DNA of 58,447 bases from Porphyromonas bennonis DSM 23058 = JCM 16335 (GTDB lineage Bacteria > Bacteroidota > Bacteroidia > Bacteroidales > Porphyromonadaceae): assembly GCF_000375645.1 (NCBI RefSeq), contig NZ_AQWR01000007.1:104-58550 (forward strand). The letters run 5' to 3'. The notes beneath the pieces are model-generated. The model searched no databases and was not told the origin of the DNA. It worked only from the letters and a program-made list of their open reading frames with translations. Shown piece after piece: positions 1 through 58,447 of this stretch (the first letter of the stretch is position 1; each line of letters begins with the position of its first letter). Made by a program: the position numbers and the translations under genes.

Positions 1-330
1 GAGATCGAAGAAGCCTACAAATACTGCCTGAGGATCCGGAAGTGGTACGAGCCGATACGACCGCGGTACAGCGATCGGAAGTACAAGATAAAGGAGACAG
101 ATCTTATGCTCATCACCAAAGAAGGGATGGAGAGCGAGGTGGAGGAGATACGCAACATCGCCAACTTCCTCCGGTCAAATTCCACCCACATTCTGAGGTA
201 CTTCTACCGCAGGGAGAGCAACGCCAAGGCGGAGGCTCTCAACCAAAACCTCCAGCGCTTCATCAGCGTCAACTACGGAGCTAGAAACACCGACTTCTTT
301 CTCTACCGCATCGCCCTCCATTTCTCCTAA
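1..330 (+). CDS. Transposase, C-terminal fragment (ISL3/ISAon1-like DDE type)
   Basis: The frame is open from the first base and ends in TAA at 328-330, giving the last 109 residues of a larger protein. The tail reads AEALNQNLQRFISVNYGARN followed by FFLYRIALHFS. I recognise this as the end of the DDE domain of ISL3/ISAon1-like transposases, where a conserved Glu/Asn-rich helix precedes the aromatic terminus. The 5' part and the left end of the element lie outside the window. I could not identify the right terminal inverted repeat in the bases after the stop. Family assignment is from memory; transposase is secure, the exact family is not. Confidence 0.75.
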   Translation, partial: EIEEAYKYCLRIRKWYEPIRPRYSDRKYKIKETDLMLITKEGMESEVEEIRNIANFLRSNSTHILRYFYRRESNAKAEALNQNLQRFISVNYGARNTDFFLYRIALHFS

Positions 331-481
331 ATCCCTCACATCAACAATGGTAATCTCTCACCCCTCCCATCCCAGCACATCAAAATGCGAATTAGCCTCT
401 ATTTTGCTCCCACCCCAGTCTAAGAAGAGATTGGAGTGATACTTGTCTCCTTCTATACCACCTGAGGAGCAGAAGAAAGAC

Positions 482-522
482 GAGGGGTATGCCGAAGTCT
501 CTATTCTATCGGCACACCCCTC
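482..522 (-). terminator. Intrinsic terminator of the bamD operon
   Basis: A 14-bp inverted repeat (GAGGGGTATGCCGA at 482-495 against 509-522). The single mismatch becomes a G-U wobble only in minus-strand RNA. A pyrimidine-rich run follows on the minus strand. It lies 26 bp past the stop of the DUF4293 gene. Confidence 0.75.
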
Positions 523-547
523 TGAAGCTTGTTATGAATGGGAAGTA

Positions 548-1027
548 CTACTTTCTGTCTCGTAGACGATACATAGACCGGATGGTCATCTCATCTATGG
601 CAATAGCCCTGTAGGCGAAGACGTCCAGCGTAATAGCTATCAGCGGGAGGATAGCAACGAGCCACTTCAGACGCCAGCCGGTATAGTCAGTTCCGAGCGT
701 GGAGATGAAACTGTAGGTGGTGATCCCTGCCAGTACCATCAGTCCAATGGTCAGCAGGATATTGAATACGGTGAGACGCATCTGGAGTGTTCTCTTCTTA
801 TAGAGGAAGATAGTCACCAGGCTTACCAGGATCACAATAAAATTAAGGATCATCAGTGGCCACTCAAAGGTCACCAAGCCGGCATCACTGCCCAGCGAAG
901 TAAAGCCTGTCGTATCTCCCTCGAAGATCATCTCCTGAGTGGTGATGACTACGTAAGGAAAGAAGAGCGGGAAGAGCAGCAACAGTGCTGAGATAAGTAG
1001 CCAGAGAGATTGCTTACGCTGTATCAT
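548..1027 (-). CDS. DUF4293 family integral membrane protein
   Basis: A 159-residue protein beginning MIQRKQSLWLL with four hydrophobic segments (roughly residues 8-26, 55-77, 83-108 and 122-143) and a basic cytoplasmic-looking tail. This start and the four-helix layout match the DUF4293 family of Bacteroidota, whose biochemical function is unknown. It is last in a three-gene minus-strand operon after bamD and the omega-like gene, starting 9 bp after the latter's stop. The terminator at 482-522 closes the unit. Family call is good; no function can be given. Confidence 0.8.
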   Translation of the reverse strand: MIQRKQSLWLLISALLLLFPLFFPYVVITTQEMIFEGDTTGFTSLGSDAGLVTFEWPLMILNFIVILVSLVTIFLYKKRTLQMRLTVFNILLTIGLMVLAGITTYSFISTLGTDYTGWRLKWLVAILPLIAITLDVFAYRAIAIDEMTIRSMYRLRDRK

Positions 1028-1036
1028 GTCAGGCTA

Positions 1037-1399
1037 TTACTTATCCTCGACTCCGTCCATCGGCTCGTCGTCCATCTTGTCGAGAGGGAGATGCCAGGTC
1101 AGCTCACCGTCCTCAAATTCCTTAATCGCCATAAGGAGAGGCTTCGGCTGCTTCTCGAAGTACTTGGAGAGCTCTGCCTGCTCGTTATTGATCTCCTCGA
1201 CATCCTCACCCTCCTCAGTAGTAAAGGTGGAGAATTCCTTGACCTTATCATCAAACTCCTGCTTCATATCCGCAGCAATCTGATTGGCACGCTTAGCCAT
1301 GATCAGTATCGAGTCGTAGATATTTCCGGTCGGCTCCACAAACGCATTGATATCACGCGTCACGAGAGTCTGAGGTACAGTTTTGCTCTTGTAGTCCAT
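1037..1399 (-). CDS. rpoZ: RNA polymerase omega subunit-like protein (Bacteroidota RpoZ)
   Basis: 120 residues. The segment NIYDSILIMAKRANQIAADM (residues 27-46) resembles the omega subunit's N-terminal helix that embraces the beta-prime C-terminus (family pattern: S.y.LV...A.RArql). An acidic central stretch is followed by a tail typical of the Bacteroidota version. Omega helps assemble RNA polymerase and contributes to ppGpp binding in other bacteria. It sits between bamD (49-bp gap) and the DUF4293 gene (9-bp gap), an arrangement I associate with Bacteroidota genomes. The sequence is diverged from E. coli RpoZ, so the name rests on family plus context. Confidence 0.75.
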   Translation of the reverse strand: MDYKSKTVPQTLVTRDINAFVEPTGNIYDSILIMAKRANQIAADMKQEFDDKVKEFSTFTTEEGEDVEEINNEQAELSKYFEKQPKPLLMAIKEFEDGELTWHLPLDKMDDEPMDGVEDK

Positions 1400-1448
1400 A
1401 TCTGATTTCTGAATCCAGTAGTCGTGTTAGTATATTATATATGTGTGC

Positions 1449-2276
1449 TTACTCTACCTTGTCCTCTATAAGTCGGTAGGCGAAGTCGTAGTATCTGTCG
1501 GCATCCTTGCGATGCTTACCCTCCGGAAATTCGTTGACGAAAGCGAAGTACTCATCCCTAAGGGTGCGCACCCGCTCCTGCTTCTTCGACTCGACACTAT
1601 TCTTAGCTATCTCATACAGTGAGGAGAGCACGTAGAAGTGGATGTCCTCCTTATACTTGCTATAGGGATAGTCCTTGAGCGCATTACGTCCGGTGATGAT
1701 GGCGGACTCGTAGTTATTGAAGATATAATTCCCGAGATTATAGTAGAGCTCTACATTCAGGAGCTCCTTACGAGCAAGATTTTCCTGTAGGTCAAAGAGG
1801 AGCTGCGTCGCCTCCTCAGCCTTCTCGCTCTGTGGATAGAAGTCCAGGAAGAGCTGAAGCTCCTTGATCGCTCTGTAAGTCGGCTCCTGGTCTAGTCGGG
1901 GGTCGGGCATCTGCTGAGCGAGTCCGTAACCACTGTAGAAGCGTGCAAGCTCCGTATACTCCCCATTAGGATAAGAAGTGTAGTACTTCTCGAAGACATC
2001 AGCTGCCTCTCTATAATTCTTGTCAGCGTAGTAACTCCTCGCCAGCAGGTAGAGGGCATCCTCCCCCTCGCAGGTACCACGGAGGTACGGCACTACAGTC
2101 TCGAGGAGCTCCGCAGCCTGCTTGTATTTCTCAATATTATAGTATTTCTTAGCGTAGGAGTATCGCTCTGTCACATCCGTACTCTGCTGTACACGCATAT
2201 ATTCGCCGCAGGAGGAGGCGAAGAGCAGGAGGAGCGCACTGAGCAAGATACAGGTGGGATAATGTTTCCGGATCAT
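1449..2276 (-). CDS. bamD: Outer membrane assembly lipoprotein BamD
   Basis: 275 residues. A hydrophobic signal ends in a lipobox-like ASSC at about residues 20-23, so the mature protein should be lipidated. The rest is TPR-like helical repeats (YSYAKKYYNIEKYKQAAELL, then DALYLLARSYYADKNYREAA), the fold of BamD/YfiO. BamD sits on the periplasmic face of the outer membrane and works with BamA to insert beta-barrel proteins. Length is close to the usual 245-275. It is first in the operon, about 17 nt downstream of a -7 box at 2300-2307. Confidence 0.92.
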   Translation of the reverse strand: MIRKHYPTCILLSALLLLFASSCGEYMRVQQSTDVTERYSYAKKYYNIEKYKQAAELLETVVPYLRGTCEGEDALYLLARSYYADKNYREAADVFEKYYTSYPNGEYTELARFYSGYGLAQQMPDPRLDQEPTYRAIKELQLFLDFYPQSEKAEEATQLLFDLQENLARKELLNVELYYNLGNYIFNNYESAIITGRNALKDYPYSKYKEDIHFYVLSSLYEIAKNSVESKKQERVRTLRDEYFAFVNEFPEGKHRKDADRYYDFAYRLIEDKVE

Positions 2277-2299
2277 TATTCTCTGAGTAATATAACGTG

Positions 2300-2307
2300 C
2301 AAATATA
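2300..2307 (-). promoter_or_regulatory. Promoter -7 box for bamD
   Basis: TATATTTG on the minus strand fits TAnnTTTG and lies 23 bp before the bamD ATG. No clear -33 TTG is visible. Confidence 0.6.
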
Positions 2308-2411
2308 CCGCTTTTCTTCGAGATGCATACGCACCGGAGTAACCTTCCTGTCCGGACCCCGGCAGCGAGGCTGAAGAGCGAGGTCTCGAGGCGGAGCGGA
2401 CACGTACAAAA

Positions 2412-2427
2412 CTAATACCGGTATTAG
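2412..2427. repeat. 16-bp intergenic palindrome, site A (single copy)
   Basis: CTAATACCGGTATTAG, a perfect palindrome, and the only site in the window where the element occurs once. It lies between the divergent bamD and tRNA-Tyr promoters, about 100 bp from each -7 box. It matches the repeat unit of the arrays at 7110, 16129, 26729, 39787 and 47222. Confidence 0.9.
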
Positions 2428-2519
2428 AGATACGTCTTATAATAGGGACAGCTTGGCGCCCCCTATCGTTACTGCCTGACGACCGCCACTGTCGTATTGT
2501 GCAATAGGAACCTTTTATC

Positions 2520-2527
2520 TACCTTTG
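2520..2527 (+). promoter_or_regulatory. Promoter for tRNA-Tyr (and perhaps rho)
   Basis: TACCTTTG with TTG at 2497-2499, 20 bp upstream: a full Bacteroidota promoter. No second clear promoter is seen before rho, so read-through from here into rho is possible. Confidence 0.7.
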
Positions 2528-2582
2528 CACCAAGTAGGGAGGGATCTAGTTGTGGTACGCTGTCACCACCTCCATCTATCAA

Positions 2583-2665
2583 GCGCAGATACCAAAGTGG
2601 CCAAATGGGGCTGACTGTAAATCAGCTGGTTTTCACCTTCGGTGGTTCGAATCCGCCTCTGCGCA
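2583..2665 (+). tRNA. tRNA-Tyr (anticodon GTA)
   Basis: Acceptor arms GCGCAGA (2583-2589) and TCTGCGC (2658-2664) pair fully, with discriminator A at 2665. The anticodon stem GCTGA/TCAGC holds loop CTGTAAA, anticodon GTA. The T-loop GGTTCGAATCC and a long variable arm (class II) fit bacterial tRNA-Tyr. CCA is not encoded. Confidence 0.95.
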
Positions 2666-2758
2666 CTTCATTCATCATTACCCTTTACCCCATCCTCAGG
2701 TTCACGTCTTCTACCTAATGACGTGCCACACTGAGCGACTGGCGGATCGATGCTTCTA

Positions 2759-2774
2759 ACCCCCGATCGGGGGT
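2759..2774. promoter_or_regulatory. Perfect palindrome in the rho leader
   Basis: ACCCCCGATCGGGGGT is self-complementary over 16 bp and lies 100 bp upstream of the rho start codon. As RNA it would form a short G-C hairpin with a small loop and no following U-run. A role in rho autoregulation, or as the 3' end of the tRNA-Tyr transcript, is only a guess. Confidence 0.45.
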
Positions 2775-2874
2775 GTCGCTATGGGACAAGACCTCAGGAC
2801 TACAAGTGAGATCCCCGACCATCGTATCCGAGTAAGCCGATGGGTCTAAAGTAAATTCATCCAAACAACATATC

Positions 2875-4692
<1,818 letters not shown>

Positions 4693-4697
4693 TTGCG

Positions 4698-5396
4698 ATG
4701 AGACTGATCCGTCGGCGACTGCTATCGCTCATCACTCTGGGACTAGCACTCTGTGTCACAGAAGGGCTGGCACAGACCTCTATTGATGTCAAGATGCGCG
4801 CCTACGGACTGGTAGACGTTACCGAGGTGGACTCCACCATTATGGTAGACCTCATGTACTCTCGGAGCGACAACTTCATGCAGGCAGATGTCTACGGAGA
4901 CTTCTCCACCGCCTATCTGACCCCCGACTTTGCGGCCAAGATCGCGAGGGCACAGCAGATGCTGCGGGAGGAGAGAGGAGACCGCTACTCGATCATCATC
5001 TACGATGCAGCTCGACCCCTATCAGTCCAGCAGCGGATGTGGAATCTGGTCAAGGACACGCCGAGTAAGGTCTACGTCGCACCGGTGAGCGAGCGGGGCG
5101 GTGGACGGCACAACTACGGCGTCGCCGTTGACATGAGCCTCTACGACAGGGAGTCCGGTCAGCCACTTGACATGGGCAGCCCCGTCGACCACTTCGGCAT
5201 ACGTGCCCATATCAATAATGAGGCGGCTCTGGTCAAGCAGGGACTCATCACGAGGGAGGCGATGAAGAATAGGCAATACCTCTTCCATCTGATGGATCGC
5301 GTGGGTCTGAGACCGATCCGGAAGGAGTGGTGGCACTTCCAGGAGCGCAACTCGATCCGCGAGGTGCGGGAGCAAAACCGACTCTTAGACTTCTAA
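4698..5396 (+). CDS. D-alanyl-D-alanine dipeptidase, VanX-like (peptidase M15D)
   Basis: 232 residues with a Sec-type signal ending near LAQ at residue 26, so the product should be periplasmic or exported. The zinc-binding motif HxxGxAxD appears as H138-N-Y-G-V-A-V-D145, and the catalytic EWWH as E210-H213. DAARPLSVQQRMW matches the conserved arginine segment of the family. These enzymes split D-Ala-D-Ala or related muropeptide-derived dipeptides. Without vancomycin-resistance partners nearby, a cell-wall recycling or nutritional role is more likely than resistance. It starts 5 bp after rho. Confidence 0.88.
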   Translation: MRLIRRRLLSLITLGLALCVTEGLAQTSIDVKMRAYGLVDVTEVDSTIMVDLMYSRSDNFMQADVYGDFSTAYLTPDFAAKIARAQQMLREERGDRYSIIIYDAARPLSVQQRMWNLVKDTPSKVYVAPVSERGGGRHNYGVAVDMSLYDRESGQPLDMGSPVDHFGIRAHINNEAALVKQGLITREAMKNRQYLFHLMDRVGLRPIRKEWWHFQERNSIREVREQNRLLDF

Positions 5397-5400
5397 CGAA

Positions 5401-6117
5401 ATGAAGGGGAAGCTATACCTCATACCGGTCTCGCTGGGCGACAGTCCTGTCTCCCGCTACGCACCAAGCCAGAATGTCGAGTTGGTCAATAGGCTGAGCC
5501 ACTTCGTGGTGGAGAGTGCCCGAACGGCGAGACGCTGCATCCGCACACTCTGCCCGGAGAAAGACCTCGGCGACCTGCTCCTACTCGAGGTGGATAAGCA
5601 CAAGGGGTACAGCTATCCGAGGGAGCAGGTGATGACGCTCCTCAGAGAGGGCGTGGACGTGGGCTTTATGAGCGAAGCCGGCTGTCCCTGCGTCGCAGAC
5701 CCTGGGAGCATCGTCGTCGCCGACTGCCACAAGGGCGGCTTTGATGTCGTCCCGCTGGTTGGTCCGTCGTCTATCATCCTGTCGCTGATGGCATCAGGCT
5801 TCAGCGGTCAGAGTTTCGCATTCCACGGCTACCTCCCTTACGATGACAGGGAGAGGCGTCAGGCTCTGAGCGAAGCCGCTGCTCGTGTCCGCCGACTCGA
5901 CGAGACGCAGATATTTATCGAAGCACCCTACCGAAATGATCGGCTGCTGAGAGAGCTAGTAGAGTTTCTGCCGAAGGATCTCTCCCTCTGCATGGCGGTA
6001 GATCTCACTACGGAGAGTGAGGAGATCCATCGGATGACCATCTCCGAGTGGCGACAAGCCCTCACAAGAGAATCCAGCTGGCACAAGAGACCGGCAATCT
6101 TCCTAATCGGACAATGA
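5401..6117 (+). CDS. SAM-dependent methyltransferase of the RsmI/tetrapyrrole methylase family
   Basis: 238 residues beginning MKGKLYLIPVSLGD, the family's first strand. SEAGCPCVADPG (about residues 92-103) and LVGPSSI match the SAM-binding segments of RsmI (SDAGTP..SDPG, GPSA). RsmI 2'-O-methylates C1402 of 16S rRNA. This copy is shorter than usual RsmI (about 280) and lacks its C-terminal part, so it is probably the Bacteroidota paralogue rather than RsmI itself; the substrate is unproven. It starts 4 bp after the dipeptidase gene and precedes another RNA-modification-like gene. Confidence 0.8.
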   Translation: MKGKLYLIPVSLGDSPVSRYAPSQNVELVNRLSHFVVESARTARRCIRTLCPEKDLGDLLLLEVDKHKGYSYPREQVMTLLREGVDVGFMSEAGCPCVADPGSIVVADCHKGGFDVVPLVGPSSIILSLMASGFSGQSFAFHGYLPYDDRERRQALSEAAARVRRLDETQIFIEAPYRNDRLLRELVEFLPKDLSLCMAVDLTTESEEIHRMTISEWRQALTRESSWHKRPAIFLIGQ

Positions 6118-6118
6118 T

Positions 6119-6739
6119 ATGTTACTGAAATACTACACCAATGGCACCCCCTCGCCCGTCCTGCTGAAGCAACTCTCGCAGTCTCTGCAGGCGGACAAGC
6201 TGCTGATCATCCCGACCGACACCGCCTACAGCATCTGCTGCAATGCCCTCAGCATATCGGCTCTCGGGCAGCTCGCCGAGATTAAGGGCGTCGATCCGGA
6301 GCAGAGCCACTTCACGATCATGTGTCAGGACCTCTCGCAGGCAAGCGAGTACGCCAGGCTGGACAACGAGATGTTCCGGATGATGAAGCAGAATACCCCA
6401 GGACCCTTCACCTTCATCCTCCCCACGAGCAGCGCCCTACCCCGTATCTATAAGGGCCGTAAGGAGGTGGGCATCCGCATTCCCCGACACGAGCTGGTCC
6501 TCTCCCTGATACGCTACAGTGGCTCCCCGCTCACCGGATTCTCCCTCCCGGAGCTGCCGCAGCAGCTGGAGGACATCGCCTACGACTTCAATCCCGAGCT
6601 GATCAACGAGCTCTGGGGCGACAAGGTAGAGCATGTGGTGGACGGCGGCATCGGCAGTCTGCAGGAGTCGGCAATCATCGACTGCACCTCGGAGCCCTAC
6701 ACCATTGTGCGTGAGGGACCAGAGGAGCTGAAGCTCTAA
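6119..6739 (+). CDS. YciO/YrdC/Sua5 family protein (threonylcarbamoyl-AMP synthase-like)
   Basis: 206 residues of the YrdC fold. IIPTDTAYSICCNA (about residues 31-44) and PGPFTFILPTS (about 95-105) are the hallmark segments binding the nucleotide and the bicarbonate/threonine side, and VGIRIPRH follows. The family makes threonylcarbamoyl-AMP for tRNA t6A, but the YciO branch, which this length and sequence suggest, may have a different activity. The start overlaps the end of the preceding transcript by a 1-bp gap. It ends the rho operon. Confidence 0.82.
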   Translation: MLLKYYTNGTPSPVLLKQLSQSLQADKLLIIPTDTAYSICCNALSISALGQLAEIKGVDPEQSHFTIMCQDLSQASEYARLDNEMFRMMKQNTPGPFTFILPTSSALPRIYKGRKEVGIRIPRHELVLSLIRYSGSPLTGFSLPELPQQLEDIAYDFNPELINELWGDKVEHVVDGGIGSLQESAIIDCTSEPYTIVREGPEELKL

Positions 6740-6816
6740 GACATTAGTACAGAGACGGATGCTTCGCAAGAATAAAATTATTTAGTTTCCAAGCTTGCCC
6801 GTTACGAGAAAAATAG

Positions 6817-6824
6817 TATCTTTG
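6817..6824 (+). promoter_or_regulatory. Promoter for tRNA-Leu
   Basis: TATCTTTG preceded by TTG at 6795-6797, spacing 19 bp. It lies about 90 bp before the tRNA 5' end. Confidence 0.7.
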
Positions 6825-6913
6825 CAGGCGAAAAGAAGAAAGGAGGATGACTCTTTGGGAAAAGCGTCCCTCCTGCGAGTAGCAAAAAGACGTTGGGGAG
6901 CCACGGACAATTA

Positions 6914-6995
6914 GCGGCTGTGGCGTAATTGGTAGCCGCGCCAGACTTAGGATCTGGTGGAGAAATCCGTAAGGGTTCGAGTCCCTTCAGCCGCA
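6914..6995 (+). tRNA. tRNA-Leu (anticodon TAG)
   Basis: Acceptor arms GCGGCTG (6914-6920) and CAGCCGC (6988-6994) pair, with discriminator A. Anticodon stem CCAGA/TCTGG holds loop CTTAGGA, anticodon TAG. The variable arm is long (class II), and the T-arm is GGGTTCGAGTCCC. Confidence 0.95.
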
Positions 6996-7050
6996 CTCGT
7001 TTAGGTAAGATTGATGATTAGTTTTCATAGATTGTAAGTTTTGGTTTTTG

Positions 7051-7087
7051 ACGCTCTAAGCTTTATTTGCTTAGGGCGTATTTTTTT
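7051..7087 (+). terminator. Intrinsic terminator after tRNA-Leu
   Basis: ACGCTCTAAGC and GCTTAGGGCGT form an 11-bp stem with one U-G pair, followed by A and seven T. Confidence 0.85.
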
Positions 7088-7109
7088 GCCCCTGTGTTAC
7101 AGCGCATTT

Positions 7110-7191
7110 CTATTACCGGTATTAGTCGAAACTGTTAGCGGTATTAGTTTTCCCTATTACCGCTAATAGTTTTCCCTAAACCCGATATTAG
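7110..7191. repeat. Palindrome array B (four units, 22-bp period)
   Basis: Units start at 7110, 7132, 7154 and 7176, an exact 22-bp period: CTATTACCGGTATTAG, CTGTTAGCGGTATTAG, CTATTACCGCTAATAG, CTAAACCCGATATTAG. The 6-bp linkers are different or pyrimidine-rich. The array lies between the tRNA-Leu terminator and the ispG promoter, so it is probably not transcribed. Confidence 0.92.
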
Positions 7192-7263
7192 GAAACAGCG
7201 ACTGCGGCAGACTTTTGATGCGGTTGCCGACCTGACCATGCCCTGCCCCTGCGGTAAATGTGG

Positions 7264-7271
7264 TACCTTTG
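7264..7271 (+). promoter_or_regulatory. Promoter -7 box for ispG
   Basis: TACCTTTG ends 19 bp before the ATG at 7291. It rules out an in-frame upstream start at 7258, which would precede the transcription start. No good -33 TTG is seen. Confidence 0.65.
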
Positions 7272-7290
7272 CGTAAAACAAGCTGACGCC

Positions 7291-8940
7291 ATGACAGAGA
7301 AACGAATCAAATACCATAGACGACCCACCACGGCGGTGCACGTAGGCGACCAACTCATCATCGGAGGGGGGCACCCCATCGTGATCCAGTCGATGGCCAA
7401 TGTGGATACCAACGACCTCGAGGCGAGTGTAGCGCAGGCGAAGCGGATCGCCGAGGCGGGAGGGAGGCTGGTTCGCTTCACGACACAGGGCGTGAGGGAG
7501 GCGAGGGCGATAGGTCAGATACACGACCAGCTCCGGGAGTCCGGCAGCCGGATCCCGCTGGCTGCCGATGTGCACTTCAACCCCAAAGCCGCCTACGAGG
7601 CTGCCAAGCATGTGGAGAAGGTGAGGATCAATCCGGGCAACTTCTACGACCCGGCGCGCGTCTTCGAGCGGGTGGAGTACACCGATGCCGAGTATGCACA
7701 GGAGCTGGAGGAGCTGCAGAGCAAGTTTGCCGACTTCCTCGACCACTGCCGATCGCACGGCACGGCGATCCGCATCGGGGTCAATCACGGGTCGCTCTCC
7801 GACCGCATCATGTCTCGCTACGGGGACACGGCGCCGGGGATGGTGGAGAGCTGCATGGAGTTCCTCGAGGTGTGCCGGCGGAAGAGCTTTGATGACGTCG
7901 TGATCTCGCTCAAGTCCTCCAATACCGTGCTGATGACGGAGGCGGTGCGCCTGCTGGTGAGCGAGATGGAGAGGAGGGACATGCACTACCCGCTCCACCT
8001 CGGTGTGACCGAGGCGGGAGATGCCGAGGATGGTCGCATCAAGAGCGCCGTCGGCATCGGTGCGCTGCTGAGCGAGGGGCTGGGCGACACCATCCGCGTG
8101 TCACTGAGCGAGCCTCCGGAGCAGGAGATCAAGCCGGCAAGGATCTTAGTCGAGTGCGTGGAGCAGTCCGCCGGGGCGGAGGCAATTTCTCTTGACTCCT
8201 TATCCGTCACCCCCCACCCCGTGAGACTTTCGAGCACGCCCTTAGTCGTAGGGGAGGTCGACACCTATGACAGGGACTGCTGTCCCGACTTGGTAGGCTC
8301 TGATCCCCGCTTAGTGACGGTCACCGACAGGGAAGCACTCCGCGGGGAGATCCCCGACCTCCCAGAGGGGGGACACCTGATCATTCGGATCACCCACCCC
8401 GATGCTCCCGCTATGCTGAGGGCACTGGATCAGGTGATGACCACACCATATATAATAGGTATCTCAGCCGAGGGCCGGGCGGACGAGGCGGCGGTCAGGC
8501 TTGGCTATGCAGTGGGCTCAGCCCTTCTGCGAGGTCAGGGAGAGGGACTCTTCGTCTCAGGTACAGACCTGAGCAGCCGAGAGGCGGTGCGGCTTGCCTT
8601 TGGACTCCTACAGGCAAGCAGGAGGAGGATCTCAAGGACCGAATTCATCTCCTGCCCCGGCTGTGGGCGGACGCTCTTTGACCTACAGGAGACGGTCGCG
8701 AGGGTAAAGGCTGCCACCTCGCACCTCAAGGGACTCAAGATAGGCGTCATGGGCTGTATCGTGAATGGCCCCGGGGAGATGGCGGACGCAGACTACGGCT
8801 ACGTCGGGTCGACACCCGGACGGGTCGACCTCTACCACGGCAAGGAGCGGGTGAGGCGCGGGATCCCGCAGGACGAGGCGGTGGATCACCTGGTCGACCT
8901 CATCAAGGAGTGTGGCGACTGGAAGGAAAGGGAAGCGTGA
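7291..8940 (+). CDS. ispG: 4-hydroxy-3-methylbut-2-enyl diphosphate synthase (flavodoxin/ferredoxin)
   Basis: 549 residues, the long form of IspG/GcpE with a central insert found in Bacteroidota, Chlamydia and plants. The N-terminal TIM-barrel part carries [15 protein letters not shown]. The C-terminal iron-sulfur part has C455-P-G-C458 and C489, with E496 in NGPGE, matching the three Cys and one Glu that hold the [4Fe-4S] cluster. It converts methylerythritol cyclodiphosphate to HMBPP in the MEP isoprenoid pathway. The stop overlaps the tdk ATG by one base. Start at 7291 is chosen because the promoter box lies just upstream. Confidence 0.96.
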
Positions 8941-9557
8941 TGGACGAGGAGGAGCTGGACGAGCGGATGCACGAGGGTCTCTACGAGCGACCCAACAATG
9001 GCTTTCCCGCCCGGGGAAGCATCGAGGTGATCGTGGGGTCGATGTTTTCAGGCAAGACGGAGGAGCTGATGCGTCGTCTCCGCAGGGCGGTGATCGCACG
9101 CCAGCGGGTACAGGTATTCAAGCCCCTGATCGACACTCGCTACTCTCAGGGGGACGTGGTCAGCCACGATCGCAATACGCTCGAGGCTACCGCCGTGGCG
9201 CGCCCGGAGACGATCCTTCTCCTCAGCTCGGATGCCCAGGTGGTGGGGATCGATGAGGGGCAGTTTTTTGACACTTCCTTGGTAGACATCTGCCTGCAGA
9301 TGGCCGACAACGGCATCAGGGTGGTTGTGTCGGGACTGGATATGGACTACGAGCGGAAGCCCTTTGGCTGCATGCCGCGACTGATGGCGGTCGCCGACCG
9401 GGTCCTCAAGGTGCACGCCATCTGTGTCTCCTGTGGCGCCCCGGCCCTCTACTCCTACCGCCTCGTCTCGGACCAAGAGCAGGTACTCGTAGGGGCCAAG
9501 GCGGAGTACGAGCCCCTCTGTCGCAATTGTTATCTCAAGCGTCTCAAGCAGCTATGA
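8940..9557 (+). CDS. tdk: Thymidine kinase
   Basis: 205 residues from the ATG that overlaps the ispG stop; a GTG at 8910 in the same frame is possible, but a purine-rich GGAAGGAAAGGG precedes 8940. P-loop [11 protein letters not shown] near residue 27, the catalytic IDEGQFF, and a zinc-binding pair CVSC...CRNC in the C-terminal lasso domain identify type II (TK1-like) thymidine kinase. It phosphorylates thymidine for pyrimidine salvage in the cytoplasm. The following gene starts inside its stop codon (ATGA), showing translational coupling. Confidence 0.97.
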
Positions 9558-10474
9558 CTACATCCACACAGACTGACCAAGAGAGAGCGGATCGGCTCAT
9601 CCCTGACCCATCGGGAAAGATTACGCTTGTGCCGACAGGCGGGCTGGGGGAGCGGCTTCGCGCCGTGGCCTCCACCATTGCCCTGGCGCGGAAGCACTGC
9701 CGACCATTAGAGATCATCTGGTTTGAGACCGATGACTTTATGGCTCCGTCCAATCGGCTCTTTACCCTCGACCCTCAGATGAGGAGGGAGGAGATCACGA
9801 TCCGGGAGGCGAAGTGGACCGACTGGATCAGCAACCGCTACCCCGACAAGGGGAATGTCTGGCTTTCGGCGCCCTATATGATGGTCTCCTTCGACAGCGT
9901 ACTGACGAACGACAAGATCAAGGAGCTACAGGCGCATTCGCCGGAGCAGCTGGAGCTGATATTCCGCCGGAGACACCACAGGCTATTCATCGAGACGAGT
10001 ATGGAGCTGACTCGCGCACGAGATATGTATAGCCCCCTGCTGCCCAATATCGAGGTGATCAACGTCCGCAACTCTCGCCTCTCCTCGTGGCACAACAATA
10101 TCGTCGGGATCCACATAGACCGCGACTCGGCAGTCTCGATGCAGGACAGCCCGATCGAGCTCTTCATCAAGCGGATGCACGAGATCGTAGTCGCTGATCC
10201 AGGCACCTCCTTCTTCGTCACCACCACATCGCACAACGAGCGGGAGCGGCTTCAAACCCTCTACAGCTCCAGGATCATCTCCCCCTCCTCCATGTCGGAC
10301 GGGACGTCGGTAGACGGGCTGATCGAGATCTACGGGGACCTGCTGGCGCTCTCCCAGACCACTAAGATCCTCACCACGCCGAATAGCGCCTACAGCGCCG
10401 TTGCCTCCACCATGGGACACATACGATCAGAGGCGCTGAGCATCTACTCGTCACCCACGATCATCACCACCTAA
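9554..10474 (+). CDS. Fucosyltransferase-like glycosyltransferase (putative)
   Basis: 306 residues with no signal peptide or membrane segment. [19 protein letters not shown] near the start resembles the G-G-L-G-N-R-L/Q motif of GT-B fucosyltransferases and NodZ-like proteins. VGIHIDRD recalls their HIRRTD nucleotide-sugar site, and a late segment [14 protein letters not shown] fits the S-x-F/Y-S stretch. Sugar donor and acceptor are unknown. The ATG overlaps the tdk stop (ATGA), placing it in the ispG-tdk operon. The assignment is by motif resemblance and could be wrong at the level of activity. Confidence 0.5.
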
Positions 10475-10483
10475 CTTCACACC

Positions 10484-12406
10484 ATGCTGACTCTAAGTCA
10501 CGTCGGCGTCTCCTTTGGCGCCACCGTACTCTTCTCAGACATCAATCTTCAGGTCAATGCCGGGGAGCGGATAGCACTCGCCGGGCGCAACGGCGCCGGT
10601 AAGACCACCCTTCTCAACATCATCGCCGGACTTAACGCTCCGACGGAGGGGTCTGTCGCCTTAGCCAAGGGGGCAGAGATTGGTTACCTGCCGCAATACA
10701 TGATGCTCAATGATGAGCGAACCGTCCGCGAGGAGGCCCGTAAGGCTTTCTCCAAGGAGCTGGAGCTTAAGGCGACGGTGGACCGGCTGACTGAGGAGGT
10801 GGCTACCCGCACCGACTACGACACGGAGGAGTATATGGAGCTGATCCAGCAGCTCGCCAATGCGACGGAGCTGCTCTCTATCTACGACACGTCGCGGATG
10901 GAGGCGGAGATCGAGAAGACACTGAAGGGACTGGGCTTTGAGCAGAAAGACTTCGATCGGCCGACGCGGGAGTTCTCCGGAGGGTGGCGTATGAGGATAG
11001 AGCTGGCGAAGATCCTGCTCGGGAGGCCCGATCTGTTGCTACTCGACGAGCCGACCAACCACCTCGATATGGAGTCGATCGTCTGGCTGGAGGACTTCCT
11101 GACCACCTCACCCGCCGCCGTGATCATGGTCTCGCACGACCGGCGATTTCTTGACAACGCCACCACCCGCACCGTGGAGATCTCGATGGGGAAGGCGTAT
11201 GACTTTAAGGTCAATTACTCCCACTACGAGGAGCTGCGGGAGGAGCGCTTCGAGCAGCAGAAGAGAGCCTACGAGAATCAGCAGAAGATGATCAAGGACA
11301 CCGAGGACTTCATCGAGCGCTTTAGGTACAAGCCGACGAAGTCGACCCAGGTGCAGTCCCGGATCAAGGCGCTGGAGAAGATCGACCCGATAGAGATCGA
11401 CGAGATCGACCGCAAGACGATCCACTTCCGCTTCCCCATGAGCATCCCGTCCGGTGCCTACCCCCTTGTCACTAAGGAGATGAGGGTCACCTACGACGGC
11501 AAGAGGTACGTCCTCGATGGCATTGACTTGACGATCGAGCGGGGCGATAAGATCGCCCTCGTCGGGCGAAACGGCTCGGGCAAGACCACCTTCGTGAGGG
11601 CTGTACTGGGAGAGATCCCGAGCGAGGGATCGGTCAAGATCGGCCATCAGGTGATCACCTCCTACTTTGCCCAAAACGAATCCTCCATGCTTGACCCTGA
11701 GAAGACGATCCACGACACCATCGACGATGTGGCCGTGGGGGATATCCGCTCACGGATCAACGACATACTGGGAGCATTCATGTTTGGGGGCGAGACCGCC
11801 GACAAGAAGGTGAAGGTGCTGAGTGGTGGAGAGAAGGGGCGTCTCGCGATGATCAAGCTCCTTCTCTCCCCCTCCAACTTCCTCATCCTCGATGAGCCTA
11901 CCAACCACCTCGACATGGCTTCCAAGGGAGTGCTGAAGGAGGCGATAGCCAATTACGACGGCACGGTGCTGATCGTGAGCCACGACCGTGACTTCCTGGA
12001 GGGGCTGGTGGACAAGGTGATCGAATTTGAGGACGGGAAGGTCCTCAATCACCTCGGTGGTATGGAGGAGTACCTGCGGAAGCTCCACGACCGCAATGCG
12101 GAGATCAATCAGTCGATCGAGAAAGAGACTGACGGGGAAAAGAAGACCACTAAGGGAGGGGGACGCGAAGACTATGAGCAGCAGCGGGAGCAGCAGCGAC
12201 AGATCTCGCGCTTAGAGAAAGCCCTCGCCAAGGCAGAGGAGACGGTCGATCGGCTCGAGACAGAGAAGGCTTCCTTGGAGGATCAGCTGACGATACAGGC
12301 CACTCCGGACCTGCTCAATCAGTACGAGGAGGTAGACTATAAGCTGAAGAAAGCGATGAAGGAGTGGGAGAAGTGCGCTGAGGAGCTAGCAGCCTACAGC
12401 GAGTGA
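10484..12406 (+). CDS. ABC-F family ATPase (Uup/YheS-like)
   Basis: 640 residues with two ABC domains and no membrane segments. Walker A GRNGAGKTT near residue 34 and GRNGSGKTT near 363; signatures FSGGWRMR and LSGGEKGR; two LLLDEPTNHLD-type Walker B motifs. The linker between them (YNQ-arm region, about 235-290) and the C-terminal coiled coil (about 555-640) are Lys/Glu-rich. ABC-F proteins bind the ribosome near the E site; this one resembles Uup/YheS more than resistance proteins. Its TGA directly abuts the stop of the opposing gene. Confidence 0.93.
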   Translation: MLTLSHVGVSFGATVLFSDINLQVNAGERIALAGRNGAGKTTLLNIIAGLNAPTEGSVALAKGAEIGYLPQYMMLNDERTVREEARKAFSKELELKATVDRLTEEVATRTDYDTEEYMELIQQLANATELLSIYDTSRMEAEIEKTLKGLGFEQKDFDRPTREFSGGWRMRIELAKILLGRPDLLLLDEPTNHLDMESIVWLEDFLTTSPAAVIMVSHDRRFLDNATTRTVEISMGKAYDFKVNYSHYEELREERFEQQKRAYENQQKMIKDTEDFIERFRYKPTKSTQVQSRIKALEKIDPIEIDEIDRKTIHFRFPMSIPSGAYPLVTKEMRVTYDGKRYVLDGIDLTIERGDKIALVGRNGSGKTTFVRAVLGEIPSEGSVKIGHQVITSYFAQNESSMLDPEKTIHDTIDDVAVGDIRSRINDILGAFMFGGETADKKVKVLSGGEKGRLAMIKLLLSPSNFLILDEPTNHLDMASKGVLKEAIANYDGTVLIVSHDRDFLEGLVDKVIEFEDGKVLNHLGGMEEYLRKLHDRNAEINQSIEKETDGEKKTTKGGGREDYEQQREQQRQISRLEKALAKAEETVDRLETEKASLEDQLTIQATPDLLNQYEEVDYKLKKAMKEWEKCAEELAAYSE

Positions 12407-13252
12407 TCAGCTCAGCTTGTAGAGCGGTGAGATCACCCGACGCTGCAGCACCTCCAGATGTAGGTCGCGATCGGGCTGCACTCCGATCTCCAGAAGGGCA
12501 TTACTCATAGACTCTCTCGCCACAGTCGGGTTGTTATTCTGCCCACTGAGGTGACAGAGAGCGAGGAAGCGCAGGTCGGGGCGGTAGTTTCGCGTCACCG
12601 TACAGGCCGCTTCGCGATTGCTGAGATGCCCATTGCCACCGAGGATCCTTCTCTTAAGCATCATCGGATAGGGACCGGTGCGTAGCATCTCCTCATCGTA
12701 GTTACTCTCGATCACGAGATAATTTGCCTCCCTGATGGCTGCCTCCACCTCTGCAGTCACCTCACCCACATCGGTCATCAGCGTGAAGCAGCCACTTGGC
12801 CCGGTGATCCGGTACCCGACATTCTGCGTTGCGTCGTGCGGCACCTCAAAGGAGGTGATCTCCATGGCACCCAACGTGAGCGGCTCGCCCAGCTCCATGA
12901 GAGCCAAGTGGTTCATCAGTCCACCATGCAGGTAGGTGGCGTGGTGAAGTGCCTTATAGACCAGTGGGGAGGCATAGACCGGTATGGAGAAGTCCACGGC
13001 AAAGGACTCTAATCCCCGGATATGATCAGCATGGTCGTGGGTAATGAAGATGGCGGCGAGCTGCTTGGGATCGATCGCCAGCTCCTTAAAGCTCTTCTTG
13101 AGCGTGCGGATCCCGAGACCGGCATCGATCATAATCGTCGTGCCGCCACAGGAGAGGAGAGAGGCATTGCCACAGCTACCGCTGCTGAGGCTCCGGAAGT
13201 AAAAGGCCTCGGGATCTCTAGTCGAGTCGGGAAAGAGGGAGGATGCAAACAT
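12407..13252 (-). CDS. MBL-fold metallo-hydrolase, WalJ/YycJ-like
   Basis: 281 residues. HDHADH (within FITHDHADHIRG) is the metallo-beta-lactamase zinc motif. FRSLSSGSCGNASLL at the start and GHLSNREAA near the C-terminal third are typical of the YycJ/WalJ group, often found with single-domain nuclease or cell-wall roles. Cytoplasmic, with no signal peptide. It starts 6 bp after the asparaginase stop on the minus strand and likely shares its transcript. Its stop codon touches that of the ABC-F gene (TGATCA). Confidence 0.88.
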   Translation of the reverse strand: MFASSLFPDSTRDPEAFYFRSLSSGSCGNASLLSCGGTTIMIDAGLGIRTLKKSFKELAIDPKQLAAIFITHDHADHIRGLESFAVDFSIPVYASPLVYKALHHATYLHGGLMNHLALMELGEPLTLGAMEITSFEVPHDATQNVGYRITGPSGCFTLMTDVGEVTAEVEAAIREANYLVIESNYDEEMLRTGPYPMMLKRRILGGNGHLSNREAACTVTRNYRPDLRFLALCHLSGQNNNPTVARESMSNALLEIGVQPDRDLHLEVLQRRVISPLYKLS

Positions 13253-13258
13253 GTACTA

Positions 13259-14323
13259 TCAGACAGTCATCTCTCCCCTGAGATTGACCCCCATCAGCCG
13301 CTTCACCTCATCTGAGGACTTACCGCTACCTAGCAGGTGCATAAGCTTAGCCAGAGCCGCCTCCACGGTCATATCGTGACCGCTCAGCACGCCGGCACTC
13401 AGCAGGGTGACCCCTGTCGCATAGCGCTCCATCTTCACCTTTCCCACAAAACACTGCGAGATATTGACGATGATGATCCCCTGGGACGTGGTTTCCCTAA
13501 GGATCTCAAGGAAATGCTTCGATGCCGGGGCATTGCCACTGCCGAAGGTCCTAAAGACCACGGCCTTGAGCCCCGGAGTCTCAAAGGCAGACGCCACCAT
13601 ACTCTCCGGAAGCCCCGGAAAGAGCGAGAGGACGAGTATATTGGGGTCGAGGTCCAGGTGAAGTCGCAGGTCGCCCTCCCCGTAGTCATTCCGCATCAGC
13701 ACCTCAGGATGATAGTGGATGTCAATGCCCGCATGTGCGAGACAGGGATAATTGGGGGAGTCAAAAGCCTTGAATTGGTCCGAGCTCACCTTCGTGCAGC
13801 GGTTGCCCCTCAGGAGACGATTGTCGAAGTAGATGCACACCTCCCTCAGGAGGGGATTTCCCATCGGATCCTTTGCCGCTGCGATCTCGATCGAGGTGAG
13901 CAGATTCTCCTTCCCATCCGTCCGCACCTTACCGATAGGCAGCTGCGACCCGGTCAGGAGGACCGGCTTGCAGAGACCGTCCAGCATAAAGCTGAGCATC
14001 GAGGCGGTGTAAGCCATGGTGTCCGTCCCATGGAGTATCACGAAGCCGCTGTACTTGTCATAATTCTCCCGGATGGTCAGCGCCATCTCCCGCCAGTGCG
14101 TCGGCCCCATCTCGCTGGAGTCGATCACCTGATCGAAGGAGTAGGTGTCGATATGGAAGGAGAAGTTATTCACCTCCGGCACATGCTCCTCTATGTAGGC
14201 AAAGTCTATCGCCTTGAGCGCACCGGTGGCAGGATCCTCGGTCATGCCGATTGTCCCGCCGGTATAGATAAGGAGGACAGCGGTCGAGGGGTCGTAGGGC
14301 TTATTATTCGTTGATTTTCTCAT
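13259..14323 (-). CDS. ansA: L-asparaginase type I
   Basis: 354 residues from the ATG at 14323; a longer frame begins at 14356 but that codon lies inside the -7 box, so it is rejected. IYTGGTIGM (the first catalytic Thr) and ILHGTDTMAYTASML (second Thr-Asp pair) are the two asparaginase signatures. No signal peptide, so cytoplasmic type I (AnsA) rather than periplasmic type II. It hydrolyses asparagine to aspartate and ammonia. It has its own promoter after gldH and is followed closely by the WalJ-like gene. Confidence 0.94.
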   Translation of the reverse strand: MRKSTNNKPYDPSTAVLLIYTGGTIGMTEDPATGALKAIDFAYIEEHVPEVNNFSFHIDTYSFDQVIDSSEMGPTHWREMALTIRENYDKYSGFVILHGTDTMAYTASMLSFMLDGLCKPVLLTGSQLPIGKVRTDGKENLLTSIEIAAAKDPMGNPLLREVCIYFDNRLLRGNRCTKVSSDQFKAFDSPNYPCLAHAGIDIHYHPEVLMRNDYGEGDLRLHLDLDPNILVLSLFPGLPESMVASAFETPGLKAVVFRTFGSGNAPASKHFLEILRETTSQGIIIVNISQCFVGKVKMERYATGVTLLSAGVLSGHDMTVEAALAKLMHLLGSGKSSDEVKRLMGVNLRGEMTV

Positions 14324-14353
14324 GGTGACTATAGAAGTAAAAAAGGTCAAGCG

Positions 14354-14361
14354 CAAAGATA
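14354..14361 (-). promoter_or_regulatory. Promoter -7 box for ansA
   Basis: TATCTTTG on the minus strand, 30 bp before the ATG at 14323. It separates ansA from gldH and settles the start. Confidence 0.65.
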
Positions 14362-14367
14362 GCGATA

Positions 14368-14829
14368 TTATCGGCTCGGCGTCACAGTGACCCCCACCTC
14401 GATCACTCCTCGGATGACAGAGTCCCTCAGCAGCGGACGAAGACTAAGGGTATAGGTGCCGGACTGCTCCGGGGCAAAGTCCGACAGGATCTCGAAGGGG
14501 TACTCCCGGACGACATATCCGGTCGTACTGATCTGTCGTTGCTTGACAGGCATCATCAGCTGTGACTCCCGGTACTGGTGTTCAGGGGTCTCCAGGACGA
14601 CCCCGAGCGGCACCTGGCGTAGGGTAAAGTCAGGCGACACCCTCACGACACCCTCCACCTGGTAGCGCTCATCAGCTGTGACGGGGAAGGTGTAGAATAG
14701 CTCCTCACTCTGTCCCCACCCCATATCCTCCAGAGACTGGTAGTAGGAGTAGACGGGAAGAGTCGACTGACGACACCCCACCGCCATCAGACAGGGGATA
14801 AGCAGGAGTAGTCTGCCGAGCTTTTTCAT
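14368..14829 (-). CDS. gldH: Gliding motility lipoprotein GldH
   Basis: 153 residues with a signal and lipobox LMAVGC, lipidated Cys at 19. The mature part (YYQSLEDMGWGQSEELFYTFPV) fits GldH, a lipoprotein needed for gliding in Flavobacterium and kept in many non-gliding Bacteroidota, probably in connection with the envelope and type IX secretion. It lies 19 bp downstream of the ricT gene, the neighbour commonly seen in this phylum. The call rests on lipoprotein features and synteny as much as on sequence. Confidence 0.82.
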   Translation of the reverse strand: MKKLGRLLLLIPCLMAVGCRQSTLPVYSYYQSLEDMGWGQSEELFYTFPVTADERYQVEGVVRVSPDFTLRQVPLGVVLETPEHQYRESQLMMPVKQRQISTTGYVVREYPFEILSDFAPEQSGTYTLSLRPLLRDSVIRGVIEVGVTVTPSR

Positions 14830-14848
14830 TCTCTTCTTCCTCGCAGTG

Positions 14849-16030
14849 TCACTTGCGAGAGTCCCGCCGCTGCTGTCTCACCCCCTTGGACCGACCGGAC
14901 GAGCCACCCTGAGAGCGCCTCCTATTCCGACCATTACGCGACCGCTTAGGACGAGAGGCTTCCCGAGACTTGTCGAAGCGGGAGACACTCTCCTCCGATA
15001 GGATGTCACTCACCCGGCTGAGTGGGGAGACCTGCTCCTCCTCGGTGTCAGAGACGAGGGAGACGGGCTGTACGCCGGCACGATTTTGATCGATTACCTC
15101 CAGAGCTCGCTCCTTGCTGATCGTCACCACCTCACGCTGCTTCGACGGAGCGCCCCCGGTGGAGATATAGGAGACCTTACCGGCGAGGGTGTCCGCCTTG
15201 AGGAACGCATAGACCCCACGCTGACACTCCAGCCGCACATCTCTCGGTGGCAGCGAGCTCTGAGCCTCGGCGTAGGTGTCTCGCTCATAGTTGAGACAGC
15301 ACTTCAGCTTAGCACACTGACCGGCAAGCTTCTGAGGATTGATGGCAATATCCTGCAGGCGAGCCACATTAGTACTGACGGAGTGGAAGCTGGTCATCCA
15401 CCCCGAGCAGCAGAGCTGTCGCCCGCAGGGACCTATACCACCGATCCGCCCCGCCTCCTGACGGGCACCGATCTGCCTCATCTCCACACGTATGTGGAAT
15501 GCCTCCGCCAGCTCTCGGATCAGCTGCCGGAAGTCCACCCTATGGTCTGCGATGTAGTAGAAGATCGCCTTCTGCCCATCTCCCTGATACTCCACGTCCC
15601 CGATCTTCATATCCAGCCCGAGCCGCTTTGCGATCTGGCGGCTGCCGATCATCGTCTCGTGCTCCTTCGCCTTGCTCTCCTCATACTTCTGCAGGTCGAG
15701 CGGACGTGCTAAGCGATAGATGGTCTTGGGCTGCTCCGGAGGAGTGACCCCGAGCTTACGCATCTGGAGATCCACCAGCCGACCGGTGAGCGAGACCCGC
15801 CCGATATCGTGACCGGGAGAGGCCTCGACAGCCACCATGTCACCCTTGGCGAGGGGGAGACGAAGATTATTTAGGAAAAACTCTTTGCGGGTGTTCTTGA
15901 ATTGTACCTCCACGTACGGATGGTCGTCCAGAGACTCCGGCACGTCGTAGAAGTAATCGTATGTATCCAACTTCCCACTATTGCCCGCAACTGACGGGCA
16001 CCTGGTGGGAGAGCCATTATCTTGTGTCAT
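14849..16030 (-). CDS. ricT: PSP1-domain protein RicT
   Basis: 393 residues. The PSP1 region contains the cysteine set GPCGRQLCCSGW and GQCAKLKCCLNYE, matching RicT (YaaT), which in Bacillus holds a [4Fe-4S] cluster with RicA/RicF and helps RNase Y maturation. Bacteroidota lack the full Bacillus complex, so the role here is inferred. The last about 55 residues are Arg/Ser/Lys-rich and probably disordered or nucleic-acid binding. First gene of the minus-strand ricT-gldH unit, with a -7 box at 16069-16076. Confidence 0.9.
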   Translation of the reverse strand: MTQDNGSPTRCPSVAGNSGKLDTYDYFYDVPESLDDHPYVEVQFKNTRKEFFLNNLRLPLAKGDMVAVEASPGHDIGRVSLTGRLVDLQMRKLGVTPPEQPKTIYRLARPLDLQKYEESKAKEHETMIGSRQIAKRLGLDMKIGDVEYQGDGQKAIFYYIADHRVDFRQLIRELAEAFHIRVEMRQIGARQEAGRIGGIGPCGRQLCCSGWMTSFHSVSTNVARLQDIAINPQKLAGQCAKLKCCLNYERDTYAEAQSSLPPRDVRLECQRGVYAFLKADTLAGKVSYISTGGAPSKQREVVTISKERALEVIDQNRAGVQPVSLVSDTEEEQVSPLSRVSDILSEESVSRFDKSREASRPKRSRNGRNRRRSQGGSSGRSKGVRQQRRDSRK

Positions 16031-16068
16031 ATAATACTCGACTTGACTTTGATGGTCTTGCGACTACA

Positions 16069-16076
16069 CAAAGGTA
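16069..16076 (-). promoter_or_regulatory. Promoter -7 box for ricT
   Basis: TACCTTTG on the minus strand, 38 bp before the ricT ATG. Array C begins 53 bp upstream of it. Confidence 0.65.
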
Positions 16077-16128
16077 GCAAAATGAGGGGACAGGACTATC
16101 GCCACCGCGGGTGCCTGATCTCGCAAAA

Positions 16129-16210
16129 CTAATACCGGTAATAGTCAAAACTAATACCGGTAAGAGATTACACTAATATCGGTAATAGATAACACTAATA
16201 CCGGTAATAG
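16129..16210. repeat. Palindrome array C (four units, 22-bp period)
   Basis: Units at 16129, 16151, 16173 and 16195, an exact 22-bp period: CTAATACCGGTAATAG, CTAATACCGGTAAGAG, CTAATATCGGTAATAG, CTAATACCGGTAATAG. Linkers TCAAAA, ATTACA and ATAACA differ. It is the most regular of the arrays and sits upstream of the ricT promoter, 72 bp beyond the stop of the phosphoesterase gene. Confidence 0.93.
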
Positions 16211-16282
16211 AATTAACCTGTTGGCAGAGTATGATTTACCGAGTAAAACACTTACAGAGAGCTATCAGATGCTTCGTCGTGC

Positions 16283-17488
16283 TTAGGGATAACTTTTCCT
16301 ATCCACACAGAGCGAGTCCAGCAGGACCGCCCCCTCCCGATAGACTCTCACCCGAAGCTCATCGGAGGTGACCAGCATGATGCCATAGTAGCGCGCTCCG
16401 CTCTCAGAGGCGACATGTCGCTCCGGATCCTGTACGGAGTAGGTCTTGTGCGCCGTGCTTAGTCCTATGTAGTGAGGTCCGTCGCCATCGGGATCCCGAT
16501 CGTGGGCAAAGATATGGTCATGTCCTGCCAGCACAAGGTCCACCCCACAGCGACGGAAGAGGGGACCGAGCAGACTGTTATTTAGGAGGTTAAATCGGTT
16601 TTTCGTCCCGGAGTAGACCGGGTGATGAGCGCAGACCACTAGGAAGGGCTGATCCTTCCGCTCCATCAGCACCCGCTCCAGCCAGGGACGCTGTGAGCCG
16701 AAGGACCAGAAGAGGGAGTTGGAGTCGTAGCAGACCACCCGCATATCGGGGTAGTCGATATAGTAGGCGTGCCCTACCCTCTCCTCGGGACCATTGTCAG
16801 GGTAGTCGAGGACATACTCCCAGCGATCATCCACATCGTACATCAGGCCCGCTTCATTCTCATGATCGCCGATCACGGTGATCAGAGGGATGCGCGGTGC
16901 CACAGAGGCAAAGGCATCGTAGTACCGTCTCCAGTACTGATCATGAGGGCGCTCAATCAGGTCTCCCACCTGGATCCATGCCGCCGCATCGGGGTGCGCC
17001 CTATACAAGCTGTCCATCAGCGGTCGCGTATCATCGCCCCAAGTGTCCTGTACATCTCCGATAAGCACAAAGGTCTGAAGGGTATCCGACGGGATGACGA
17101 GCGTGTCCCGATAGGCCTCCACCCCATCACCTGAGGTGATCGTGTAGGGGTACCGCCCCACCTCAAGGGAGGGAATAGTCACACTCTGCACATGCGTCAC
17201 ACCGCCGTGCGTTTTTATCTCATGATGCAAGGCTCCGATCCGGAAGAGGAGACTATCACCGCCGTAGAGGCGGAGGATGTCCCCGCTGCGATCCGATCCG
17301 GACACCCAGGAGACGACACGCCCACGCAAGCCATCCTCCCGAGCGACCAGCTGCACCCGCTGCACACTGTCCGACAGGACGTACTCCGGCTCGATAAGGG
17401 GAGCGATCCAGTCAGACCAATTGTAACCCACTGTCCCGGTACAAGCGGCTAATAACGAAGCTGAGACGATCCTTATGATCTTACCCAT
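16283..17488 (-). CDS. Lipoprotein metallophosphoesterase (purple acid phosphatase-like)
   Basis: 401 residues. A signal with lipobox LAAC places a lipidated Cys at 16. Residues about 25-130 look like a beta-sandwich, as in purple acid phosphatases. The catalytic domain shows block II GDLIE, CAHHPVY and block V GHDH. Two positions differ from the usual metallophosphoesterase blocks: GDVQD in place of a DxH and GDHE in place of GNHE. Substrate unknown; the product should face the periplasm or cell surface. Monocistronic, divergent from ppiD. Confidence 0.8.
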   Translation of the reverse strand: MGKIIRIVSASLLAACTGTVGYNWSDWIAPLIEPEYVLSDSVQRVQLVAREDGLRGRVVSWVSGSDRSGDILRLYGGDSLLFRIGALHHEIKTHGGVTHVQSVTIPSLEVGRYPYTITSGDGVEAYRDTLVIPSDTLQTFVLIGDVQDTWGDDTRPLMDSLYRAHPDAAAWIQVGDLIERPHDQYWRRYYDAFASVAPRIPLITVIGDHENEAGLMYDVDDRWEYVLDYPDNGPEERVGHAYYIDYPDMRVVCYDSNSLFWSFGSQRPWLERVLMERKDQPFLVVCAHHPVYSGTKNRFNLLNNSLLGPLFRRCGVDLVLAGHDHIFAHDRDPDGDGPHYIGLSTAHKTYSVQDPERHVASESGARYYGIMLVTSDELRVRVYREGAVLLDSLCVDRKSYP

Positions 17489-17518
17489 AGGGTCTTATTA
17501 TTATGTTTATCAGACACG

Positions 17519-17526
17519 CAAATTTA
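17519..17526 (-). promoter_or_regulatory. Promoter for the phosphoesterase gene
   Basis: TAAATTTG on the minus strand with TTG (CAA at 17547-17549) 20 bp upstream. Confidence 0.65.
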
Positions 17527-17625
17527 GTAACACGTCCCAACTTGACCAAGCTGGTAAGCCGGACTTTCGGCACAAAAGCATGGGCGCCTTCCTGTTTTGC
17601 ATTTGCCTAAGTGTCAAAAACGTGG

Positions 17626-17633
17626 TACCTTCG
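17626..17633 (+). promoter_or_regulatory. Promoter for the PpiD-like gene
   Basis: TACCTTCG, one change from consensus, with TTTG at 17602-17605, 20 bp upstream. It sets the start codon at 17674 rather than an in-frame codon at 17611. Confidence 0.65.
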
Positions 17634-17673
17634 CACGATATTAGATCGTACTTGTACGCTTACAACCGAAACA

Positions 17674-19812
17674 ATGGCAACATTAGAGAAACTAAGAAGC
17701 AAAGCCGGATGCCTTATCGCCGCAGTAGGTCTCGGCATGGTCGCTTTTATCCTCGGAGACCTGGTCACTGGGGGAAGTGCCCTGTGGAGAGACAGCAAGA
17801 TGACAGCATTCTCTGTCAATGGCAATAAGGTCCGCATCGAGGACTACCAGCAGCATGTCAATGCGATGAATGAGCAGATGCGTGCGCAGGGTCAGTCCCT
17901 CAACTCCGACCAGACGGTACAGCTCAATAATCAGATCTTCGGCACCATCGTCTCCAATATGGTACTCCACGACGAGGCGGGCAAGATCGGTCTGAGCATC
18001 ACTCCTGCTGAGACCTTTGACCTTATCCAAGGTCAGAATGTCTCGCCCATCATCCGTCAGCAATTTACGGATCCCAATACAGGAGAGTTCAATAGAGCAC
18101 AGCTTCTTACGTTCCTCAAGCAGCTCAATGCGAAGGAGAATTACAGCCCTGAGCAGCAGTCGCAGATCGACCAGATGCGGAGCATGTGGGCTGAGACGGA
18201 GACCCAAGTGAGAGACCTCCGACTCCAGGAGAAGTATCTCGGACTCCTCTCCAAGGCTATCGTAGCGAATAAGCTCGAGGTGGCTCGTGAGACCGAGTAC
18301 AATAAGACGGTCCAGAACCTCACCTACGTCGGTCGTCGCACGATCGCTCTGCCTGACTCCGCTGTCACGGTAGCTGATGCGGAGATCAAGGACTACTACA
18401 ATGCGCACAAGGACTACTTCCGCACCGATGCCGGGGCTCACGTGGACGTCATCTACGCCTCCATCGATCCCTCAGAGGCAGACTATAAGGCTGCAGAGGA
18501 GGACATCCGGTCTGCGCGCGAGGAGCTGATCGCCGGTAAGGATCCCGCTCTCGTGCTCTCTGACTACAGCGATGTGCCCTACGCTGATACTTACATCACT
18601 GCCGAGGACATCAATACCCCCTCGATGCCTACGGAGATCGCAAGCTTCATCACCACAGCGGAAGTGGGCTCTGTCAGTGAGATCGTCCCGCAGGACAAGA
18701 ACTTCCTCGTCGCTAAGATCATCAGCCGCAAGCAGGCTCCCGAGTCTCTGCTCGTGAGCCACATCGTACTCCCGCCCGCCGGTACACCAAATGCCCCCGA
18801 GGTGAACGCTGACAGTCTCCTCACCGCTCTCAAGGCTGCGCCCGAGACCTTTGCCACGGCTGCCCAGACCTACTCCCTCGACCGCAACTCCTCCGCTCAG
18901 GGCGGTCAGATCGGCTGGCTCACCGAGGCGATGGCATCCAATTACATCGGTCAGGACTTTGCTCAGGCTGTCTACTCCGCTCAGGTGGGAGTCCCCTTCT
19001 CCTTTACCTCCAAGTATGGTGAGCACATCATCCTCGTTTCTGAGGCCAAGCCAGTGGTCGATAAGTTTAAGGTCGCCCTTGCAGCCAAGGAGGTGACCGC
19101 CTCCACGGAGACGCAGACACGGATCTACAATAACCTCAGCTCTTTCCTGACTTCAAATAAGGACAAGGATCTGACTCAGGAGGCTCTCAACGCCGGCTAC
19201 CAGGTACTCCAGGATCAGCTGATCTCCTCCTCTCAGCCCTCCATTGCCCCCGGCATCAGCAACAGCCGCGACATCGTCACCTGGACGATGCAGAATAAGG
19301 AGGGGACGATCTCTCCGATCAAGGAGGCCGATGAAAAGTACGTCGTCACCCGCGTCGGAAAGAAGTTTGCCGAGGGCTTCATGCCCATCGAGGTGGTGAA
19401 GGATCAGATCTCTGCACTCCTCGCCAATCAGAAGAAGGCAGATCTCCTCTACGACCAGATGATGAGCGCTGACCACTCCTCACTCGAGGCGTACGCAGGT
19501 GCGATCGGTGCCTCCGTCGACTCTCTCAGCTTTGTCAAGTACAGCACCACCAGGCTCGAGAGCCTCGGTGTGGAGCCGGGAATCAACTCTGCTGCCGCTG
19601 TCGCAGGGCTGAACACCCCGACCCCTGTAAAGGGTCTCAATGGCGTCTACCTCGTCAATGTCCTCTCCCGTGAGGCTGATGCACAGGCGAGCGATGCAGC
19701 GACGATCAAGACCTCACTCGAGCGCTCACTGCAGGGTATGATCCGCGCAACGGCTCTCCAGACGGTCATCTCCAAGGCTAAGATCTCTGACAACAGATAC
19801 AACTTCTTCTAA
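17674..19812 (+). CDS. PpiD-like membrane-anchored peptidyl-prolyl isomerase
   Basis: 712 residues. One N-terminal membrane anchor (residues about 10-32, GCLIAAVGLGMVAFILGDLV) is followed by a SurA_N-type chaperone region (NKVRIEDYQQHVNAMNEQMR). A parvulin rotamase domain around residues 360-465 carries SHIVLPP and GQIGWLT. This is the architecture of PpiD/SurA, a periplasmic folding helper for secreted and outer-membrane proteins. Start at 17674 follows the promoter box. A strong terminator follows, so it is probably a single-gene unit. Confidence 0.9.
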   Translation: MATLEKLRSKAGCLIAAVGLGMVAFILGDLVTGGSALWRDSKMTAFSVNGNKVRIEDYQQHVNAMNEQMRAQGQSLNSDQTVQLNNQIFGTIVSNMVLHDEAGKIGLSITPAETFDLIQGQNVSPIIRQQFTDPNTGEFNRAQLLTFLKQLNAKENYSPEQQSQIDQMRSMWAETETQVRDLRLQEKYLGLLSKAIVANKLEVARETEYNKTVQNLTYVGRRTIALPDSAVTVADAEIKDYYNAHKDYFRTDAGAHVDVIYASIDPSEADYKAAEEDIRSAREELIAGKDPALVLSDYSDVPYADTYITAEDINTPSMPTEIASFITTAEVGSVSEIVPQDKNFLVAKIISRKQAPESLLVSHIVLPPAGTPNAPEVNADSLLTALKAAPETFATAAQTYSLDRNSSAQGGQIGWLTEAMASNYIGQDFAQAVYSAQVGVPFSFTSKYGEHIILVSEAKPVVDKFKVALAAKEVTASTETQTRIYNNLSSFLTSNKDKDLTQEALNAGYQVLQDQLISSSQPSIAPGISNSRDIVTWTMQNKEGTISPIKEADEKYVVTRVGKKFAEGFMPIEVVKDQISALLANQKKADLLYDQMMSADHSSLEAYAGAIGASVDSLSFVKYSTTRLESLGVEPGINSAAAVAGLNTPTPVKGLNGVYLVNVLSREADAQASDAATIKTSLERSLQGMIRATALQTVISKAKISDNRYNFF

Positions 19813-19836
19813 GCCTTAGACCAAGTCCTTAAATAG

Positions 19837-19877
19837 AAAGAGCGCCCCCCCTACAAAGGGAGGTCGCTCTTCTTTTT
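19837..19877 (+). terminator. Intrinsic terminator after the PpiD-like gene
   Basis: GAAAGAGCG and CGCTCTTC arms with inner CCCCCC/GGGAGG pairing, then a T-rich run. Confidence 0.8.
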
Positions 19878-19954
19878 CTACCCAAGCAATTACCAGGCGG
19901 CTCAATACAACAGAAGCCACGCCTGGAGCGTGATCCCGGCGTGGCTATGAGGGG

Positions 19955-20028
19955 TGACTGAGTTGGGATTCGAACCCAAGACCCACAGCTTAGAAGGCTG
20001 TTGCTCTATCCAACTGAGCTACTCAGCC
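19955..20028 (-). tRNA. tRNA-Arg (anticodon TCT)
   Basis: On the minus strand, acceptor GGCTGAG (20028-20022) pairs with CTCAGTC (19962-19956) with one G-U, discriminator A. Anticodon stem ACAGC/GCTGT holds loop CTTCTAA, anticodon TCT. T-loop GGGTTCGAATCCC. Confidence 0.95.
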
Positions 20029-20058
20029 AGAGAGTGACCCCGTCACTCATTGACCGTG

Positions 20059-20066
20059 CAAAGGTA
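20059..20066 (-). promoter_or_regulatory. Promoter -7 box for tRNA-Arg
   Basis: TACCTTTG on the minus strand, 30 bp before the tRNA 5' end. The -33 box is unclear. Confidence 0.6.
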
Positions 20067-20162
20067 CGACATTTAGCTCAAAAGTCTAAGCCTATGGTCC
20101 GCAAACTGCAACAATATAAGAGAGCACCTCAGGCTGACCGAAGTGCTCTCCTGGATAAAGAG

Positions 20163-20233
20163 TTGGAGTACGGGGATTCGAACCTCGACAGACAGAACCA
20201 AAACCTGTAGTGCTACCATTACACCATACTCCA
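20163..20233 (-). tRNA. tRNA-Gln (anticodon TTG)
   Basis: Acceptor TGGAGTA pairs with TACTCCA, discriminator A at 20163. Anticodon stem ACAGG/TCTGT (with one G-U) holds loop TTTTGGT, anticodon TTG. T-arm GAGGTTCGAATCCCC. Confidence 0.94.
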
Positions 20234-20247
20234 GTCTGATATTGCCG

Positions 20248-20255
20248 CAAAGGTA
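20248..20255 (-). promoter_or_regulatory. Promoter for tRNA-Gln
   Basis: TACCTTTG on the minus strand with TTG (CAA at 20276-20278) 20 bp upstream. Confidence 0.7.
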
Positions 20256-20311
20256 CTGAAAAAGGGGCAAGGCGGCAAGGTGAAAATCTTGGCACCCGGG
20301 CAATTTTTTGC

Positions 20312-20319
20312 TACCTTTG
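20312..20319 (+). promoter_or_regulatory. Promoter for tRNA-Lys
   Basis: TACCTTTG with TTG at 20289-20291, spacing 20 bp. It is back to back with the tRNA-Gln promoter. Confidence 0.7.
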
Positions 20320-20347
20320 CGGGGTCTACGGGTGTTTTTCATCCGCC

Positions 20348-20420
20348 GGTTCGCTAGCTCAGTTGGTAGAGCACAACACTTTTAATGTTGGGGTCTCGGG
20401 TTCGAACCCCGAGCGAGCCA
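20348..20420 (+). tRNA. tRNA-Lys (anticodon TTT)
   Basis: Acceptor GGTTCGC (20348-20354) pairs with GCGAGCC (20413-20419), discriminator A. Anticodon stem CAACA/TGTTG holds loop CTTTTAA, anticodon TTT. T-arm CGGGTTCGAACCCCG. Confidence 0.95.
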
Positions 20421-20425
20421 CCGGT

Positions 20426-20472
20426 AAGGAGAGAGAGTCGATATGGTGTCGGTTCTCTCTCCTTCTCCTTTT
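20426..20472 (+). terminator. Intrinsic terminator after tRNA-Lys
   Basis: AAGGAGAGAGA (20426-20436) pairs with TCTCTCTCCTT (20454-20464), followed by CTCCTTTTA. Confidence 0.75.
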
Positions 20473-20540
20473 ATGTAACGGCATTCCTATGCATACAAAT
20501 TGGTGGGATGTGATTAACCAAAAATGTCAGTTAATAGAGC

Positions 20541-20548
20541 TATATTTG
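20541..20548 (+). promoter_or_regulatory. Promoter -7 box for the GH2 gene
   Basis: TATATTTG, 69 bp before the ATG at 20617. A frame extending up to 20524 would begin before this promoter, so it is not used. Confidence 0.55.
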
Positions 20549-20616
20549 CTCTCCGAGGACCTTTGGAAAAGGTCTGTCGGGATAGACTACTGAGTACCAC
20601 CTTAAGATACAACCTT

Positions 20617-23600
20617 ATGAAGTCAAAGATATTAGGTCTCGCCATGAGTGCCCTCTTCACTATAGGGGCGGGGGCACAGACCTTCATGGAGTGGCAGGAT
20701 CCGGCTGTCAACGAGATTAATCGCCTACCGATGCGGGCACGCTTCTTCCCCTACGCCACTGAGCAAGAGGCAAGGGTGGATGACCCGCTGCGCTCCAGTC
20801 GTACCCTGTCGCTCGAGGGCGAGTGGAAGTTTGCCGCCACCAGAGATGTCAAGGGATACCCCACCGACTTTATGAAGCCTGGCTTTGACGACAGCGCCTG
20901 GCGCACGATACCTATCCCGGGACTGTGGGAGAAAAACGGCGTCTGCGATCCGATGTACCTCAATGTCGGATATCCCTGGCGCGGACACTTCAAGAATCAA
21001 CCTCTCGCCAAGGAGCCGGTACCCTATAAGGACAATATCGTCGGCTCCTACCGTCGAGAGATCGTCGTACCGGCGGACTGGAGCGGGGAGGATATCACGC
21101 TCTACATCGGGGCGGTCAGCTCCTGCGCCTATGTCTGGGTCAATGGCGACTTCGTGGGCTATACGGAGGATGGGAGACTGGAGGCGGAGTTTGACGTCAC
21201 CCCATTCATCAAGCCGGGTGAGACGAATACGATCGCCTTCCGCGTCTTCCGCTGGTGCGATGGGACTTACCTGGAGGATCAGGATATGTTTCGCCACACC
21301 GGATTTCACCGTGACGTTTACCTCTACGCCCGTCCCAAGTCACACCTGGCCGATATTACGATCACGCAGGACTTAATCAATGACTACAAGGACGGGCTGC
21401 TGGCTCTCCGACTCAAGTCTACCGGCTCACCCCGGTATGAGCTTACCCTCACTGATGCCCTCGGACAGATGGTCTGGGAGCGCTCGCTACCGGGCTTCAA
21501 TGTCAACACCATCCGAGCCATTATCCCCGGTGTCGCTCCCTGGACCGCCGAGACCCCCAATCTCTACAAGCTCGAGATCAAGAGCTTCGTCGACGGGAAG
21601 CTCTCCGAGGTGTCCCGCTTCGATATCGGTTTCCGCAACATCAGGATCGAGGACACTTTGCTCAAGGTTAATGGCAAGCCGGTCCTCATCAAGGGTGCCA
21701 ATCGCCACGACACCGACCCCAATACCGGATGCATCGTGTCGCGCGAGCGAATGCTAGAGGACGTGAAGCTGGCGAAGCAATTTAATATGAATGCCATCCG
21801 CACCTGTCACTATCCCAATGATCCCTACTTCTACAAGCTCTGTGACGTCTACGGTCTCTATGTCTGTGCCGAGGCGAACATTGAGTCTCACGGTATGGGC
21901 TACGGAGCGGAGTCGCTCGCCAAGCAGCCGGAGTGGGCGGTTCCCCATGTGGAGCGAAACGTCCGGCAGGTGGCCTCGAGAGGCATTCACCCGTCGATCA
22001 TCATTTGGTCGATGGCCAATGAGGCTGGGGATGGAGAAAACTTCGCTGCCGCCCGCTCGGCAATCAAGAAGCTCGACACCACCCGACCCATCATGCTCGA
22101 GCGTGCTATTGACGGTCCCAATACCGACATCTACGGCAACATGTACCGCCGCCCTAGTGAGCTCCTCGCCTATGCGAATGGCAACCCTTCCAAGCCTTTC
22201 ATTCTTGCGGAGTACGCTCACGCCATGGGAAATAGCCAGGGCTGCATGACCGACTACATGGAGCTCTTCCACACCTATCCGGTTCTGCAGGGTGGCTTCA
22301 TCTGGGACTTTGTTGACCAAGCGCAGTATATGGAGAAGCCTGACGGCACCACCGTCAGAGGCTACGGCGGCGACTGGAACGACTACGACCCGAGCGACAA
22401 TAACTTCTGCGATAACGGACTCTTCGACTGCACCCGCATGCCTAAGCCCAATGCGGTGGAGGCAAAGTACGCCTACCAGCCGGTCCTCACCACCATGGAA
22501 GGACAGCTCTCTGACGGACGCGTGACGCTGCTGATCAAGAACGACAACGACTTCCGTCCGCTCGACTATCTGTCCCTGAGCTATGCCGTCACTGTCGACG
22601 GACAGGAGGTGCACTCACGCTCCATGGTCTGCCCCGTCGTCCAGCCCGGTGAGACCGAGCGGCTGGAGATCAAGCTCCCTGCGATCGATGCCACCGGAAA
22701 GGATGTCTTCCTCAATGTCGAGTATCGCACACTGGAGGATCAGCCGCTCATCCCGGCCGACCACCTCGTAGCACGCAACCAGCTCACGCTCGCCGAGCAT
22801 ACCGAGCGGATGCTGCCACTTGGTCAGTACGGCTATGTGACGCTGGAAGAAATGTCAGAGCAGACGATCTACTTCTTAGTCAATCACGACTGCGTCGTCT
22901 CCTTCGACAAGACAAGCGGCTTCCTTACCGGCTACAGCATGGGCGACAGTCAGTACATGGCAGAGGGGTCGGCACTGAAGCCCTCCTTCTATCGAGCCCC
23001 GACCGACAACGATGAGGGCGCCGGTCTCCAGCGGAAGTGGCAGGCGTGGAGAGATCCGGAGATGAAGCTCACCTCGCTCAGCTACGAGGTGATCAATGCA
23101 CGCGGTCATGTGGTCGCCAAGTATGATCTGCCCGGTGTCCGGTGTGACCTGACGATGGAGTACACGATCGATGTGGACGGAAAGGTCTACATCTCTCAGA
23201 AGCTCGATCCCCGAAGCAACGACAAGGATATGCCGGAGCTCTTCCGCTTCGGTCTGCAGATGGAGATGCCTGTCTCCTACAGCCAGATCCACTACTACGG
23301 TAGAGGTCCTATCGAGACCTACCCCGACCGTAAGTCGAATGCATTCATCGGCTGGTACGACCTCGCTGTCAGCGATGCTTACTTCTCCTACGACCGTCCT
23401 CAGGAGAGCGGTCTCCACAGCGATCTCCGCTACTGGTCTGTCATCAATGAACAGGGCGAGGGACTGGGCTTTGTGTCGGGTAAAAGCTTCTACGCCTCCG
23501 CCCTGCCCTACAGCGTTGCTCAGCTGGAGGACTTCCCCGAGAAGGCGCAGCGCCACTCGGAGCAACTGACCCCAAGTAAGGACAGGGTCTTCCTCCACAT

Positions 23601-23724
23601 CGACGCCGAGCATCTCGGCCTCGGAGGCGTCGACTCCTGGGGATCCATCCCACCGGAGCGGTGGCGACTCCCATACGGCAGCTACAGCCAGGAGATCTGT
23701 TTCTTCCCTGTAGCCAGACGCTGA
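20617..23724 (+). CDS. Glycoside hydrolase family 2 beta-galactosidase (LacZ type)
   Basis: 1035 residues with a Sec signal (MKSKILGLAMSALFTIGAGA, cleavage near 20), so the enzyme is periplasmic or surface-exposed. Domain order: sugar-binding domain, Ig-like domain, TIM barrel with acid/base E469 (SMANEAGDG) and nucleophile E532 (ILAEYAHAMGNS), then the C-terminal Bgal small-chain domain (FYRAPTDNDEG). This is the full LacZ architecture. In Bacteroidota such enzymes often trim host glycans, but no SusCD pair is adjacent, so the substrate is not defined. Its own promoter and terminator make it a single-gene unit. Confidence 0.94.
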   Translation: MKSKILGLAMSALFTIGAGAQTFMEWQDPAVNEINRLPMRARFFPYATEQEARVDDPLRSSRTLSLEGEWKFAATRDVKGYPTDFMKPGFDDSAWRTIPIPGLWEKNGVCDPMYLNVGYPWRGHFKNQPLAKEPVPYKDNIVGSYRREIVVPADWSGEDITLYIGAVSSCAYVWVNGDFVGYTEDGRLEAEFDVTPFIKPGETNTIAFRVFRWCDGTYLEDQDMFRHTGFHRDVYLYARPKSHLADITITQDLINDYKDGLLALRLKSTGSPRYELTLTDALGQMVWERSLPGFNVNTIRAIIPGVAPWTAETPNLYKLEIKSFVDGKLSEVSRFDIGFRNIRIEDTLLKVNGKPVLIKGANRHDTDPNTGCIVSRERMLEDVKLAKQFNMNAIRTCHYPNDPYFYKLCDVYGLYVCAEANIESHGMGYGAESLAKQPEWAVPHVERNVRQVASRGIHPSIIIWSMANEAGDGENFAAARSAIKKLDTTRPIMLERAIDGPNTDIYGNMYRRPSELLAYANGNPSKPFILAEYAHAMGNSQGCMTDYMELFHTYPVLQGGFIWDFVDQAQYMEKPDGTTVRGYGGDWNDYDPSDNNFCDNGLFDCTRMPKPNAVEAKYAYQPVLTTMEGQLSDGRVTLLIKNDNDFRPLDYLSLSYAVTVDGQEVHSRSMVCPVVQPGETERLEIKLPAIDATGKDVFLNVEYRTLEDQPLIPADHLVARNQLTLAEHTERMLPLGQYGYVTLEEMSEQTIYFLVNHDCVVSFDKTSGFLTGYSMGDSQYMAEGSALKPSFYRAPTDNDEGAGLQRKWQAWRDPEMKLTSLSYEVINARGHVVAKYDLPGVRCDLTMEYTIDVDGKVYISQKLDPRSNDKDMPELFRFGLQMEMPVSYSQIHYYGRGPIETYPDRKSNAFIGWYDLAVSDAYFSYDRPQESGLHSDLRYWSVINEQGEGLGFVSGKSFYASALPYSVAQLEDFPEKAQRHSEQLTPSKDRVFLHIDAEHLGLGGVDSWGSIPPERWRLPYGSYSQEICFFPVARR

Positions 23725-23735
23725 CAATTGTTTCC

Positions 23736-23778
23736 AAAGAGGAGCTCCTTCCTATCTGAGGGGGCTCCTCTTTTTTTA
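23736..23778 (+). terminator. Intrinsic terminator after the GH2 gene
   Basis: AAAGAGGAGCTCC and GGGGCTCCTCTTT pair over 13 bp with one U-G, ending in a run of T. Confidence 0.85.
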
Positions 23779-23810
23779 TACTAAAAATAGTGTAAGCTGA
23801 GAGGTTTGGG

Positions 23811-23818
23811 TACCTTTG
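23811..23818 (+). promoter_or_regulatory. Promoter -7 box for the P-type ATPase
   Basis: TACCTTTG, 29 bp before the ATG at 23848. Confidence 0.6.
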
Positions 23819-23847
23819 CTGAGCATTCATCCATCACTAAGGATATT

Positions 23848-26538
23848 ATGAGCGAGAAGATATACTACGGCATGACCACAGACGAGGTGGCGAAGGATCT
23901 CGATACCTCGACCGAGCAAGGTCTCTCCCCGGAGGAGGTACAGCAGAGACTGGAGAAGTACGGACACAATAAGCTGAGGGAGAAGAAGCGGACCCCGATA
24001 TGGAAGATCTTCCTGAGCCAATTCAAGGACACGCTTGTCCTGGTCCTGATCCTCGCAGCCATCGTCACAGCAGTGATCGCCATTGTCGACAAGACGAATA
24101 ACTTCACCGACAGCTTCATCATCCTCGCCATCCTGATCGTCAATGCGGTCATCGGCACGATCCAGGAGCACAAGGCGATGGTCTCCCTCGACTCGCTCAA
24201 TCGCATGAGTGCTCCCCATAGCAAGGTGATCCGTGGGGGCAACATCACCGAGATCAGCTCCGAGGAGATCGTCCCGGGAGACGTGGTAGTGCTCGATGTG
24301 GGCGACATCGTCCCCGCCGACATACGGCTGACCGACTGCGTCAATCTCAAGATCCAGGAGGCGGCTCTCACCGGAGAGTCGGTCTCGAGTGACAAGAGCG
24401 CCGACCCGCTGCAGGCTGACCCCGACCTACCGATCGGCGACCGCACCAATATCGCCTTCTCCACCGGTCTTGTCACCTATGGTCGCGGCAAGGGTATCGT
24501 CGTGGCGACCGGTATGGCGACCGAGGTGGGACACATCGCTGAGATGCTCTCCGAGACCGAGCAGCAGGAGATGCCACTCCAGAAGAGGCTAAATCAGCTC
24601 GGCAAGGTCCTCGGATTCCTCGCCCTCGGCATCTGCGTCCTGATCTTTATCCTCGGTATCCTCTACGGTCAGCACATCCTCGATATGCTCCTGATGGCTG
24701 TCTCCCTCGGTGTGGCTGCCATCCCCGAGGGACTACAGGTGGTGGCGACGCTCGTCCTCGCCATGGGCGTGCAGCGGCTCGTAAAGCACAATGCCATCGT
24801 CCGGACGCTACCCTCCGTCGAGACCCTCGGCAGCACCTCTATCATCTGCTCCGATAAGACCGGCACCCTGACGCAGAATAAGATGACCATCACCCACGCC
24901 TGGCTGCCCGGTGAGGAGCTGATCGAAATGGATGAGGCGACTAAGGTGCCTGAGGCGACTGAGGAGAGCCTTAGGTTGCTCCTCGAGGTGGGATCGCTCG
25001 CCAACGAAGCACACCAGTCCGACGATCCCGATGCGGAGAGCCCCTACAGCGGCGACCCGACGGAGATCGCCTTCCTTGAGCTCGCCAGTCGTCGAGACGG
25101 GATGAGCAAAAACGACCTCGAGGCGAAGCACCCACGCCGCGCCGAGGTCCCCTTCGACTCCGAGCGAAAGATGATGTCCACCATCAACGCCATGGAGGGG
25201 AAAGAGCTCCGAACCAATGTCAAGGGCGGAACCGACGAGGTACTCTCCCGCTGCAGCCACTACCTCCGCGCAGGTGAGCGTGTACCACTGACCGATGAGG
25301 TGGCGGAGGAGATCCGCTCATCCAATGTCCACATGGCCGAGGAGGCGCTCCGAGTACTCACCGTCGCCTATGCAGACATCGACTCACTCCCTGCTGAGGA
25401 GAGCTCCGAGGCGGTCGAGAGAGACCTGACCTTCGTCGGTCTCGTGGGGATGATCGACCCGGCTCGACCGGAGGTGATCCCCGCCGTAGCCGAGTGCCGC
25501 ACAGCCGGCATCAAGCCTGTGATGATCACCGGTGACCACCAGGTGACCGCCTCTGCCATAGCCCGGCAGATCGGGATCCTCGAGGAGGGCGATCGTGTGA
25601 CCAACGGCACTGAGCTGGAGAAGATGAGCGACGAAGAGCTCTACGACCTCGTCCCCCACTGCGCCGTCTACGCCCGTGTGGCGCCTGAGCATAAGGTGCG
25701 TATCGTCAAGGCGTGGCAGAAGCACGGCAAGGTGGTCGCCATGACCGGCGACGGAGTCAATGACGCTCCGGCGCTGAAGAGAGCCGACATCGGCATCGCC
25801 ATGGGCATCACAGGCACCGAGGTCTCCAAGGACGCCGCCGACGTGGTGCTGACAGACGACAACTTCGCCACGATCGTCAATTCGGTTCGCGAGGGACGTC
25901 GCATCTACGACAACATCGTTAAGTCGGTCCAGTTCCTCCTCACCTCCAATATCGGTGAGGTGATGCTGATCCTCATTGCCACTGTCTTCAACCTCGGCAA
26001 CCCGCTGCTCCCGATCCATCTCCTCTGGGTCAATCTCGTCACCGACAGCCTCCCCGCTCTCGCCATCAGCCTCGACCCCCCGGCGGAGGGGATCATGAAG
26101 CGCCCCCCGATCGACAGCGAGAAAGGCTTCTTCACCAGAGGCTTCATCTGGCGAATGTGCTACCAGGGACTGATCATCGGACTGCTGGCACTCACCGGCT
26201 ACCTGATCGGTAAGAATGACGGAGGGGTCGAGCTGGGTCAGACGATGGCCTTCATCGTCATATGTATGGCTCAGATGCTCAACATCCGCAACCTCCACTC
26301 CAGCACACTGCCGAGCTGGCGCACCTCACCCTTCAGGAATATGCCGCTCTTCTGGGCGCTCGTCGTCTCCACGCTGATGATGGCTGCGGTGGTCTTCATC
26401 CCCGGCATTAACGACATCTTCCACCTCGAGATGCCCGATCCGAAGCACTTCCTGATGGTCCTTGGGCTGATGTTTGTCCCGATCGTGATTGTCAACCTCT
26501 TCAAGCTCCTCGGCATCAATACCATCAAGGGAGAGTAA
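23848..26538 (+). CDS. Cation P-type ATPase, Ca2+-type (P2A/P2B)
   Basis: 896 residues. The N-terminal cation-ATPase domain is followed by actuator motif LTGES, phosphorylation site D336-KTGT and the hinge TGDGVNDAPALK. Ten membrane helices are expected. Ion-site motifs match calcium pumps: PEGL in helix 4, SNIGE in helix 5 and NLVTDSLP in helix 6. In helix 8 a Gln (ICMAQMLN) stands where SERCA has Glu, as in plasma-membrane calcium pumps. It probably exports Ca2+ across the inner membrane. Start at 23848 follows the promoter box. Confidence 0.92.
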   Translation: MSEKIYYGMTTDEVAKDLDTSTEQGLSPEEVQQRLEKYGHNKLREKKRTPIWKIFLSQFKDTLVLVLILAAIVTAVIAIVDKTNNFTDSFIILAILIVNAVIGTIQEHKAMVSLDSLNRMSAPHSKVIRGGNITEISSEEIVPGDVVVLDVGDIVPADIRLTDCVNLKIQEAALTGESVSSDKSADPLQADPDLPIGDRTNIAFSTGLVTYGRGKGIVVATGMATEVGHIAEMLSETEQQEMPLQKRLNQLGKVLGFLALGICVLIFILGILYGQHILDMLLMAVSLGVAAIPEGLQVVATLVLAMGVQRLVKHNAIVRTLPSVETLGSTSIICSDKTGTLTQNKMTITHAWLPGEELIEMDEATKVPEATEESLRLLLEVGSLANEAHQSDDPDAESPYSGDPTEIAFLELASRRDGMSKNDLEAKHPRRAEVPFDSERKMMSTINAMEGKELRTNVKGGTDEVLSRCSHYLRAGERVPLTDEVAEEIRSSNVHMAEEALRVLTVAYADIDSLPAEESSEAVERDLTFVGLVGMIDPARPEVIPAVAECRTAGIKPVMITGDHQVTASAIARQIGILEEGDRVTNGTELEKMSDEELYDLVPHCAVYARVAPEHKVRIVKAWQKHGKVVAMTGDGVNDAPALKRADIGIAMGITGTEVSKDAADVVLTDDNFATIVNSVREGRRIYDNIVKSVQFLLTSNIGEVMLILIATVFNLGNPLLPIHLLWVNLVTDSLPALAISLDPPAEGIMKRPPIDSEKGFFTRGFIWRMCYQGLIIGLLALTGYLIGKNDGGVELGQTMAFIVICMAQMLNIRNLHSSTLPSWRTSPFRNMPLFWALVVSTLMMAAVVFIPGINDIFHLEMPDPKHFLMVLGLMFVPIVIVNLFKLLGINTIKGE

Positions 26539-26558
26539 AGCCTCCCCACATATCTATA

Positions 26559-26603
26559 AGCGAGGGACTGCCCGCACACCATACGTGCGGGCAGTCCCTC
26601 GCT
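26559..26603. repeat. Long perfect hairpin with GGGACTGC core
   Basis: AGCGAGGGACTGCCCGCAC (26559-26577) is perfectly complementary to 26585-26603, with a 7-nt loop. It sits 20 bp after the ATPase stop but has no U-run on either side. It shares GGGACTGC with hairpins at 30746 and 35930. It may still mark the 3' end of the transcript. Confidence 0.85.
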
Positions 26604-26728
26604 TCGTATGTGTCGAGTTCATCGTCTGGTCATCAAGTGTCACCCGAAGGAAAATCGAAGCCCGAAAAGTCGGTGAGAACGAAAAATGCACACATAACTG
26701 AAGATCAGCGGTTAGCAGTCACCCGATT

Positions 26729-26810
26729 CTATTACCGGTATTAGATGATTCTAATACCGGTAATAGTGTCAACTAATACCGACTATAGTGATGACTAATA
26801 CCGATATTAG
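26729..26810. repeat. Palindrome array D (four units, 22-bp period)
   Basis: Units at 26729, 26751, 26773 and 26795: CTATTACCGGTATTAG, CTAATACCGGTAATAG, CTAATACCGACTATAG, CTAATACCGATATTAG. Exact 22-bp period. The third unit is degenerate in its right half, and the linkers are unrelated to each other. Confidence 0.92.
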
Positions 26811-27056
26811 TCTGAGGGTATCTCGATGCAGAGAGATAGAGTCTCACTGCTCTCGGTTGCTTTATCCGGACACCGGGCATATTTTCTCAGTGGAAGGAAT
26901 GATTTTCGAAGCAAGAAGAGAAATACAGACAAAGGTCGACGTTCAGGAGCTCCATGCAACACAGAGCACTTCATACGGGACCACAGTCGGGAATTCGCAC
27001 TCCGGAGGACTTCTGTCAGGTGATGGCACGGAGCGATCATTACGGGAGGAAATAGG

Positions 27057-27064
27057 TACATTTG
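27057..27064 (+). promoter_or_regulatory. Promoter -7 box for the YitT gene
   Basis: TACATTTG, 61 bp before the ATG at 27126. Confidence 0.6.
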
Positions 27065-27125
27065 CGCAGATCTTTTGAGAAAAGACCTTATCTAATCCAA
27101 AGAGACCCTTTATTCAGCAACAAAG

Positions 27126-28157
27126 ATGAGTAACACCGTACCACCATCGGGGGAGAGGACCGACAAGTGGCAGCGTGCGCTTGACGCAACGGTCAGCACC
27201 CTTAAGACGACCAAGTTTTGGTCCGAGCTGTTTATTATGACGGCAGCGGTATTCATGTGCGCCGTGGCCATTCACTTCTTCCTTTACCCAAGTGGGATCA
27301 TCACAGGATCGGCGACAGGTGTGGCGATCGTCTTCAATCGACTCATGCCGGGCATCACGACAGGTAACTTCATCCTGATCATCAATGTCCTGCTCCTGAT
27401 AGTCGCCTTCATCATCCTGGGGCCGGAGTTTGGCGCCAAGACGGTCTACACCTCGATCATCCTCGGTCCATTTGTCGACTTCCTGGCCGACGTGGCACCG
27501 ATAGAGGGGTCGCTCTTTGCCACCGAAATAGCGGGGACGATGTACTCCGATCTCTGGTCGGATGCGCTCTGGTTTGTCCTCATCATCGGCATAGCGCAGG
27601 CGATCCTCTTCTCCGTCAATGCCTCAACCGGGGGACTGGACATCGTGGGGAAGATCATCACGAAGTACACCCACATGCCCATCGGTACATCGGTGGCGAT
27701 AGTGGGGATACTCTCCTGCTTTACCGCACTCCTCACCAGCTCTCTCGGCAACGTGCTTATGGGCATCTTAGTCACCTGGATCAACGGACTGATCATCGAC
27801 TACTTCATGAGCAAGATGAGTACGAAGATCCGCGTGATGATCGTCGTCGATGACCCGACGAAGACCAAGGACTACATCCTCCATACGATCAATCGTGGCG
27901 TCACGATCCACGAGGTCTATGGTGGCTACACGGGCAAGAAGAAGTATCAGCTGGAGACCGAGCTGGATCAGAAGGACTTCACGAAGCTACGGCAGTACCT
28001 CAGCACCACGACGGAGAATACCTTCGTCACCGCCGATCCGGTGAGCGATGTCTATGGTATCTGGCGGGAGAAGCCGCACCTCAAACAGCTGGAGGAGGAG
28101 GCTGAGGTAGAGAGCACGGTAACCATCCCCAATAGTCGCCGCATCAAGCCGGAGTAA
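27126..28157 (+). CDS. YitT family membrane protein (DUF161/DUF2179)
   Basis: 343 residues. Five or six hydrophobic segments fill residues about 35-225; the first carries AVAIHFFLYPSGIITGSATG, the YitT repeat signature (F..P..i..GG..G). Residues about 235-320 form the soluble C-terminal DUF2179 domain (DYILHTINRGVTIHEVYGGY). The family is widespread and of unknown transport function. The downstream porin-like gene starts 6 bp after its stop, so both are probably cotranscribed. Confidence 0.88.
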   Translation: MSNTVPPSGERTDKWQRALDATVSTLKTTKFWSELFIMTAAVFMCAVAIHFFLYPSGIITGSATGVAIVFNRLMPGITTGNFILIINVLLLIVAFIILGPEFGAKTVYTSIILGPFVDFLADVAPIEGSLFATEIAGTMYSDLWSDALWFVLIIGIAQAILFSVNASTGGLDIVGKIITKYTHMPIGTSVAIVGILSCFTALLTSSLGNVLMGILVTWINGLIIDYFMSKMSTKIRVMIVVDDPTKTKDYILHTINRGVTIHEVYGGYTGKKKYQLETELDQKDFTKLRQYLSTTTENTFVTADPVSDVYGIWREKPHLKQLEEEAEVESTVTIPNSRRIKPE

Positions 28158-28163
28158 ATCCCA

Positions 28164-29213
28164 ATGCATAAGTTAGTACTGCGACCGCTCTTTGCGCTCC
28201 TCGCCCTACTCTCCCTGACTCTGCTCTCGAGGGCGGAGGAGCGGAGGCTGGACCCGATCCACATCGATCTGGAGGCGCGCGGGAGCTACCACCTAGACTA
28301 TGTCGCCGGCACTCTGGATGAGGGGCGGACAGGATTTAGGGGCGACATCTTCAACTTCATTATGTGGGGTGAGCTGGCTCCAAAGCTGGAGTACAAGGCT
28401 CGGGTGCGGCTCAATGGCGTCAATAGTGACTACTCCTTCTTCGACGCCACCGACTGGCTCTACCTCTCCTACAAGCTGACCGACCGTCTCTCGATCCTGG
28501 CGGGCAAGTGGACGATCTACGTGGCGGGCTGGGAGCCGGAGCTGGCGCCGATAGACTGCTTCCAGCTGTCGGTCTTCCTCTACCACATCCCCTGCTACGC
28601 CTGGGGCGTGACCGGTTTCTACACCCTACCTGGGGAGAAGGACACCCTCGGGGCGCAGCTCTGTGAGAGTCCTTTTCGTCGCGAGTGGCAACAGAAGTCC
28701 GGGACGCCGGCAAGTATGTATGCCTACAACTTCTTCTGGGAGGGAAGCCATGGGTGGTACGACCCGCTCTGGTCGGCCAATGTGATCGAGTACCAGCCGG
28801 GGAAGTTCATCAATTACCTCTACCTCGGCAATCGATTCAACATCGGCTCCAAGACGGAGCTGGACATTGACCTGGGGAATAGAGCGACCTTTGGACAAAA
28901 GCCATTCTTCTTCTCCGATTACTCTCTCACCACTCGGCTGAAGTACTACCCCTCCGACTACCTCAAGCTGATCCTCCGAGCCGGTTACGATACCAATAAG
29001 AGCGGTCTCGATGCCGACCACATGGTGACCGATGGAACGGAGATCAGCCAGGTGGGCTGCGGGGTGGAGTACTTCCCCTACGGAGACAACCGTCTGAGGC
29101 TGCACGGTAATATCGGATACGCCTTTGGCACCAATACACACCCCGAGGCGGAGGTGCTGGACAGGGAGATGCTCCTTGACGTGGGACTCACTTGGCGGAT
29201 CCATGCCAAGTAA
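28164..29213 (+). CDS. Outer membrane porin-like beta-barrel protein
   Basis: 349 residues with a Sec signal (MHKLVLRPLFALLALLSLTLLSRA). The mature part is built of alternating amphipathic strands with aromatic residues (YLSYKLTDRLSILAGKWTIY, TRLKYYPSDYLKLILRAGYD) and ends in a strand closing with WRIHAK. The segment around SILAGKW recalls the phosphate-selective porin O/P family, but I cannot settle the family. The product should lie in the outer membrane. It is the second gene of the YitT unit. Confidence 0.65.
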   Translation: MHKLVLRPLFALLALLSLTLLSRAEERRLDPIHIDLEARGSYHLDYVAGTLDEGRTGFRGDIFNFIMWGELAPKLEYKARVRLNGVNSDYSFFDATDWLYLSYKLTDRLSILAGKWTIYVAGWEPELAPIDCFQLSVFLYHIPCYAWGVTGFYTLPGEKDTLGAQLCESPFRREWQQKSGTPASMYAYNFFWEGSHGWYDPLWSANVIEYQPGKFINYLYLGNRFNIGSKTELDIDLGNRATFGQKPFFFSDYSLTTRLKYYPSDYLKLILRAGYDTNKSGLDADHMVTDGTEISQVGCGVEYFPYGDNRLRLHGNIGYAFGTNTHPEAEVLDREMLLDVGLTWRIHAK

Positions 29214-29237
29214 TCGGTGGCGTGTAGTCATTTTTAT

Positions 29238-29245
29238 TATCTTTG
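29238..29245 (+). promoter_or_regulatory. Promoter -7 box for the TerB_N gene
   Basis: TATCTTTG, 61 bp before the ATG at 29307. Confidence 0.6.
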
Positions 29246-29306
29246 TCACACAGTGTGGTGGTAGCGACCTCCACTTACCATAGTAACCACTTAGTGAATC
29301 AACAGC

Positions 29307-30728
29307 ATGAATTTCCTAAAGAGACTCTTCGGCGTCGGCAGTGACGACAACGACAGCAAGGACGATGACCGTCGCCGGGAAGAGAGACGCCCCGAGCCCT
29401 CTGCCAAGCCCGAACCTAAGCCACAGAGGAGCGAGGCAGAGAGAGAGAGACCTCAGCGCCCCCAGCGCCGCCGTAACAACAATCCCGATGAGCGGCGTAA
29501 CCAGCCACGACGCAAGCCCTCAGACAATGAGCGGAGACCCAAGCGCAATGACGAGGCCACCGAGGACAACCGTCGCAGAGGCGGATCCGGGGAGAGCGGT
29601 CGCCGTCGTCGCCGCCCCGCAGACCGTCGAGGCGAGCGGAGGAACCGCATCGAGGAGAGACCCCGCGCCACCGAGCTCTCAGAGTATGTACTGAGCACAG
29701 CAGAGGTGGTGCACGATGAGGAGCGAGATAAGTGGCGCTCACTCGACTTCCGTAAGCTGGACACGGTGACCTCTGAGAGGACTCTGGCACAGGATCACCC
29801 CGAGGACCTTGATCTGCCGGAGCCGATGCGTCAGGCGATCCGGGAGTCGCTCGTCTGGGTTTCCTATGACGAGGATTTGCCGGAGATCAGCTTTGACGAA
29901 GAAGGCAATAAGCAGATCGGAGGGACTGAGGAGCAGCAGCGGCAGCCCTACTTCCTCGAGCCGAGTACGATCTGGACCAAGGCTCCTATCTCTGAGGGCG
30001 ACGGCGGACGACTGAAGTACTCCCCCTCCTACCTCGAGCTCACCCCGGAGCAGAGATATGAGTATCTCGACTGGCTCACCCGCAAGGACAAGAGCGGCAA
30101 GTGGGGCTACGTCTTCCTCTACTACAATGGTCTGGAACGCCACCTCCTGCTGGGCGATCTCGACCGTGCCGTGGAGGAGATCCTGAAGCTCCGCGAGACC
30201 TTCCCCTGGCAGCACAAGCTGATCAACGCCTCCGAGTACGCTGTGATCAACTCTTGCTTTGCCCGTCGCCGCAGAGATCTGCTCCAGAAGCTGATCGATG
30301 AGGGTGCCTTCACCGGTATCTCTCTCCTTCAGATGACCATCTCCTACGAGAGTGATGTCAATCTCGGGGCTGAGGACCTGCTCAATATCTTCTACAAGCT
30401 CTATCCGGAGGCACGCACCGCTCTCCACCACGACCGCGACCGTCTCAGGACGCACGTGGAGAGTGCGCTGAATAAGCTGACCCTCTACGATGGACTCCCG
30501 ATCTACCGCTACCCGATCGACGAGGTGAAGACGAAGAACGAGCACCGCTTCCTCAACGACTCCTTCCCGGAGTACCTGCGAGGCTGCGTGATGCCGGACT
30601 TCTACTCCCTGGATCCCTTCCGCAACGACGTGGATCTGATCTTCCACACCGCCTTCGACGCCTACAAGGCCGACACCCGCTCAGAGGAAAGCGAGGACGA
30701 GGCGATGCCTGAGGATAAGGAGGAGTAA
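29307..30728 (+). CDS. TerB_N-domain protein with a basic disordered N-terminus
   Basis: 473 residues. Residues about 12-120 are almost wholly Arg/Glu/Pro/Asp/Asn and surely disordered. From about 230 the text YLELTPEQRYEYLDWL followed by YVFLYYNGLERHLL matches the TerB N-terminal domain (family pattern: Y..L...QR..YL.WL ... Y.FLY..GLERR). The C-terminus (about 455-473) is acidic. TerB_N proteins are linked to tellurite-resistance-like or stress systems, but no ter genes are nearby and the function is unknown. Single gene with its own promoter and a hairpin after it. Confidence 0.75.
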   Translation: MNFLKRLFGVGSDDNDSKDDDRRREERRPEPSAKPEPKPQRSEAERERPQRPQRRRNNNPDERRNQPRRKPSDNERRPKRNDEATEDNRRRGGSGESGRRRRRPADRRGERRNRIEERPRATELSEYVLSTAEVVHDEERDKWRSLDFRKLDTVTSERTLAQDHPEDLDLPEPMRQAIRESLVWVSYDEDLPEISFDEEGNKQIGGTEEQQRQPYFLEPSTIWTKAPISEGDGGRLKYSPSYLELTPEQRYEYLDWLTRKDKSGKWGYVFLYYNGLERHLLLGDLDRAVEEILKLRETFPWQHKLINASEYAVINSCFARRRRDLLQKLIDEGAFTGISLLQMTISYESDVNLGAEDLLNIFYKLYPEARTALHHDRDRLRTHVESALNKLTLYDGLPIYRYPIDEVKTKNEHRFLNDSFPEYLRGCVMPDFYSLDPFRNDVDLIFHTAFDAYKADTRSEESEDEAMPEDKEE

Positions 30729-30745
30729 ACACCTTTCCCATTAGG

Positions 30746-30795
30746 TCGATGCAGTCCCTCTGTGATCATTGCGACACAGAGGGACTGCATCGACT
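30746..30795. repeat. Long perfect hairpin with GGGACTGC core
   Basis: A perfect 20-bp inverted repeat (30746-30765 with 30776-30795, 10-nt loop) carrying CACAGAGGGACTGCATC in the right arm. A further pair TCCCAT (30737-30742) and ATGGGA (30806-30811) may extend the stem. It lies 17 bp past the TerB_N stop and lacks a clean U-run. Confidence 0.85.
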
Positions 30796-30849
30796 TATAG
30801 TCTGATGGGACATTGTACCGGAAATCGTTTTTCATATATAAATTTGTAG

Positions 30850-30857
30850 TAGATTTG
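30850..30857 (+). promoter_or_regulatory. Promoter -7 box for the nrf operon
   Basis: TAGATTTG, 31 bp before the nrfH ATG; a second match TAAATTTG lies at 30838-30845. No recognisable FNR- or HcpR-type site was found by eye. Confidence 0.5.
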
Positions 30858-30888
30858 TGAAGAAAAGCAATACACGACAGCATAGACT

Positions 30889-31500
30889 ATGAGCCTCAGA
30901 GACCGCTGGAGACGCCTCATCAACACCTTGCTTCCTACTCACAAGAGCAGGGTAGCGATCGTTGTACTACTCGGTGTCGTAGCCGGGATCGGCTCCTACC
31001 TCGTCTATATGTCTCGCGTCTGGAGCTATGCAGGCGACGACCCGGCGACATGCATCAATTGCCATGTTATGGAACCCTACTATGCCACTTGGATGCACAG
31101 CTCGCACGGCATAGAGACCACTTGCAACGACTGCCACGTCCCGCACGACAGCTTTGTGAGGAAGTACTTCTTCAAGGCAACAGACGGGCTCCGGCACTCC
31201 TACGTCTTCACTATGAGGGGCGAGCCACAGAGTATGAAGGCAATCCCCGAGAGTCAGAAGGTGATCTACGAGAATTGTATTCGCTGCCACTCGCAGCTCA
31301 ATCAAGAGTTTGTCAAGACTGGGATGCTCCGCGGTGCGTCTATCACCGACAGGACGGAGATGGCCTGCTGGGACTGTCACCGCGATGTACCTCACGGCGG
31401 AGTCAATAGCCTCTCCAATACACCCAATGCTATCGTTCCCTTCCCCAAGAGCCCAGTCCCCGACTGGATCAAGAGAGCGAAAAAGAGTAACCTCGACTAA
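30889..31500 (+). CDS. nrfH: Cytochrome c nitrite reductase small subunit NrfH
   Basis: 203 residues. One N-terminal membrane anchor (about residues 23-45) is followed by four CxxCH haem motifs: CINCH (C55), CNDCH, CIRCH and CWDCH. This is the NapC/NirT family tetrahaem quinol dehydrogenase. It passes electrons from menaquinol to NrfA on the periplasmic side. nrfA begins 33 bp later, and menA (38130) in the same window supplies the quinone. It heads the nrfHA-resB-ccsA operon. Confidence 0.97.
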   Translation: MSLRDRWRRLINTLLPTHKSRVAIVVLLGVVAGIGSYLVYMSRVWSYAGDDPATCINCHVMEPYYATWMHSSHGIETTCNDCHVPHDSFVRKYFFKATDGLRHSYVFTMRGEPQSMKAIPESQKVIYENCIRCHSQLNQEFVKTGMLRGASITDRTEMACWDCHRDVPHGGVNSLSNTPNAIVPFPKSPVPDWIKRAKKSNLD

Positions 31501-31533
31501 TAAAGCCACCCCACTATCTCATATATCCGCATT

Positions 31534-33039
31534 ATGAACGAGCAGAAACCCAAACGACTAAAAAGCTGGCAAGGCTGGCTCCTCTTCGGAGCCGTCCTCG
31601 TGATCGTCTTCTTGCTGGGACTCCTTGCAGCCTCAGTGACAGAGCGACGCGCAGAGATCCGATCGATCTACGCCAATAAGAAGATCGACATCGAGCCTGG
31701 CGAGGCAAAGAGCGAGGTCTACGGCATCAATTATCCGCGAGAATACGACACCTGGAGAGAGACCGCAGACACGACCTTCGAGAGCCGACACAATGGGAGC
31801 AAGGCGGTGGATGTGCTGGCAGAGCGACCGGAGATGGTCGTCCTGTGGGCAGGATACGCCTTCAGCCGCGACTACTCCACCCCGCGAGGACATATGCACA
31901 CTATAGAGGATGTCACCAATACTCTGCGAACGGGTACCCCGGGACTTCCGGATGGGGAGGATCTCCAGCCTGCTACATGCTGGACCTGCAAGGGTCCGGA
32001 TGTGCCGAGGATGATGCAACAGGTGGGGCTGCAGGAGTTTTACCAGAAACGCTGGTCCGACTGGGGGAGCGAGATAGTCAATCCTATCGGCTGCGCCGAC
32101 TGCCACGATGCGGAGACGATGGAGCTGCACATCAGCCGCCCGGCACTCGTAGAGGCTATGGAGCGCCGCGGGATCGACATCACCAAGGCGTCTCACCAAG
32201 AGATGCGCACCCTCGTCTGTGCTCAGTGTCACGTCGAATACTACTTCAAGAAGGACGGCAACTACCTCACCTTCCCCTGGGACAAGGGGATGACCTTTGA
32301 GGATGTGGAGGCTTACTACGACGAGCAGGACTACTATGACTACATCCATCCACTGAGCAAGGCGCATATCCTCAAGGCTCAGCACCCGGACTACGAGCTG
32401 GCACAGCACGGGATCCATGCTCAGAGAGGAGTCTCCTGCGCAGACTGCCATATGCCGTACATCAGCGAGGGGGGCGTAAAGTTTAGCGACCACCACATCA
32501 TGAGTCCTCTTGCTCAAATCGACCGTACCTGTCAGACCTGCCACCGAGAGAGCGAGGAGGAGCTACTGAAGAACGTCTACGACCGACAGGAGAAAGCACT
32601 CGAGGTACGGAACAGCCTCGAGAGGGAGCTCTCCAGGGCACATATAGAGGCAGCCTTTGCCTGGGAAAAGGGAGCGACGGAGAGTCAGATGGCACCGGTG
32701 CTCAAGCTGATCCGGGAGAGCCAATTCCGCTGGGATTATGGGGTGGCAAGCCACGGTGCGTCATTCCACGCCCCACAGGAGGTGACGCGTATCCTGAGCG
32801 GTGGACTGGAGAGAGCTCTTCAGGCTCGGGTGAAGCTGGCTCAGGTACTGGCGCAAAATGGTTTCACCGGCGAGGTACCAATGCCTGACATCAGCACGAA
32901 GGAGAAGGCACAGAAGTACATTGGTCTTGATATGAATAAGCTTCGGGAGAAGAAGGAGGAGTTTAAGAAAACCATTGTCCCGAAGTGGATCAAAGAGGCC
33001 AAAGCTAAGGGCAATATTTACACCGCCTCCAATCAGTGA
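31534..33039 (+). CDS. nrfA: Ammonia-forming cytochrome c nitrite reductase NrfA
   Basis: 501 residues with an N-terminal signal-anchor (about 17-36). The active-site haem is held by C149-WTCK, the special CxxCK motif in which Lys is the axial ligand. Four ordinary CxxCH motifs follow (CADCH, CAQCH, CADCH, CQTCH). The periplasmic pentahaem enzyme reduces nitrite to ammonia with six electrons from NrfH. Length matches the family. The CWTCK is the normal state and not a lesion. Confidence 0.98.
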   Translation: MNEQKPKRLKSWQGWLLFGAVLVIVFLLGLLAASVTERRAEIRSIYANKKIDIEPGEAKSEVYGINYPREYDTWRETADTTFESRHNGSKAVDVLAERPEMVVLWAGYAFSRDYSTPRGHMHTIEDVTNTLRTGTPGLPDGEDLQPATCWTCKGPDVPRMMQQVGLQEFYQKRWSDWGSEIVNPIGCADCHDAETMELHISRPALVEAMERRGIDITKASHQEMRTLVCAQCHVEYYFKKDGNYLTFPWDKGMTFEDVEAYYDEQDYYDYIHPLSKAHILKAQHPDYELAQHGIHAQRGVSCADCHMPYISEGGVKFSDHHIMSPLAQIDRTCQTCHRESEEELLKNVYDRQEKALEVRNSLERELSRAHIEAAFAWEKGATESQMAPVLKLIRESQFRWDYGVASHGASFHAPQEVTRILSGGLERALQARVKLAQVLAQNGFTGEVPMPDISTKEKAQKYIGLDMNKLREKKEEFKKTIVPKWIKEAKAKGNIYTASNQ

Positions 33040-33139
33040 GTCCCATTGCCACAAGACAATATGGGTATCATCTACACTGATAAGAGATATTCTCCGATGG
33101 CTCGGGTGACGTCTCTTGCCCTAAAGGGAAATCGTCGCG

Positions 33140-34414
33140 ATGGGTAAGAAGAATAGCCTCTGGAGTGGGAGATGGGGGTACAGAGAGGGCTGGGTCATCA
33201 CAGGCGGATTGCTCCTGATCGCACTCCTCTGGCAGGGCATCCTCGGTCCGTTACCGGGAGGGATGATCCCCCACACGACCGTCATCGGAGCTGTCATCGT
33301 CCTTGTATTGACAGCGGGGATCTTCACGGGGCTCAGGGAGCGGACAAAGGTGCCGGAGGCAATCCGATACCTCTTTAGCCCGGCAGCCACCATCTGCAGC
33401 ATCACTCTCTTTATGGGGGTGACCTTATTGGCAGGACTGACGACTCAGGTGCCGCCGGAGATGGCCATCGGGATGGGTGGAGTACTTCATCATATGGGAG
33501 CCACCTCCGTAGTACACTCCTATCCATTCATCACCTCATACCTCTACCTGCTACTAGTCCTGCTCTGTGTGACGATGCGCCGTGTGTGGCACTTCCGCCG
33601 ACCGATCCGTGACGGAGCCTTTGTACTCAATCACCTGGGACTCGCCTACTTCCTCACTTTTGCCCTCCTCAGCTCCAGTGCCATAGAGCGTTACCGGATG
33701 ACCATTACCGAGGGCGACACCGAGTGGAGGGGACTGATCGATGGGCGTCAGGAACCGGTGGAGCTACCGATAGCGATCGAGCTCAAGGACTTCCGAATGG
33801 AGGAGTATCCGCCCAAGCTAATGCTCCTTGACAGCAGAGAGGGGCTGGTAAAGGGGAAAGGCGGCACACCCCTTGAGCTACTTCTCGATCAACCGCTCCC
33901 ACAGAGTGGTCTGCTCGGTCAGTGGCACGTGACTGTAGATGAGCAACTTCCCCTCGCCGCACCGGTTATGAGTGGCGACACCCTGCGCTATGTCGAGTGG
34001 GGCAGCGATGGTGCGACGATGGCGGCACACGTCATTGTCTCACGAGAGGGAGACGAAGCTGTCTCGGGATGGGTCAGCAATGGGAGTTACCTCATCCCCT
34101 ATCGCGCTCTCACACTCAAAGACAGTCTGACTCTCGTGATGCCGGAGTGCGAGCCGAAGCAGTACTACTCGGACGTCGTCTACTACACACGGGAGGGAAG
34201 CACCGGTCAGGCGACGATCTCTGTCAATAGTCCTCTACGACTTGGTGACTGGTACATCTATCAACTCAGCTACGACGAGCGGAAGGGGCGATGGAGCGAC
34301 TTGACACAGCTGGAGCTAGTAAGAGACCCTTATATGCCGCACATTTACATCGGCTTGGTGATGCTCCTGCTCGGGGCGATCTTACTCATATTCAGTCCGC
34401 CCACGGATAAGTAA
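33140..34414 (+). CDS. ResB-like cytochrome c maturation protein
   Basis: 424 residues. Membrane segments lie at about 20-38, 46-64, 88-108, 130-150 and 165-185, then a large periplasmic domain (about 190-395) and a last helix near 400-418 (IYIGLVMLLLGAILLIFS). This is the ResB/Ccs1 half of System II cytochrome c maturation, which brings haem to apocytochromes. Its stop shares a base with the next start (TAATG). Context with NrfHA and CcsA makes the call firm although ResB sequences diverge. Confidence 0.83.
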   Translation: MGKKNSLWSGRWGYREGWVITGGLLLIALLWQGILGPLPGGMIPHTTVIGAVIVLVLTAGIFTGLRERTKVPEAIRYLFSPAATICSITLFMGVTLLAGLTTQVPPEMAIGMGGVLHHMGATSVVHSYPFITSYLYLLLVLLCVTMRRVWHFRRPIRDGAFVLNHLGLAYFLTFALLSSSAIERYRMTITEGDTEWRGLIDGRQEPVELPIAIELKDFRMEEYPPKLMLLDSREGLVKGKGGTPLELLLDQPLPQSGLLGQWHVTVDEQLPLAAPVMSGDTLRYVEWGSDGATMAAHVIVSREGDEAVSGWVSNGSYLIPYRALTLKDSLTLVMPECEPKQYYSDVVYYTREGSTGQATISVNSPLRLGDWYIYQLSYDERKGRWSDLTQLELVRDPYMPHIYIGLVMLLLGAILLIFSPPTDK

Positions 34415-35226
34415 TGGTTCAGATACTCAACCTATTGTCACAGACCCACTGGGATCACTTCGTCTGGTACGGGGTGACTGTGATACTCTTATCCTCCGTG
34501 GGAGCCGGTATGGGCTGGATCAGGCATCGACCGCTCGCGATACTGTTCTCCACCGCAGCACTCCTCGTTATGACCTACTTCATTGCCGGAATGTGGGTCA
34601 GCTTGGGGCGTCCACCGATGCGGACACAAGGCGAGACGAGGCTGCTCTACTCCTTCTTCGTCCTGATTGCCGGTATCCTCGTCTACAGCCGATGGCGGTA
34701 TCGGTGGATCCTCTCCTTCAGCACCATACTGGCGACAGTCTTCATCATCATCAATATCGTCAAGCCTCAGATCCACTCCAAGACGATGATGGCGGCACTT
34801 GTGAGCCCCTACTTTGTCCCCCATGTAATCTCCTATATGTTTGCCTACGGGATGCTTGGTATCTCGCTGATTATCGGGCTCTACGCCGCGTATAAGAGGT
34901 CCGGCGACCATACGGAGCTGCTCAGGGTGATGGACAATCTCGCATACACCGGCATCGGATTTCTCCTGATCGGGCTGATCCTCGGTGCAATCTGGGCAAA
35001 AGCAGCGTGGGGGACCTACTGGGGATGGGATCCAAAGGAGACATGGGCAGCGATAACCCTCGCAGCGTACCTGCTCTTCCTCCACCACAGGAAGTTTCAC
35101 CCGGCAGACCTCAGGACCTCGATCTGGCTGCTTATCCTAAGCTTTCTCTTCCTGCAGATGTGCTGGTATGGAGTCAATTACCTCCCCTCCGCCAAGGGCA
35201 GCATCCACACCTACGGGACGACATAA
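34414..35226 (+). CDS. CcsA/ResC-type cytochrome c maturation protein
   Basis: 270 residues with about eight membrane helices. WGTYWGWDPKETWAAI is the tryptophan-rich WWD haem-handling motif of the CcmC/CcmF/CcsA family. Conserved His residues lie in flanking helices (PHVISY, HHRKFH). Together with the ResB-like protein it forms the System II haem lyase that matures NrfH and NrfA. Translationally coupled to resB (1-bp overlap). Last gene of the operon; a weak hairpin CATCCGT/ACGGATG lies just after it. Confidence 0.9.
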   Translation: MVQILNLLSQTHWDHFVWYGVTVILLSSVGAGMGWIRHRPLAILFSTAALLVMTYFIAGMWVSLGRPPMRTQGETRLLYSFFVLIAGILVYSRWRYRWILSFSTILATVFIIINIVKPQIHSKTMMAALVSPYFVPHVISYMFAYGMLGISLIIGLYAAYKRSGDHTELLRVMDNLAYTGIGFLLIGLILGAIWAKAAWGTYWGWDPKETWAAITLAAYLLFLHHRKFHPADLRTSIWLLILSFLFLQMCWYGVNYLPSAKGSIHTYGTT

Positions 35227-35426
35227 GTGACACATCCGTGACAAAACGGATGCCTCCAAGGGACATCCTGTCTCTGCGTCGGACATTGGGGTCGGACAGC
35301 TTTGTCAGCATAATACCCTAATTGTCAGACATCTGCATATGGTACCAAACTTGTCCTATGCTTGGTGTTGATGGCTTCTGAGCCTGAGACTGAATAGGAA
35401 AGTAAACCAACCAAAGCATAAGGATT

Positions 35427-35897
35427 ATGACACGTACAGGATTTGATCTCTTCAACGATCTCTTTTTCAACGACAACTTCCTCCGTCCCTACTACAGCAC
35501 CACGCGCGGAACTTCCAGTCCCGCGACCAACGTGATCGAGGAGGAGGATGCATACAAGCTACAGGTGTCGGCACCCGGCTTCACGAAGGCGGATGTGGAT
35601 GTGAAGCTTGACCAGGACGGCAACCTCGTGATCTCGCTGGACAAGAAGAGCTGCGACGAAGCGCCCAAGACCGAAAACTCGGATGAGAAGCAGGTGGCTA
35701 CGTCCGACCAGAAGCCGGTGCACTACCTCCGTCGGGAGTTTTACCACCAGAGCTCGATGCAGCGCTTCTCCCTCCCCGAGGATGCGGACGCTGACAGCAT
35801 CCGCGCCAAGATGGAGGACGGCATCCTCGAGGTGGTGATCCCTAAGGTCAAGCCTGAGGAGAAGCCGAGCATCGAAAGAGCCATCAACATCGACTAA
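35427..35897 (+). CDS. Hsp20/alpha-crystallin family small heat-shock protein
   Basis: 156 residues. The alpha-crystallin domain spans about 30-145: YKLQVSAPGFTKADVDVKL, then FSLPEDADADSIRAKMEDGI and LEVVIPK, the conserved A-x-x-x-n-GvL-like end. The N-terminus FDLFNDLFFNDNF is the hydrophobic oligomerisation arm. A charged insert (about 75-98) is longer than usual. It holds unfolded proteins in the cytoplasm under stress. Single gene; I see no certain heat-shock operator in the 200 bp upstream. Confidence 0.93.
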   Translation: MTRTGFDLFNDLFFNDNFLRPYYSTTRGTSSPATNVIEEEDAYKLQVSAPGFTKADVDVKLDQDGNLVISLDKKSCDEAPKTENSDEKQVATSDQKPVHYLRREFYHQSSMQRFSLPEDADADSIRAKMEDGILEVVIPKVKPEEKPSIERAINID

Positions 35898-35929
35898 GCT
35901 CAGATTAGAGAAGAACTTGGTAAAACAAT

Positions 35930-35966
35930 GGGACTGCATAGAGAGGACAACTCTCTATGCAGTCCC
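35930..35966 (+). terminator. Terminator hairpin after hsp20, GGGACTGC core
   Basis: GGGACTGCATAGAGAG (35930-35945) pairs perfectly with 35951-35966, 5-nt loop, followed by TTTACTTTTGG. It shares its core with the hairpins at 26559 and 30746. Confidence 0.75.
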
Positions 35967-36015
35967 TTTACTTTTGGTGTGTCGCAAGCCGTTCCCGCAA
36001 CAGAATGAAAATCGC

Positions 36016-36023
36016 TACCTTTG
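36016..36023 (+). promoter_or_regulatory. Promoter -7 box for ftsE
   Basis: TACCTTTG, about 40-45 bp before the ftsE start. A frame opening at 36021 would begin inside it. Confidence 0.6.
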
Positions 36024-36062
36024 CCTAAGATCCTCAGTAGGACTCATACTATACAGCAATCA

Positions 36063-36791
36063 ATGAATATGGCTGAAAACTCTGTACTCGAGTATCGCGA
36101 CGTCACCATCCGCCGGGCGGAGAATGTCATCATACGCCACACAGACCTTCAGATCAATGCGGGAGACCTCGTGTATCTGATCGGACGCGTGGGATCGGGG
36201 AAGTCGACGCTGCTCAAGACCATATATGCGGACGTGCCGATAAGCGATGGGGAGGCACACTTCGGGAAGTTTGACCTGAGGCGTATCAAGAGACGCCAGA
36301 TCCCCTACCTGAGACGCGAGATGGGGATTATCTTCCAGGACTTTCGGCTTATGCATGACCGCACGATCGAGGATAATCTGAGCTTCGTCCTCCGCGCCAC
36401 CGGCTGGTCAGACAAGCGAGAGATTAGCCATCGGATCGATGAAGTGCTGACAAAGGTGGGGATGGATCACAAGGGCTACAAGCTCCCTCACGAGCTTTCG
36501 GGCGGTGAGCAACAGCGTATGGTCATCGCTCGAGCCCTGCTCAATAAGCCCAAGCTGATCCTCGCCGACGAGCCGACGGGAAACCTCGACCCGGAGACAG
36601 GGGATCAGATCTTCCAGCTATTCCGGAAGATCACCGAGGGCGGCACCGCCGTGATCATGAGCACACACAATTACGAGATGATGCGGAAGTATCCCTCCCG
36701 GATCCTCAAGATCGAGGACGAGCAGCTACACGAGATGACCGTCCGCACACCTGTGGAGGAGCCTGAGGAGCAAGAGAGTACAGAGAGATGA
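36063..36791 (+). CDS. ftsE: Cell division ATP-binding protein FtsE
   Basis: 242 residues. Walker [11 protein letters not shown]-loop IFQDFRL, signature LSGGEQQR and Walker [13 protein letters not shown] are intact. [14 protein letters not shown] matches FtsE rather than a general transporter ATPase. FtsE with FtsX controls cell-wall hydrolases at the division site. The ftsX gene is not adjacent. Start is either ATG 36063 or ATG 36069 (MAENSVLEY), both below the promoter. The stop overlaps the aspartokinase start (ATGA). Confidence 0.9.
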
Positions 36792-38137
36792 GAGATTTCT
36801 CAGAGCTGATTGTCATGAAATTTGGCGGCACCTCGGTAGGCTCCGCCGATCGCATCAAGTATGTCGCCTCACTGATCGAGGACGATCGCTTCAAGATCGT
36901 CGTCCTCAGTGCCATGAGTGGCGTCACAAATACACTGGTCGAGATCAGTGACCACTTCGCCCACTCCAATGTCCAGGGTGCACTCACGCTGATCGACGAG
37001 CTGGAGCAGAAGTACTACCACACCATCGATGCACTCTACGAGAGTAAGGAGTCGCAGACTCTGGCAAAGGTCTTTGTAGACGAGAAGATGAGCTTCCTCA
37101 GGGGCTTCGAGACGGAGCGCCTCTTCAGCGACTACGAGACGAAGCAGGTGCTCGGTCAGGGCGAGGTCATCTCCGTCCGGATGATGGAGCTTTACCTCAA
37201 GGAGCAAGGGAAGAACCCGATCCGACTCAGCGCACTCGACTTCATCTGCACCGACCAGTATGGCGAGCCGGACTTCCCGCGCATACAGGATCGTCTCCTG
37301 CAGACGATGGCTGACTACTCGACGGAGACGCTCTTCCTCACGGAGGGGTACATCTGTCTCAATGCCTACTCCGAGATGGACAACCTCAAGCGCGGCGGCA
37401 GCGACTACACCGCGACCATCATCGGCTCCGTCCTCGACGCCAAGGAGATCCAGATCTGGACCGACATCGACGGGATGCATAATAACGACCCGCGTGTCGT
37501 GGAGCACACCCGACCCGTGAGGACACTCCACTACGACGAGGCGTCAGAGCTGGCCTACTTCGGTGCAAAGATCCTCCACCCCTCCTGCATTATACCTGCG
37601 AAAATGGCAAATGTGCCGGTGAAGCTACTCAGCACTATGGATCCTCAGGCAAAAGGGACACTGATCTCCAACCGCATGGACGAGGGAGCACTCAAGGCGA
37701 TAGCCGCCAAGGACGGCGTCACCGTGCTTAGGATCCGCAGCACGAGACTTCTGCTCTCGTACGGCTTTTTACGTAAGATCTTCGAGGTCTTCGAGGCCAA
37801 TAGGACCCCCATCGACATGGTCACCACCAGCGAGGTGTCGGTATCCGTCAGCATCACCGACACAGACCGGCTGGAGGACATCCTCGCCAACCTCCGGCGC
37901 TTCAGCACCGTCACCCTCGACTCCCCCATGACGATCCTATGTATCGCCGGCGATCTCAATTGGAAGAACGTCGGCTTCGAGTCCCGCGTCATCGAGGCGG
38001 TAAAGGACCTGCCGGTACGGATGATCTCCTTCGGGGGGTCGGACCACAACGTCTCAGTGGTTGTGCGAGCAGAGGACAAGGAGCTGGCGATGAATCAGCT
38101 CCACAAGCACCTCTTCATGGAGTCGGAGGATGAGTAA
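36788..38137 (+). CDS. Aspartate kinase
   Basis: 449 residues. VMKFGGTSVGSADRI near the start is the aspartokinase signature, and FGAKILHPSCIIPA closes the kinase domain at about 265. Two ACT domains (about 305-449) end the protein, as in feedback-controlled monofunctional (LysC-like) enzymes. There is no homoserine dehydrogenase fusion. It makes aspartyl phosphate, first step to lysine, threonine, methionine and diaminopimelate for peptidoglycan. Coupled to ftsE upstream and overlapping menA by 8 bp downstream. Confidence 0.95.
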   Translation: MRDFSELIVMKFGGTSVGSADRIKYVASLIEDDRFKIVVLSAMSGVTNTLVEISDHFAHSNVQGALTLIDELEQKYYHTIDALYESKESQTLAKVFVDEKMSFLRGFETERLFSDYETKQVLGQGEVISVRMMELYLKEQGKNPIRLSALDFICTDQYGEPDFPRIQDRLLQTMADYSTETLFLTEGYICLNAYSEMDNLKRGGSDYTATIIGSVLDAKEIQIWTDIDGMHNNDPRVVEHTRPVRTLHYDEASELAYFGAKILHPSCIIPAKMANVPVKLLSTMDPQAKGTLISNRMDEGALKAIAAKDGVTVLRIRSTRLLLSYGFLRKIFEVFEANRTPIDMVTTSEVSVSVSITDTDRLEDILANLRRFSTVTLDSPMTILCIAGDLNWKNVGFESRVIEAVKDLPVRMISFGGSDHNVSVVVRAEDKELAMNQLHKHLFMESEDE

Positions 38138-39014
38138 CCGCCTTGGCACCTGGGTCTACGCCACCCGACCTCACACCTTAGGGGCATCTATTGCACCGAT
38201 GCTGGTGGTGCTGGGAGCACTGATCGCTGAGGGAGTATTTGACTTCTGGCCCTACCTCTGCGCCCTCCTTGTCGCCCTATCGGCGCAGATCACCAGCAAC
38301 TTTGCCAACGACTACTTCGATTATAAGGGGGAAAAGGACACAGCAAAGAGAGTTGGATTTCGGCGTGTGCTGGTCACCGGCGAAGTGACCCCACGCGAAA
38401 TGCTGACCGCCATGCTGATCTCCACAGGGATCACCATCCTCTCCGGCATCGTGGCTGTGCTGCTGACGGGAGCGTGGTGGCTCATCGTCGTGGGGCTGCT
38501 GGTGCTGGTCTGTGTCTACGCCTACTCCTACGGCCCCTATCCACTCTCCACTCACGGGCTGGGAGATGTGGCGGTGGTACTCTTCTACGGGATGACCCCG
38601 ATCCTGGCCACCTACGGAGCCATTGGCGGCACCCCGCCACTCTATCTCCTCCTGATGTCGGTTGGCATAGGGATCTGGGAGGACAATATACTTGTCTGTA
38701 ATAACTACCGGGACTACGCAGAGGACAGAGAGAGCGGCAAGCAGACGATCATCGTCCGCATGGGGGAGCACTTTGGTCCCACGATGTACCTCCTCAATAG
38801 CCTAATGACCGTGATCCTCATAGCCGTCGGGATCCGTCTCGCCACCGAGAGCTGGGGAGTGACTGCGGTAGTGCTGGCGATCATCCCACTCGTGGCTATG
38901 CTGACCGTCTGCATCTACCGCTGGCACGGTCCGGACCTCAATAAGCTCCTGAAGTACACCAATATCGTCTCCCTGGTGATCGGCATTCTCCTTCTTATCC
39001 TCCAGATACTGTGA
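38130..39014 (+). CDS. menA: 1,4-dihydroxy-2-naphthoate polyprenyltransferase MenA
   Basis: 294 residues with eight or nine membrane helices. The first Asp-rich motif NDYFDYKGEKD (about residues 53-63) and a second, NNYRDYAEDRESGK (about 190-203), are the UbiA-superfamily sites for the prenyl diphosphate-magnesium complex. RPHTLGASIAP is typical of MenA. It prenylates dihydroxynaphthoate to demethylmenaquinone in the inner membrane. This is the quinone that feeds NrfHA. Overlaps the aspartokinase gene by 8 bp. Confidence 0.93.
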   Translation: MSNRLGTWVYATRPHTLGASIAPMLVVLGALIAEGVFDFWPYLCALLVALSAQITSNFANDYFDYKGEKDTAKRVGFRRVLVTGEVTPREMLTAMLISTGITILSGIVAVLLTGAWWLIVVGLLVLVCVYAYSYGPYPLSTHGLGDVAVVLFYGMTPILATYGAIGGTPPLYLLLMSVGIGIWEDNILVCNNYRDYAEDRESGKQTIIVRMGEHFGPTMYLLNSLMTVILIAVGIRLATESWGVTAVVLAIIPLVAMLTVCIYRWHGPDLNKLLKYTNIVSLVIGILLLILQIL

Positions 39015-39073
39015 TATTTGGGGGAAAAGTAAAAGTTCTGGTCGATTCTTATACGTAATTCAAAATCATTGCT

Positions 39074-39081
39074 TACCTTTG
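39074..39081 (+). promoter_or_regulatory. Promoter -7 box for the NlpE-like gene
   Basis: TACCTTTG, 83 bp before the ATG at 39165. An upstream in-frame start at 39090 would be almost leaderless and lacks a signal peptide. Confidence 0.6.
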
Positions 39082-39164
39082 CACAATAATTGGTCCTGTT
39101 GCTATCTACCAGCTTCAGAATCAACAAGAGCAGAAATTTATCACTATCATTAAGTAGTAATATC

Positions 39165-39680
39165 ATGAAGAAGATTTTCGCAATCGCATCAATCGCACTG
39201 GCACTCGGACTTGGTCTGGCTGCTTGCGATGGTAAGCAGAGCAAGGAGGACGCAGCTATGGCTCAGGCCAAGGCTGACTCTCTCGCTGAGGTAGCCCGTC
39301 AGGACTCTATCGCCGCTGTACGTGCCGCTGTTGCTGCACCTTTTGTCGGCACCTACGAGGGTGAGCTGCCCGCAGCAGACGCCTCCGGTCTTCGTACCGT
39401 ATTTGTTGTAACCCCCGAGGGTGGCTACACCTACGACCAGGCTCTCGTCAGCGATGGTGAGCAGAAGTTCCACGACAATGGTACCTTCACCATCGATGAG
39501 AATGGCATCATCGTCCTGATGAGCCAGATCAATGAGGAGACCGCAGCTACTCCCTTCATCCGCATGCAGAAGGATGAGGAGGGCAACCTGATCGTCGTCA
39601 ATGCCGACGGCACACTCCCCGAGGATGTAAAGGCTTACACTCTCGTCAAGAAGTCTGAGGTCGCTGAGACCATGGAGTAA
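39165..39680 (+). CDS. NlpE-like lipoprotein
   Basis: 171 residues with signal and lipobox LGLAAC, lipidated Cys at 21. After a charged Ala-rich linker, residues about 60-165 (VGTYEGELPAADASGLRTVF, GGYTYDQALV, FIRMQKDEEGNLIVVNADG) have the pattern of the NlpE N-terminal domain, an OB-like barrel of envelope sensors. There is no CxxC copper-type motif in it. Function is unknown; an envelope-stress role is a family-level guess. Single-gene unit with promoter and terminator. Confidence 0.72.
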   Translation: MKKIFAIASIALALGLGLAACDGKQSKEDAAMAQAKADSLAEVARQDSIAAVRAAVAAPFVGTYEGELPAADASGLRTVFVVTPEGGYTYDQALVSDGEQKFHDNGTFTIDENGIIVLMSQINEETAATPFIRMQKDEEGNLIVVNADGTLPEDVKAYTLVKKSEVAETME

Positions 39681-39708
39681 TCCACTGACCTTGGTCAGAT
39701 AACCAAGC

Positions 39709-39752
39709 AAAGAGAGGGATGCGTCCGAGTCGGATGTGTCCCTCTCTTTTTG
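39709..39752 (+). terminator. Intrinsic terminator after the NlpE-like gene
   Basis: AAAGAGAGGGA (39709-39719) pairs with TCCCTCTCTTT (39739-39749), with extra inner pairing, then TTTG. Confidence 0.85.
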
Positions 39753-39786
39753 TACTCCTCCGTACCAGACCCGATCTCGGATAATT

Positions 39787-39846
39787 CTATTACCGGTAAT
39801 AGTCGCAACTAATACCGGTATTAGACTTCACTAATACCGGTATCAG
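39787..39846. repeat. Palindrome array E (three units, 22-bp period)
   Basis: Units at 39787, 39809 and 39831: CTATTACCGGTAATAG, CTAATACCGGTATTAG (both perfect palindromes) and CTAATACCGGTATCAG. It lies between the terminator at 39709-39752 and the GSCFA promoter, ending 55 bp before its -7 box. Confidence 0.93.
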
Positions 39847-39901
39847 ATTGAGGGCTGTGGAGTGGACTATGCCGACTCTGCTTTTTGCGACCGATTATCG
39901 G

Positions 39902-39909
39902 TACCTTTG
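39902..39909 (+). promoter_or_regulatory. Promoter -7 box for the GSCFA gene
   Basis: TACCTTTG ends only 4 bp before the likely ATG at 39914, which predicts a leaderless or nearly leaderless transcript. The -33 box is weak (TTTG at 39884-39887, spacing 14 bp). Confidence 0.5.
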
Positions 39910-39913
39910 GGGT

Positions 39914-40900
39914 ATGATTTTTCGCAAGGTCATCGAGATAAATAAGCCGGACAGGCTCTACGACAGAGGAGATCGCTTCGCACTCTGGGGCTCCTGCTTC
40001 TCCACCCGTCTGAGAGATTACCTCACGGGAGCACTCTACGACGTGACCGACTCGCCCTATGGGATCATGTACAACCCTCTCTCTATGGCTCAGGGCATGG
40101 AGCGTCTCCTCTCAGACGACGCTCCGCGGGAGGACGAGCTGATCCTGCGGGATGGTCGCTGGCACTCCATGATGCACCATGGGGCTTTCTCTCACAGCAG
40201 TAAGGTAGTGGCTCTACAGCAGATGCGGGAGTCATTTGAGAGGTCAAGGGATGCGCTCGTCGGGACTGACCTACTCATACTGACCTTCGGCACCGCTTGG
40301 GTCTACGAGCGACAGGGGAAGGTGGTCAACAACTGCCACAAGCTACCGGCTGAGGACTTCACTCGCCGTCGTCTCTCGATTGATGAGATCGTCTCAGTCT
40401 GGGGTCGGCTGATACCTACACTGACTGAGCAGGCACCCGGTATTAGGATTCTCCTCACCGTCAGCCCGATCCCTCACTATAGGGACGGGGCGCACGAGAG
40501 TCGCCTCAGCAAGGCGATCCTGCTACTGGCTGCCGAGAGGCTCACGGAGCTCTTCCCCGATCGGGTCTCCTACTTCCCCTCGTATGAGATCATGCAGGAC
40601 GAGCTGAGGGACTACCGATTTTACGACAGAGATATGGCGCATCCCAGTGACCAGGCAGCGGAGTATATCATCAAGCGCTTCCGCGAGTATTACCTCAGAG
40701 AGGAGAGCGGACCTGCGCTACAGAAGTGGGAGAAGGTACGCAAGCAGCTCAATCACAGACCGCTGACAGACAGTCGGGAGAGCCTCCGAGCCTACTACGA
40801 CTCTCTGCTCAGCACCCTCCTCGAGATCCGAGCAGAGCTGCCGAGGGATTATCTCGACAATGAGATACAGCGGATACAAGAGACACTATCACATCTATGA
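39914..40900 (+). CDS. GSCFA-domain protein
   Basis: 328 residues. FALWGSCFSTRLRDYL carries the GSCF(A/S) motif that names the family, with the Ser/Cys of a GDSL/SGNH-like fold. LTFGTAWVYERQGKVVNNCHK and LLTVSPIPHYRDG follow as in other members. AHPSDQAAEYI near the end supplies the likely catalytic Asp/His (D..HP). Its activity is unproven; hydrolase or acyltransferase on envelope material is plausible. Start is set by the promoter box just upstream. The stop region overlaps the murF-alr start by 4 bp. Confidence 0.85.
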   Translation: MIFRKVIEINKPDRLYDRGDRFALWGSCFSTRLRDYLTGALYDVTDSPYGIMYNPLSMAQGMERLLSDDAPREDELILRDGRWHSMMHHGAFSHSSKVVALQQMRESFERSRDALVGTDLLILTFGTAWVYERQGKVVNNCHKLPAEDFTRRRLSIDEIVSVWGRLIPTLTEQAPGIRILLTVSPIPHYRDGAHESRLSKAILLLAAERLTELFPDRVSYFPSYEIMQDELRDYRFYDRDMAHPSDQAAEYIIKRFREYYLREESGPALQKWEKVRKQLNHRPLTDSRESLRAYYDSLLSTLLEIRAELPRDYLDNEIQRIQETLSHL

Positions 40901-43380
40901 CATCAGTAACTATCACCGATATAGCTTCAGCACTGGGAAACCCAACGATCAGGGACGGTCGTATGATCACCACCCTTCTGACCGACTCCAGGGCGCTCAC
41001 CTTCCCCGAGGGAACGCTTTTCTTTGCCCTTGTCACACAGAAGCAGGATGGACACAAGTACATCAAGCCGCTCTACAGCCGGGGTGTCCGTGCCTTTGTC
41101 GTCTCCGATCGGAACTTCCCGACCAACGAGTATCGGGATGCCACATTTATCACGGTACCGGATACCCTCGCCGCCCTGCAGCAGGTGGGCTCGCTCCACC
41201 GCCACAGGCTATCGATGCCTGTCGTAGGGATCACGGGGAGTAATGGGAAAACGACCGTCAAGGAGCTGCTCTATCAGATGATCGGAGGGACAAAAAAGGT
41301 GTCCCGCTCCCCCCGAAGCTACAACTCCGCCATCGGTGTACCGCTCTCCCTCTGGGGCATCAGCGATGACGCCGATCTCGCTCTCATCGAAGCGGGTATC
41401 TCGCGACCGGGTGAGATGGATCGGCTCGAGCGGATCATCCTGCCGACGGTGGGGGTGCTGACCCACCTGGGGACGGCTCACATGGAGAACTTCCCCGATC
41501 GGCAGGCGCTGATCAGGGAGAAGCTCAAGCTCTTCCGTCACTGCGACCGGGTCTACGGGTGCCTTGATCTGGATCCTGACTTAGAGGCGGTGCTGAGGGA
41601 GGAGAGCTACCCCTTTACCCTTACCGGCTGGAGCCGAAGCCGTCAGGATGCGGTGCTCTTGATCCGAAAGGAGGTGCCTACTCCCGGAGGCGTGGACGTG
41701 GACGCAACTCTGAGTGGAAGGGAGGCACACTTCGAGTTACCCTTCCTTGATGACGGGACGATCGAGGACTGCTATCTGGCGCTCTCCATACTGACGGAGC
41801 TGGCACCGGAGCGGCTGAAGGATTTCTCCTTTACCCACAGACTGGAGCCGGTCTCCATGCGCCTCGAGACCCTGGAGGGCGAGCACGGCATGACGATCAT
41901 CAACGACACCTACAATGCCGACATAGACTCCCTCTCCATTGCGCTCTCTGCGCTGCGACGACGTCAGGAGCTGCTGGGCAAGCCGTCAGCCGTCATCCTG
42001 TCAGCCTTCCGGGAGAGCAGCCACGACAAGACGGGGCTATACTCCACGATCTCAAGTCTCCTCCGCCACTTTGACCTTTCCGAGACGATACTGATCGGCG
42101 ATGAGGTGGGAGAGTACCGGACCACCTTTTCTCCCAATGCGAGGTACTACCGCTCGACGGAGGACTTCCTTGCCGACCGGCCGGAGGAGTACCTCGCCGA
42201 TCACGTGGTGCTGATCAAGGGCGCTCACGAGTGCCACCTCGAGGAGATCGTGAGGAGAATGGTGCGGCGAGTGCACCAGACGATCCTGAGTGTCAATCTG
42301 TCTCGACTGGGACACAACCTCGACCTCTACCGGGCGCACCTCCCGAAGGGGATGAGATTCACATGCATGCTTAAGGCCAACGCCTATGGTCTCGGGAGCA
42401 ACGAGGTGGCACGATACCTTGAGCAGACCGGTGGGGTGGACTACTTCGCCGTAGCGGTCTGCGATGAGGGGAAAGAGCTGCGCCGCCTCGGTATCACCAC
42501 GCAGATCATGGTGATGAATCCGGAGCCGGGATCGTATGAGCAGATCATGAGCAACCACTTGGAGCCAAACATTTTCAATAAGCACCTTCTCCTCGACTTC
42601 ATATCAGCAGCAGAGCGGTACGGTGCACACCTTTACCCTATCCACCTGAAGTGGAATACCGGCATGCACAGGACCGGATTTGACGAGGATGAGGTGGAGG
42701 AGGTGCTGACCATCCTCTCACGGACCAGCGCGGTACGTGTCGCTTCGATCTTCACCCACCTCTCGGTCGCTGACGAGCCAACTGAGGACGACTACACCTA
42801 CAAGCAGCTGGCTATGCTGGATCGTGTAGAGGAGCGACTGCGTCGGGCGCTGCCCCACCCCTTCCTCAAGCACGCCCTCAACACCGCCGGCATGACGCGC
42901 TTCCCGGGCTATAGGTCTGATATGGTCCGGCTCGGGTGCGGGCTCTATGGACTCTCCCCGCTGCAGGTAGACCCGATGGGACTGGAGCCGGTAGCCTCAC
43001 TCTCCTCCGTGATCCTCCAGACGCGAGAGCTCCCCGCCGGTGCCACTGTCGGCTACGGGCGGAAGGGACTCCTCACGCGAGACTCGCGCATAGGGGTGAT
43101 ACCGATAGGCTACGCCGACGGACTCCCTCGACAGCTGGGAAATGGTCGGGCACTCTTCCGGACAGAGTCAGGCGCTCTTGTGCCCACAGTCGGTAACGTC
43201 TGCATGGATGCGGTGATGATCGATCTCACCGATGCGCCCACCGCCGTCGAGGGAAGCCGTGTCGTGATCTTCGATGACCGGCTCCCCATCACCCGTCTCT
43301 CGGATACCTGCGACACGATCCACTACGAGATCCTCTCCCGTCTCTCGAGCCGCATAGCCAGACACTACTTCACCGAGTAA
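40897..43380 (+). CDS. Bifunctional MurF ligase / alanine racemase
   Basis: 827 residues fusing two peptidoglycan enzymes. Residues 1-about 455 are MurF, with ATP loop G114-SNGKTT and the ligase segment NDTYNAD. Residues about 460-827 are alanine racemase, with PLP lysine K493 (CMLKANAYG) and catalytic Tyr Y720 (VGYGRKG). The racemase makes D-Ala, which is joined by a separate Ddl, and MurF adds D-Ala-D-Ala to UDP-MurNAc-tripeptide. The fusion is known in Bacteroidota. Overlaps the GSCFA gene by 4 bp. Confidence 0.96.
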   Translation: MTSVTITDIASALGNPTIRDGRMITTLLTDSRALTFPEGTLFFALVTQKQDGHKYIKPLYSRGVRAFVVSDRNFPTNEYRDATFITVPDTLAALQQVGSLHRHRLSMPVVGITGSNGKTTVKELLYQMIGGTKKVSRSPRSYNSAIGVPLSLWGISDDADLALIEAGISRPGEMDRLERIILPTVGVLTHLGTAHMENFPDRQALIREKLKLFRHCDRVYGCLDLDPDLEAVLREESYPFTLTGWSRSRQDAVLLIRKEVPTPGGVDVDATLSGREAHFELPFLDDGTIEDCYLALSILTELAPERLKDFSFTHRLEPVSMRLETLEGEHGMTIINDTYNADIDSLSIALSALRRRQELLGKPSAVILSAFRESSHDKTGLYSTISSLLRHFDLSETILIGDEVGEYRTTFSPNARYYRSTEDFLADRPEEYLADHVVLIKGAHECHLEEIVRRMVRRVHQTILSVNLSRLGHNLDLYRAHLPKGMRFTCMLKANAYGLGSNEVARYLEQTGGVDYFAVAVCDEGKELRRLGITTQIMVMNPEPGSYEQIMSNHLEPNIFNKHLLLDFISAAERYGAHLYPIHLKWNTGMHRTGFDEDEVEEVLTILSRTSAVRVASIFTHLSVADEPTEDDYTYKQLAMLDRVEERLRRALPHPFLKHALNTAGMTRFPGYRSDMVRLGCGLYGLSPLQVDPMGLEPVASLSSVILQTRELPAGATVGYGRKGLLTRDSRIGVIPIGYADGLPRQLGNGRALFRTESGALVPTVGNVCMDAVMIDLTDAPTAVEGSRVVIFDDRLPITRLSDTCDTIHYEILSRLSSRIARHYFTE

Positions 43381-43396
43381 CGCCGTGAGTATATAG

Positions 43397-43440
43397 GAAA
43401 AGCGCACGCCGGGCAGTAATTGCCTGACGTGCGCTTTTTT
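43397..43440. terminator. Terminator between murF-alr and the tRNA pair, likely two-way
   Basis: AAAAGCGCACG and CGTGCGCTTTT arms with inner GGGCA/TGCC pairing. T6 follows on the plus strand and a TTTTCC on the minus, so it can serve the convergent tRNA unit too. Confidence 0.85.
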
Positions 43441-43463
43441 GTGCTTAGAGATGACTCTCTCTG

Positions 43464-43550
43464 TGCCCGAAGCGGGACTTGAACCCGCACGACCTTATTC
43501 GGGTCAAAGGAGTTTAAGTCCTTCGTGTCTACCGATTCCACCATTCGGGC
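43464..43550 (-). tRNA. tRNA-Leu (anticodon TAA)
   Basis: Minus-strand acceptor GCCCGAA (43550-43544) pairs with TTCGGGC, discriminator A. Anticodon stem AAGGA/TCCTT holds loop CTTAAAC, anticodon TAA. Long variable arm, class II. Confidence 0.95.
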
Positions 43551-43562
43551 GGCGAATCATTG

Positions 43563-43635
43563 AGCGGAAAACGAGGCTCGAACTCGCGACCTCAACCTTG
43601 GCAAGGTTGCGCTCTACCAACTGAGCTATTTCCGC
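43563..43635 (-). tRNA. tRNA-Gly (anticodon GCC)
   Basis: Minus-strand acceptor GCGGAAA pairs with TTTCCGC, discriminator T. Anticodon stem CAACC/GGTTG holds loop TTGCCAA, anticodon GCC. 12 bp upstream of tRNA-Leu, in one transcript. Confidence 0.95.
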
Positions 43636-43664
43636 AAAACCCATCCCCCATCGGTTTAGTGACG

Positions 43665-43672
43665 CAAAGTTA
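43665..43672 (-). promoter_or_regulatory. Promoter for tRNA-Gly/tRNA-Leu
   Basis: TAACTTTG on the minus strand with TTG (CAA at 43692-43694) 19 bp upstream, which falls beyond the typA stop side. Confidence 0.65.
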
Positions 43673-43703
43673 CGATTTTATCGCAACTCCGCAATGTGCC
43701 TGC

Positions 43704-45506
43704 TTACTTCCCGGCCCGTTTACGATCGAGCTCGCTCAGGAGGATCTTCCGCAGTCGGAGACTCTTAGGAGTGATCTCCACCAGCTCGTCTGACTTGATG
43801 TACTCCAGCGCATCCTCGAGCGAGAAGACAATAGGTGGTGCAAGCACTACCTTATCGTCACTTCCGGCGGCGCGGACATTGGTCAGCTTCTTTGACTTGC
43901 AGACATTGCAGGGGAGGTCGTTATCCTTATTGTGCTCACCCACAACCTGCCCCTCATAGACGTCCTCACCCGGGGCGATGAAGAAGCGCCCGCGATCCTG
44001 CAGATTGTTGAGTGCGTAGGCAAAGGCGTTGCCGGTCTCCAGTGAGACGATGGAGCCATTAGTGCGGCCGGGGATATCCCCCTTCCAAGGCTCGAAGGAG
44101 AGGAATCGGTGCGAGATGATGGCCTCACCGCTTGAGAGCGTGAGGGCAGCGTTATTGAGTCCAAAGATCCCTCGGGAGGGGATATGGAAGGTGACGCTGA
44201 CGCGACCGTTATTCGTCTCCATAGCCACCATCTCTCCCTTGCGACGGATGCAGAGGTCCACCAGCTTGCTGGCACACTCCTCGGGAGCCTCGATCTCCAG
44301 CTCCTCGATCGGCTCGCACTTCTGTCCATCAATCTCCTTGATCACCACCTGAGGCTGACCGACCTGCAGCTCGTAGCCCTCACGACGCATCTCCTCAATC
44401 AGGACGGAGAGGTGGAGGACTCCACGGCCATAAACCATCCAGCTGTCTGCACTATCGGTCTGCTCGACACGGAGAGCGATATTCTTCTCCGTCTCTAGCA
44501 TCAGCCGATCCTCAATCTTGCGTGAGGTGACAAACTTCCCCTCACGACCGAAGAATGGCGAGTTATTGATAGTAAAGCGCATACTCATCGTCGGCTCATC
44601 GACGGCAATCGTCGGGAGCATCTCCGGTGACTCCGGATCCGCAATAGTCTCCCCGATCTCGAAGCCGTCGATGCCGATCACGGCACAGAGGTCGCCGGAG
44701 TGCACCTCGTCGACCTTCTGTCGACCGAGACCGCTGAAGATATCCAGCTCCTTGATCCGCTGCTTCTCGATCGTTCCGTCCGACTTCATCAGCGCTATCT
44801 CCTGCCCGGCGCGGATCGTACCGCGATGGACACGCCCGATGGCGATACGTCCCACATAGGAGGAGTAACTCAGGGAGGTGATCAGCATCTGGAGCGGTCC
44901 CTCATTGATCGGCGGCGCAGGGATATACTTGATCACGCCATCCAGCAGCTCAGTGATATCCTTCGTCGGCTTATGCCAGTCGGTACTCATCCAACCCTGC
45001 TTGGCAGAGCCGTAGAAGGTGGGAAACTCGAGCTGCTCCTCGGATGCGTCTAAGTCAAACATCAGGTCAAAGACCTTCTCCTGCACCTCGTCTGGTCGGC
45101 AGTTAGGCTTATCGACCTTATTGATCACGAGTATCGGCTTCAGTCCTATGCGAAGGGCTTTCTCTAAGACAAAGCGCGTCTGCGGCATCGGACCCTCAAA
45201 GGCATCCACCAGCACGAGACAGCCGTCAGCCATATTAAGGACGCGCTCCACCTCACCCCCGAAGTCTGCGTGCCCGGGTGTATCGATGATATTGATCTTG
45301 TAGTCCTTGTACTGGATCGAGACGTTCTTGGAGAAGATCGTGATACCTCGCTCACGCTCCAGGTCGTTGTTGTCCAGTACCTGCTCCAGCTTCTCGCTCG
45401 GGTCCCTGAAAAGGTTACCCGCCTGCAGCATACGATCCACGAGAGAGGTCTTACCATGGTCGACGTGAGCGATGATTGCGATATTTCTGATCTTATTTTC
45501 TTCCAT
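43704..45506 (-). CDS. typA: Translational GTPase TypA/BipA
   Basis: 600 residues from ATG 45506. G1 motif AHVDHGKTS at 13-21, DTPGHADF and NKVDKP make the GTPase. EF-G-like domains II, III and V follow, then the BipA-specific C-terminal domain (NDLPCNVCKSKKLTNVRAAG). TypA assists 50S assembly and stress or cold growth. A frame running up to 45629 continues through the -7 box at 45531-45538, so the shorter start is taken. Single-gene unit. Confidence 0.97.
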   Translation of the reverse strand: MEENKIRNIAIIAHVDHGKTSLVDRMLQAGNLFRDPSEKLEQVLDNNDLERERGITIFSKNVSIQYKDYKINIIDTPGHADFGGEVERVLNMADGCLVLVDAFEGPMPQTRFVLEKALRIGLKPILVINKVDKPNCRPDEVQEKVFDLMFDLDASEEQLEFPTFYGSAKQGWMSTDWHKPTKDITELLDGVIKYIPAPPINEGPLQMLITSLSYSSYVGRIAIGRVHRGTIRAGQEIALMKSDGTIEKQRIKELDIFSGLGRQKVDEVHSGDLCAVIGIDGFEIGETIADPESPEMLPTIAVDEPTMSMRFTINNSPFFGREGKFVTSRKIEDRLMLETEKNIALRVEQTDSADSWMVYGRGVLHLSVLIEEMRREGYELQVGQPQVVIKEIDGQKCEPIEELEIEAPEECASKLVDLCIRRKGEMVAMETNNGRVSVTFHIPSRGIFGLNNAALTLSSGEAIISHRFLSFEPWKGDIPGRTNGSIVSLETGNAFAYALNNLQDRGRFFIAPGEDVYEGQVVGEHNKDNDLPCNVCKSKKLTNVRAAGSDDKVVLAPPIVFSLEDALEYIKSDELVEITPKSLRLRKILLSELDRKRAGK

Positions 45507-45530
45507 CTTTTTCGTCCTAAAATGTGCGTG

Positions 45531-45538
45531 CAAAGTTA
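45531..45538 (-). promoter_or_regulatory. Promoter -7 box for typA
   Basis: TAACTTTG on the minus strand, 24 bp before the typA ATG. Confidence 0.6.
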
Positions 45539-45666
45539 CACAAAATGAAATGAACCCCACCAGAGCAACCCGGCCCGATTCTCCACCCGGCTCCGCAAGA
45601 ATGGCAGCCCGCCCTCGGGACTTAAACAAATGGCTTCGAGTATTGCGATAGATCCAACGTTTTGAT

Positions 45667-45674
45667 TACATTTG
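45667..45674 (+). promoter_or_regulatory. Promoter for the Sm/CSD/TPR gene
   Basis: TACATTTG with TTG at 45643-45645, spacing 21 bp; 60 bp before the ATG. Confidence 0.6.
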
Positions 45675-45734
45675 TAAGACTTAGAGCAGTAGCACCTATT
45701 GTGCTGAGATTTCCTCTTCGGTTACCTTTTTATC

Positions 45735-47117
45735 ATGATAGAATTTTTAAAGTCTAATTTTCAGACCGGTGATCTGATTGAGATCACGACGGACTCGGAG
45801 ACCATCCGGGGTCAGATCGATTTTTTCGGGCCGGACTACATCGTCCTCCGACTAAGTAATAATCAAGTCAAGGGCATAAGCGAGTCAAGCATACGCACAT
45901 TTGCCTCCGTGAGCAACCCTCCTGCCGAGGCGTCCGAACCCGCACAGCCGGAGGAAGAGAGGGAAGCCCCCTCTGCAGCCACCCCCGACCAGGCTCCACA
46001 GATCGAGACTGAGCCTGCCAAGCCATTTACAAAGTACAAGCCGGGCGACCGCGTCCCGCTATCCATCCTCACGGAGAGAGACCCCTCATTACTCAACGAC
46101 TGGAGCAAGAAGGGACAGACAAAGAAGAGAAATGAAGAAGCGGTGGAGGGCGTGCGTGAGGCCTACGTACAGGCTAAGAGCAACAGCAGGAAAGAGGATC
46201 AGGTAGTAGTCTCTCCCACCGGCAAGATCGTTCAGCTCAGACCGTCCTACCAATTTGGCTTCATAGACACCACCGACCAGAAACGCTATTACTTCAATCG
46301 CTCCGACCTCCTCGACGACACCCTCAGGGACTTCTCCGGCGACAACATCGAGGTCGCCTTCCTACCGGGATCCAATCACAAGGGACTCTCTGCCAAGGCT
46401 ATCGTACGCCCTCAGACGATCGACAAGCTGCTGGACATCGTGATGGAGCTGACAAGCCAAGGAGACCTCTTCCGCTCTCGCAATCTGCTCAATATGATCG
46501 CCGAGAAGCACCCCAAGAATCAGAGCACCCGCTCTATCCTGGAGGCTCTCGAGAGTGTACTCAGCAAGGGGCGCGACCAGGAGGACTCGGACGAGGACTC
46601 ACAGGCCTACGACGAGGGAATAGACCATCTGGAGGACAAGGACTTCCAGGCTGCGCTCAAGTCCTTCTACACATCCATAGAGGAGGGGGTCAAGGTAGAG
46701 CAGGCCATAAAGCAGTCCATCACAGCCTACGTACGGATGTACACCGCGACGGAAGACCTGGAGACCAGGGAGACAACTCGTCACGCAGCTCTCGACTTCA
46801 TCAATGAGAAAAAGAGCGACCTGCCGAATAACATTAGTACGCTCTTTGTCCTCGAGAATGCGTACTTCGCACTCGGGGAGTACTCCGCTCACATCGATGT
46901 GGTGGAGGAGGTGATCAACTTCTGCGCCAAGAAGAGGGACATTGCGAAGTACCTCTTCTACCTACGCAAGGCGGCTCAGAGCTACTACCGTCTCGGCGAC
47001 TACGGTCGTGCCTTGGACTCCGCTCAGGAGGGGCTGGAGCGCGAGCCGGAGGACGAGCAGCTGATCAAGCTGAGGGACATGGCTCAGGATGAGCTGAATA
47101 TACGACTCCGCAAGTAA
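45735..47117 (+). CDS. Uncharacterised protein with Sm-like, cold-shock-like and TPR parts
   Basis: 460 residues, no signal peptide. Residues 1-50 (TGDLIEITTDSETIRGQIDF, then DYIVLRLSNNQVKGI) look like an Sm/SH3-type small barrel. About 55-145 is acidic, Pro-rich linker. About 155-205 (PTGKIVQLRPSYQFGFIDTT, then RYYFNRSDLLDD) resembles a cold-shock/S1-type nucleic-acid fold. From about 230 to the end are TPR-like helices (YFALGEYSAHIDVVEEVINF, YYRLGDYGRALDSAQEGLE). I recognise no named family. The architecture suggests an RNA-linked scaffold in the cytoplasm. Single gene with promoter and terminator. Confidence 0.6.
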   Translation: MIEFLKSNFQTGDLIEITTDSETIRGQIDFFGPDYIVLRLSNNQVKGISESSIRTFASVSNPPAEASEPAQPEEEREAPSAATPDQAPQIETEPAKPFTKYKPGDRVPLSILTERDPSLLNDWSKKGQTKKRNEEAVEGVREAYVQAKSNSRKEDQVVVSPTGKIVQLRPSYQFGFIDTTDQKRYYFNRSDLLDDTLRDFSGDNIEVAFLPGSNHKGLSAKAIVRPQTIDKLLDIVMELTSQGDLFRSRNLLNMIAEKHPKNQSTRSILEALESVLSKGRDQEDSDEDSQAYDEGIDHLEDKDFQAALKSFYTSIEEGVKVEQAIKQSITAYVRMYTATEDLETRETTRHAALDFINEKKSDLPNNISTLFVLENAYFALGEYSAHIDVVEEVINFCAKKRDIAKYLFYLRKAAQSYYRLGDYGRALDSAQEGLEREPEDEQLIKLRDMAQDELNIRLRK

Positions 47118-47141
47118 CCCTCCCTCAGATCAAACACGGAC

Positions 47142-47175
47142 GAGCACTCGAGATCAACCTCTCGGGTGCTCTCTC
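47142..47175 (+). terminator. Intrinsic terminator after the Sm/CSD/TPR gene
   Basis: GAGCACTCGAGA (47142-47153) pairs with TCTCGGGTGCTC (47160-47171) with one U-G, then TCTCTTA. Confidence 0.75.
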
Positions 47176-47221
47176 TTATGTCACCGAGGTGGCTCCACAG
47201 CGTCACCGCACAGAGAAAAAT

Positions 47222-47281
47222 CTAAACCCGATATTAGTGATCACTAAACTCGGTAATAGAGATCACTAATACCGGGTTTAG
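47222..47281. repeat. Palindrome array F (three units, 22-bp period)
   Basis: Units at 47222, 47244 and 47266: CTAAACCCGATATTAG, CTAAACTCGGTAATAG, CTAATACCGGGTTTAG. The first is identical to the fourth unit of array B. The outer half-sites (CTAAACCC and GGGTTTAG) make the whole array a rough inverted repeat. Linkers TGATCA and AGATCA. Confidence 0.9.
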
Positions 47282-47445
47282 TTTTGAGCCGATCCCCTCG
47301 CCCACACCCCCGTCACACCAAACCGCAGATCCCCATTTTTTGCATTATTCGATATTTGTGTTACGTTTGAGACATATAACGCCAACCGAATAATCATTGA
47401 TCGTCTTATCGTCGGGGGCGGGGCTTTACTTTTTATGCATGCAGT

Positions 47446-48372
47446 ATGAAAAAATCCACTCTCATCGCTCTCCTTGCGATTATCCTCTTACCGACATTGC
47501 CGGTCGTTGCATCAGCTCAGTCCGGTAATAAGTATGCGAGACTATCCCCTACGAAAGTCATGGATACCCCTAGGCTGGAGGTAATCTATGAGGTGTCCGA
47601 GGAGGACCCTTATCAGACACGCCATCAAGTAGAGCTATTCATCCTACAGAATGGTGAAAGAGCGTCACTCTATACACCCTACCTGTCATACAAGGTAGAC
47701 TCAGTCTGCTATGCCAGATCTTACCGAGTGACGTCTGCAGAGTGGGACGCGATCTCCGACAGTATCGGGGTCACGAGATCTCATCCCATTCTGATCAAGG
47801 ATCGTACGAAGCGAACCTGGGTGGTGGCTAACTTTGCCTTTGGCACCTACGTCTACGAAGAACCGATGAAGAAGATCGTATGGACACTTGTCAAGGGTGG
47901 AGAGAGAGAGATCCTGGGGCAACACTGTCGGAGGGCGGAATGTGACTTTAGGGGACGTCACTGGACCGTGTGGTACGCACCTGATCTCCCGATCAATGAC
48001 GGGCCCTACAAGCTAGACGGTCTCCCCGGACTGATCCTCGCGGCGGAGAGTGAGCTTGAACAGATACGCATGGAAGCGATCGTCATACGCAGGGCGGGAG
48101 CACATCCGATCAACGTACGTGACTACTTTGGCGCCGATAAGACACGATTCATCACTGACCGCAAAGGCTACTACCGGACGATTAGCCGGTCGAAGTGGAA
48201 CTTCTCCGGCTCGGCTGCAACCATGGGTCTCAAGCTGACCAATCCCGATGGCACCCCGACAGTGCCGAAGTACAACAGGCTTTTCTATGTCCCCTATGAG
48301 CTGGACTGGATGGATAAGAAGATGCGCAACGAATGGGATACTCAGAGTCGGAAAGCTCAGCAGCAAGAGTAG
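47446..48372 (+). CDS. GLPGLI family protein
   Basis: 308 residues with a Sec signal (about 1-25, ending SAQ). DGLPGLIL near residue 192 is the motif that names this Bacteroidota family; TVWYAPDLPINDGPYKLDGL and the preceding GQHCRRAEC are typical. These secreted proteins have unknown function and are commonly encoded beside TonB-dependent receptors. Here the receptor gene starts 40 bp before this gene ends, in another frame, so the two are translated together and probably act as a pair. Confidence 0.88.
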   Translation: MKKSTLIALLAIILLPTLPVVASAQSGNKYARLSPTKVMDTPRLEVIYEVSEEDPYQTRHQVELFILQNGERASLYTPYLSYKVDSVCYARSYRVTSAEWDAISDSIGVTRSHPILIKDRTKRTWVVANFAFGTYVYEEPMKKIVWTLVKGGEREILGQHCRRAECDFRGRHWTVWYAPDLPINDGPYKLDGLPGLILAAESELEQIRMEAIVIRRAGAHPINVRDYFGADKTRFITDRKGYYRTISRSKWNFSGSAATMGLKLTNPDGTPTVPKYNRLFYVPYELDWMDKKMRNEWDTQSRKAQQQE

Positions 48373-51038
48373 TCGCTGCGGGACTACTTGTCCTCCTGTC
48401 GATCCTCACTGCGGGCACGCCCCGATCGGCTCTGGCGCAGAGCCGAGGTACCGGGCTATGTGGTCGGGTAGTGGATGCCGATGGTCCCCTGCCTGAGGTG
48501 ATCGTCACGCTTCTGGAGGGGAAGGAGGGCGATATGGTTGCTTACGCCCTGACGAACAAGGAGGGAAGGTTTTGTCTGGAGCATGAGAGTCTCCCTCACG
48601 CCGATAGTCTGACGCTTCGGGTGGCGGCGATGACTTACGAGACCCGGATCCTTCGCCTACCCTCAGATCGGGTGCGGGAGCCGCTGCCACTGCCGGATAT
48701 CGAGATGAAGGCAGCCCCTATGCTCCTGAGCGAGGTGGTGAGCCGAGCTCCGGCCATCACCGGGCATAGAGACACAATCAACTATAATACCGAGCTCCTC
48801 AGGCGTAAGGAGGATCACAGCGTGGAGGATCTCCTGAGACGTCTGCCCGGGATAGAGGTCTCCTCGGACGGGTTGATCAGGTATCTCGGCAGACCGATCA
48901 CCAGAGTGATGATAGAGGATCTGGATATGCTGGGTGGACAGTACCGCCTCGCCACCCGCAATATATCACCAGATATGGTGGCGCAGATACAGGTCTACGA
49001 GCATGACCAGCCGATCAAGGTACGGCGGAATCTAGAGCGTACAGAGAATGCGGCGATCAATCTGAAGCTTAAGGATAAGGTAAAGCTCCGCCCCATCCTC
49101 TATGCGGAAGCGAAAGCCGGCACAGGCTGTCGACCCCTTCTCTACGAGGGGCAGGCATTCCGTCTCCGGATAGCTCGAAGTCAGCAAAACCTCGAAGTAG
49201 CTAAGGCGGACAATAGCGGGCACAACGGAGGTGAGGACTTTGTACCCATATTACCGGGCGTCTCTGCTGCGCCCGGTCTCGAGATGAGACAACTGGTGTC
49301 ACAGCCCTCCATGGGTGAGGTGCCACTGCCTCGATCCTACTACGACTACAATGGAGACTTGGCAGCCTCTGCTCACACGATCAGCCGCATACGGCAAGGG
49401 AGGGACGAGCTGCTGAGTGCCGGTCTCACACTCTCCGATACCCGACGGGACACCTACGGACAGAGGTCGACGCGCTACACGGTAGGGGGCCAGACTGTCG
49501 ATATCAACGAGGCGGATCACGCTCTAAAACATGAGAGACAAGCACTCCTGCGGGTGAAGTACGAGCGTAACCTCGACCGACTCTATCTGATGGACGAGCT
49601 CACCGGAAGCTGGAGCAGGCAGGATGCGCACCACCTGCTGCAGGGGGGCAGTCCACTACAGATGCTATCCGAGCACGACGAGTGGTACCTCTCCAATAAG
49701 CTGATCCACACCCTCCGTCGCAAAGACAACCTCTACACACTCTCCTCCGACATCTATGTGGGAGGTATCCCGAGTGCCCATACCTCCGTCACCCCCGATG
49801 ACGAGGAGGGTACGGAGCGGGGTCAGCAACTCTCGGGTCTCTCGGTGCGGACTGATCACCGGTATGAACTCCGCATCTCGCTCCCGCATCGATGGTCTCT
49901 GGAGATGGGACCTGGGATGGCACTTGATGTCGATCGCCTCTACACGGCATACTCCGAGATGGGAAGAGAGCAGGTCAACGATCTGACCCTGACTCGTCTA
50001 CGCCCCTATATCCTGCTTAAGTGGAGGCTGGAGCACTCCATGTCAGAGACCGAAGTAGAGACTCCGATCATGGGCGAGTACACTCGACTTGATCGGGCTG
50101 AGACAACCGGACTGAGGCAGCTCCGCTGGGTGCCAACACTCTCCGTAAGACACACTCAGCGGTGGTCACCACTCTGGTCCACCACCCTCAGAGGTCGAGT
50201 CAAGCGGCAGAGCGGAGAGCTGCTTCGCCACCTCACTGCTCCGGTGATGACCTCTTACAGAAGTATGACCGTCGTGGATGCCACATCCGATCCGGAGCAA
50301 TGGAGCTATAGCGCCTCTCTCGGGACAAGGTATCGCGATCCCATTGCGGCTCGGTCCGGTCATGCCACGCTTACCTATGTAGGCTCTCGGCAAAATCTCC
50401 TCCGCAGTGAGCAGATTGATCCCGACTTCTCCAGTGAGAGCTATATCTCCGGTGTCTCCCTGAGACACTTTATCACGCTCGGATCAGGGCTCTCTCTTGG
50501 TCTGGATGACCGACTGGAGTCTGTCCTTAGCCTTGACCTGAGCGCCATAATGGGTCGTAACTCCGTCATCCGCAATAACCACCCGCTCACCCTCTCTTCA
50601 CAAACCTTTACACTCTCCCCCAGCTACCGCTACACCCCCTCCGAGGGGCTAATGAGTGGGTGGGTCACGCTAAGCTATACAGCATCCCGCTTCCACCTCT
50701 CTATGGAGGGCGGACCGACCTCAGCTGCAGAGGAGATCCCTCAGGAGCTGGACATCCGCAGTGGAGTGACACTCAAGCCTGGAGACTGGGAGATCACCGC
50801 CACGCTCCTCGGGCGAGGCATCTGGAGTAACCTGCGACCACTCCGTATGGTACCGATAGGGGATCTGTCTCTTCGGTATTCTCGTGGAAGTAGTGCCCCG
50901 GAGTATTCGGTCAACTTGCGTAATCTCTTCGACAAGACCGATTACCGGACCGAGAGCTACGCCGGTGCCGACTATGTGGCGAGCTCCTACCGCCTTCGCG
51001 GCAGAGAGCTTCTCGCAGGTGTGCGCTGGAGCTTCTGA
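48333..51038 (+). CDS. TonB-dependent-receptor-like outer membrane protein
   Basis: 901 residues. Signal peptide within 1-36 (AAGLLVLLSILTAGTPRSALAQ region). Residues about 40-120 form a carboxypeptidase-regulatory-like domain (GRVVDADGPLPEVIVTLLEG, then TNKEGRFCLE). About 140-245 is plug-like (LLRRLPGIEVSSDGLIRYLG, then VQVYEHDQ-type strand). The rest is beta-barrel, ending GVRWSF with a terminal Phe. This matches the GLPGLI-linked receptor group, which usually lacks a SusD partner. Cargo unknown; protein or peptide is possible. Overlaps the previous gene by 40 bp. Confidence 0.8.
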   Translation: MGYSESESSAARVVAAGLLVLLSILTAGTPRSALAQSRGTGLCGRVVDADGPLPEVIVTLLEGKEGDMVAYALTNKEGRFCLEHESLPHADSLTLRVAAMTYETRILRLPSDRVREPLPLPDIEMKAAPMLLSEVVSRAPAITGHRDTINYNTELLRRKEDHSVEDLLRRLPGIEVSSDGLIRYLGRPITRVMIEDLDMLGGQYRLATRNISPDMVAQIQVYEHDQPIKVRRNLERTENAAINLKLKDKVKLRPILYAEAKAGTGCRPLLYEGQAFRLRIARSQQNLEVAKADNSGHNGGEDFVPILPGVSAAPGLEMRQLVSQPSMGEVPLPRSYYDYNGDLAASAHTISRIRQGRDELLSAGLTLSDTRRDTYGQRSTRYTVGGQTVDINEADHALKHERQALLRVKYERNLDRLYLMDELTGSWSRQDAHHLLQGGSPLQMLSEHDEWYLSNKLIHTLRRKDNLYTLSSDIYVGGIPSAHTSVTPDDEEGTERGQQLSGLSVRTDHRYELRISLPHRWSLEMGPGMALDVDRLYTAYSEMGREQVNDLTLTRLRPYILLKWRLEHSMSETEVETPIMGEYTRLDRAETTGLRQLRWVPTLSVRHTQRWSPLWSTTLRGRVKRQSGELLRHLTAPVMTSYRSMTVVDATSDPEQWSYSASLGTRYRDPIAARSGHATLTYVGSRQNLLRSEQIDPDFSSESYISGVSLRHFITLGSGLSLGLDDRLESVLSLDLSAIMGRNSVIRNNHPLTLSSQTFTLSPSYRYTPSEGLMSGWVTLSYTASRFHLSMEGGPTSAAEEIPQELDIRSGVTLKPGDWEITATLLGRGIWSNLRPLRMVPIGDLSLRYSRGSSAPEYSVNLRNLFDKTDYRTESYAGADYVASSYRLRGRELLAGVRWSF

Positions 51039-51241
51039 CCCTTCCCTCGACCAAACTCCTTTGAATAAGCACCAAACCACGGTGTGCATTTGATCCCTTT
51101 GATTGTGTATTTTGTAGGTACTGAAGTAGGACTCTCATCATTTATTGTCTCAGCACCAAAGGATATCTCTTCACCCCCTGCCCGACACACCAATCTGCGG
51201 ATCCGCCGGAGAAAAAATGAAGGTGAAGATCAGAAAAAACG

Positions 51242-51249
51242 TATCTTTG
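51242..51249 (+). promoter_or_regulatory. Promoter -7 box for the riboswitch transcript
   Basis: TATCTTTG, about 10 bp before the first riboswitch pairing element. No clear -33 box. Confidence 0.6.
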
Positions 51250-51256
51250 CAATGAC

Positions 51257-51440
51257 GGTGATCCGATGGACACTCGCTCATCGGAATAAGAGGGAAACAG
51301 GTGCAAGTCCTGTGCAGACCCGCTGCTGTAAGTCTCCAACCGATCGGCTCGAAGTGATGCCACTGTGGTCCTCCTCGTGGGGAGTATGGGAAGGCGACGA
51401 GCCGAGAGACGAGCCAGAAAACCTGCCGTCGCGTGCATTT
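51257..51440 (+). ncRNA. Cobalamin (B12) riboswitch aptamer
   Basis: The conserved elements occur in order: AGAGGGAAACAGGTGCAAG (51289-51307), then CCTGTGCAGACCCGCTGCTG (51309-51328), the second core GCCACTG (51359-51365) with GGGAAGGCGACGAG (51388-51401), and GAGCCAGAAAACCTGCC (51411-51427). An upstream stem CCGATG/CATCGG (51263-51268 and 51279-51284) precedes the core. It would sense adenosyl- or other cobalamin. No btuB, cob or B12-enzyme gene follows; the next feature is a terminator and then a hydrolase. Aptamer ends are approximate. Confidence 0.93.
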
Positions 51441-51604
51441 TGTATCGCTCCCGAGGACTGGGGCGGTGCCACTGTAAGGATGTAGTCCATCTAGATTTTC
51501 CATTTTTTGACTCGCTATCAGCGACTATTATCCCAAGTGTGGTTAGATAATTCATACTAAGAGATGACGACCCTCTGCGAAGCGGATCGAGTCCATGCAC
51601 TCCG

Positions 51605-51651
51605 GGAGAGACGGTCACCGACATCCGACGGTGGCGGTCTCTCCTTTTTTT
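51605..51651 (+). terminator. Strong intrinsic terminator below the riboswitch
   Basis: GGAGAGACGGTCACCG (51605-51620) pairs with CGGTGGCGGTCTCTCC (51629-51644) with one mismatch and one wobble, 8-nt loop, followed by seven T. It may end the riboswitch RNA or serve as a switchable expression platform for the hydrolase gene. Confidence 0.85.
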
Positions 51652-51691
51652 GTATCTTTCACCCATATAACAAGTCACTCTATCCATAGCC

Positions 51692-53062
51692 ATGAGAAAT
51701 TACCTTATCCTCACGCTATCCATCCTTGCGCTCACCTGCCAGGCTCAGATCGCCGATACTTGGCATGGGATCCTGCGGGTCACCCCGACCTACACCCTCC
51801 CGCTTGTGCTCCACATCACGGAGGAGGGCGATGGCTACTCCGCCACCTTAGATAGTCCGGAGCAGGGGGCAAAGGGGATCCCGGTGGATCAGATCAGCTA
51901 CAGCCCCGATAGCCGGACGCTCAGCTGGCAGAGCCGTGCCATCGGTGCCGGCTACAGCGGTCGGCTCGAGGGTGATACTATCCGGGGAGACTTCTCTCAG
52001 CAGGGATTTACCACTCGACTGGATCTGATACGAGGGGAGTACCGGAAGAGCAAGCCCAAGGACGACCTCCCCTACCACACCTCCGAGCTCACCATCCCCT
52101 CTGGGGAGGTGACCCTTGCCGCCACCCTGACGGAGCCGAGCGAGCAGAAGAGCGCTACCGCAGTAGTCTTGGTGGCGGGCAGCGGACCTAACGACAGGGA
52201 CGAGAAGCTGGGACCACACACGCCTCTCCGCGACATCGCCGACCACCTCACCCGACAGGGCATTACCGTGCTTAGGTACGACAAGCGAGGCGTGGGCGAG
52301 TCTACGGGGACATTCGGTGCCTCTATGCTGAGTGACTTCGTGACAGATGCCAAGTCTGCTCTTGCGTACCTGCGTGGGACGGGAAAGTACTCGAGGGTGG
52401 GTCTCATAGGACACAGCGAGGGAGGACTGATCGCTGAGAGGATCGCTGCAGAGAGTCCGGCAGAGGTCGACTTCATCGTGCTGCTTGCCGCCCCCGGCAC
52501 CTTGGGGGCAGAGATCATCACGTACCAGAATGTGGTGATGATGGCCAGCCTGATCCGCCCCGAGGCGAAGGAGGACTTCGGCAGGATAACGAGCGAGACC
52601 TTTAGGGATCTCGCCTACCACTCGAGCACCAGAGCGGAAGACTCTACGCTGATGCGGGGCTACTTCGAGAGGGTTCTGCCGCTGGTCCGCGAGGAGCAGC
52701 GCACAGCGACGAGTGCGATGGTGCTCAGCGACAAGTACTTCAGCTCGATGCTTGACGCCACTTCCACACCTTACTATAAGGAGTTTCTCAGGAGCGATCC
52801 AGCCGCCCTCCTTCCACGGGTCACCTGCCCGATACTGGCTCTGAACGGAAGCAAGGACATGCAGGTGGAGGCCTCAAGCAACCTTGGTGCGATCAAGCGC
52901 CTGGCGACTGCGTCGCAGAGCGTAAGGACTGAGGAGCTCGAGGGACTCAATCACCTTTTCCTCCCCTGCACCACCGGCCTCCCGGGCGAGTACATCCACC
53001 TCACGCCCGGCTTCTCGACTGAGGCGCTGGAGCTGATGACGGAGTGGATCAGGGAGAGATAA
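51692..53062 (+). CDS. Exported alpha/beta hydrolase (S33-like)
   Basis: 456 residues with a Sec signal (MRNYLILTLSILALTCQAQ). Residues about 25-125 are an N-terminal beta domain. The hydrolase fold starts near 140: oxyanion segment GSGPNDRDE, LRYDKRGVGES, and nucleophile elbow GHSEGG with S242. An Asp (NGSKDMQV) and His (GLNHLFLP) complete a plausible triad. This set matches bacterial S33-type acyl hydrolases or esterases. Preceded by the riboswitch-linked terminator; a weak -7-like TATCTTTC at 51653-51660 could instead drive it. Confidence 0.88.
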   Translation: MRNYLILTLSILALTCQAQIADTWHGILRVTPTYTLPLVLHITEEGDGYSATLDSPEQGAKGIPVDQISYSPDSRTLSWQSRAIGAGYSGRLEGDTIRGDFSQQGFTTRLDLIRGEYRKSKPKDDLPYHTSELTIPSGEVTLAATLTEPSEQKSATAVVLVAGSGPNDRDEKLGPHTPLRDIADHLTRQGITVLRYDKRGVGESTGTFGASMLSDFVTDAKSALAYLRGTGKYSRVGLIGHSEGGLIAERIAAESPAEVDFIVLLAAPGTLGAEIITYQNVVMMASLIRPEAKEDFGRITSETFRDLAYHSSTRAEDSTLMRGYFERVLPLVREEQRTATSAMVLSDKYFSSMLDATSTPYYKEFLRSDPAALLPRVTCPILALNGSKDMQVEASSNLGAIKRLATASQSVRTEELEGLNHLFLPCTTGLPGEYIHLTPGFSTEALELMTEWIRER

Positions 53063-53085
53063 TTGGGCAGGTAATGCCTTTTGGG

Positions 53086-53093
53086 TAAATTTG
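53086..53093 (+). promoter_or_regulatory. Promoter for ribE
   Basis: TAAATTTG with TTG at 53063-53065, spacing 20 bp; 41 bp before the ATG. The leader is too short for an FMN riboswitch. Confidence 0.65.
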
Positions 53094-53134
53094 CACTATC
53101 AGTGACGATTATCAGTAAGTAAGTAATTCTCTAT

Positions 53135-53752
53135 ATGTTTTCCGGAATAGTCGAGACAACGGCAAGGGTGCTCCGTATGGATCACCCGCATGGTAGTACC
53201 AACGTGGACATCACACTGACCGTTCCCTTCTGGGACGAGCTGGCGATAGACCAGAGCGTAGCGCACAATGGGGTCTGCCTGACCGTCGTCTCGATCCATC
53301 CTGAGGAGAAGAGCTACACCGTCACCGCCGTGCAGGAGACCCTGCAGAGGTCTAACCTCGGCGACCTCCGACCCGGCGATCGGGTCAATGTGGAGCGGAG
53401 CATGAGGAGCGACGGTCGCCTCGACGGGCATATCGTCCAGGGGCATGTCGATACCACTGCCGAGTGCATCGGGCTGGAGGATGTGGGGGGAAGCACCTAC
53501 TACACCTTCCGCTACAGCGTCCCTGACGAGATGGCTGCTCGCGGCTACACGACTGTGGAGAAGGGCTCCGTTTGCATCAATGGAGTCAGCCTCACCGTCG
53601 TGGACTCCGAGAGAGACACTTTCAAGGTCGCCATCATCCCCTACACTAAGGAGATCACAAACTTTGGGGATCTATCGGAGGGGAAGCGGGTGAATCTCGA
53701 GTTTGACATCATCGGCAAGTACCTCGCCAAGCTCATTACCTACCGCCAGTAA
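53135..53752 (+). CDS. ribE: Riboflavin synthase
   Basis: 205 residues beginning MFSGIVET, the conserved start of the alpha subunit. Two lumazine-binding halves are visible: about 1-95 (VAHNGVCLTVV) and 96-200 (VCINGVSLTVV). SDGRLDGHIVQGHVDT contains the conserved GHxxxGHVD. It dismutates two dimethyl-lumazine molecules to riboflavin. The nitroreductase that follows 9 bp later uses the FMN made from it. Confidence 0.96.
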   Translation: MFSGIVETTARVLRMDHPHGSTNVDITLTVPFWDELAIDQSVAHNGVCLTVVSIHPEEKSYTVTAVQETLQRSNLGDLRPGDRVNVERSMRSDGRLDGHIVQGHVDTTAECIGLEDVGGSTYYTFRYSVPDEMAARGYTTVEKGSVCINGVSLTVVDSERDTFKVAIIPYTKEITNFGDLSEGKRVNLEFDIIGKYLAKLITYRQ

Positions 53753-53761
53753 CGCTCTCCC

Positions 53762-54319
53762 ATGGACCCTGACAGCAACCCTCTCAGCGAGCTGATCCAT
53801 TCGCGCCAGAGCACTCGCAAGTATCTCGATAAGCCGGTCCCTCGTGAGGCGATCGAGCGCGTACTTGATCTGACTCATCTGGCACCCTCCGCCACCAATT
53901 CGCAGCCGTGGCACTTCATCGTTGTCGATGATCCGGAGCTTAAGGTCGCTGTCGCTAAGTGTCTCACTTCACCCTTACTCCCGTCGATGAACACCTTCGC
54001 CAAGGAAGCGCCGGCGCTCATCGTCGTGGTCGAGGAGTCAGCTAATGTGGCGGCGAAGGTGGGTAACCTCCTCAAGAAACAGCACTTCTCCCGGATCGAC
54101 ATCGGCATCGCTGTGGGCTACCTTACGCTGGCAGCACGCAGCGAGGGGCTTGACACATGCGTTATAGGCTGGCTCGACAACATGAAGATCCAAGACCTCC
54201 TCCGCATACCACGGGAGAAGACAGTCCAGCTGGTGATTTCGCTCGGCTACTCCGACGATCCGATGCGTCCCAAGACCAGGAAGAAGATGGACAAGATCCG
54301 CTCCTATAATACGTACTAA
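53762..54319 (+). CDS. Nitroreductase-family flavoprotein
   Basis: 185 residues. HSRQSTRKYLDKPVPREAIE, then APSATNSQPWHFIVV, are the FMN-binding segments of the family, and the C-terminal AARSEGLDTCVIGW follows. These small dimeric enzymes use NAD(P)H and FMN to reduce quinones or nitro-compounds; the real substrate is unknown. It sits directly after ribE and 26 bp before hisS. Confidence 0.93.
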   Translation: MDPDSNPLSELIHSRQSTRKYLDKPVPREAIERVLDLTHLAPSATNSQPWHFIVVDDPELKVAVAKCLTSPLLPSMNTFAKEAPALIVVVEESANVAAKVGNLLKKQHFSRIDIGIAVGYLTLAARSEGLDTCVIGWLDNMKIQDLLRIPREKTVQLVISLGYSDDPMRPKTRKKMDKIRSYNTY

Positions 54320-54345
54320 CCTCATCTCTGTAGCATATCATACTC

Positions 54346-55707
54346 ATGGCTCAGAAACCAAGCATACCCAAGGGCACTCGTGACTTCTCCCCCGAGGAAA
54401 TGGCGAAGCGAAATTACATACTCGACACCATCATCAGCACCTACCGGCTCTACGGTTATCGCGAGATACAGACACCGGCTATGGAGAACCTCTCCACCCT
54501 GCTCGGCAAGTATGGCGATGAGGGGGATCGGCTGATCTTCCGGATCCTTAACTCAGGGGACAGCCTCAAGGACTTCGACCGTCAGGAGTTGCTGACGATC
54601 GATCCGGCCGACTTTGCCTCCCGAGCCTGCGACCGAGGGCTGCGGTATGACCTGACGGTCCCCTTTGCTCGGTATGTGGTGCAGCACCGCAATGAGATCA
54701 CGCTCCCCTTCAAGCGGTATCAGATCCAGCCGGTATGGCGTGCGGATCGTCCCCAGAAGGGTCGGTACCGCGAGTTTTACCAGTGCGATGCCGACGTGAT
54801 CGGCTCCGACTCTCTCCTGCATGAGGTGGAGCTGACACAGATCATCGACACCGTCTTCACCAAGCTGGGAGTCCGTGTCGTAATCCTGCTCAATAACAGG
54901 AAACTCCTCACCGCTCTCAGCGAGCAGCTCGGCATAGAGAACATCATCGACCTGACCGTATCCATCGACAAGCTGGATAAGATCGGCTGGGACGGCGTCG
55001 AGGAGGAGCTGCGAAGCAAGGGAATCGGCGAGGAAGCGATTAGTCGCCTAAAGCCGATCCTTGGTCTCTCGGGTAGCAATGAGGAAAAGCTGGAGAAGCT
55101 CGCTGACCTCTTCGGAGAGAGCGAAGTGGGACGCAAGGGAGTGGAGGAGCTGACCTATATCCTCGATAAGCTACGCCACTGTAAGCTGCAAAATGAGGTT
55201 CGTCTGGATCTCTCCCTGGCTCGCGGTCTGGACTACTACACCGGGACCATCTTCGAGGTGAAGGCGCTCGACACACCGATGGGGAGCATCACCGGTGGAG
55301 GTCGGTACGACAATCTCACGGGGGTCTTCGGGCAGAGCGGCATGAGCGGCGTCGGGATCTCCTTCGGCGCAGAGCGGATCTTCGACGTACTGGAGGCACT
55401 CGATCTCTATCCCGAGTCGACCCACTCGGGGACTCAGCTGCTCTTCATCAACTTTGGGGAGAAAGCTCTGGACTACATCCTCCCGCTCCTGAGCGATCTG
55501 CGTCGTGAGGGGATCACGGCGGAGGTCTACCCGGACGATGCGAAGATGAAGAAGCAAATGTCCTACGCCAATGCGCTCTCGATCCCTTACGTCGCCTTTG
55601 TCGGCGATGACGAGATCGAGCAGCACACCATCAGCGTCAAGGATATGGAGTCGGGCGACCAGAAGAGCTACACCGCGGAGGAGCTGATCACCCTCCTCCG
55701 ATCGTAA
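54346..55707 (+). CDS. hisS: Histidine--tRNA ligase
   Basis: 453 residues, class II synthetase. Motif 1 near 30-60, motif 2 within [20 protein letters not shown] followed by [10 protein letters not shown], and the histidyl-specific [14 protein letters not shown] near 290. GGGRYDNL and [13 protein letters not shown] close the catalytic domain, and an anticodon-binding domain fills about 360-453. It charges tRNA-His. The ssb start lies 4 bp past the stop. Confidence 0.97.
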
Positions 55708-55711
55708 GTCC

Positions 55712-56146
55712 ATGGAGGAGAGTGAGACATACTGCAGGGTAGAGCTCCAGGGCAACGTGGGGCATGACCCGCTGATCCGCTACTTAGACGAGAGGACCTG
55801 CATGGCCTCCTTCAGCGTGGCGACGGACAGTCTCCTCCCCGACAGCCCGGGGGGTACAGTGACCGACTGGCACGACGTCGTCTGCTACCGGGATCCGGCC
55901 CACTACGTAGAGGCCTATATTCGCAAGGGATACATGGTGCGGGTCGTCGGCAGGCTGACCTACAAGAAGTACCGCAGCGGTGAGGATCGGTACAGCCGCA
56001 AGGCGACGATCATCGCCGACCGAGTGACACTTATCTCCAAGCCTCAGCCCAGACAGGCATCACCCACAGAGGAGACCGTGAACTCGCCCTACTCCGACTA
56101 CAGGGAGACGCTCAGTAAGGACGCGGAGTCGAGCCTACCATTCTGA
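55712..56146 (+). CDS. ssb: Single-stranded DNA-binding protein
   Basis: 144 residues. The OB fold spans about 6-110: VELQGNVGHDPLIRYLDERT, ASFSVATD, TDWHDVVCYRD and YIRKGYMVRVVGRLTYKKY. The tail ends AESSLPF, an acidic tip resembling the usual partner-binding DDDIPF. It protects single-stranded DNA and recruits repair proteins. In this phylum ssb commonly precedes gldE, as it does here. Confidence 0.93.
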   Translation: MEESETYCRVELQGNVGHDPLIRYLDERTCMASFSVATDSLLPDSPGGTVTDWHDVVCYRDPAHYVEAYIRKGYMVRVVGRLTYKKYRSGEDRYSRKATIIADRVTLISKPQPRQASPTEETVNSPYSDYRETLSKDAESSLPF

Positions 56147-56177
56147 GACACGACCCACTGATAGATAGCTTTGATAT

Positions 56178-57557
56178 TTGGAAGGAATCGAATACATCAG
56201 TAGCGGACTACTCCAGGGAGTAGGTCTCATACCGCTGGACCCGGAGGGGATCCTGACGCTCGTCATCACCCTCATCCTGATCGCAGTATGCCTCTTCTAC
56301 AGCGGCTTCTGCTCCTCCTCTGAGGTAGCCTACTTCGCCCTCACCCCGTCAGACCTGGAGGAGCTCAAGGGCTCTAAGGACGAGAAGGATAAGAAGGTGC
56401 TCTACCTACTCGAGCATAGCGAGAATATGCTGAGTACGATACTGATCTCCAATAACTTCGTCAATACGGCGATCGTCATGCTCAGCGACTCTGTGGTCAA
56501 TCAGACGCTGGACTTCTCCCACGCACAGACACTGGGCTTCATACTACAGGTGGTGGTGATCACCTTCGTCATCCTCTTGGTCGGGGAGATCATCCCTAAG
56601 GTCTCCACTCAGATGGACCCGCTACGGGTGGCACGACGTAACGTCACTACGCTCTTTGCCCTCTATGGCGCACTCAAGGGGATCAATAAGGCTCTCGTAA
56701 GGATGGGCGAGTCCATCGCCAGCTCACTGACAAAGAATAAGACTGAACTGGATCGGGAGGACCTCAGCAAAGCGATCGAGCTAACCACCGAGGATAGCGA
56801 TGAGCAGGGCGTGCTCAATGAGATCCTACTCTTCCAGCGCAAGACGGTCTCCGAGGTCATGACTCCGAGGATCGACGTGGCAGCTATAGAGCTCTCTACA
56901 CCCTATGCGGAGGTGCTGACCTTCGTGGAGGAGTGCGGCTACTCGCGCATACCGGTCTACGACAAGCGGATCGACTCGATCAAGGGGATCCTCTACGCCA
57001 AGGACCTCCTCAGACACCTGGGTGAGGCGCCGGACTTCCGCTGGGAGGGACTACTGCGAGAGGTACTCTACACCCCGGAGGATGTCAAGGTAAGTCACAT
57101 GCTGGAGGTCTTCCGTAAGGAGCGGCGCCACATGGCCATCGTCGTGGATGAGTATGGTGGCACCAGCGGTCTCGTCACGATGGAGGATCTCCTGGAGGAG
57201 ATCGTCGGAGACATCGAGGACGAGTATGACGAGGACGAGCAGCTCTACCGCGCTCTGCCAGACGGCACCTACATCTTTGACGGCAAGATCAGCATCCTGG
57301 ACTTCCTCCGGATCGTCAAGGTCGAGGACTACGAGTCGCTCATCAAGGTTTCCGACGAGGCTGAGACACTGGCGGGACTTCTCCTGGAGGTGAAGGGTGA
57401 CTTCCCGCAGGTCAATGAGGTGATCACGATCGACGGACATCAGTTCAAGGTTCTCTCCGTCACCAATCGACGCATCAGCAAGATCCTATTTATCCCGGGT
57501 GAAGAGCACCTCCCCGGGGAGAGTGCGACCGATAGCATCGCAGAGGTCAAGGCATGA
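56178..57557 (+). CDS. gldE: Gliding motility-associated protein GldE (CNNM/CBS family)
   Basis: 459 residues from a TTG start; no in-frame ATG precedes it after the stop at 56172, and the next ATG falls inside the membrane domain. Residues about 20-205 are the CNNM/DUF21 membrane domain ([20 protein letters not shown]). About 215-340 hold two CBS domains ([33 protein letters not shown]), and about 360-450 the CorC/HlyC domain. The ssb-gldE order supports GldE. A role in ion homeostasis or gliding/secretion is inferred. Its stop overlaps the PPTase ATG. Confidence 0.88.
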
Positions 57558-58141
57558 CAAACTGCTCCTCTGTGATCGTGGTCCCACGACTGGACCAAGG
57601 TGAGGACACGCACCTCACCCTCAAGCGAGGTCTCCGGAGGATCTTCAGCGATGATGAGCTACCCCACGTAGCTCACTTCTCCGACGGAGCGCCCTACTTC
57701 CCCGATCGGCCCGACCTCCTCTACTCATCCTCAGACTGCTACAGCAGCGTTGCCCTCCAGGTCGCACCCATCGGACTACTCCCCGTGGGCATTGACGTGG
57801 AGGACAAGGCCGACCAGGCAGCGAGGATCCTCCCTCGCTATGCGACAGAGGAGGACCTCGAGGTGATGGTGCGCTTCCCTGAGATCACACCCCTGCGACT
57901 CTGGAGCGCCAAGGAGGCAGTCTTCAAGGCATTCAGCCGCTACGTGAGGGACTTCCGGAGAGACATCACCCTGATAGAGCCGGGACTCTTTGCCGTAAGC
58001 AGGATCGGCGAAGTATCGGTATCCTACAGGTCGGGGAGCGAACTGACCACCCTCTCCGAGAGCAATCACGCCTATCCGGACTCGCTCGTCCTCGCCTTCG
58101 CCACCCCGCCCGAGGCGGAGGTTCGACTCATCATCCTCTGA
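57554..58141 (+). CDS. 4'-phosphopantetheinyl transferase, Sfp type
   Basis: 195 residues. VGIDVEDK near residue 76 and LWSAKEAVFKAF near 115 are the two magnesium/CoA motifs of the Sfp family. It transfers phosphopantetheine to carrier proteins. No polyketide or peptide synthetase is in the window, so fatty-acid ACP is the plain target. ATG at 57554 overlaps the gldE stop (ATGA). Last gene of the ssb-gldE unit. Confidence 0.9.
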   Translation: MTNCSSVIVVPRLDQGEDTHLTLKRGLRRIFSDDELPHVAHFSDGAPYFPDRPDLLYSSSDCYSSVALQVAPIGLLPVGIDVEDKADQAARILPRYATEEDLEVMVRFPEITPLRLWSAKEAVFKAFSRYVRDFRRDITLIEPGLFAVSRIGEVSVSYRSGSELTTLSESNHAYPDSLVLAFATPPEAEVRLIIL

Positions 58142-58158
58142 GAAAAATTCGGCTCTGA

Positions 58159-58169
58159 CTAATATCGGT
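58159..58169. repeat. Truncated 16-bp palindrome at the insertion sequence
   Basis: CTAATATCGGT matches the first 11 bases of a unit, then the sequence changes to what looks like the start of the insertion sequence. CTAATATC is a left half also seen at 16173. Confidence 0.65.
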
Positions 58170-58447
58170 GTGGTGTCCTAGAAAAGTACACACATAGAGG
58201 AGCAGAAATGAACAACAAGAATGAAGCGAAAAAGTCGGGAGAAACCTCTCGGAAGAGCCAAAAAACGGGTCTAAAACAGAGGAGCTACAGCGACAAGTTT
58301 AAATTAAAAGTCTTGCGCGAAATGGTATGTACGGGCGAGACTCTCGAGGCACTAAGTAAGCGTCACGACGTGCCGATTACAACCATTTCCCGCTGGACCA
58401 GTACCTTTGGGGTCACAACCCCAAAACAAATCAGAGAGCAGGTTATG
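58170..58447 (+). mobile_element. Left part of an IS3-like insertion sequence
   Basis: Begins near GTGGTGTCCTAGAAAAGTAC, which reads like an IS terminal sequence, and contains the start of a transposase OrfA. The right end and OrfB are beyond the window. The exact left boundary and the family are not proven. Confidence 0.55.
58208..58447 (+). CDS. Transposase OrfA-like HTH protein, N-terminal part
   Basis: 80 codons open to the window end. After a basic N-terminus, residues about 24-75 (KQRSYSDKFKLKVLREMV, then EALSKRHDVPITTISRW) form the helix-turn-helix of IS3/IS911-type OrfA proteins, which bind the element's ends. A GAGGAGCAGAA purine run precedes the ATG. The protein is truncated by the window end. 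It is not the same gene as the fragment at 1-330. Confidence 0.72.
   Translation, partial: MNNKNEAKKSGETSRKSQKTGLKQRSYSDKFKLKVLREMVCTGETLEALSKRHDVPITTISRWTSTFGVTTPKQIREQVM

What the first reader, a model, noticed from the sequence alone, without database searches (positions are those of the whole stretch)
2412..47281. A dispersed 16-bp palindrome forms arrays with an exact 22-bp pitch
Nineteen full copies lie in six intergenic places: 2412 (one), 7110 (four), 16129 (four), 26729 (four), 39787 (three) and 47222 (three). In all five arrays the start-to-start distance is always 22 bp, while the 6-bp linkers are unrelated in sequence. Half-site consensus is CTAWWACC. Keeping spacing but not linker sequence is what a dimeric DNA-binding protein on one helical face (about two turns) would demand; a plain tandem duplication would keep the linkers. 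I know of no described element with this pattern; the nearest idea is the 23-bp repeats in a Porphyromonas gingivalis MITE, which I cannot compare here. The ligand and role are unknown.
Basis: partly seen in the sequence, partly recalled or inferred. Interest (0 to 1): 0.85.

Follow-up and report, generated by a model that had tools for sequence, protein, structure and literature searches.

The report
Evenly spaced, helically phased palindrome arrays
Porphyromonas chromosomes carry short rows of a protein-binding-type DNA word, each copy exactly two helix turns from the next and the rows placed about every 10,000 bases between genes, as if marking out the chromosome; related species keep the layout but use different words, and the protein that reads them is unknown.

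Summary
The genome holds 488 copies (reversed control 5). In 845,548 bp read there are 75 arrays: 50 of four sites, 21 of three, one of two, three single; pitch always 22 bp. They lie between genes, evenly spaced (mean 10.6 kb, CV 0.40; random real gaps give 0.81, 0 of 4,000 trials as even). In a close relative orthologous arrays keep sites (86% identity) while linkers drift (46%). Half-sites vary independently: dimer recognition, not hairpins. At least 31 of 71 arrays are polar composites, with a TCTGAGGGC cap at one end and a CTG-CAG arm at the other. Other Porphyromonadaceae carry arrays of the same pitch but different palindromes, also evenly spaced in the best-sampled genomes. Neither gene direction nor gene function beside arrays is uniform. 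Best reading: assembly sites for an oligomerising dimeric DNA-binding protein that organises the chromosome in ~10-kb steps; pitch and selection are shown, the role is inferred. The binder was not found; Lrp, ParB and Crp/Fnr are disfavoured, TetR unresolved. A copied dispersed element is the main rival. No description was found in the library searched; P. gingivalis BrickBuilt differs.

The parts
2412..2427 (.). single perfect site, CTAATACCGGTATTAG
7110..7191 (.). 4-site array, pitch 22 (sites 7110, 7132, 7154, 7176)
16129..16210 (.). 4-site array, pitch 22 (16129, 16151, 16173, 16195)
26729..26810 (-). 4-site array, pitch 22 (26729, 26751, 26773, 26795); polar composite read on the - strand; CTATAGTC half-site in its second site in that reading
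26811..26819 (-). cap of the polar composite (TCTGAGGGT on + strand, outward)
26685..26728 (-). arm of the polar composite with the CTG...CAG inverted repeat (44 bp examined)
39787..39846 (.). 3-site array, pitch 22 (39787, 39809, 39831), with a cap-like ATTGAGGGC at 39847-39855
47222..47281 (.). 3-site array, pitch 22 (47222, 47244, 47266); outermost halves carry the CTAAACCC variant

Best explanation
Each array is an assembly site for a dimeric, sequence-specific DNA-binding protein. Shown: each 16-18-bp palindrome has two independently varying half-sites; copies are held 22 bp apart (two turns at 11 bp/turn) with freer linkers; arrays have 3-4 sites here, lie in intergenic DNA regardless of the direction of neighbours, are kept in place in a close relative, and are about 10 kb apart far more evenly than chance. 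Many are the middle of a polar composite with a conserved cap and arm. Inferred: dimers stacked on one face form a closed oligomer (about four dimers, perhaps wrapping or bending ~88 bp), helped by factors on cap and arm, and these complexes act as regularly placed anchors (bridges, domain boundaries or tethers) of the chromosome. In other lineages the protein, or a paralogue, has changed its word while the geometry was kept.
For: Copy number and pitch. Selection: 456 of 528 site bases identical vs 66 of 143 linker bases over nine orthologous arrays (alignments). Half-site logic: T6 and A9 together 0 of 263 (12.6 expected), bases 3/12 complementary 123 vs 134.5 expected, 6/9 135 vs 163.3; hetero-halves 61 vs 50 expected. 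Even spacing against random choice of real gaps >=100 bp (>=150 bp in brackets): this genome 0 (0) of 4,000; G014 0 (1); G006 0 (1); G005 with two motif types 3 (3). No promoter/terminator bias in this genome, each gap counted for each flanking gene: array in 75 of 226 5' sides, 61 of 184 3' sides; the arm of polar composites faces a gene start in 18 of 29, the cap side in 17 of 29. Same pitch, other palindromes: 29 triples at 22, one at 23, none at nine other pitches in 27 sequence sets; this genome 64 of 64 at 22. Neighbours are mixed housekeeping genes.
Against: No binder identified; five families searched. The architectural role rests on spacing and lack of gene bias, not on any measurement. 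A mild 5' excess exists elsewhere (G014 49 of 214 vs 31 of 196; G006 16 of 36 vs 10 of 36; G002 10 of 26 vs 4 of 20). Evenness is not significant in G003 (824 of 4,000) and weak in G002 (137 of 4,000). The composites with cap and arm, and the oriented elements of G006 and G014 that keep much of their linkers, look more like copied elements than free operator rows. The site/linker contrast is partly built in, since arrays were found by the motif in both species, and most orthology tests start from array-bearing G005 loci.
Confidence: 0.46

Rival explanations
1. A short dispersed repeat family (REP/MITE-like, polar, about 150 bp) spread by a transposase and later conserved; evenness from local insertion immunity or from selection against close copies.
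For: At least 31 of 71 arrays share cap, array and arm in one polarity; G006 and G014 elements are near-uniform, oriented units; Y1 transposase genes in 5 of 11 genomes, all five array-bearing; array pairs share somewhat more linker letters than shuffles (95 pairs vs mean 69.6, max 91).
Against: G012 and G021 have arrays without Y1 transposase; linkers drift between orthologues while sites stay; flanks beyond the arm show little similarity (20 flank pairs among 150 flanks, several due to other repeats); no viral contig carries the CTA pair; random insertion does not predict even spacing.
Confidence: 0.26
2. Operators of a very broad transcription regulator (global TF) acting cooperatively at phased sites.
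For: Phased multi-operator rows are a usual design of cooperative regulators (recalled); slight 5' excess in G014, G006 and G002.
Against: In this genome 5' and 3' sides are used alike, convergent gaps included (12 of 75); polar composites do not point at gene starts; mixed neighbours; a regulon does not predict even spacing.
Confidence: 0.15
3. Hairpins acting in RNA or single strands (terminators, riboregulators, REP-type foldbacks).
For: Palindromic units; some relatives have non-palindromic central tetranucleotides between complementary halves.
Against: Partner bases do not covary; a fixed helical pitch has no role in RNA; no Rfam match at the arrays.
Confidence: 0.03
4. Self-recognition marks (DNA uptake or defence) or nucleoid-occlusion sites like those of Noc and SlmA.
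For: Intergenic, many copies, clade-specific words; a low-GC 31-kb stretch of G006 has no element.
Against: About 10 kb is sparse for uptake words (recalled). Noc and SlmA sites are largely absent near the terminus (PMC5540599 passages), while the listed part of G014's strict hits (100 of 135 forward) continues to 1.57 Mb, near the antipode of its parS-like site at 0.55 Mb (origin inferred). No second ParB in 10 of 11 genomes.
Confidence: 0.07

Closest known systems
BrickBuilt MITE minisatellite of P. gingivalis (PMC4596501; abstract and passages seen)
   Same: Intergenic, dispersed, unit near two helix turns, flanked by conserved non-repeat parts, same genus.
   Different: 23 nt without spacers, consensus AGAYCATARTATCCTCTCRTRTG, 1 to 22.8 copies, 19 loci, ends like IS5-family inverted repeats; here 22-bp pitch with freer linkers, at most 4 copies, about 180 loci by extrapolation, other cap and arm.
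22-nt tandem repeats of P. gingivalis W83, mentioned in PMC4596501 as unplaced
   Same: Same period; may be the same phenomenon.
   Different: Sequence and places not given there; the original paper was not read.
Noc and SlmA site systems (PMC5540599 passages)
   Same: Specific sites scattered over a chromosome for a non-transcriptional protein.
   Different: 41 loci in S. aureus, terminus-poor; no second ParB in 10 of 11 genomes.
Lrp-type octamer on several semipalindromes (Ah-BarR, PMC10201364 abstract and passages)
   Same: Several dimer sites bound by one octamer with wrapped DNA; would fit a limit of four.
   Different: Lrp is absent from 10 of 38 family genomes, including all five with the CCACGTGG arrays.
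REP/BIME repeats with RAYT transposases (recalled)
   Same: Species-specific intergenic palindromes in hundreds, composite and oriented.
   Different: No hairpin covariation, fixed helical phasing, Y1 transposase not universal.

Membership tests
BrickBuilt MITE | 23-nt unit with the published consensus | tested here: not met
   22-bp pitch only, different sequence
BrickBuilt MITE | leader and tail with terminal inverted repeats | tested here: inconclusive
   cap and arm exist in at least 31 of 71 arrays but differ from each other; element ends not located
Lrp/AsnC octamer sites | an Lrp protein in every array-bearing genome | tested here: not met
   none in G014, G021, G033, G013, G026
Lrp/AsnC octamer sites | wrapping of DNA by an octamer | not testable with these tools
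   needs biochemistry
Noc / ParB sites | a second ParB, or parS itself | tested here: not met
   one ParB in 10 of 11 genomes, four matches (two over the cut-off) in G021; parS-like words at <=2 mismatches lie elsewhere in 10 of 11 genomes, though in G006 and G002 no more often than the control
Crp/Fnr sites | a Crp-type HTH in every array-bearing genome | tested here: not met
   none in G021, only a below-cut-off match in G012
SlmA/TetR sites | a TetR shared by all, with a changing recognition helix | tested here: inconclusive
   one group seen in 9 of 11 genomes with a conserved RRTLYxYF helix; not among the 3 of 6 G014 and 4 of 8 G021 TetRs fetched
REP-RAYT | hairpin with base-pair covariation | tested here: not met
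REP-RAYT | Y1 transposase in the genome | tested here: inconclusive
   present in 5 of 11, absent in array-bearing G012, G021, G003 and G023; whether arrays flank it could not be read
CRISPR | long unique spacers and cas genes | tested here: not met
   spacers are 6 bp, at dozens of loci; cas genes not searched

The most novel reading that the evidence does not exclude
A chromosome-wide ruler of the family Porphyromonadaceae: nucleoprotein anchors placed every ~7-18 kb in which geometry (22-bp pitch, fixed copy number, even spacing) is under selection while the recognised word is replaced from clade to clade, and two words can share one spacing pattern within one genome (in the 200 kb read of G005, three GGGACT-type arrays fall in the three widest gaps between nine CTAATACC-type arrays).
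Probability: 0.33. Interest if true: 0.93.

Novelty: new variant of a known kind. Interest (0 to 1): 0.82.

Why it matters
How bacteria set the size of chromosomal domains is open, and few regular, sequence-encoded anchors are known. Here the sites can be read from sequence, are regular, and exist with different words in related species, so the binder could be found by one pull-down, and its co-evolution with the word and its effect on folding tested. It would also be a large component of the chromosomes of common oral and mucosal bacteria for which I found no description.

Tried and rejected
Lrp/AsnC octamer as the common binder: attractive because four dimers would explain the limit of four, rejected because array-bearing genomes lack it. 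ParB/Noc. Crp/Fnr: missing in G021. TetR: no clear universal candidate (in one search some reading frames were picked on the wrong strand, mended). RAYT: 5 of 11, not universal. KOPS-like polarity: oriented G006 elements are mixed, 67 forward and 76 reverse, and composites of both orientations alternate on contig 1. Cross-genus positional conservation G000/G014 beyond operon ends: table 7, 13, 6, 37, p = 0.059, not claimed. Phage carriage: the CTA pair is in no viral contig; the single CCACGTGG pair lies in a 71% GC contig without the other element parts. Promoter/terminator scan of 16000-27200: nothing useful. A regulon read from flanking genes: none visible in 28 proteins scanned, not all of them array neighbours.

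Both were wrong. Searches show conserved flanks and a polarity; the CTATAGTC variant marks site 2 of a polar unit seen in both orientations. I moved the best explanation from 0.50 to 0.46, the dispersed-element rival from 0.20 to 0.26, the global regulator from 0.17 to 0.15, hairpins from 0.04 to 0.03, self-recognition from 0.08 to 0.07 and the novel case from 0.35 to 0.33 for that reason. The draft also gave 42 G005 arrays; one search has 40.

Rows dropped: only G014 elements of at least 100 bp were used (34 of the 40 hits), and contigs with fewer than two arrays drop out (73 of 75 arrays used); array lists for G006, G005, G002 and G003 were set by hand. The arm motif was chosen after looking at the same flanks; its control is the offset, 31 of 36 at one offset and 5 at the other 31.

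Full report
Check of the observation. The 22-bp pitch is exact. The window lies in contig 7 of a 2.02-Mb genome in 87 contigs, which holds 488 copies at up to 2 mismatches (reversed control 5).

Anatomy in this genome. I read 845,548 bp (window plus 787,101 bp). There are 75 arrays: 50 of four sites, 21 of three, one of two and three single; none is longer than four, and no close pair of sites breaks the 22-bp step. By proportion this is about 180 arrays per genome. A detector that does not know the motif, for palindromic triples at pitch 18 to 28, finds 64, all at pitch 22 and all in these arrays. Over 263 sites the unit is CTAWTAYCGRTAWTAG, with a preferred T after it and A before it in the linker.

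Cap and arm. Read outwards, the first 14 bases and some further positions of the flanks carry information (up to 0.86 bit; control stretches 60 bp further out at most 0.07). In 31 of the 71 arrays with at least three sites (30 four-site, one three-site) a CTGCTGATAACCAG-like arm stands at one fixed offset from one end; at the 31 other offsets tried it reached the same score in 5 arrays. At the opposite end of these 31 a TCTGAGGGC-like cap scores 5 or more of 9 in 26, at the arm end in 2. Oriented this way, the half-site variant CTATAGTC lies in the left half of site 2 in 14 cases, elsewhere in 3; without orientation it appears at site 2 left (8) and site 3 right (9). So these arrays are polar composites. 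The other 38 to 40 arrays have only a weaker common boundary. In G005 at least three arrays (L037, L049, L056) show both cap (9 of 9) and arm (9 or 11 of 14). The arm faces a gene start in 18 of 29 and the cap side in 17 of 29, so the polarity ignores genes.

Dimer or hairpin. If the palindrome served as a hairpin, facing bases should covary. They do not: positions 3/12 are complementary in 123 of 263 (134.5 expected), 6/9 in 135 (163.3 expected), and the double change T6+A9 is never seen (12.6 expected). Independent half-sites with a limit on total weakness would give this.

Selection. The motif is abundant in one of the 11 other genomes of the genus, G005 (269 at up to 1 mismatch); the other ten have 0 or 1, and 49 further relatives at most 6. 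Of 40 G005 arrays tested, 16 had no flanking orthologue in the part of this genome read, 15 had one on one side (an own array within 600 bp in 8 of these), and nine had both; eight of the nine have an array in the same gap. In the reverse direction seven of nine are present (overlapping set; both misses lie where G005 has other DNA between the flanks). Over nine orthologous arrays, site bases are identical in 456 of 528 and linker bases in 66 of 143; part of that contrast is built in because arrays were found by motif. One 21-bp step was seen.

Place in the genome. Arrays are intergenic. Counting each gap once for each flanking gene, they occupy 75 of 226 5' sides and 61 of 184 3' sides here; a mild 5' excess is seen in G014 (49 of 214, 31 of 196), G006 (16 of 36, 10 of 36) and G002 (10 of 26, 4 of 20). 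Proteins scanned near arrays are mixed: Rho, Sua5, GcpE, P-type ATPases, thioredoxin, PEPCK, a TonB receptor, AcrB and others. No Rfam family matches at the window's arrays.

Even spacing. Mean 10,638 bp, CV 0.399, minimum 4,731 bp. Choosing the same number of real gaps of at least 100 bp at random gives mean CV 0.811, with 0 of 4,000 trials as even and none with so large a minimum (first 458 kb: 0 of 5,000). The same test gives 0 of 4,000 in G014 (34 elements, mean 18.1 kb), 0 in G006 (13, 7.3 kb), 3 in G005 (12 arrays of two motif types together, 17.2 kb), 137 in G002 (7, two types) and 824 in G003 (6, several types); with gaps of at least 150 bp the numbers are 0, 1, 1, 3, 123 and 1,148.

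The same geometry with other words. The triple detector on 27 sequence sets (26 from other genomes, one from this one) gives 29 hits at pitch 22, one at 23 and none at the nine other pitches. It is strict: on contig 1 of this genome it finds 8 of 14 arrays. Words seen include ATCTCCACGTGGAGAT in G014; CGACCTATATAGGTCG in G012; GCGGAATGCATTCCGC and CTTAGTTGCAACTAAG in G002; TTATTCCTAGGAATAA, AATCTCATATGAGAAT and AGGGACTTAAGTCCCT in G003; three different ones in G023. Many sets were only 13 to 20 kb, so their zeros say little; G006, G008, G009 and G011 (80 to 120 kb) gave no triple, G006 because its elements alternate two units. G014 elements have eight units, 3 + 2 different + 3; G006 elements are A-B-A-B, 143 exact copies, 67 forward and 76 reverse. 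The CCACGTGG pair pattern is found in 5 of 38 family genomes (135, 189, 44, 5 and 3 forward matches) and not in the other 33. From chromosome lengths I recall G014 as P. asaccharolytica DSM 20707 and G023 as P. gingivalis ATCC 33277; no call names them.

Which protein. Lrp would suit a four-dimer array (octamer wrapping is described for Ah-BarR, PMC10201364, abstract and passages), but 10 of 38 family genomes lack it, including all five with CCACGTGG arrays. ParB is single in 10 of 11 genomes, with parS-like words elsewhere. A Crp-type HTH is absent from G021 and below the cut-off in G012. TetR gave no clear candidate. Y1 transposases occur in 5 of 11 genomes, all array-bearing, but not in array-bearing G012, G021, G003 and G023. 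The binder remains unknown.

Known or new. Seven searches of the held open-access library listed no description of these arrays. BrickBuilt (PMC4596501, abstract and passages) differs in unit, consensus and copy range; that paper mentions unplaced 22-nt repeats in P. gingivalis W83, which may be related. A long-read study of P. gingivalis (PMC5771137, passages) says it did not annotate short repeats of 3 to 31 bp. Subscription papers and preprints were not searchable.

Verdict. Observation confirmed; phased dimer binding supported by comparison; chromosome organisation is the most likely role but inferred, with a copied-element origin and a global regulator as the main rivals.

Noticed in passing
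G000:C54:5578, C72:2903; G005:C86, C67; G006:C4:787659; G002:C6; G014:C1:377361 and 387168: Y1 (IS200/RAYT-type) transposase genes occur in five of 11 genomes checked, all array-bearing; their flanks could not be read.
   Followed up: partly
L225 (G005:C74) and L226 (G002:C10): A 215-aa TetR is 93% identical between two genomes, one of which averages about 50% to the window genome, so it is probably carried by a mobile element.
   Followed up: no
G006:C4:1-31000: Low-GC stretch (0.41 against 0.55 in the next 89 kb) without any of the 7-kb-spaced elements; perhaps acquired DNA.
   Followed up: no
upstream of arrays at G000:C11:18015 and C14:4014; G002 C1 near 69204: A second repeat, head-to-tail GTCCGAC-type units of about 9 bp, in intergenic regions of this genome, G005 and G002.
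   Followed up: no
L133 (G000), L132 (G005), L130 (G006) against L131, L134-L138: Two different Lrp/AsnC types replace each other within the genus (LSQSPVFERQ or LSPSPVFERQ against LSRAAxHQR), one copy per genome.
   Followed up: partly
flanks of G000 arrays C1:29239, C17:9987, C6:27916: Words of the form TANNTTTG, recalled as the Bacteroidetes -7 promoter box, stand 30-40 bp outside some arrays.
   Followed up: no
window 51240-51444 and 6914-6995: Cobalamin riboswitch; seven tRNA genes in the window, one ending 115 bp before the array at 7110.
   Followed up: no
L070 10605-10730 (G005:C41) and L082 745-810 (G003:C1): A GGGACTNNAGT-type array shared by G003 and G005, with nearly identical linkers in G005, so some arrays do look like tandem duplications.
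   Followed up: partly
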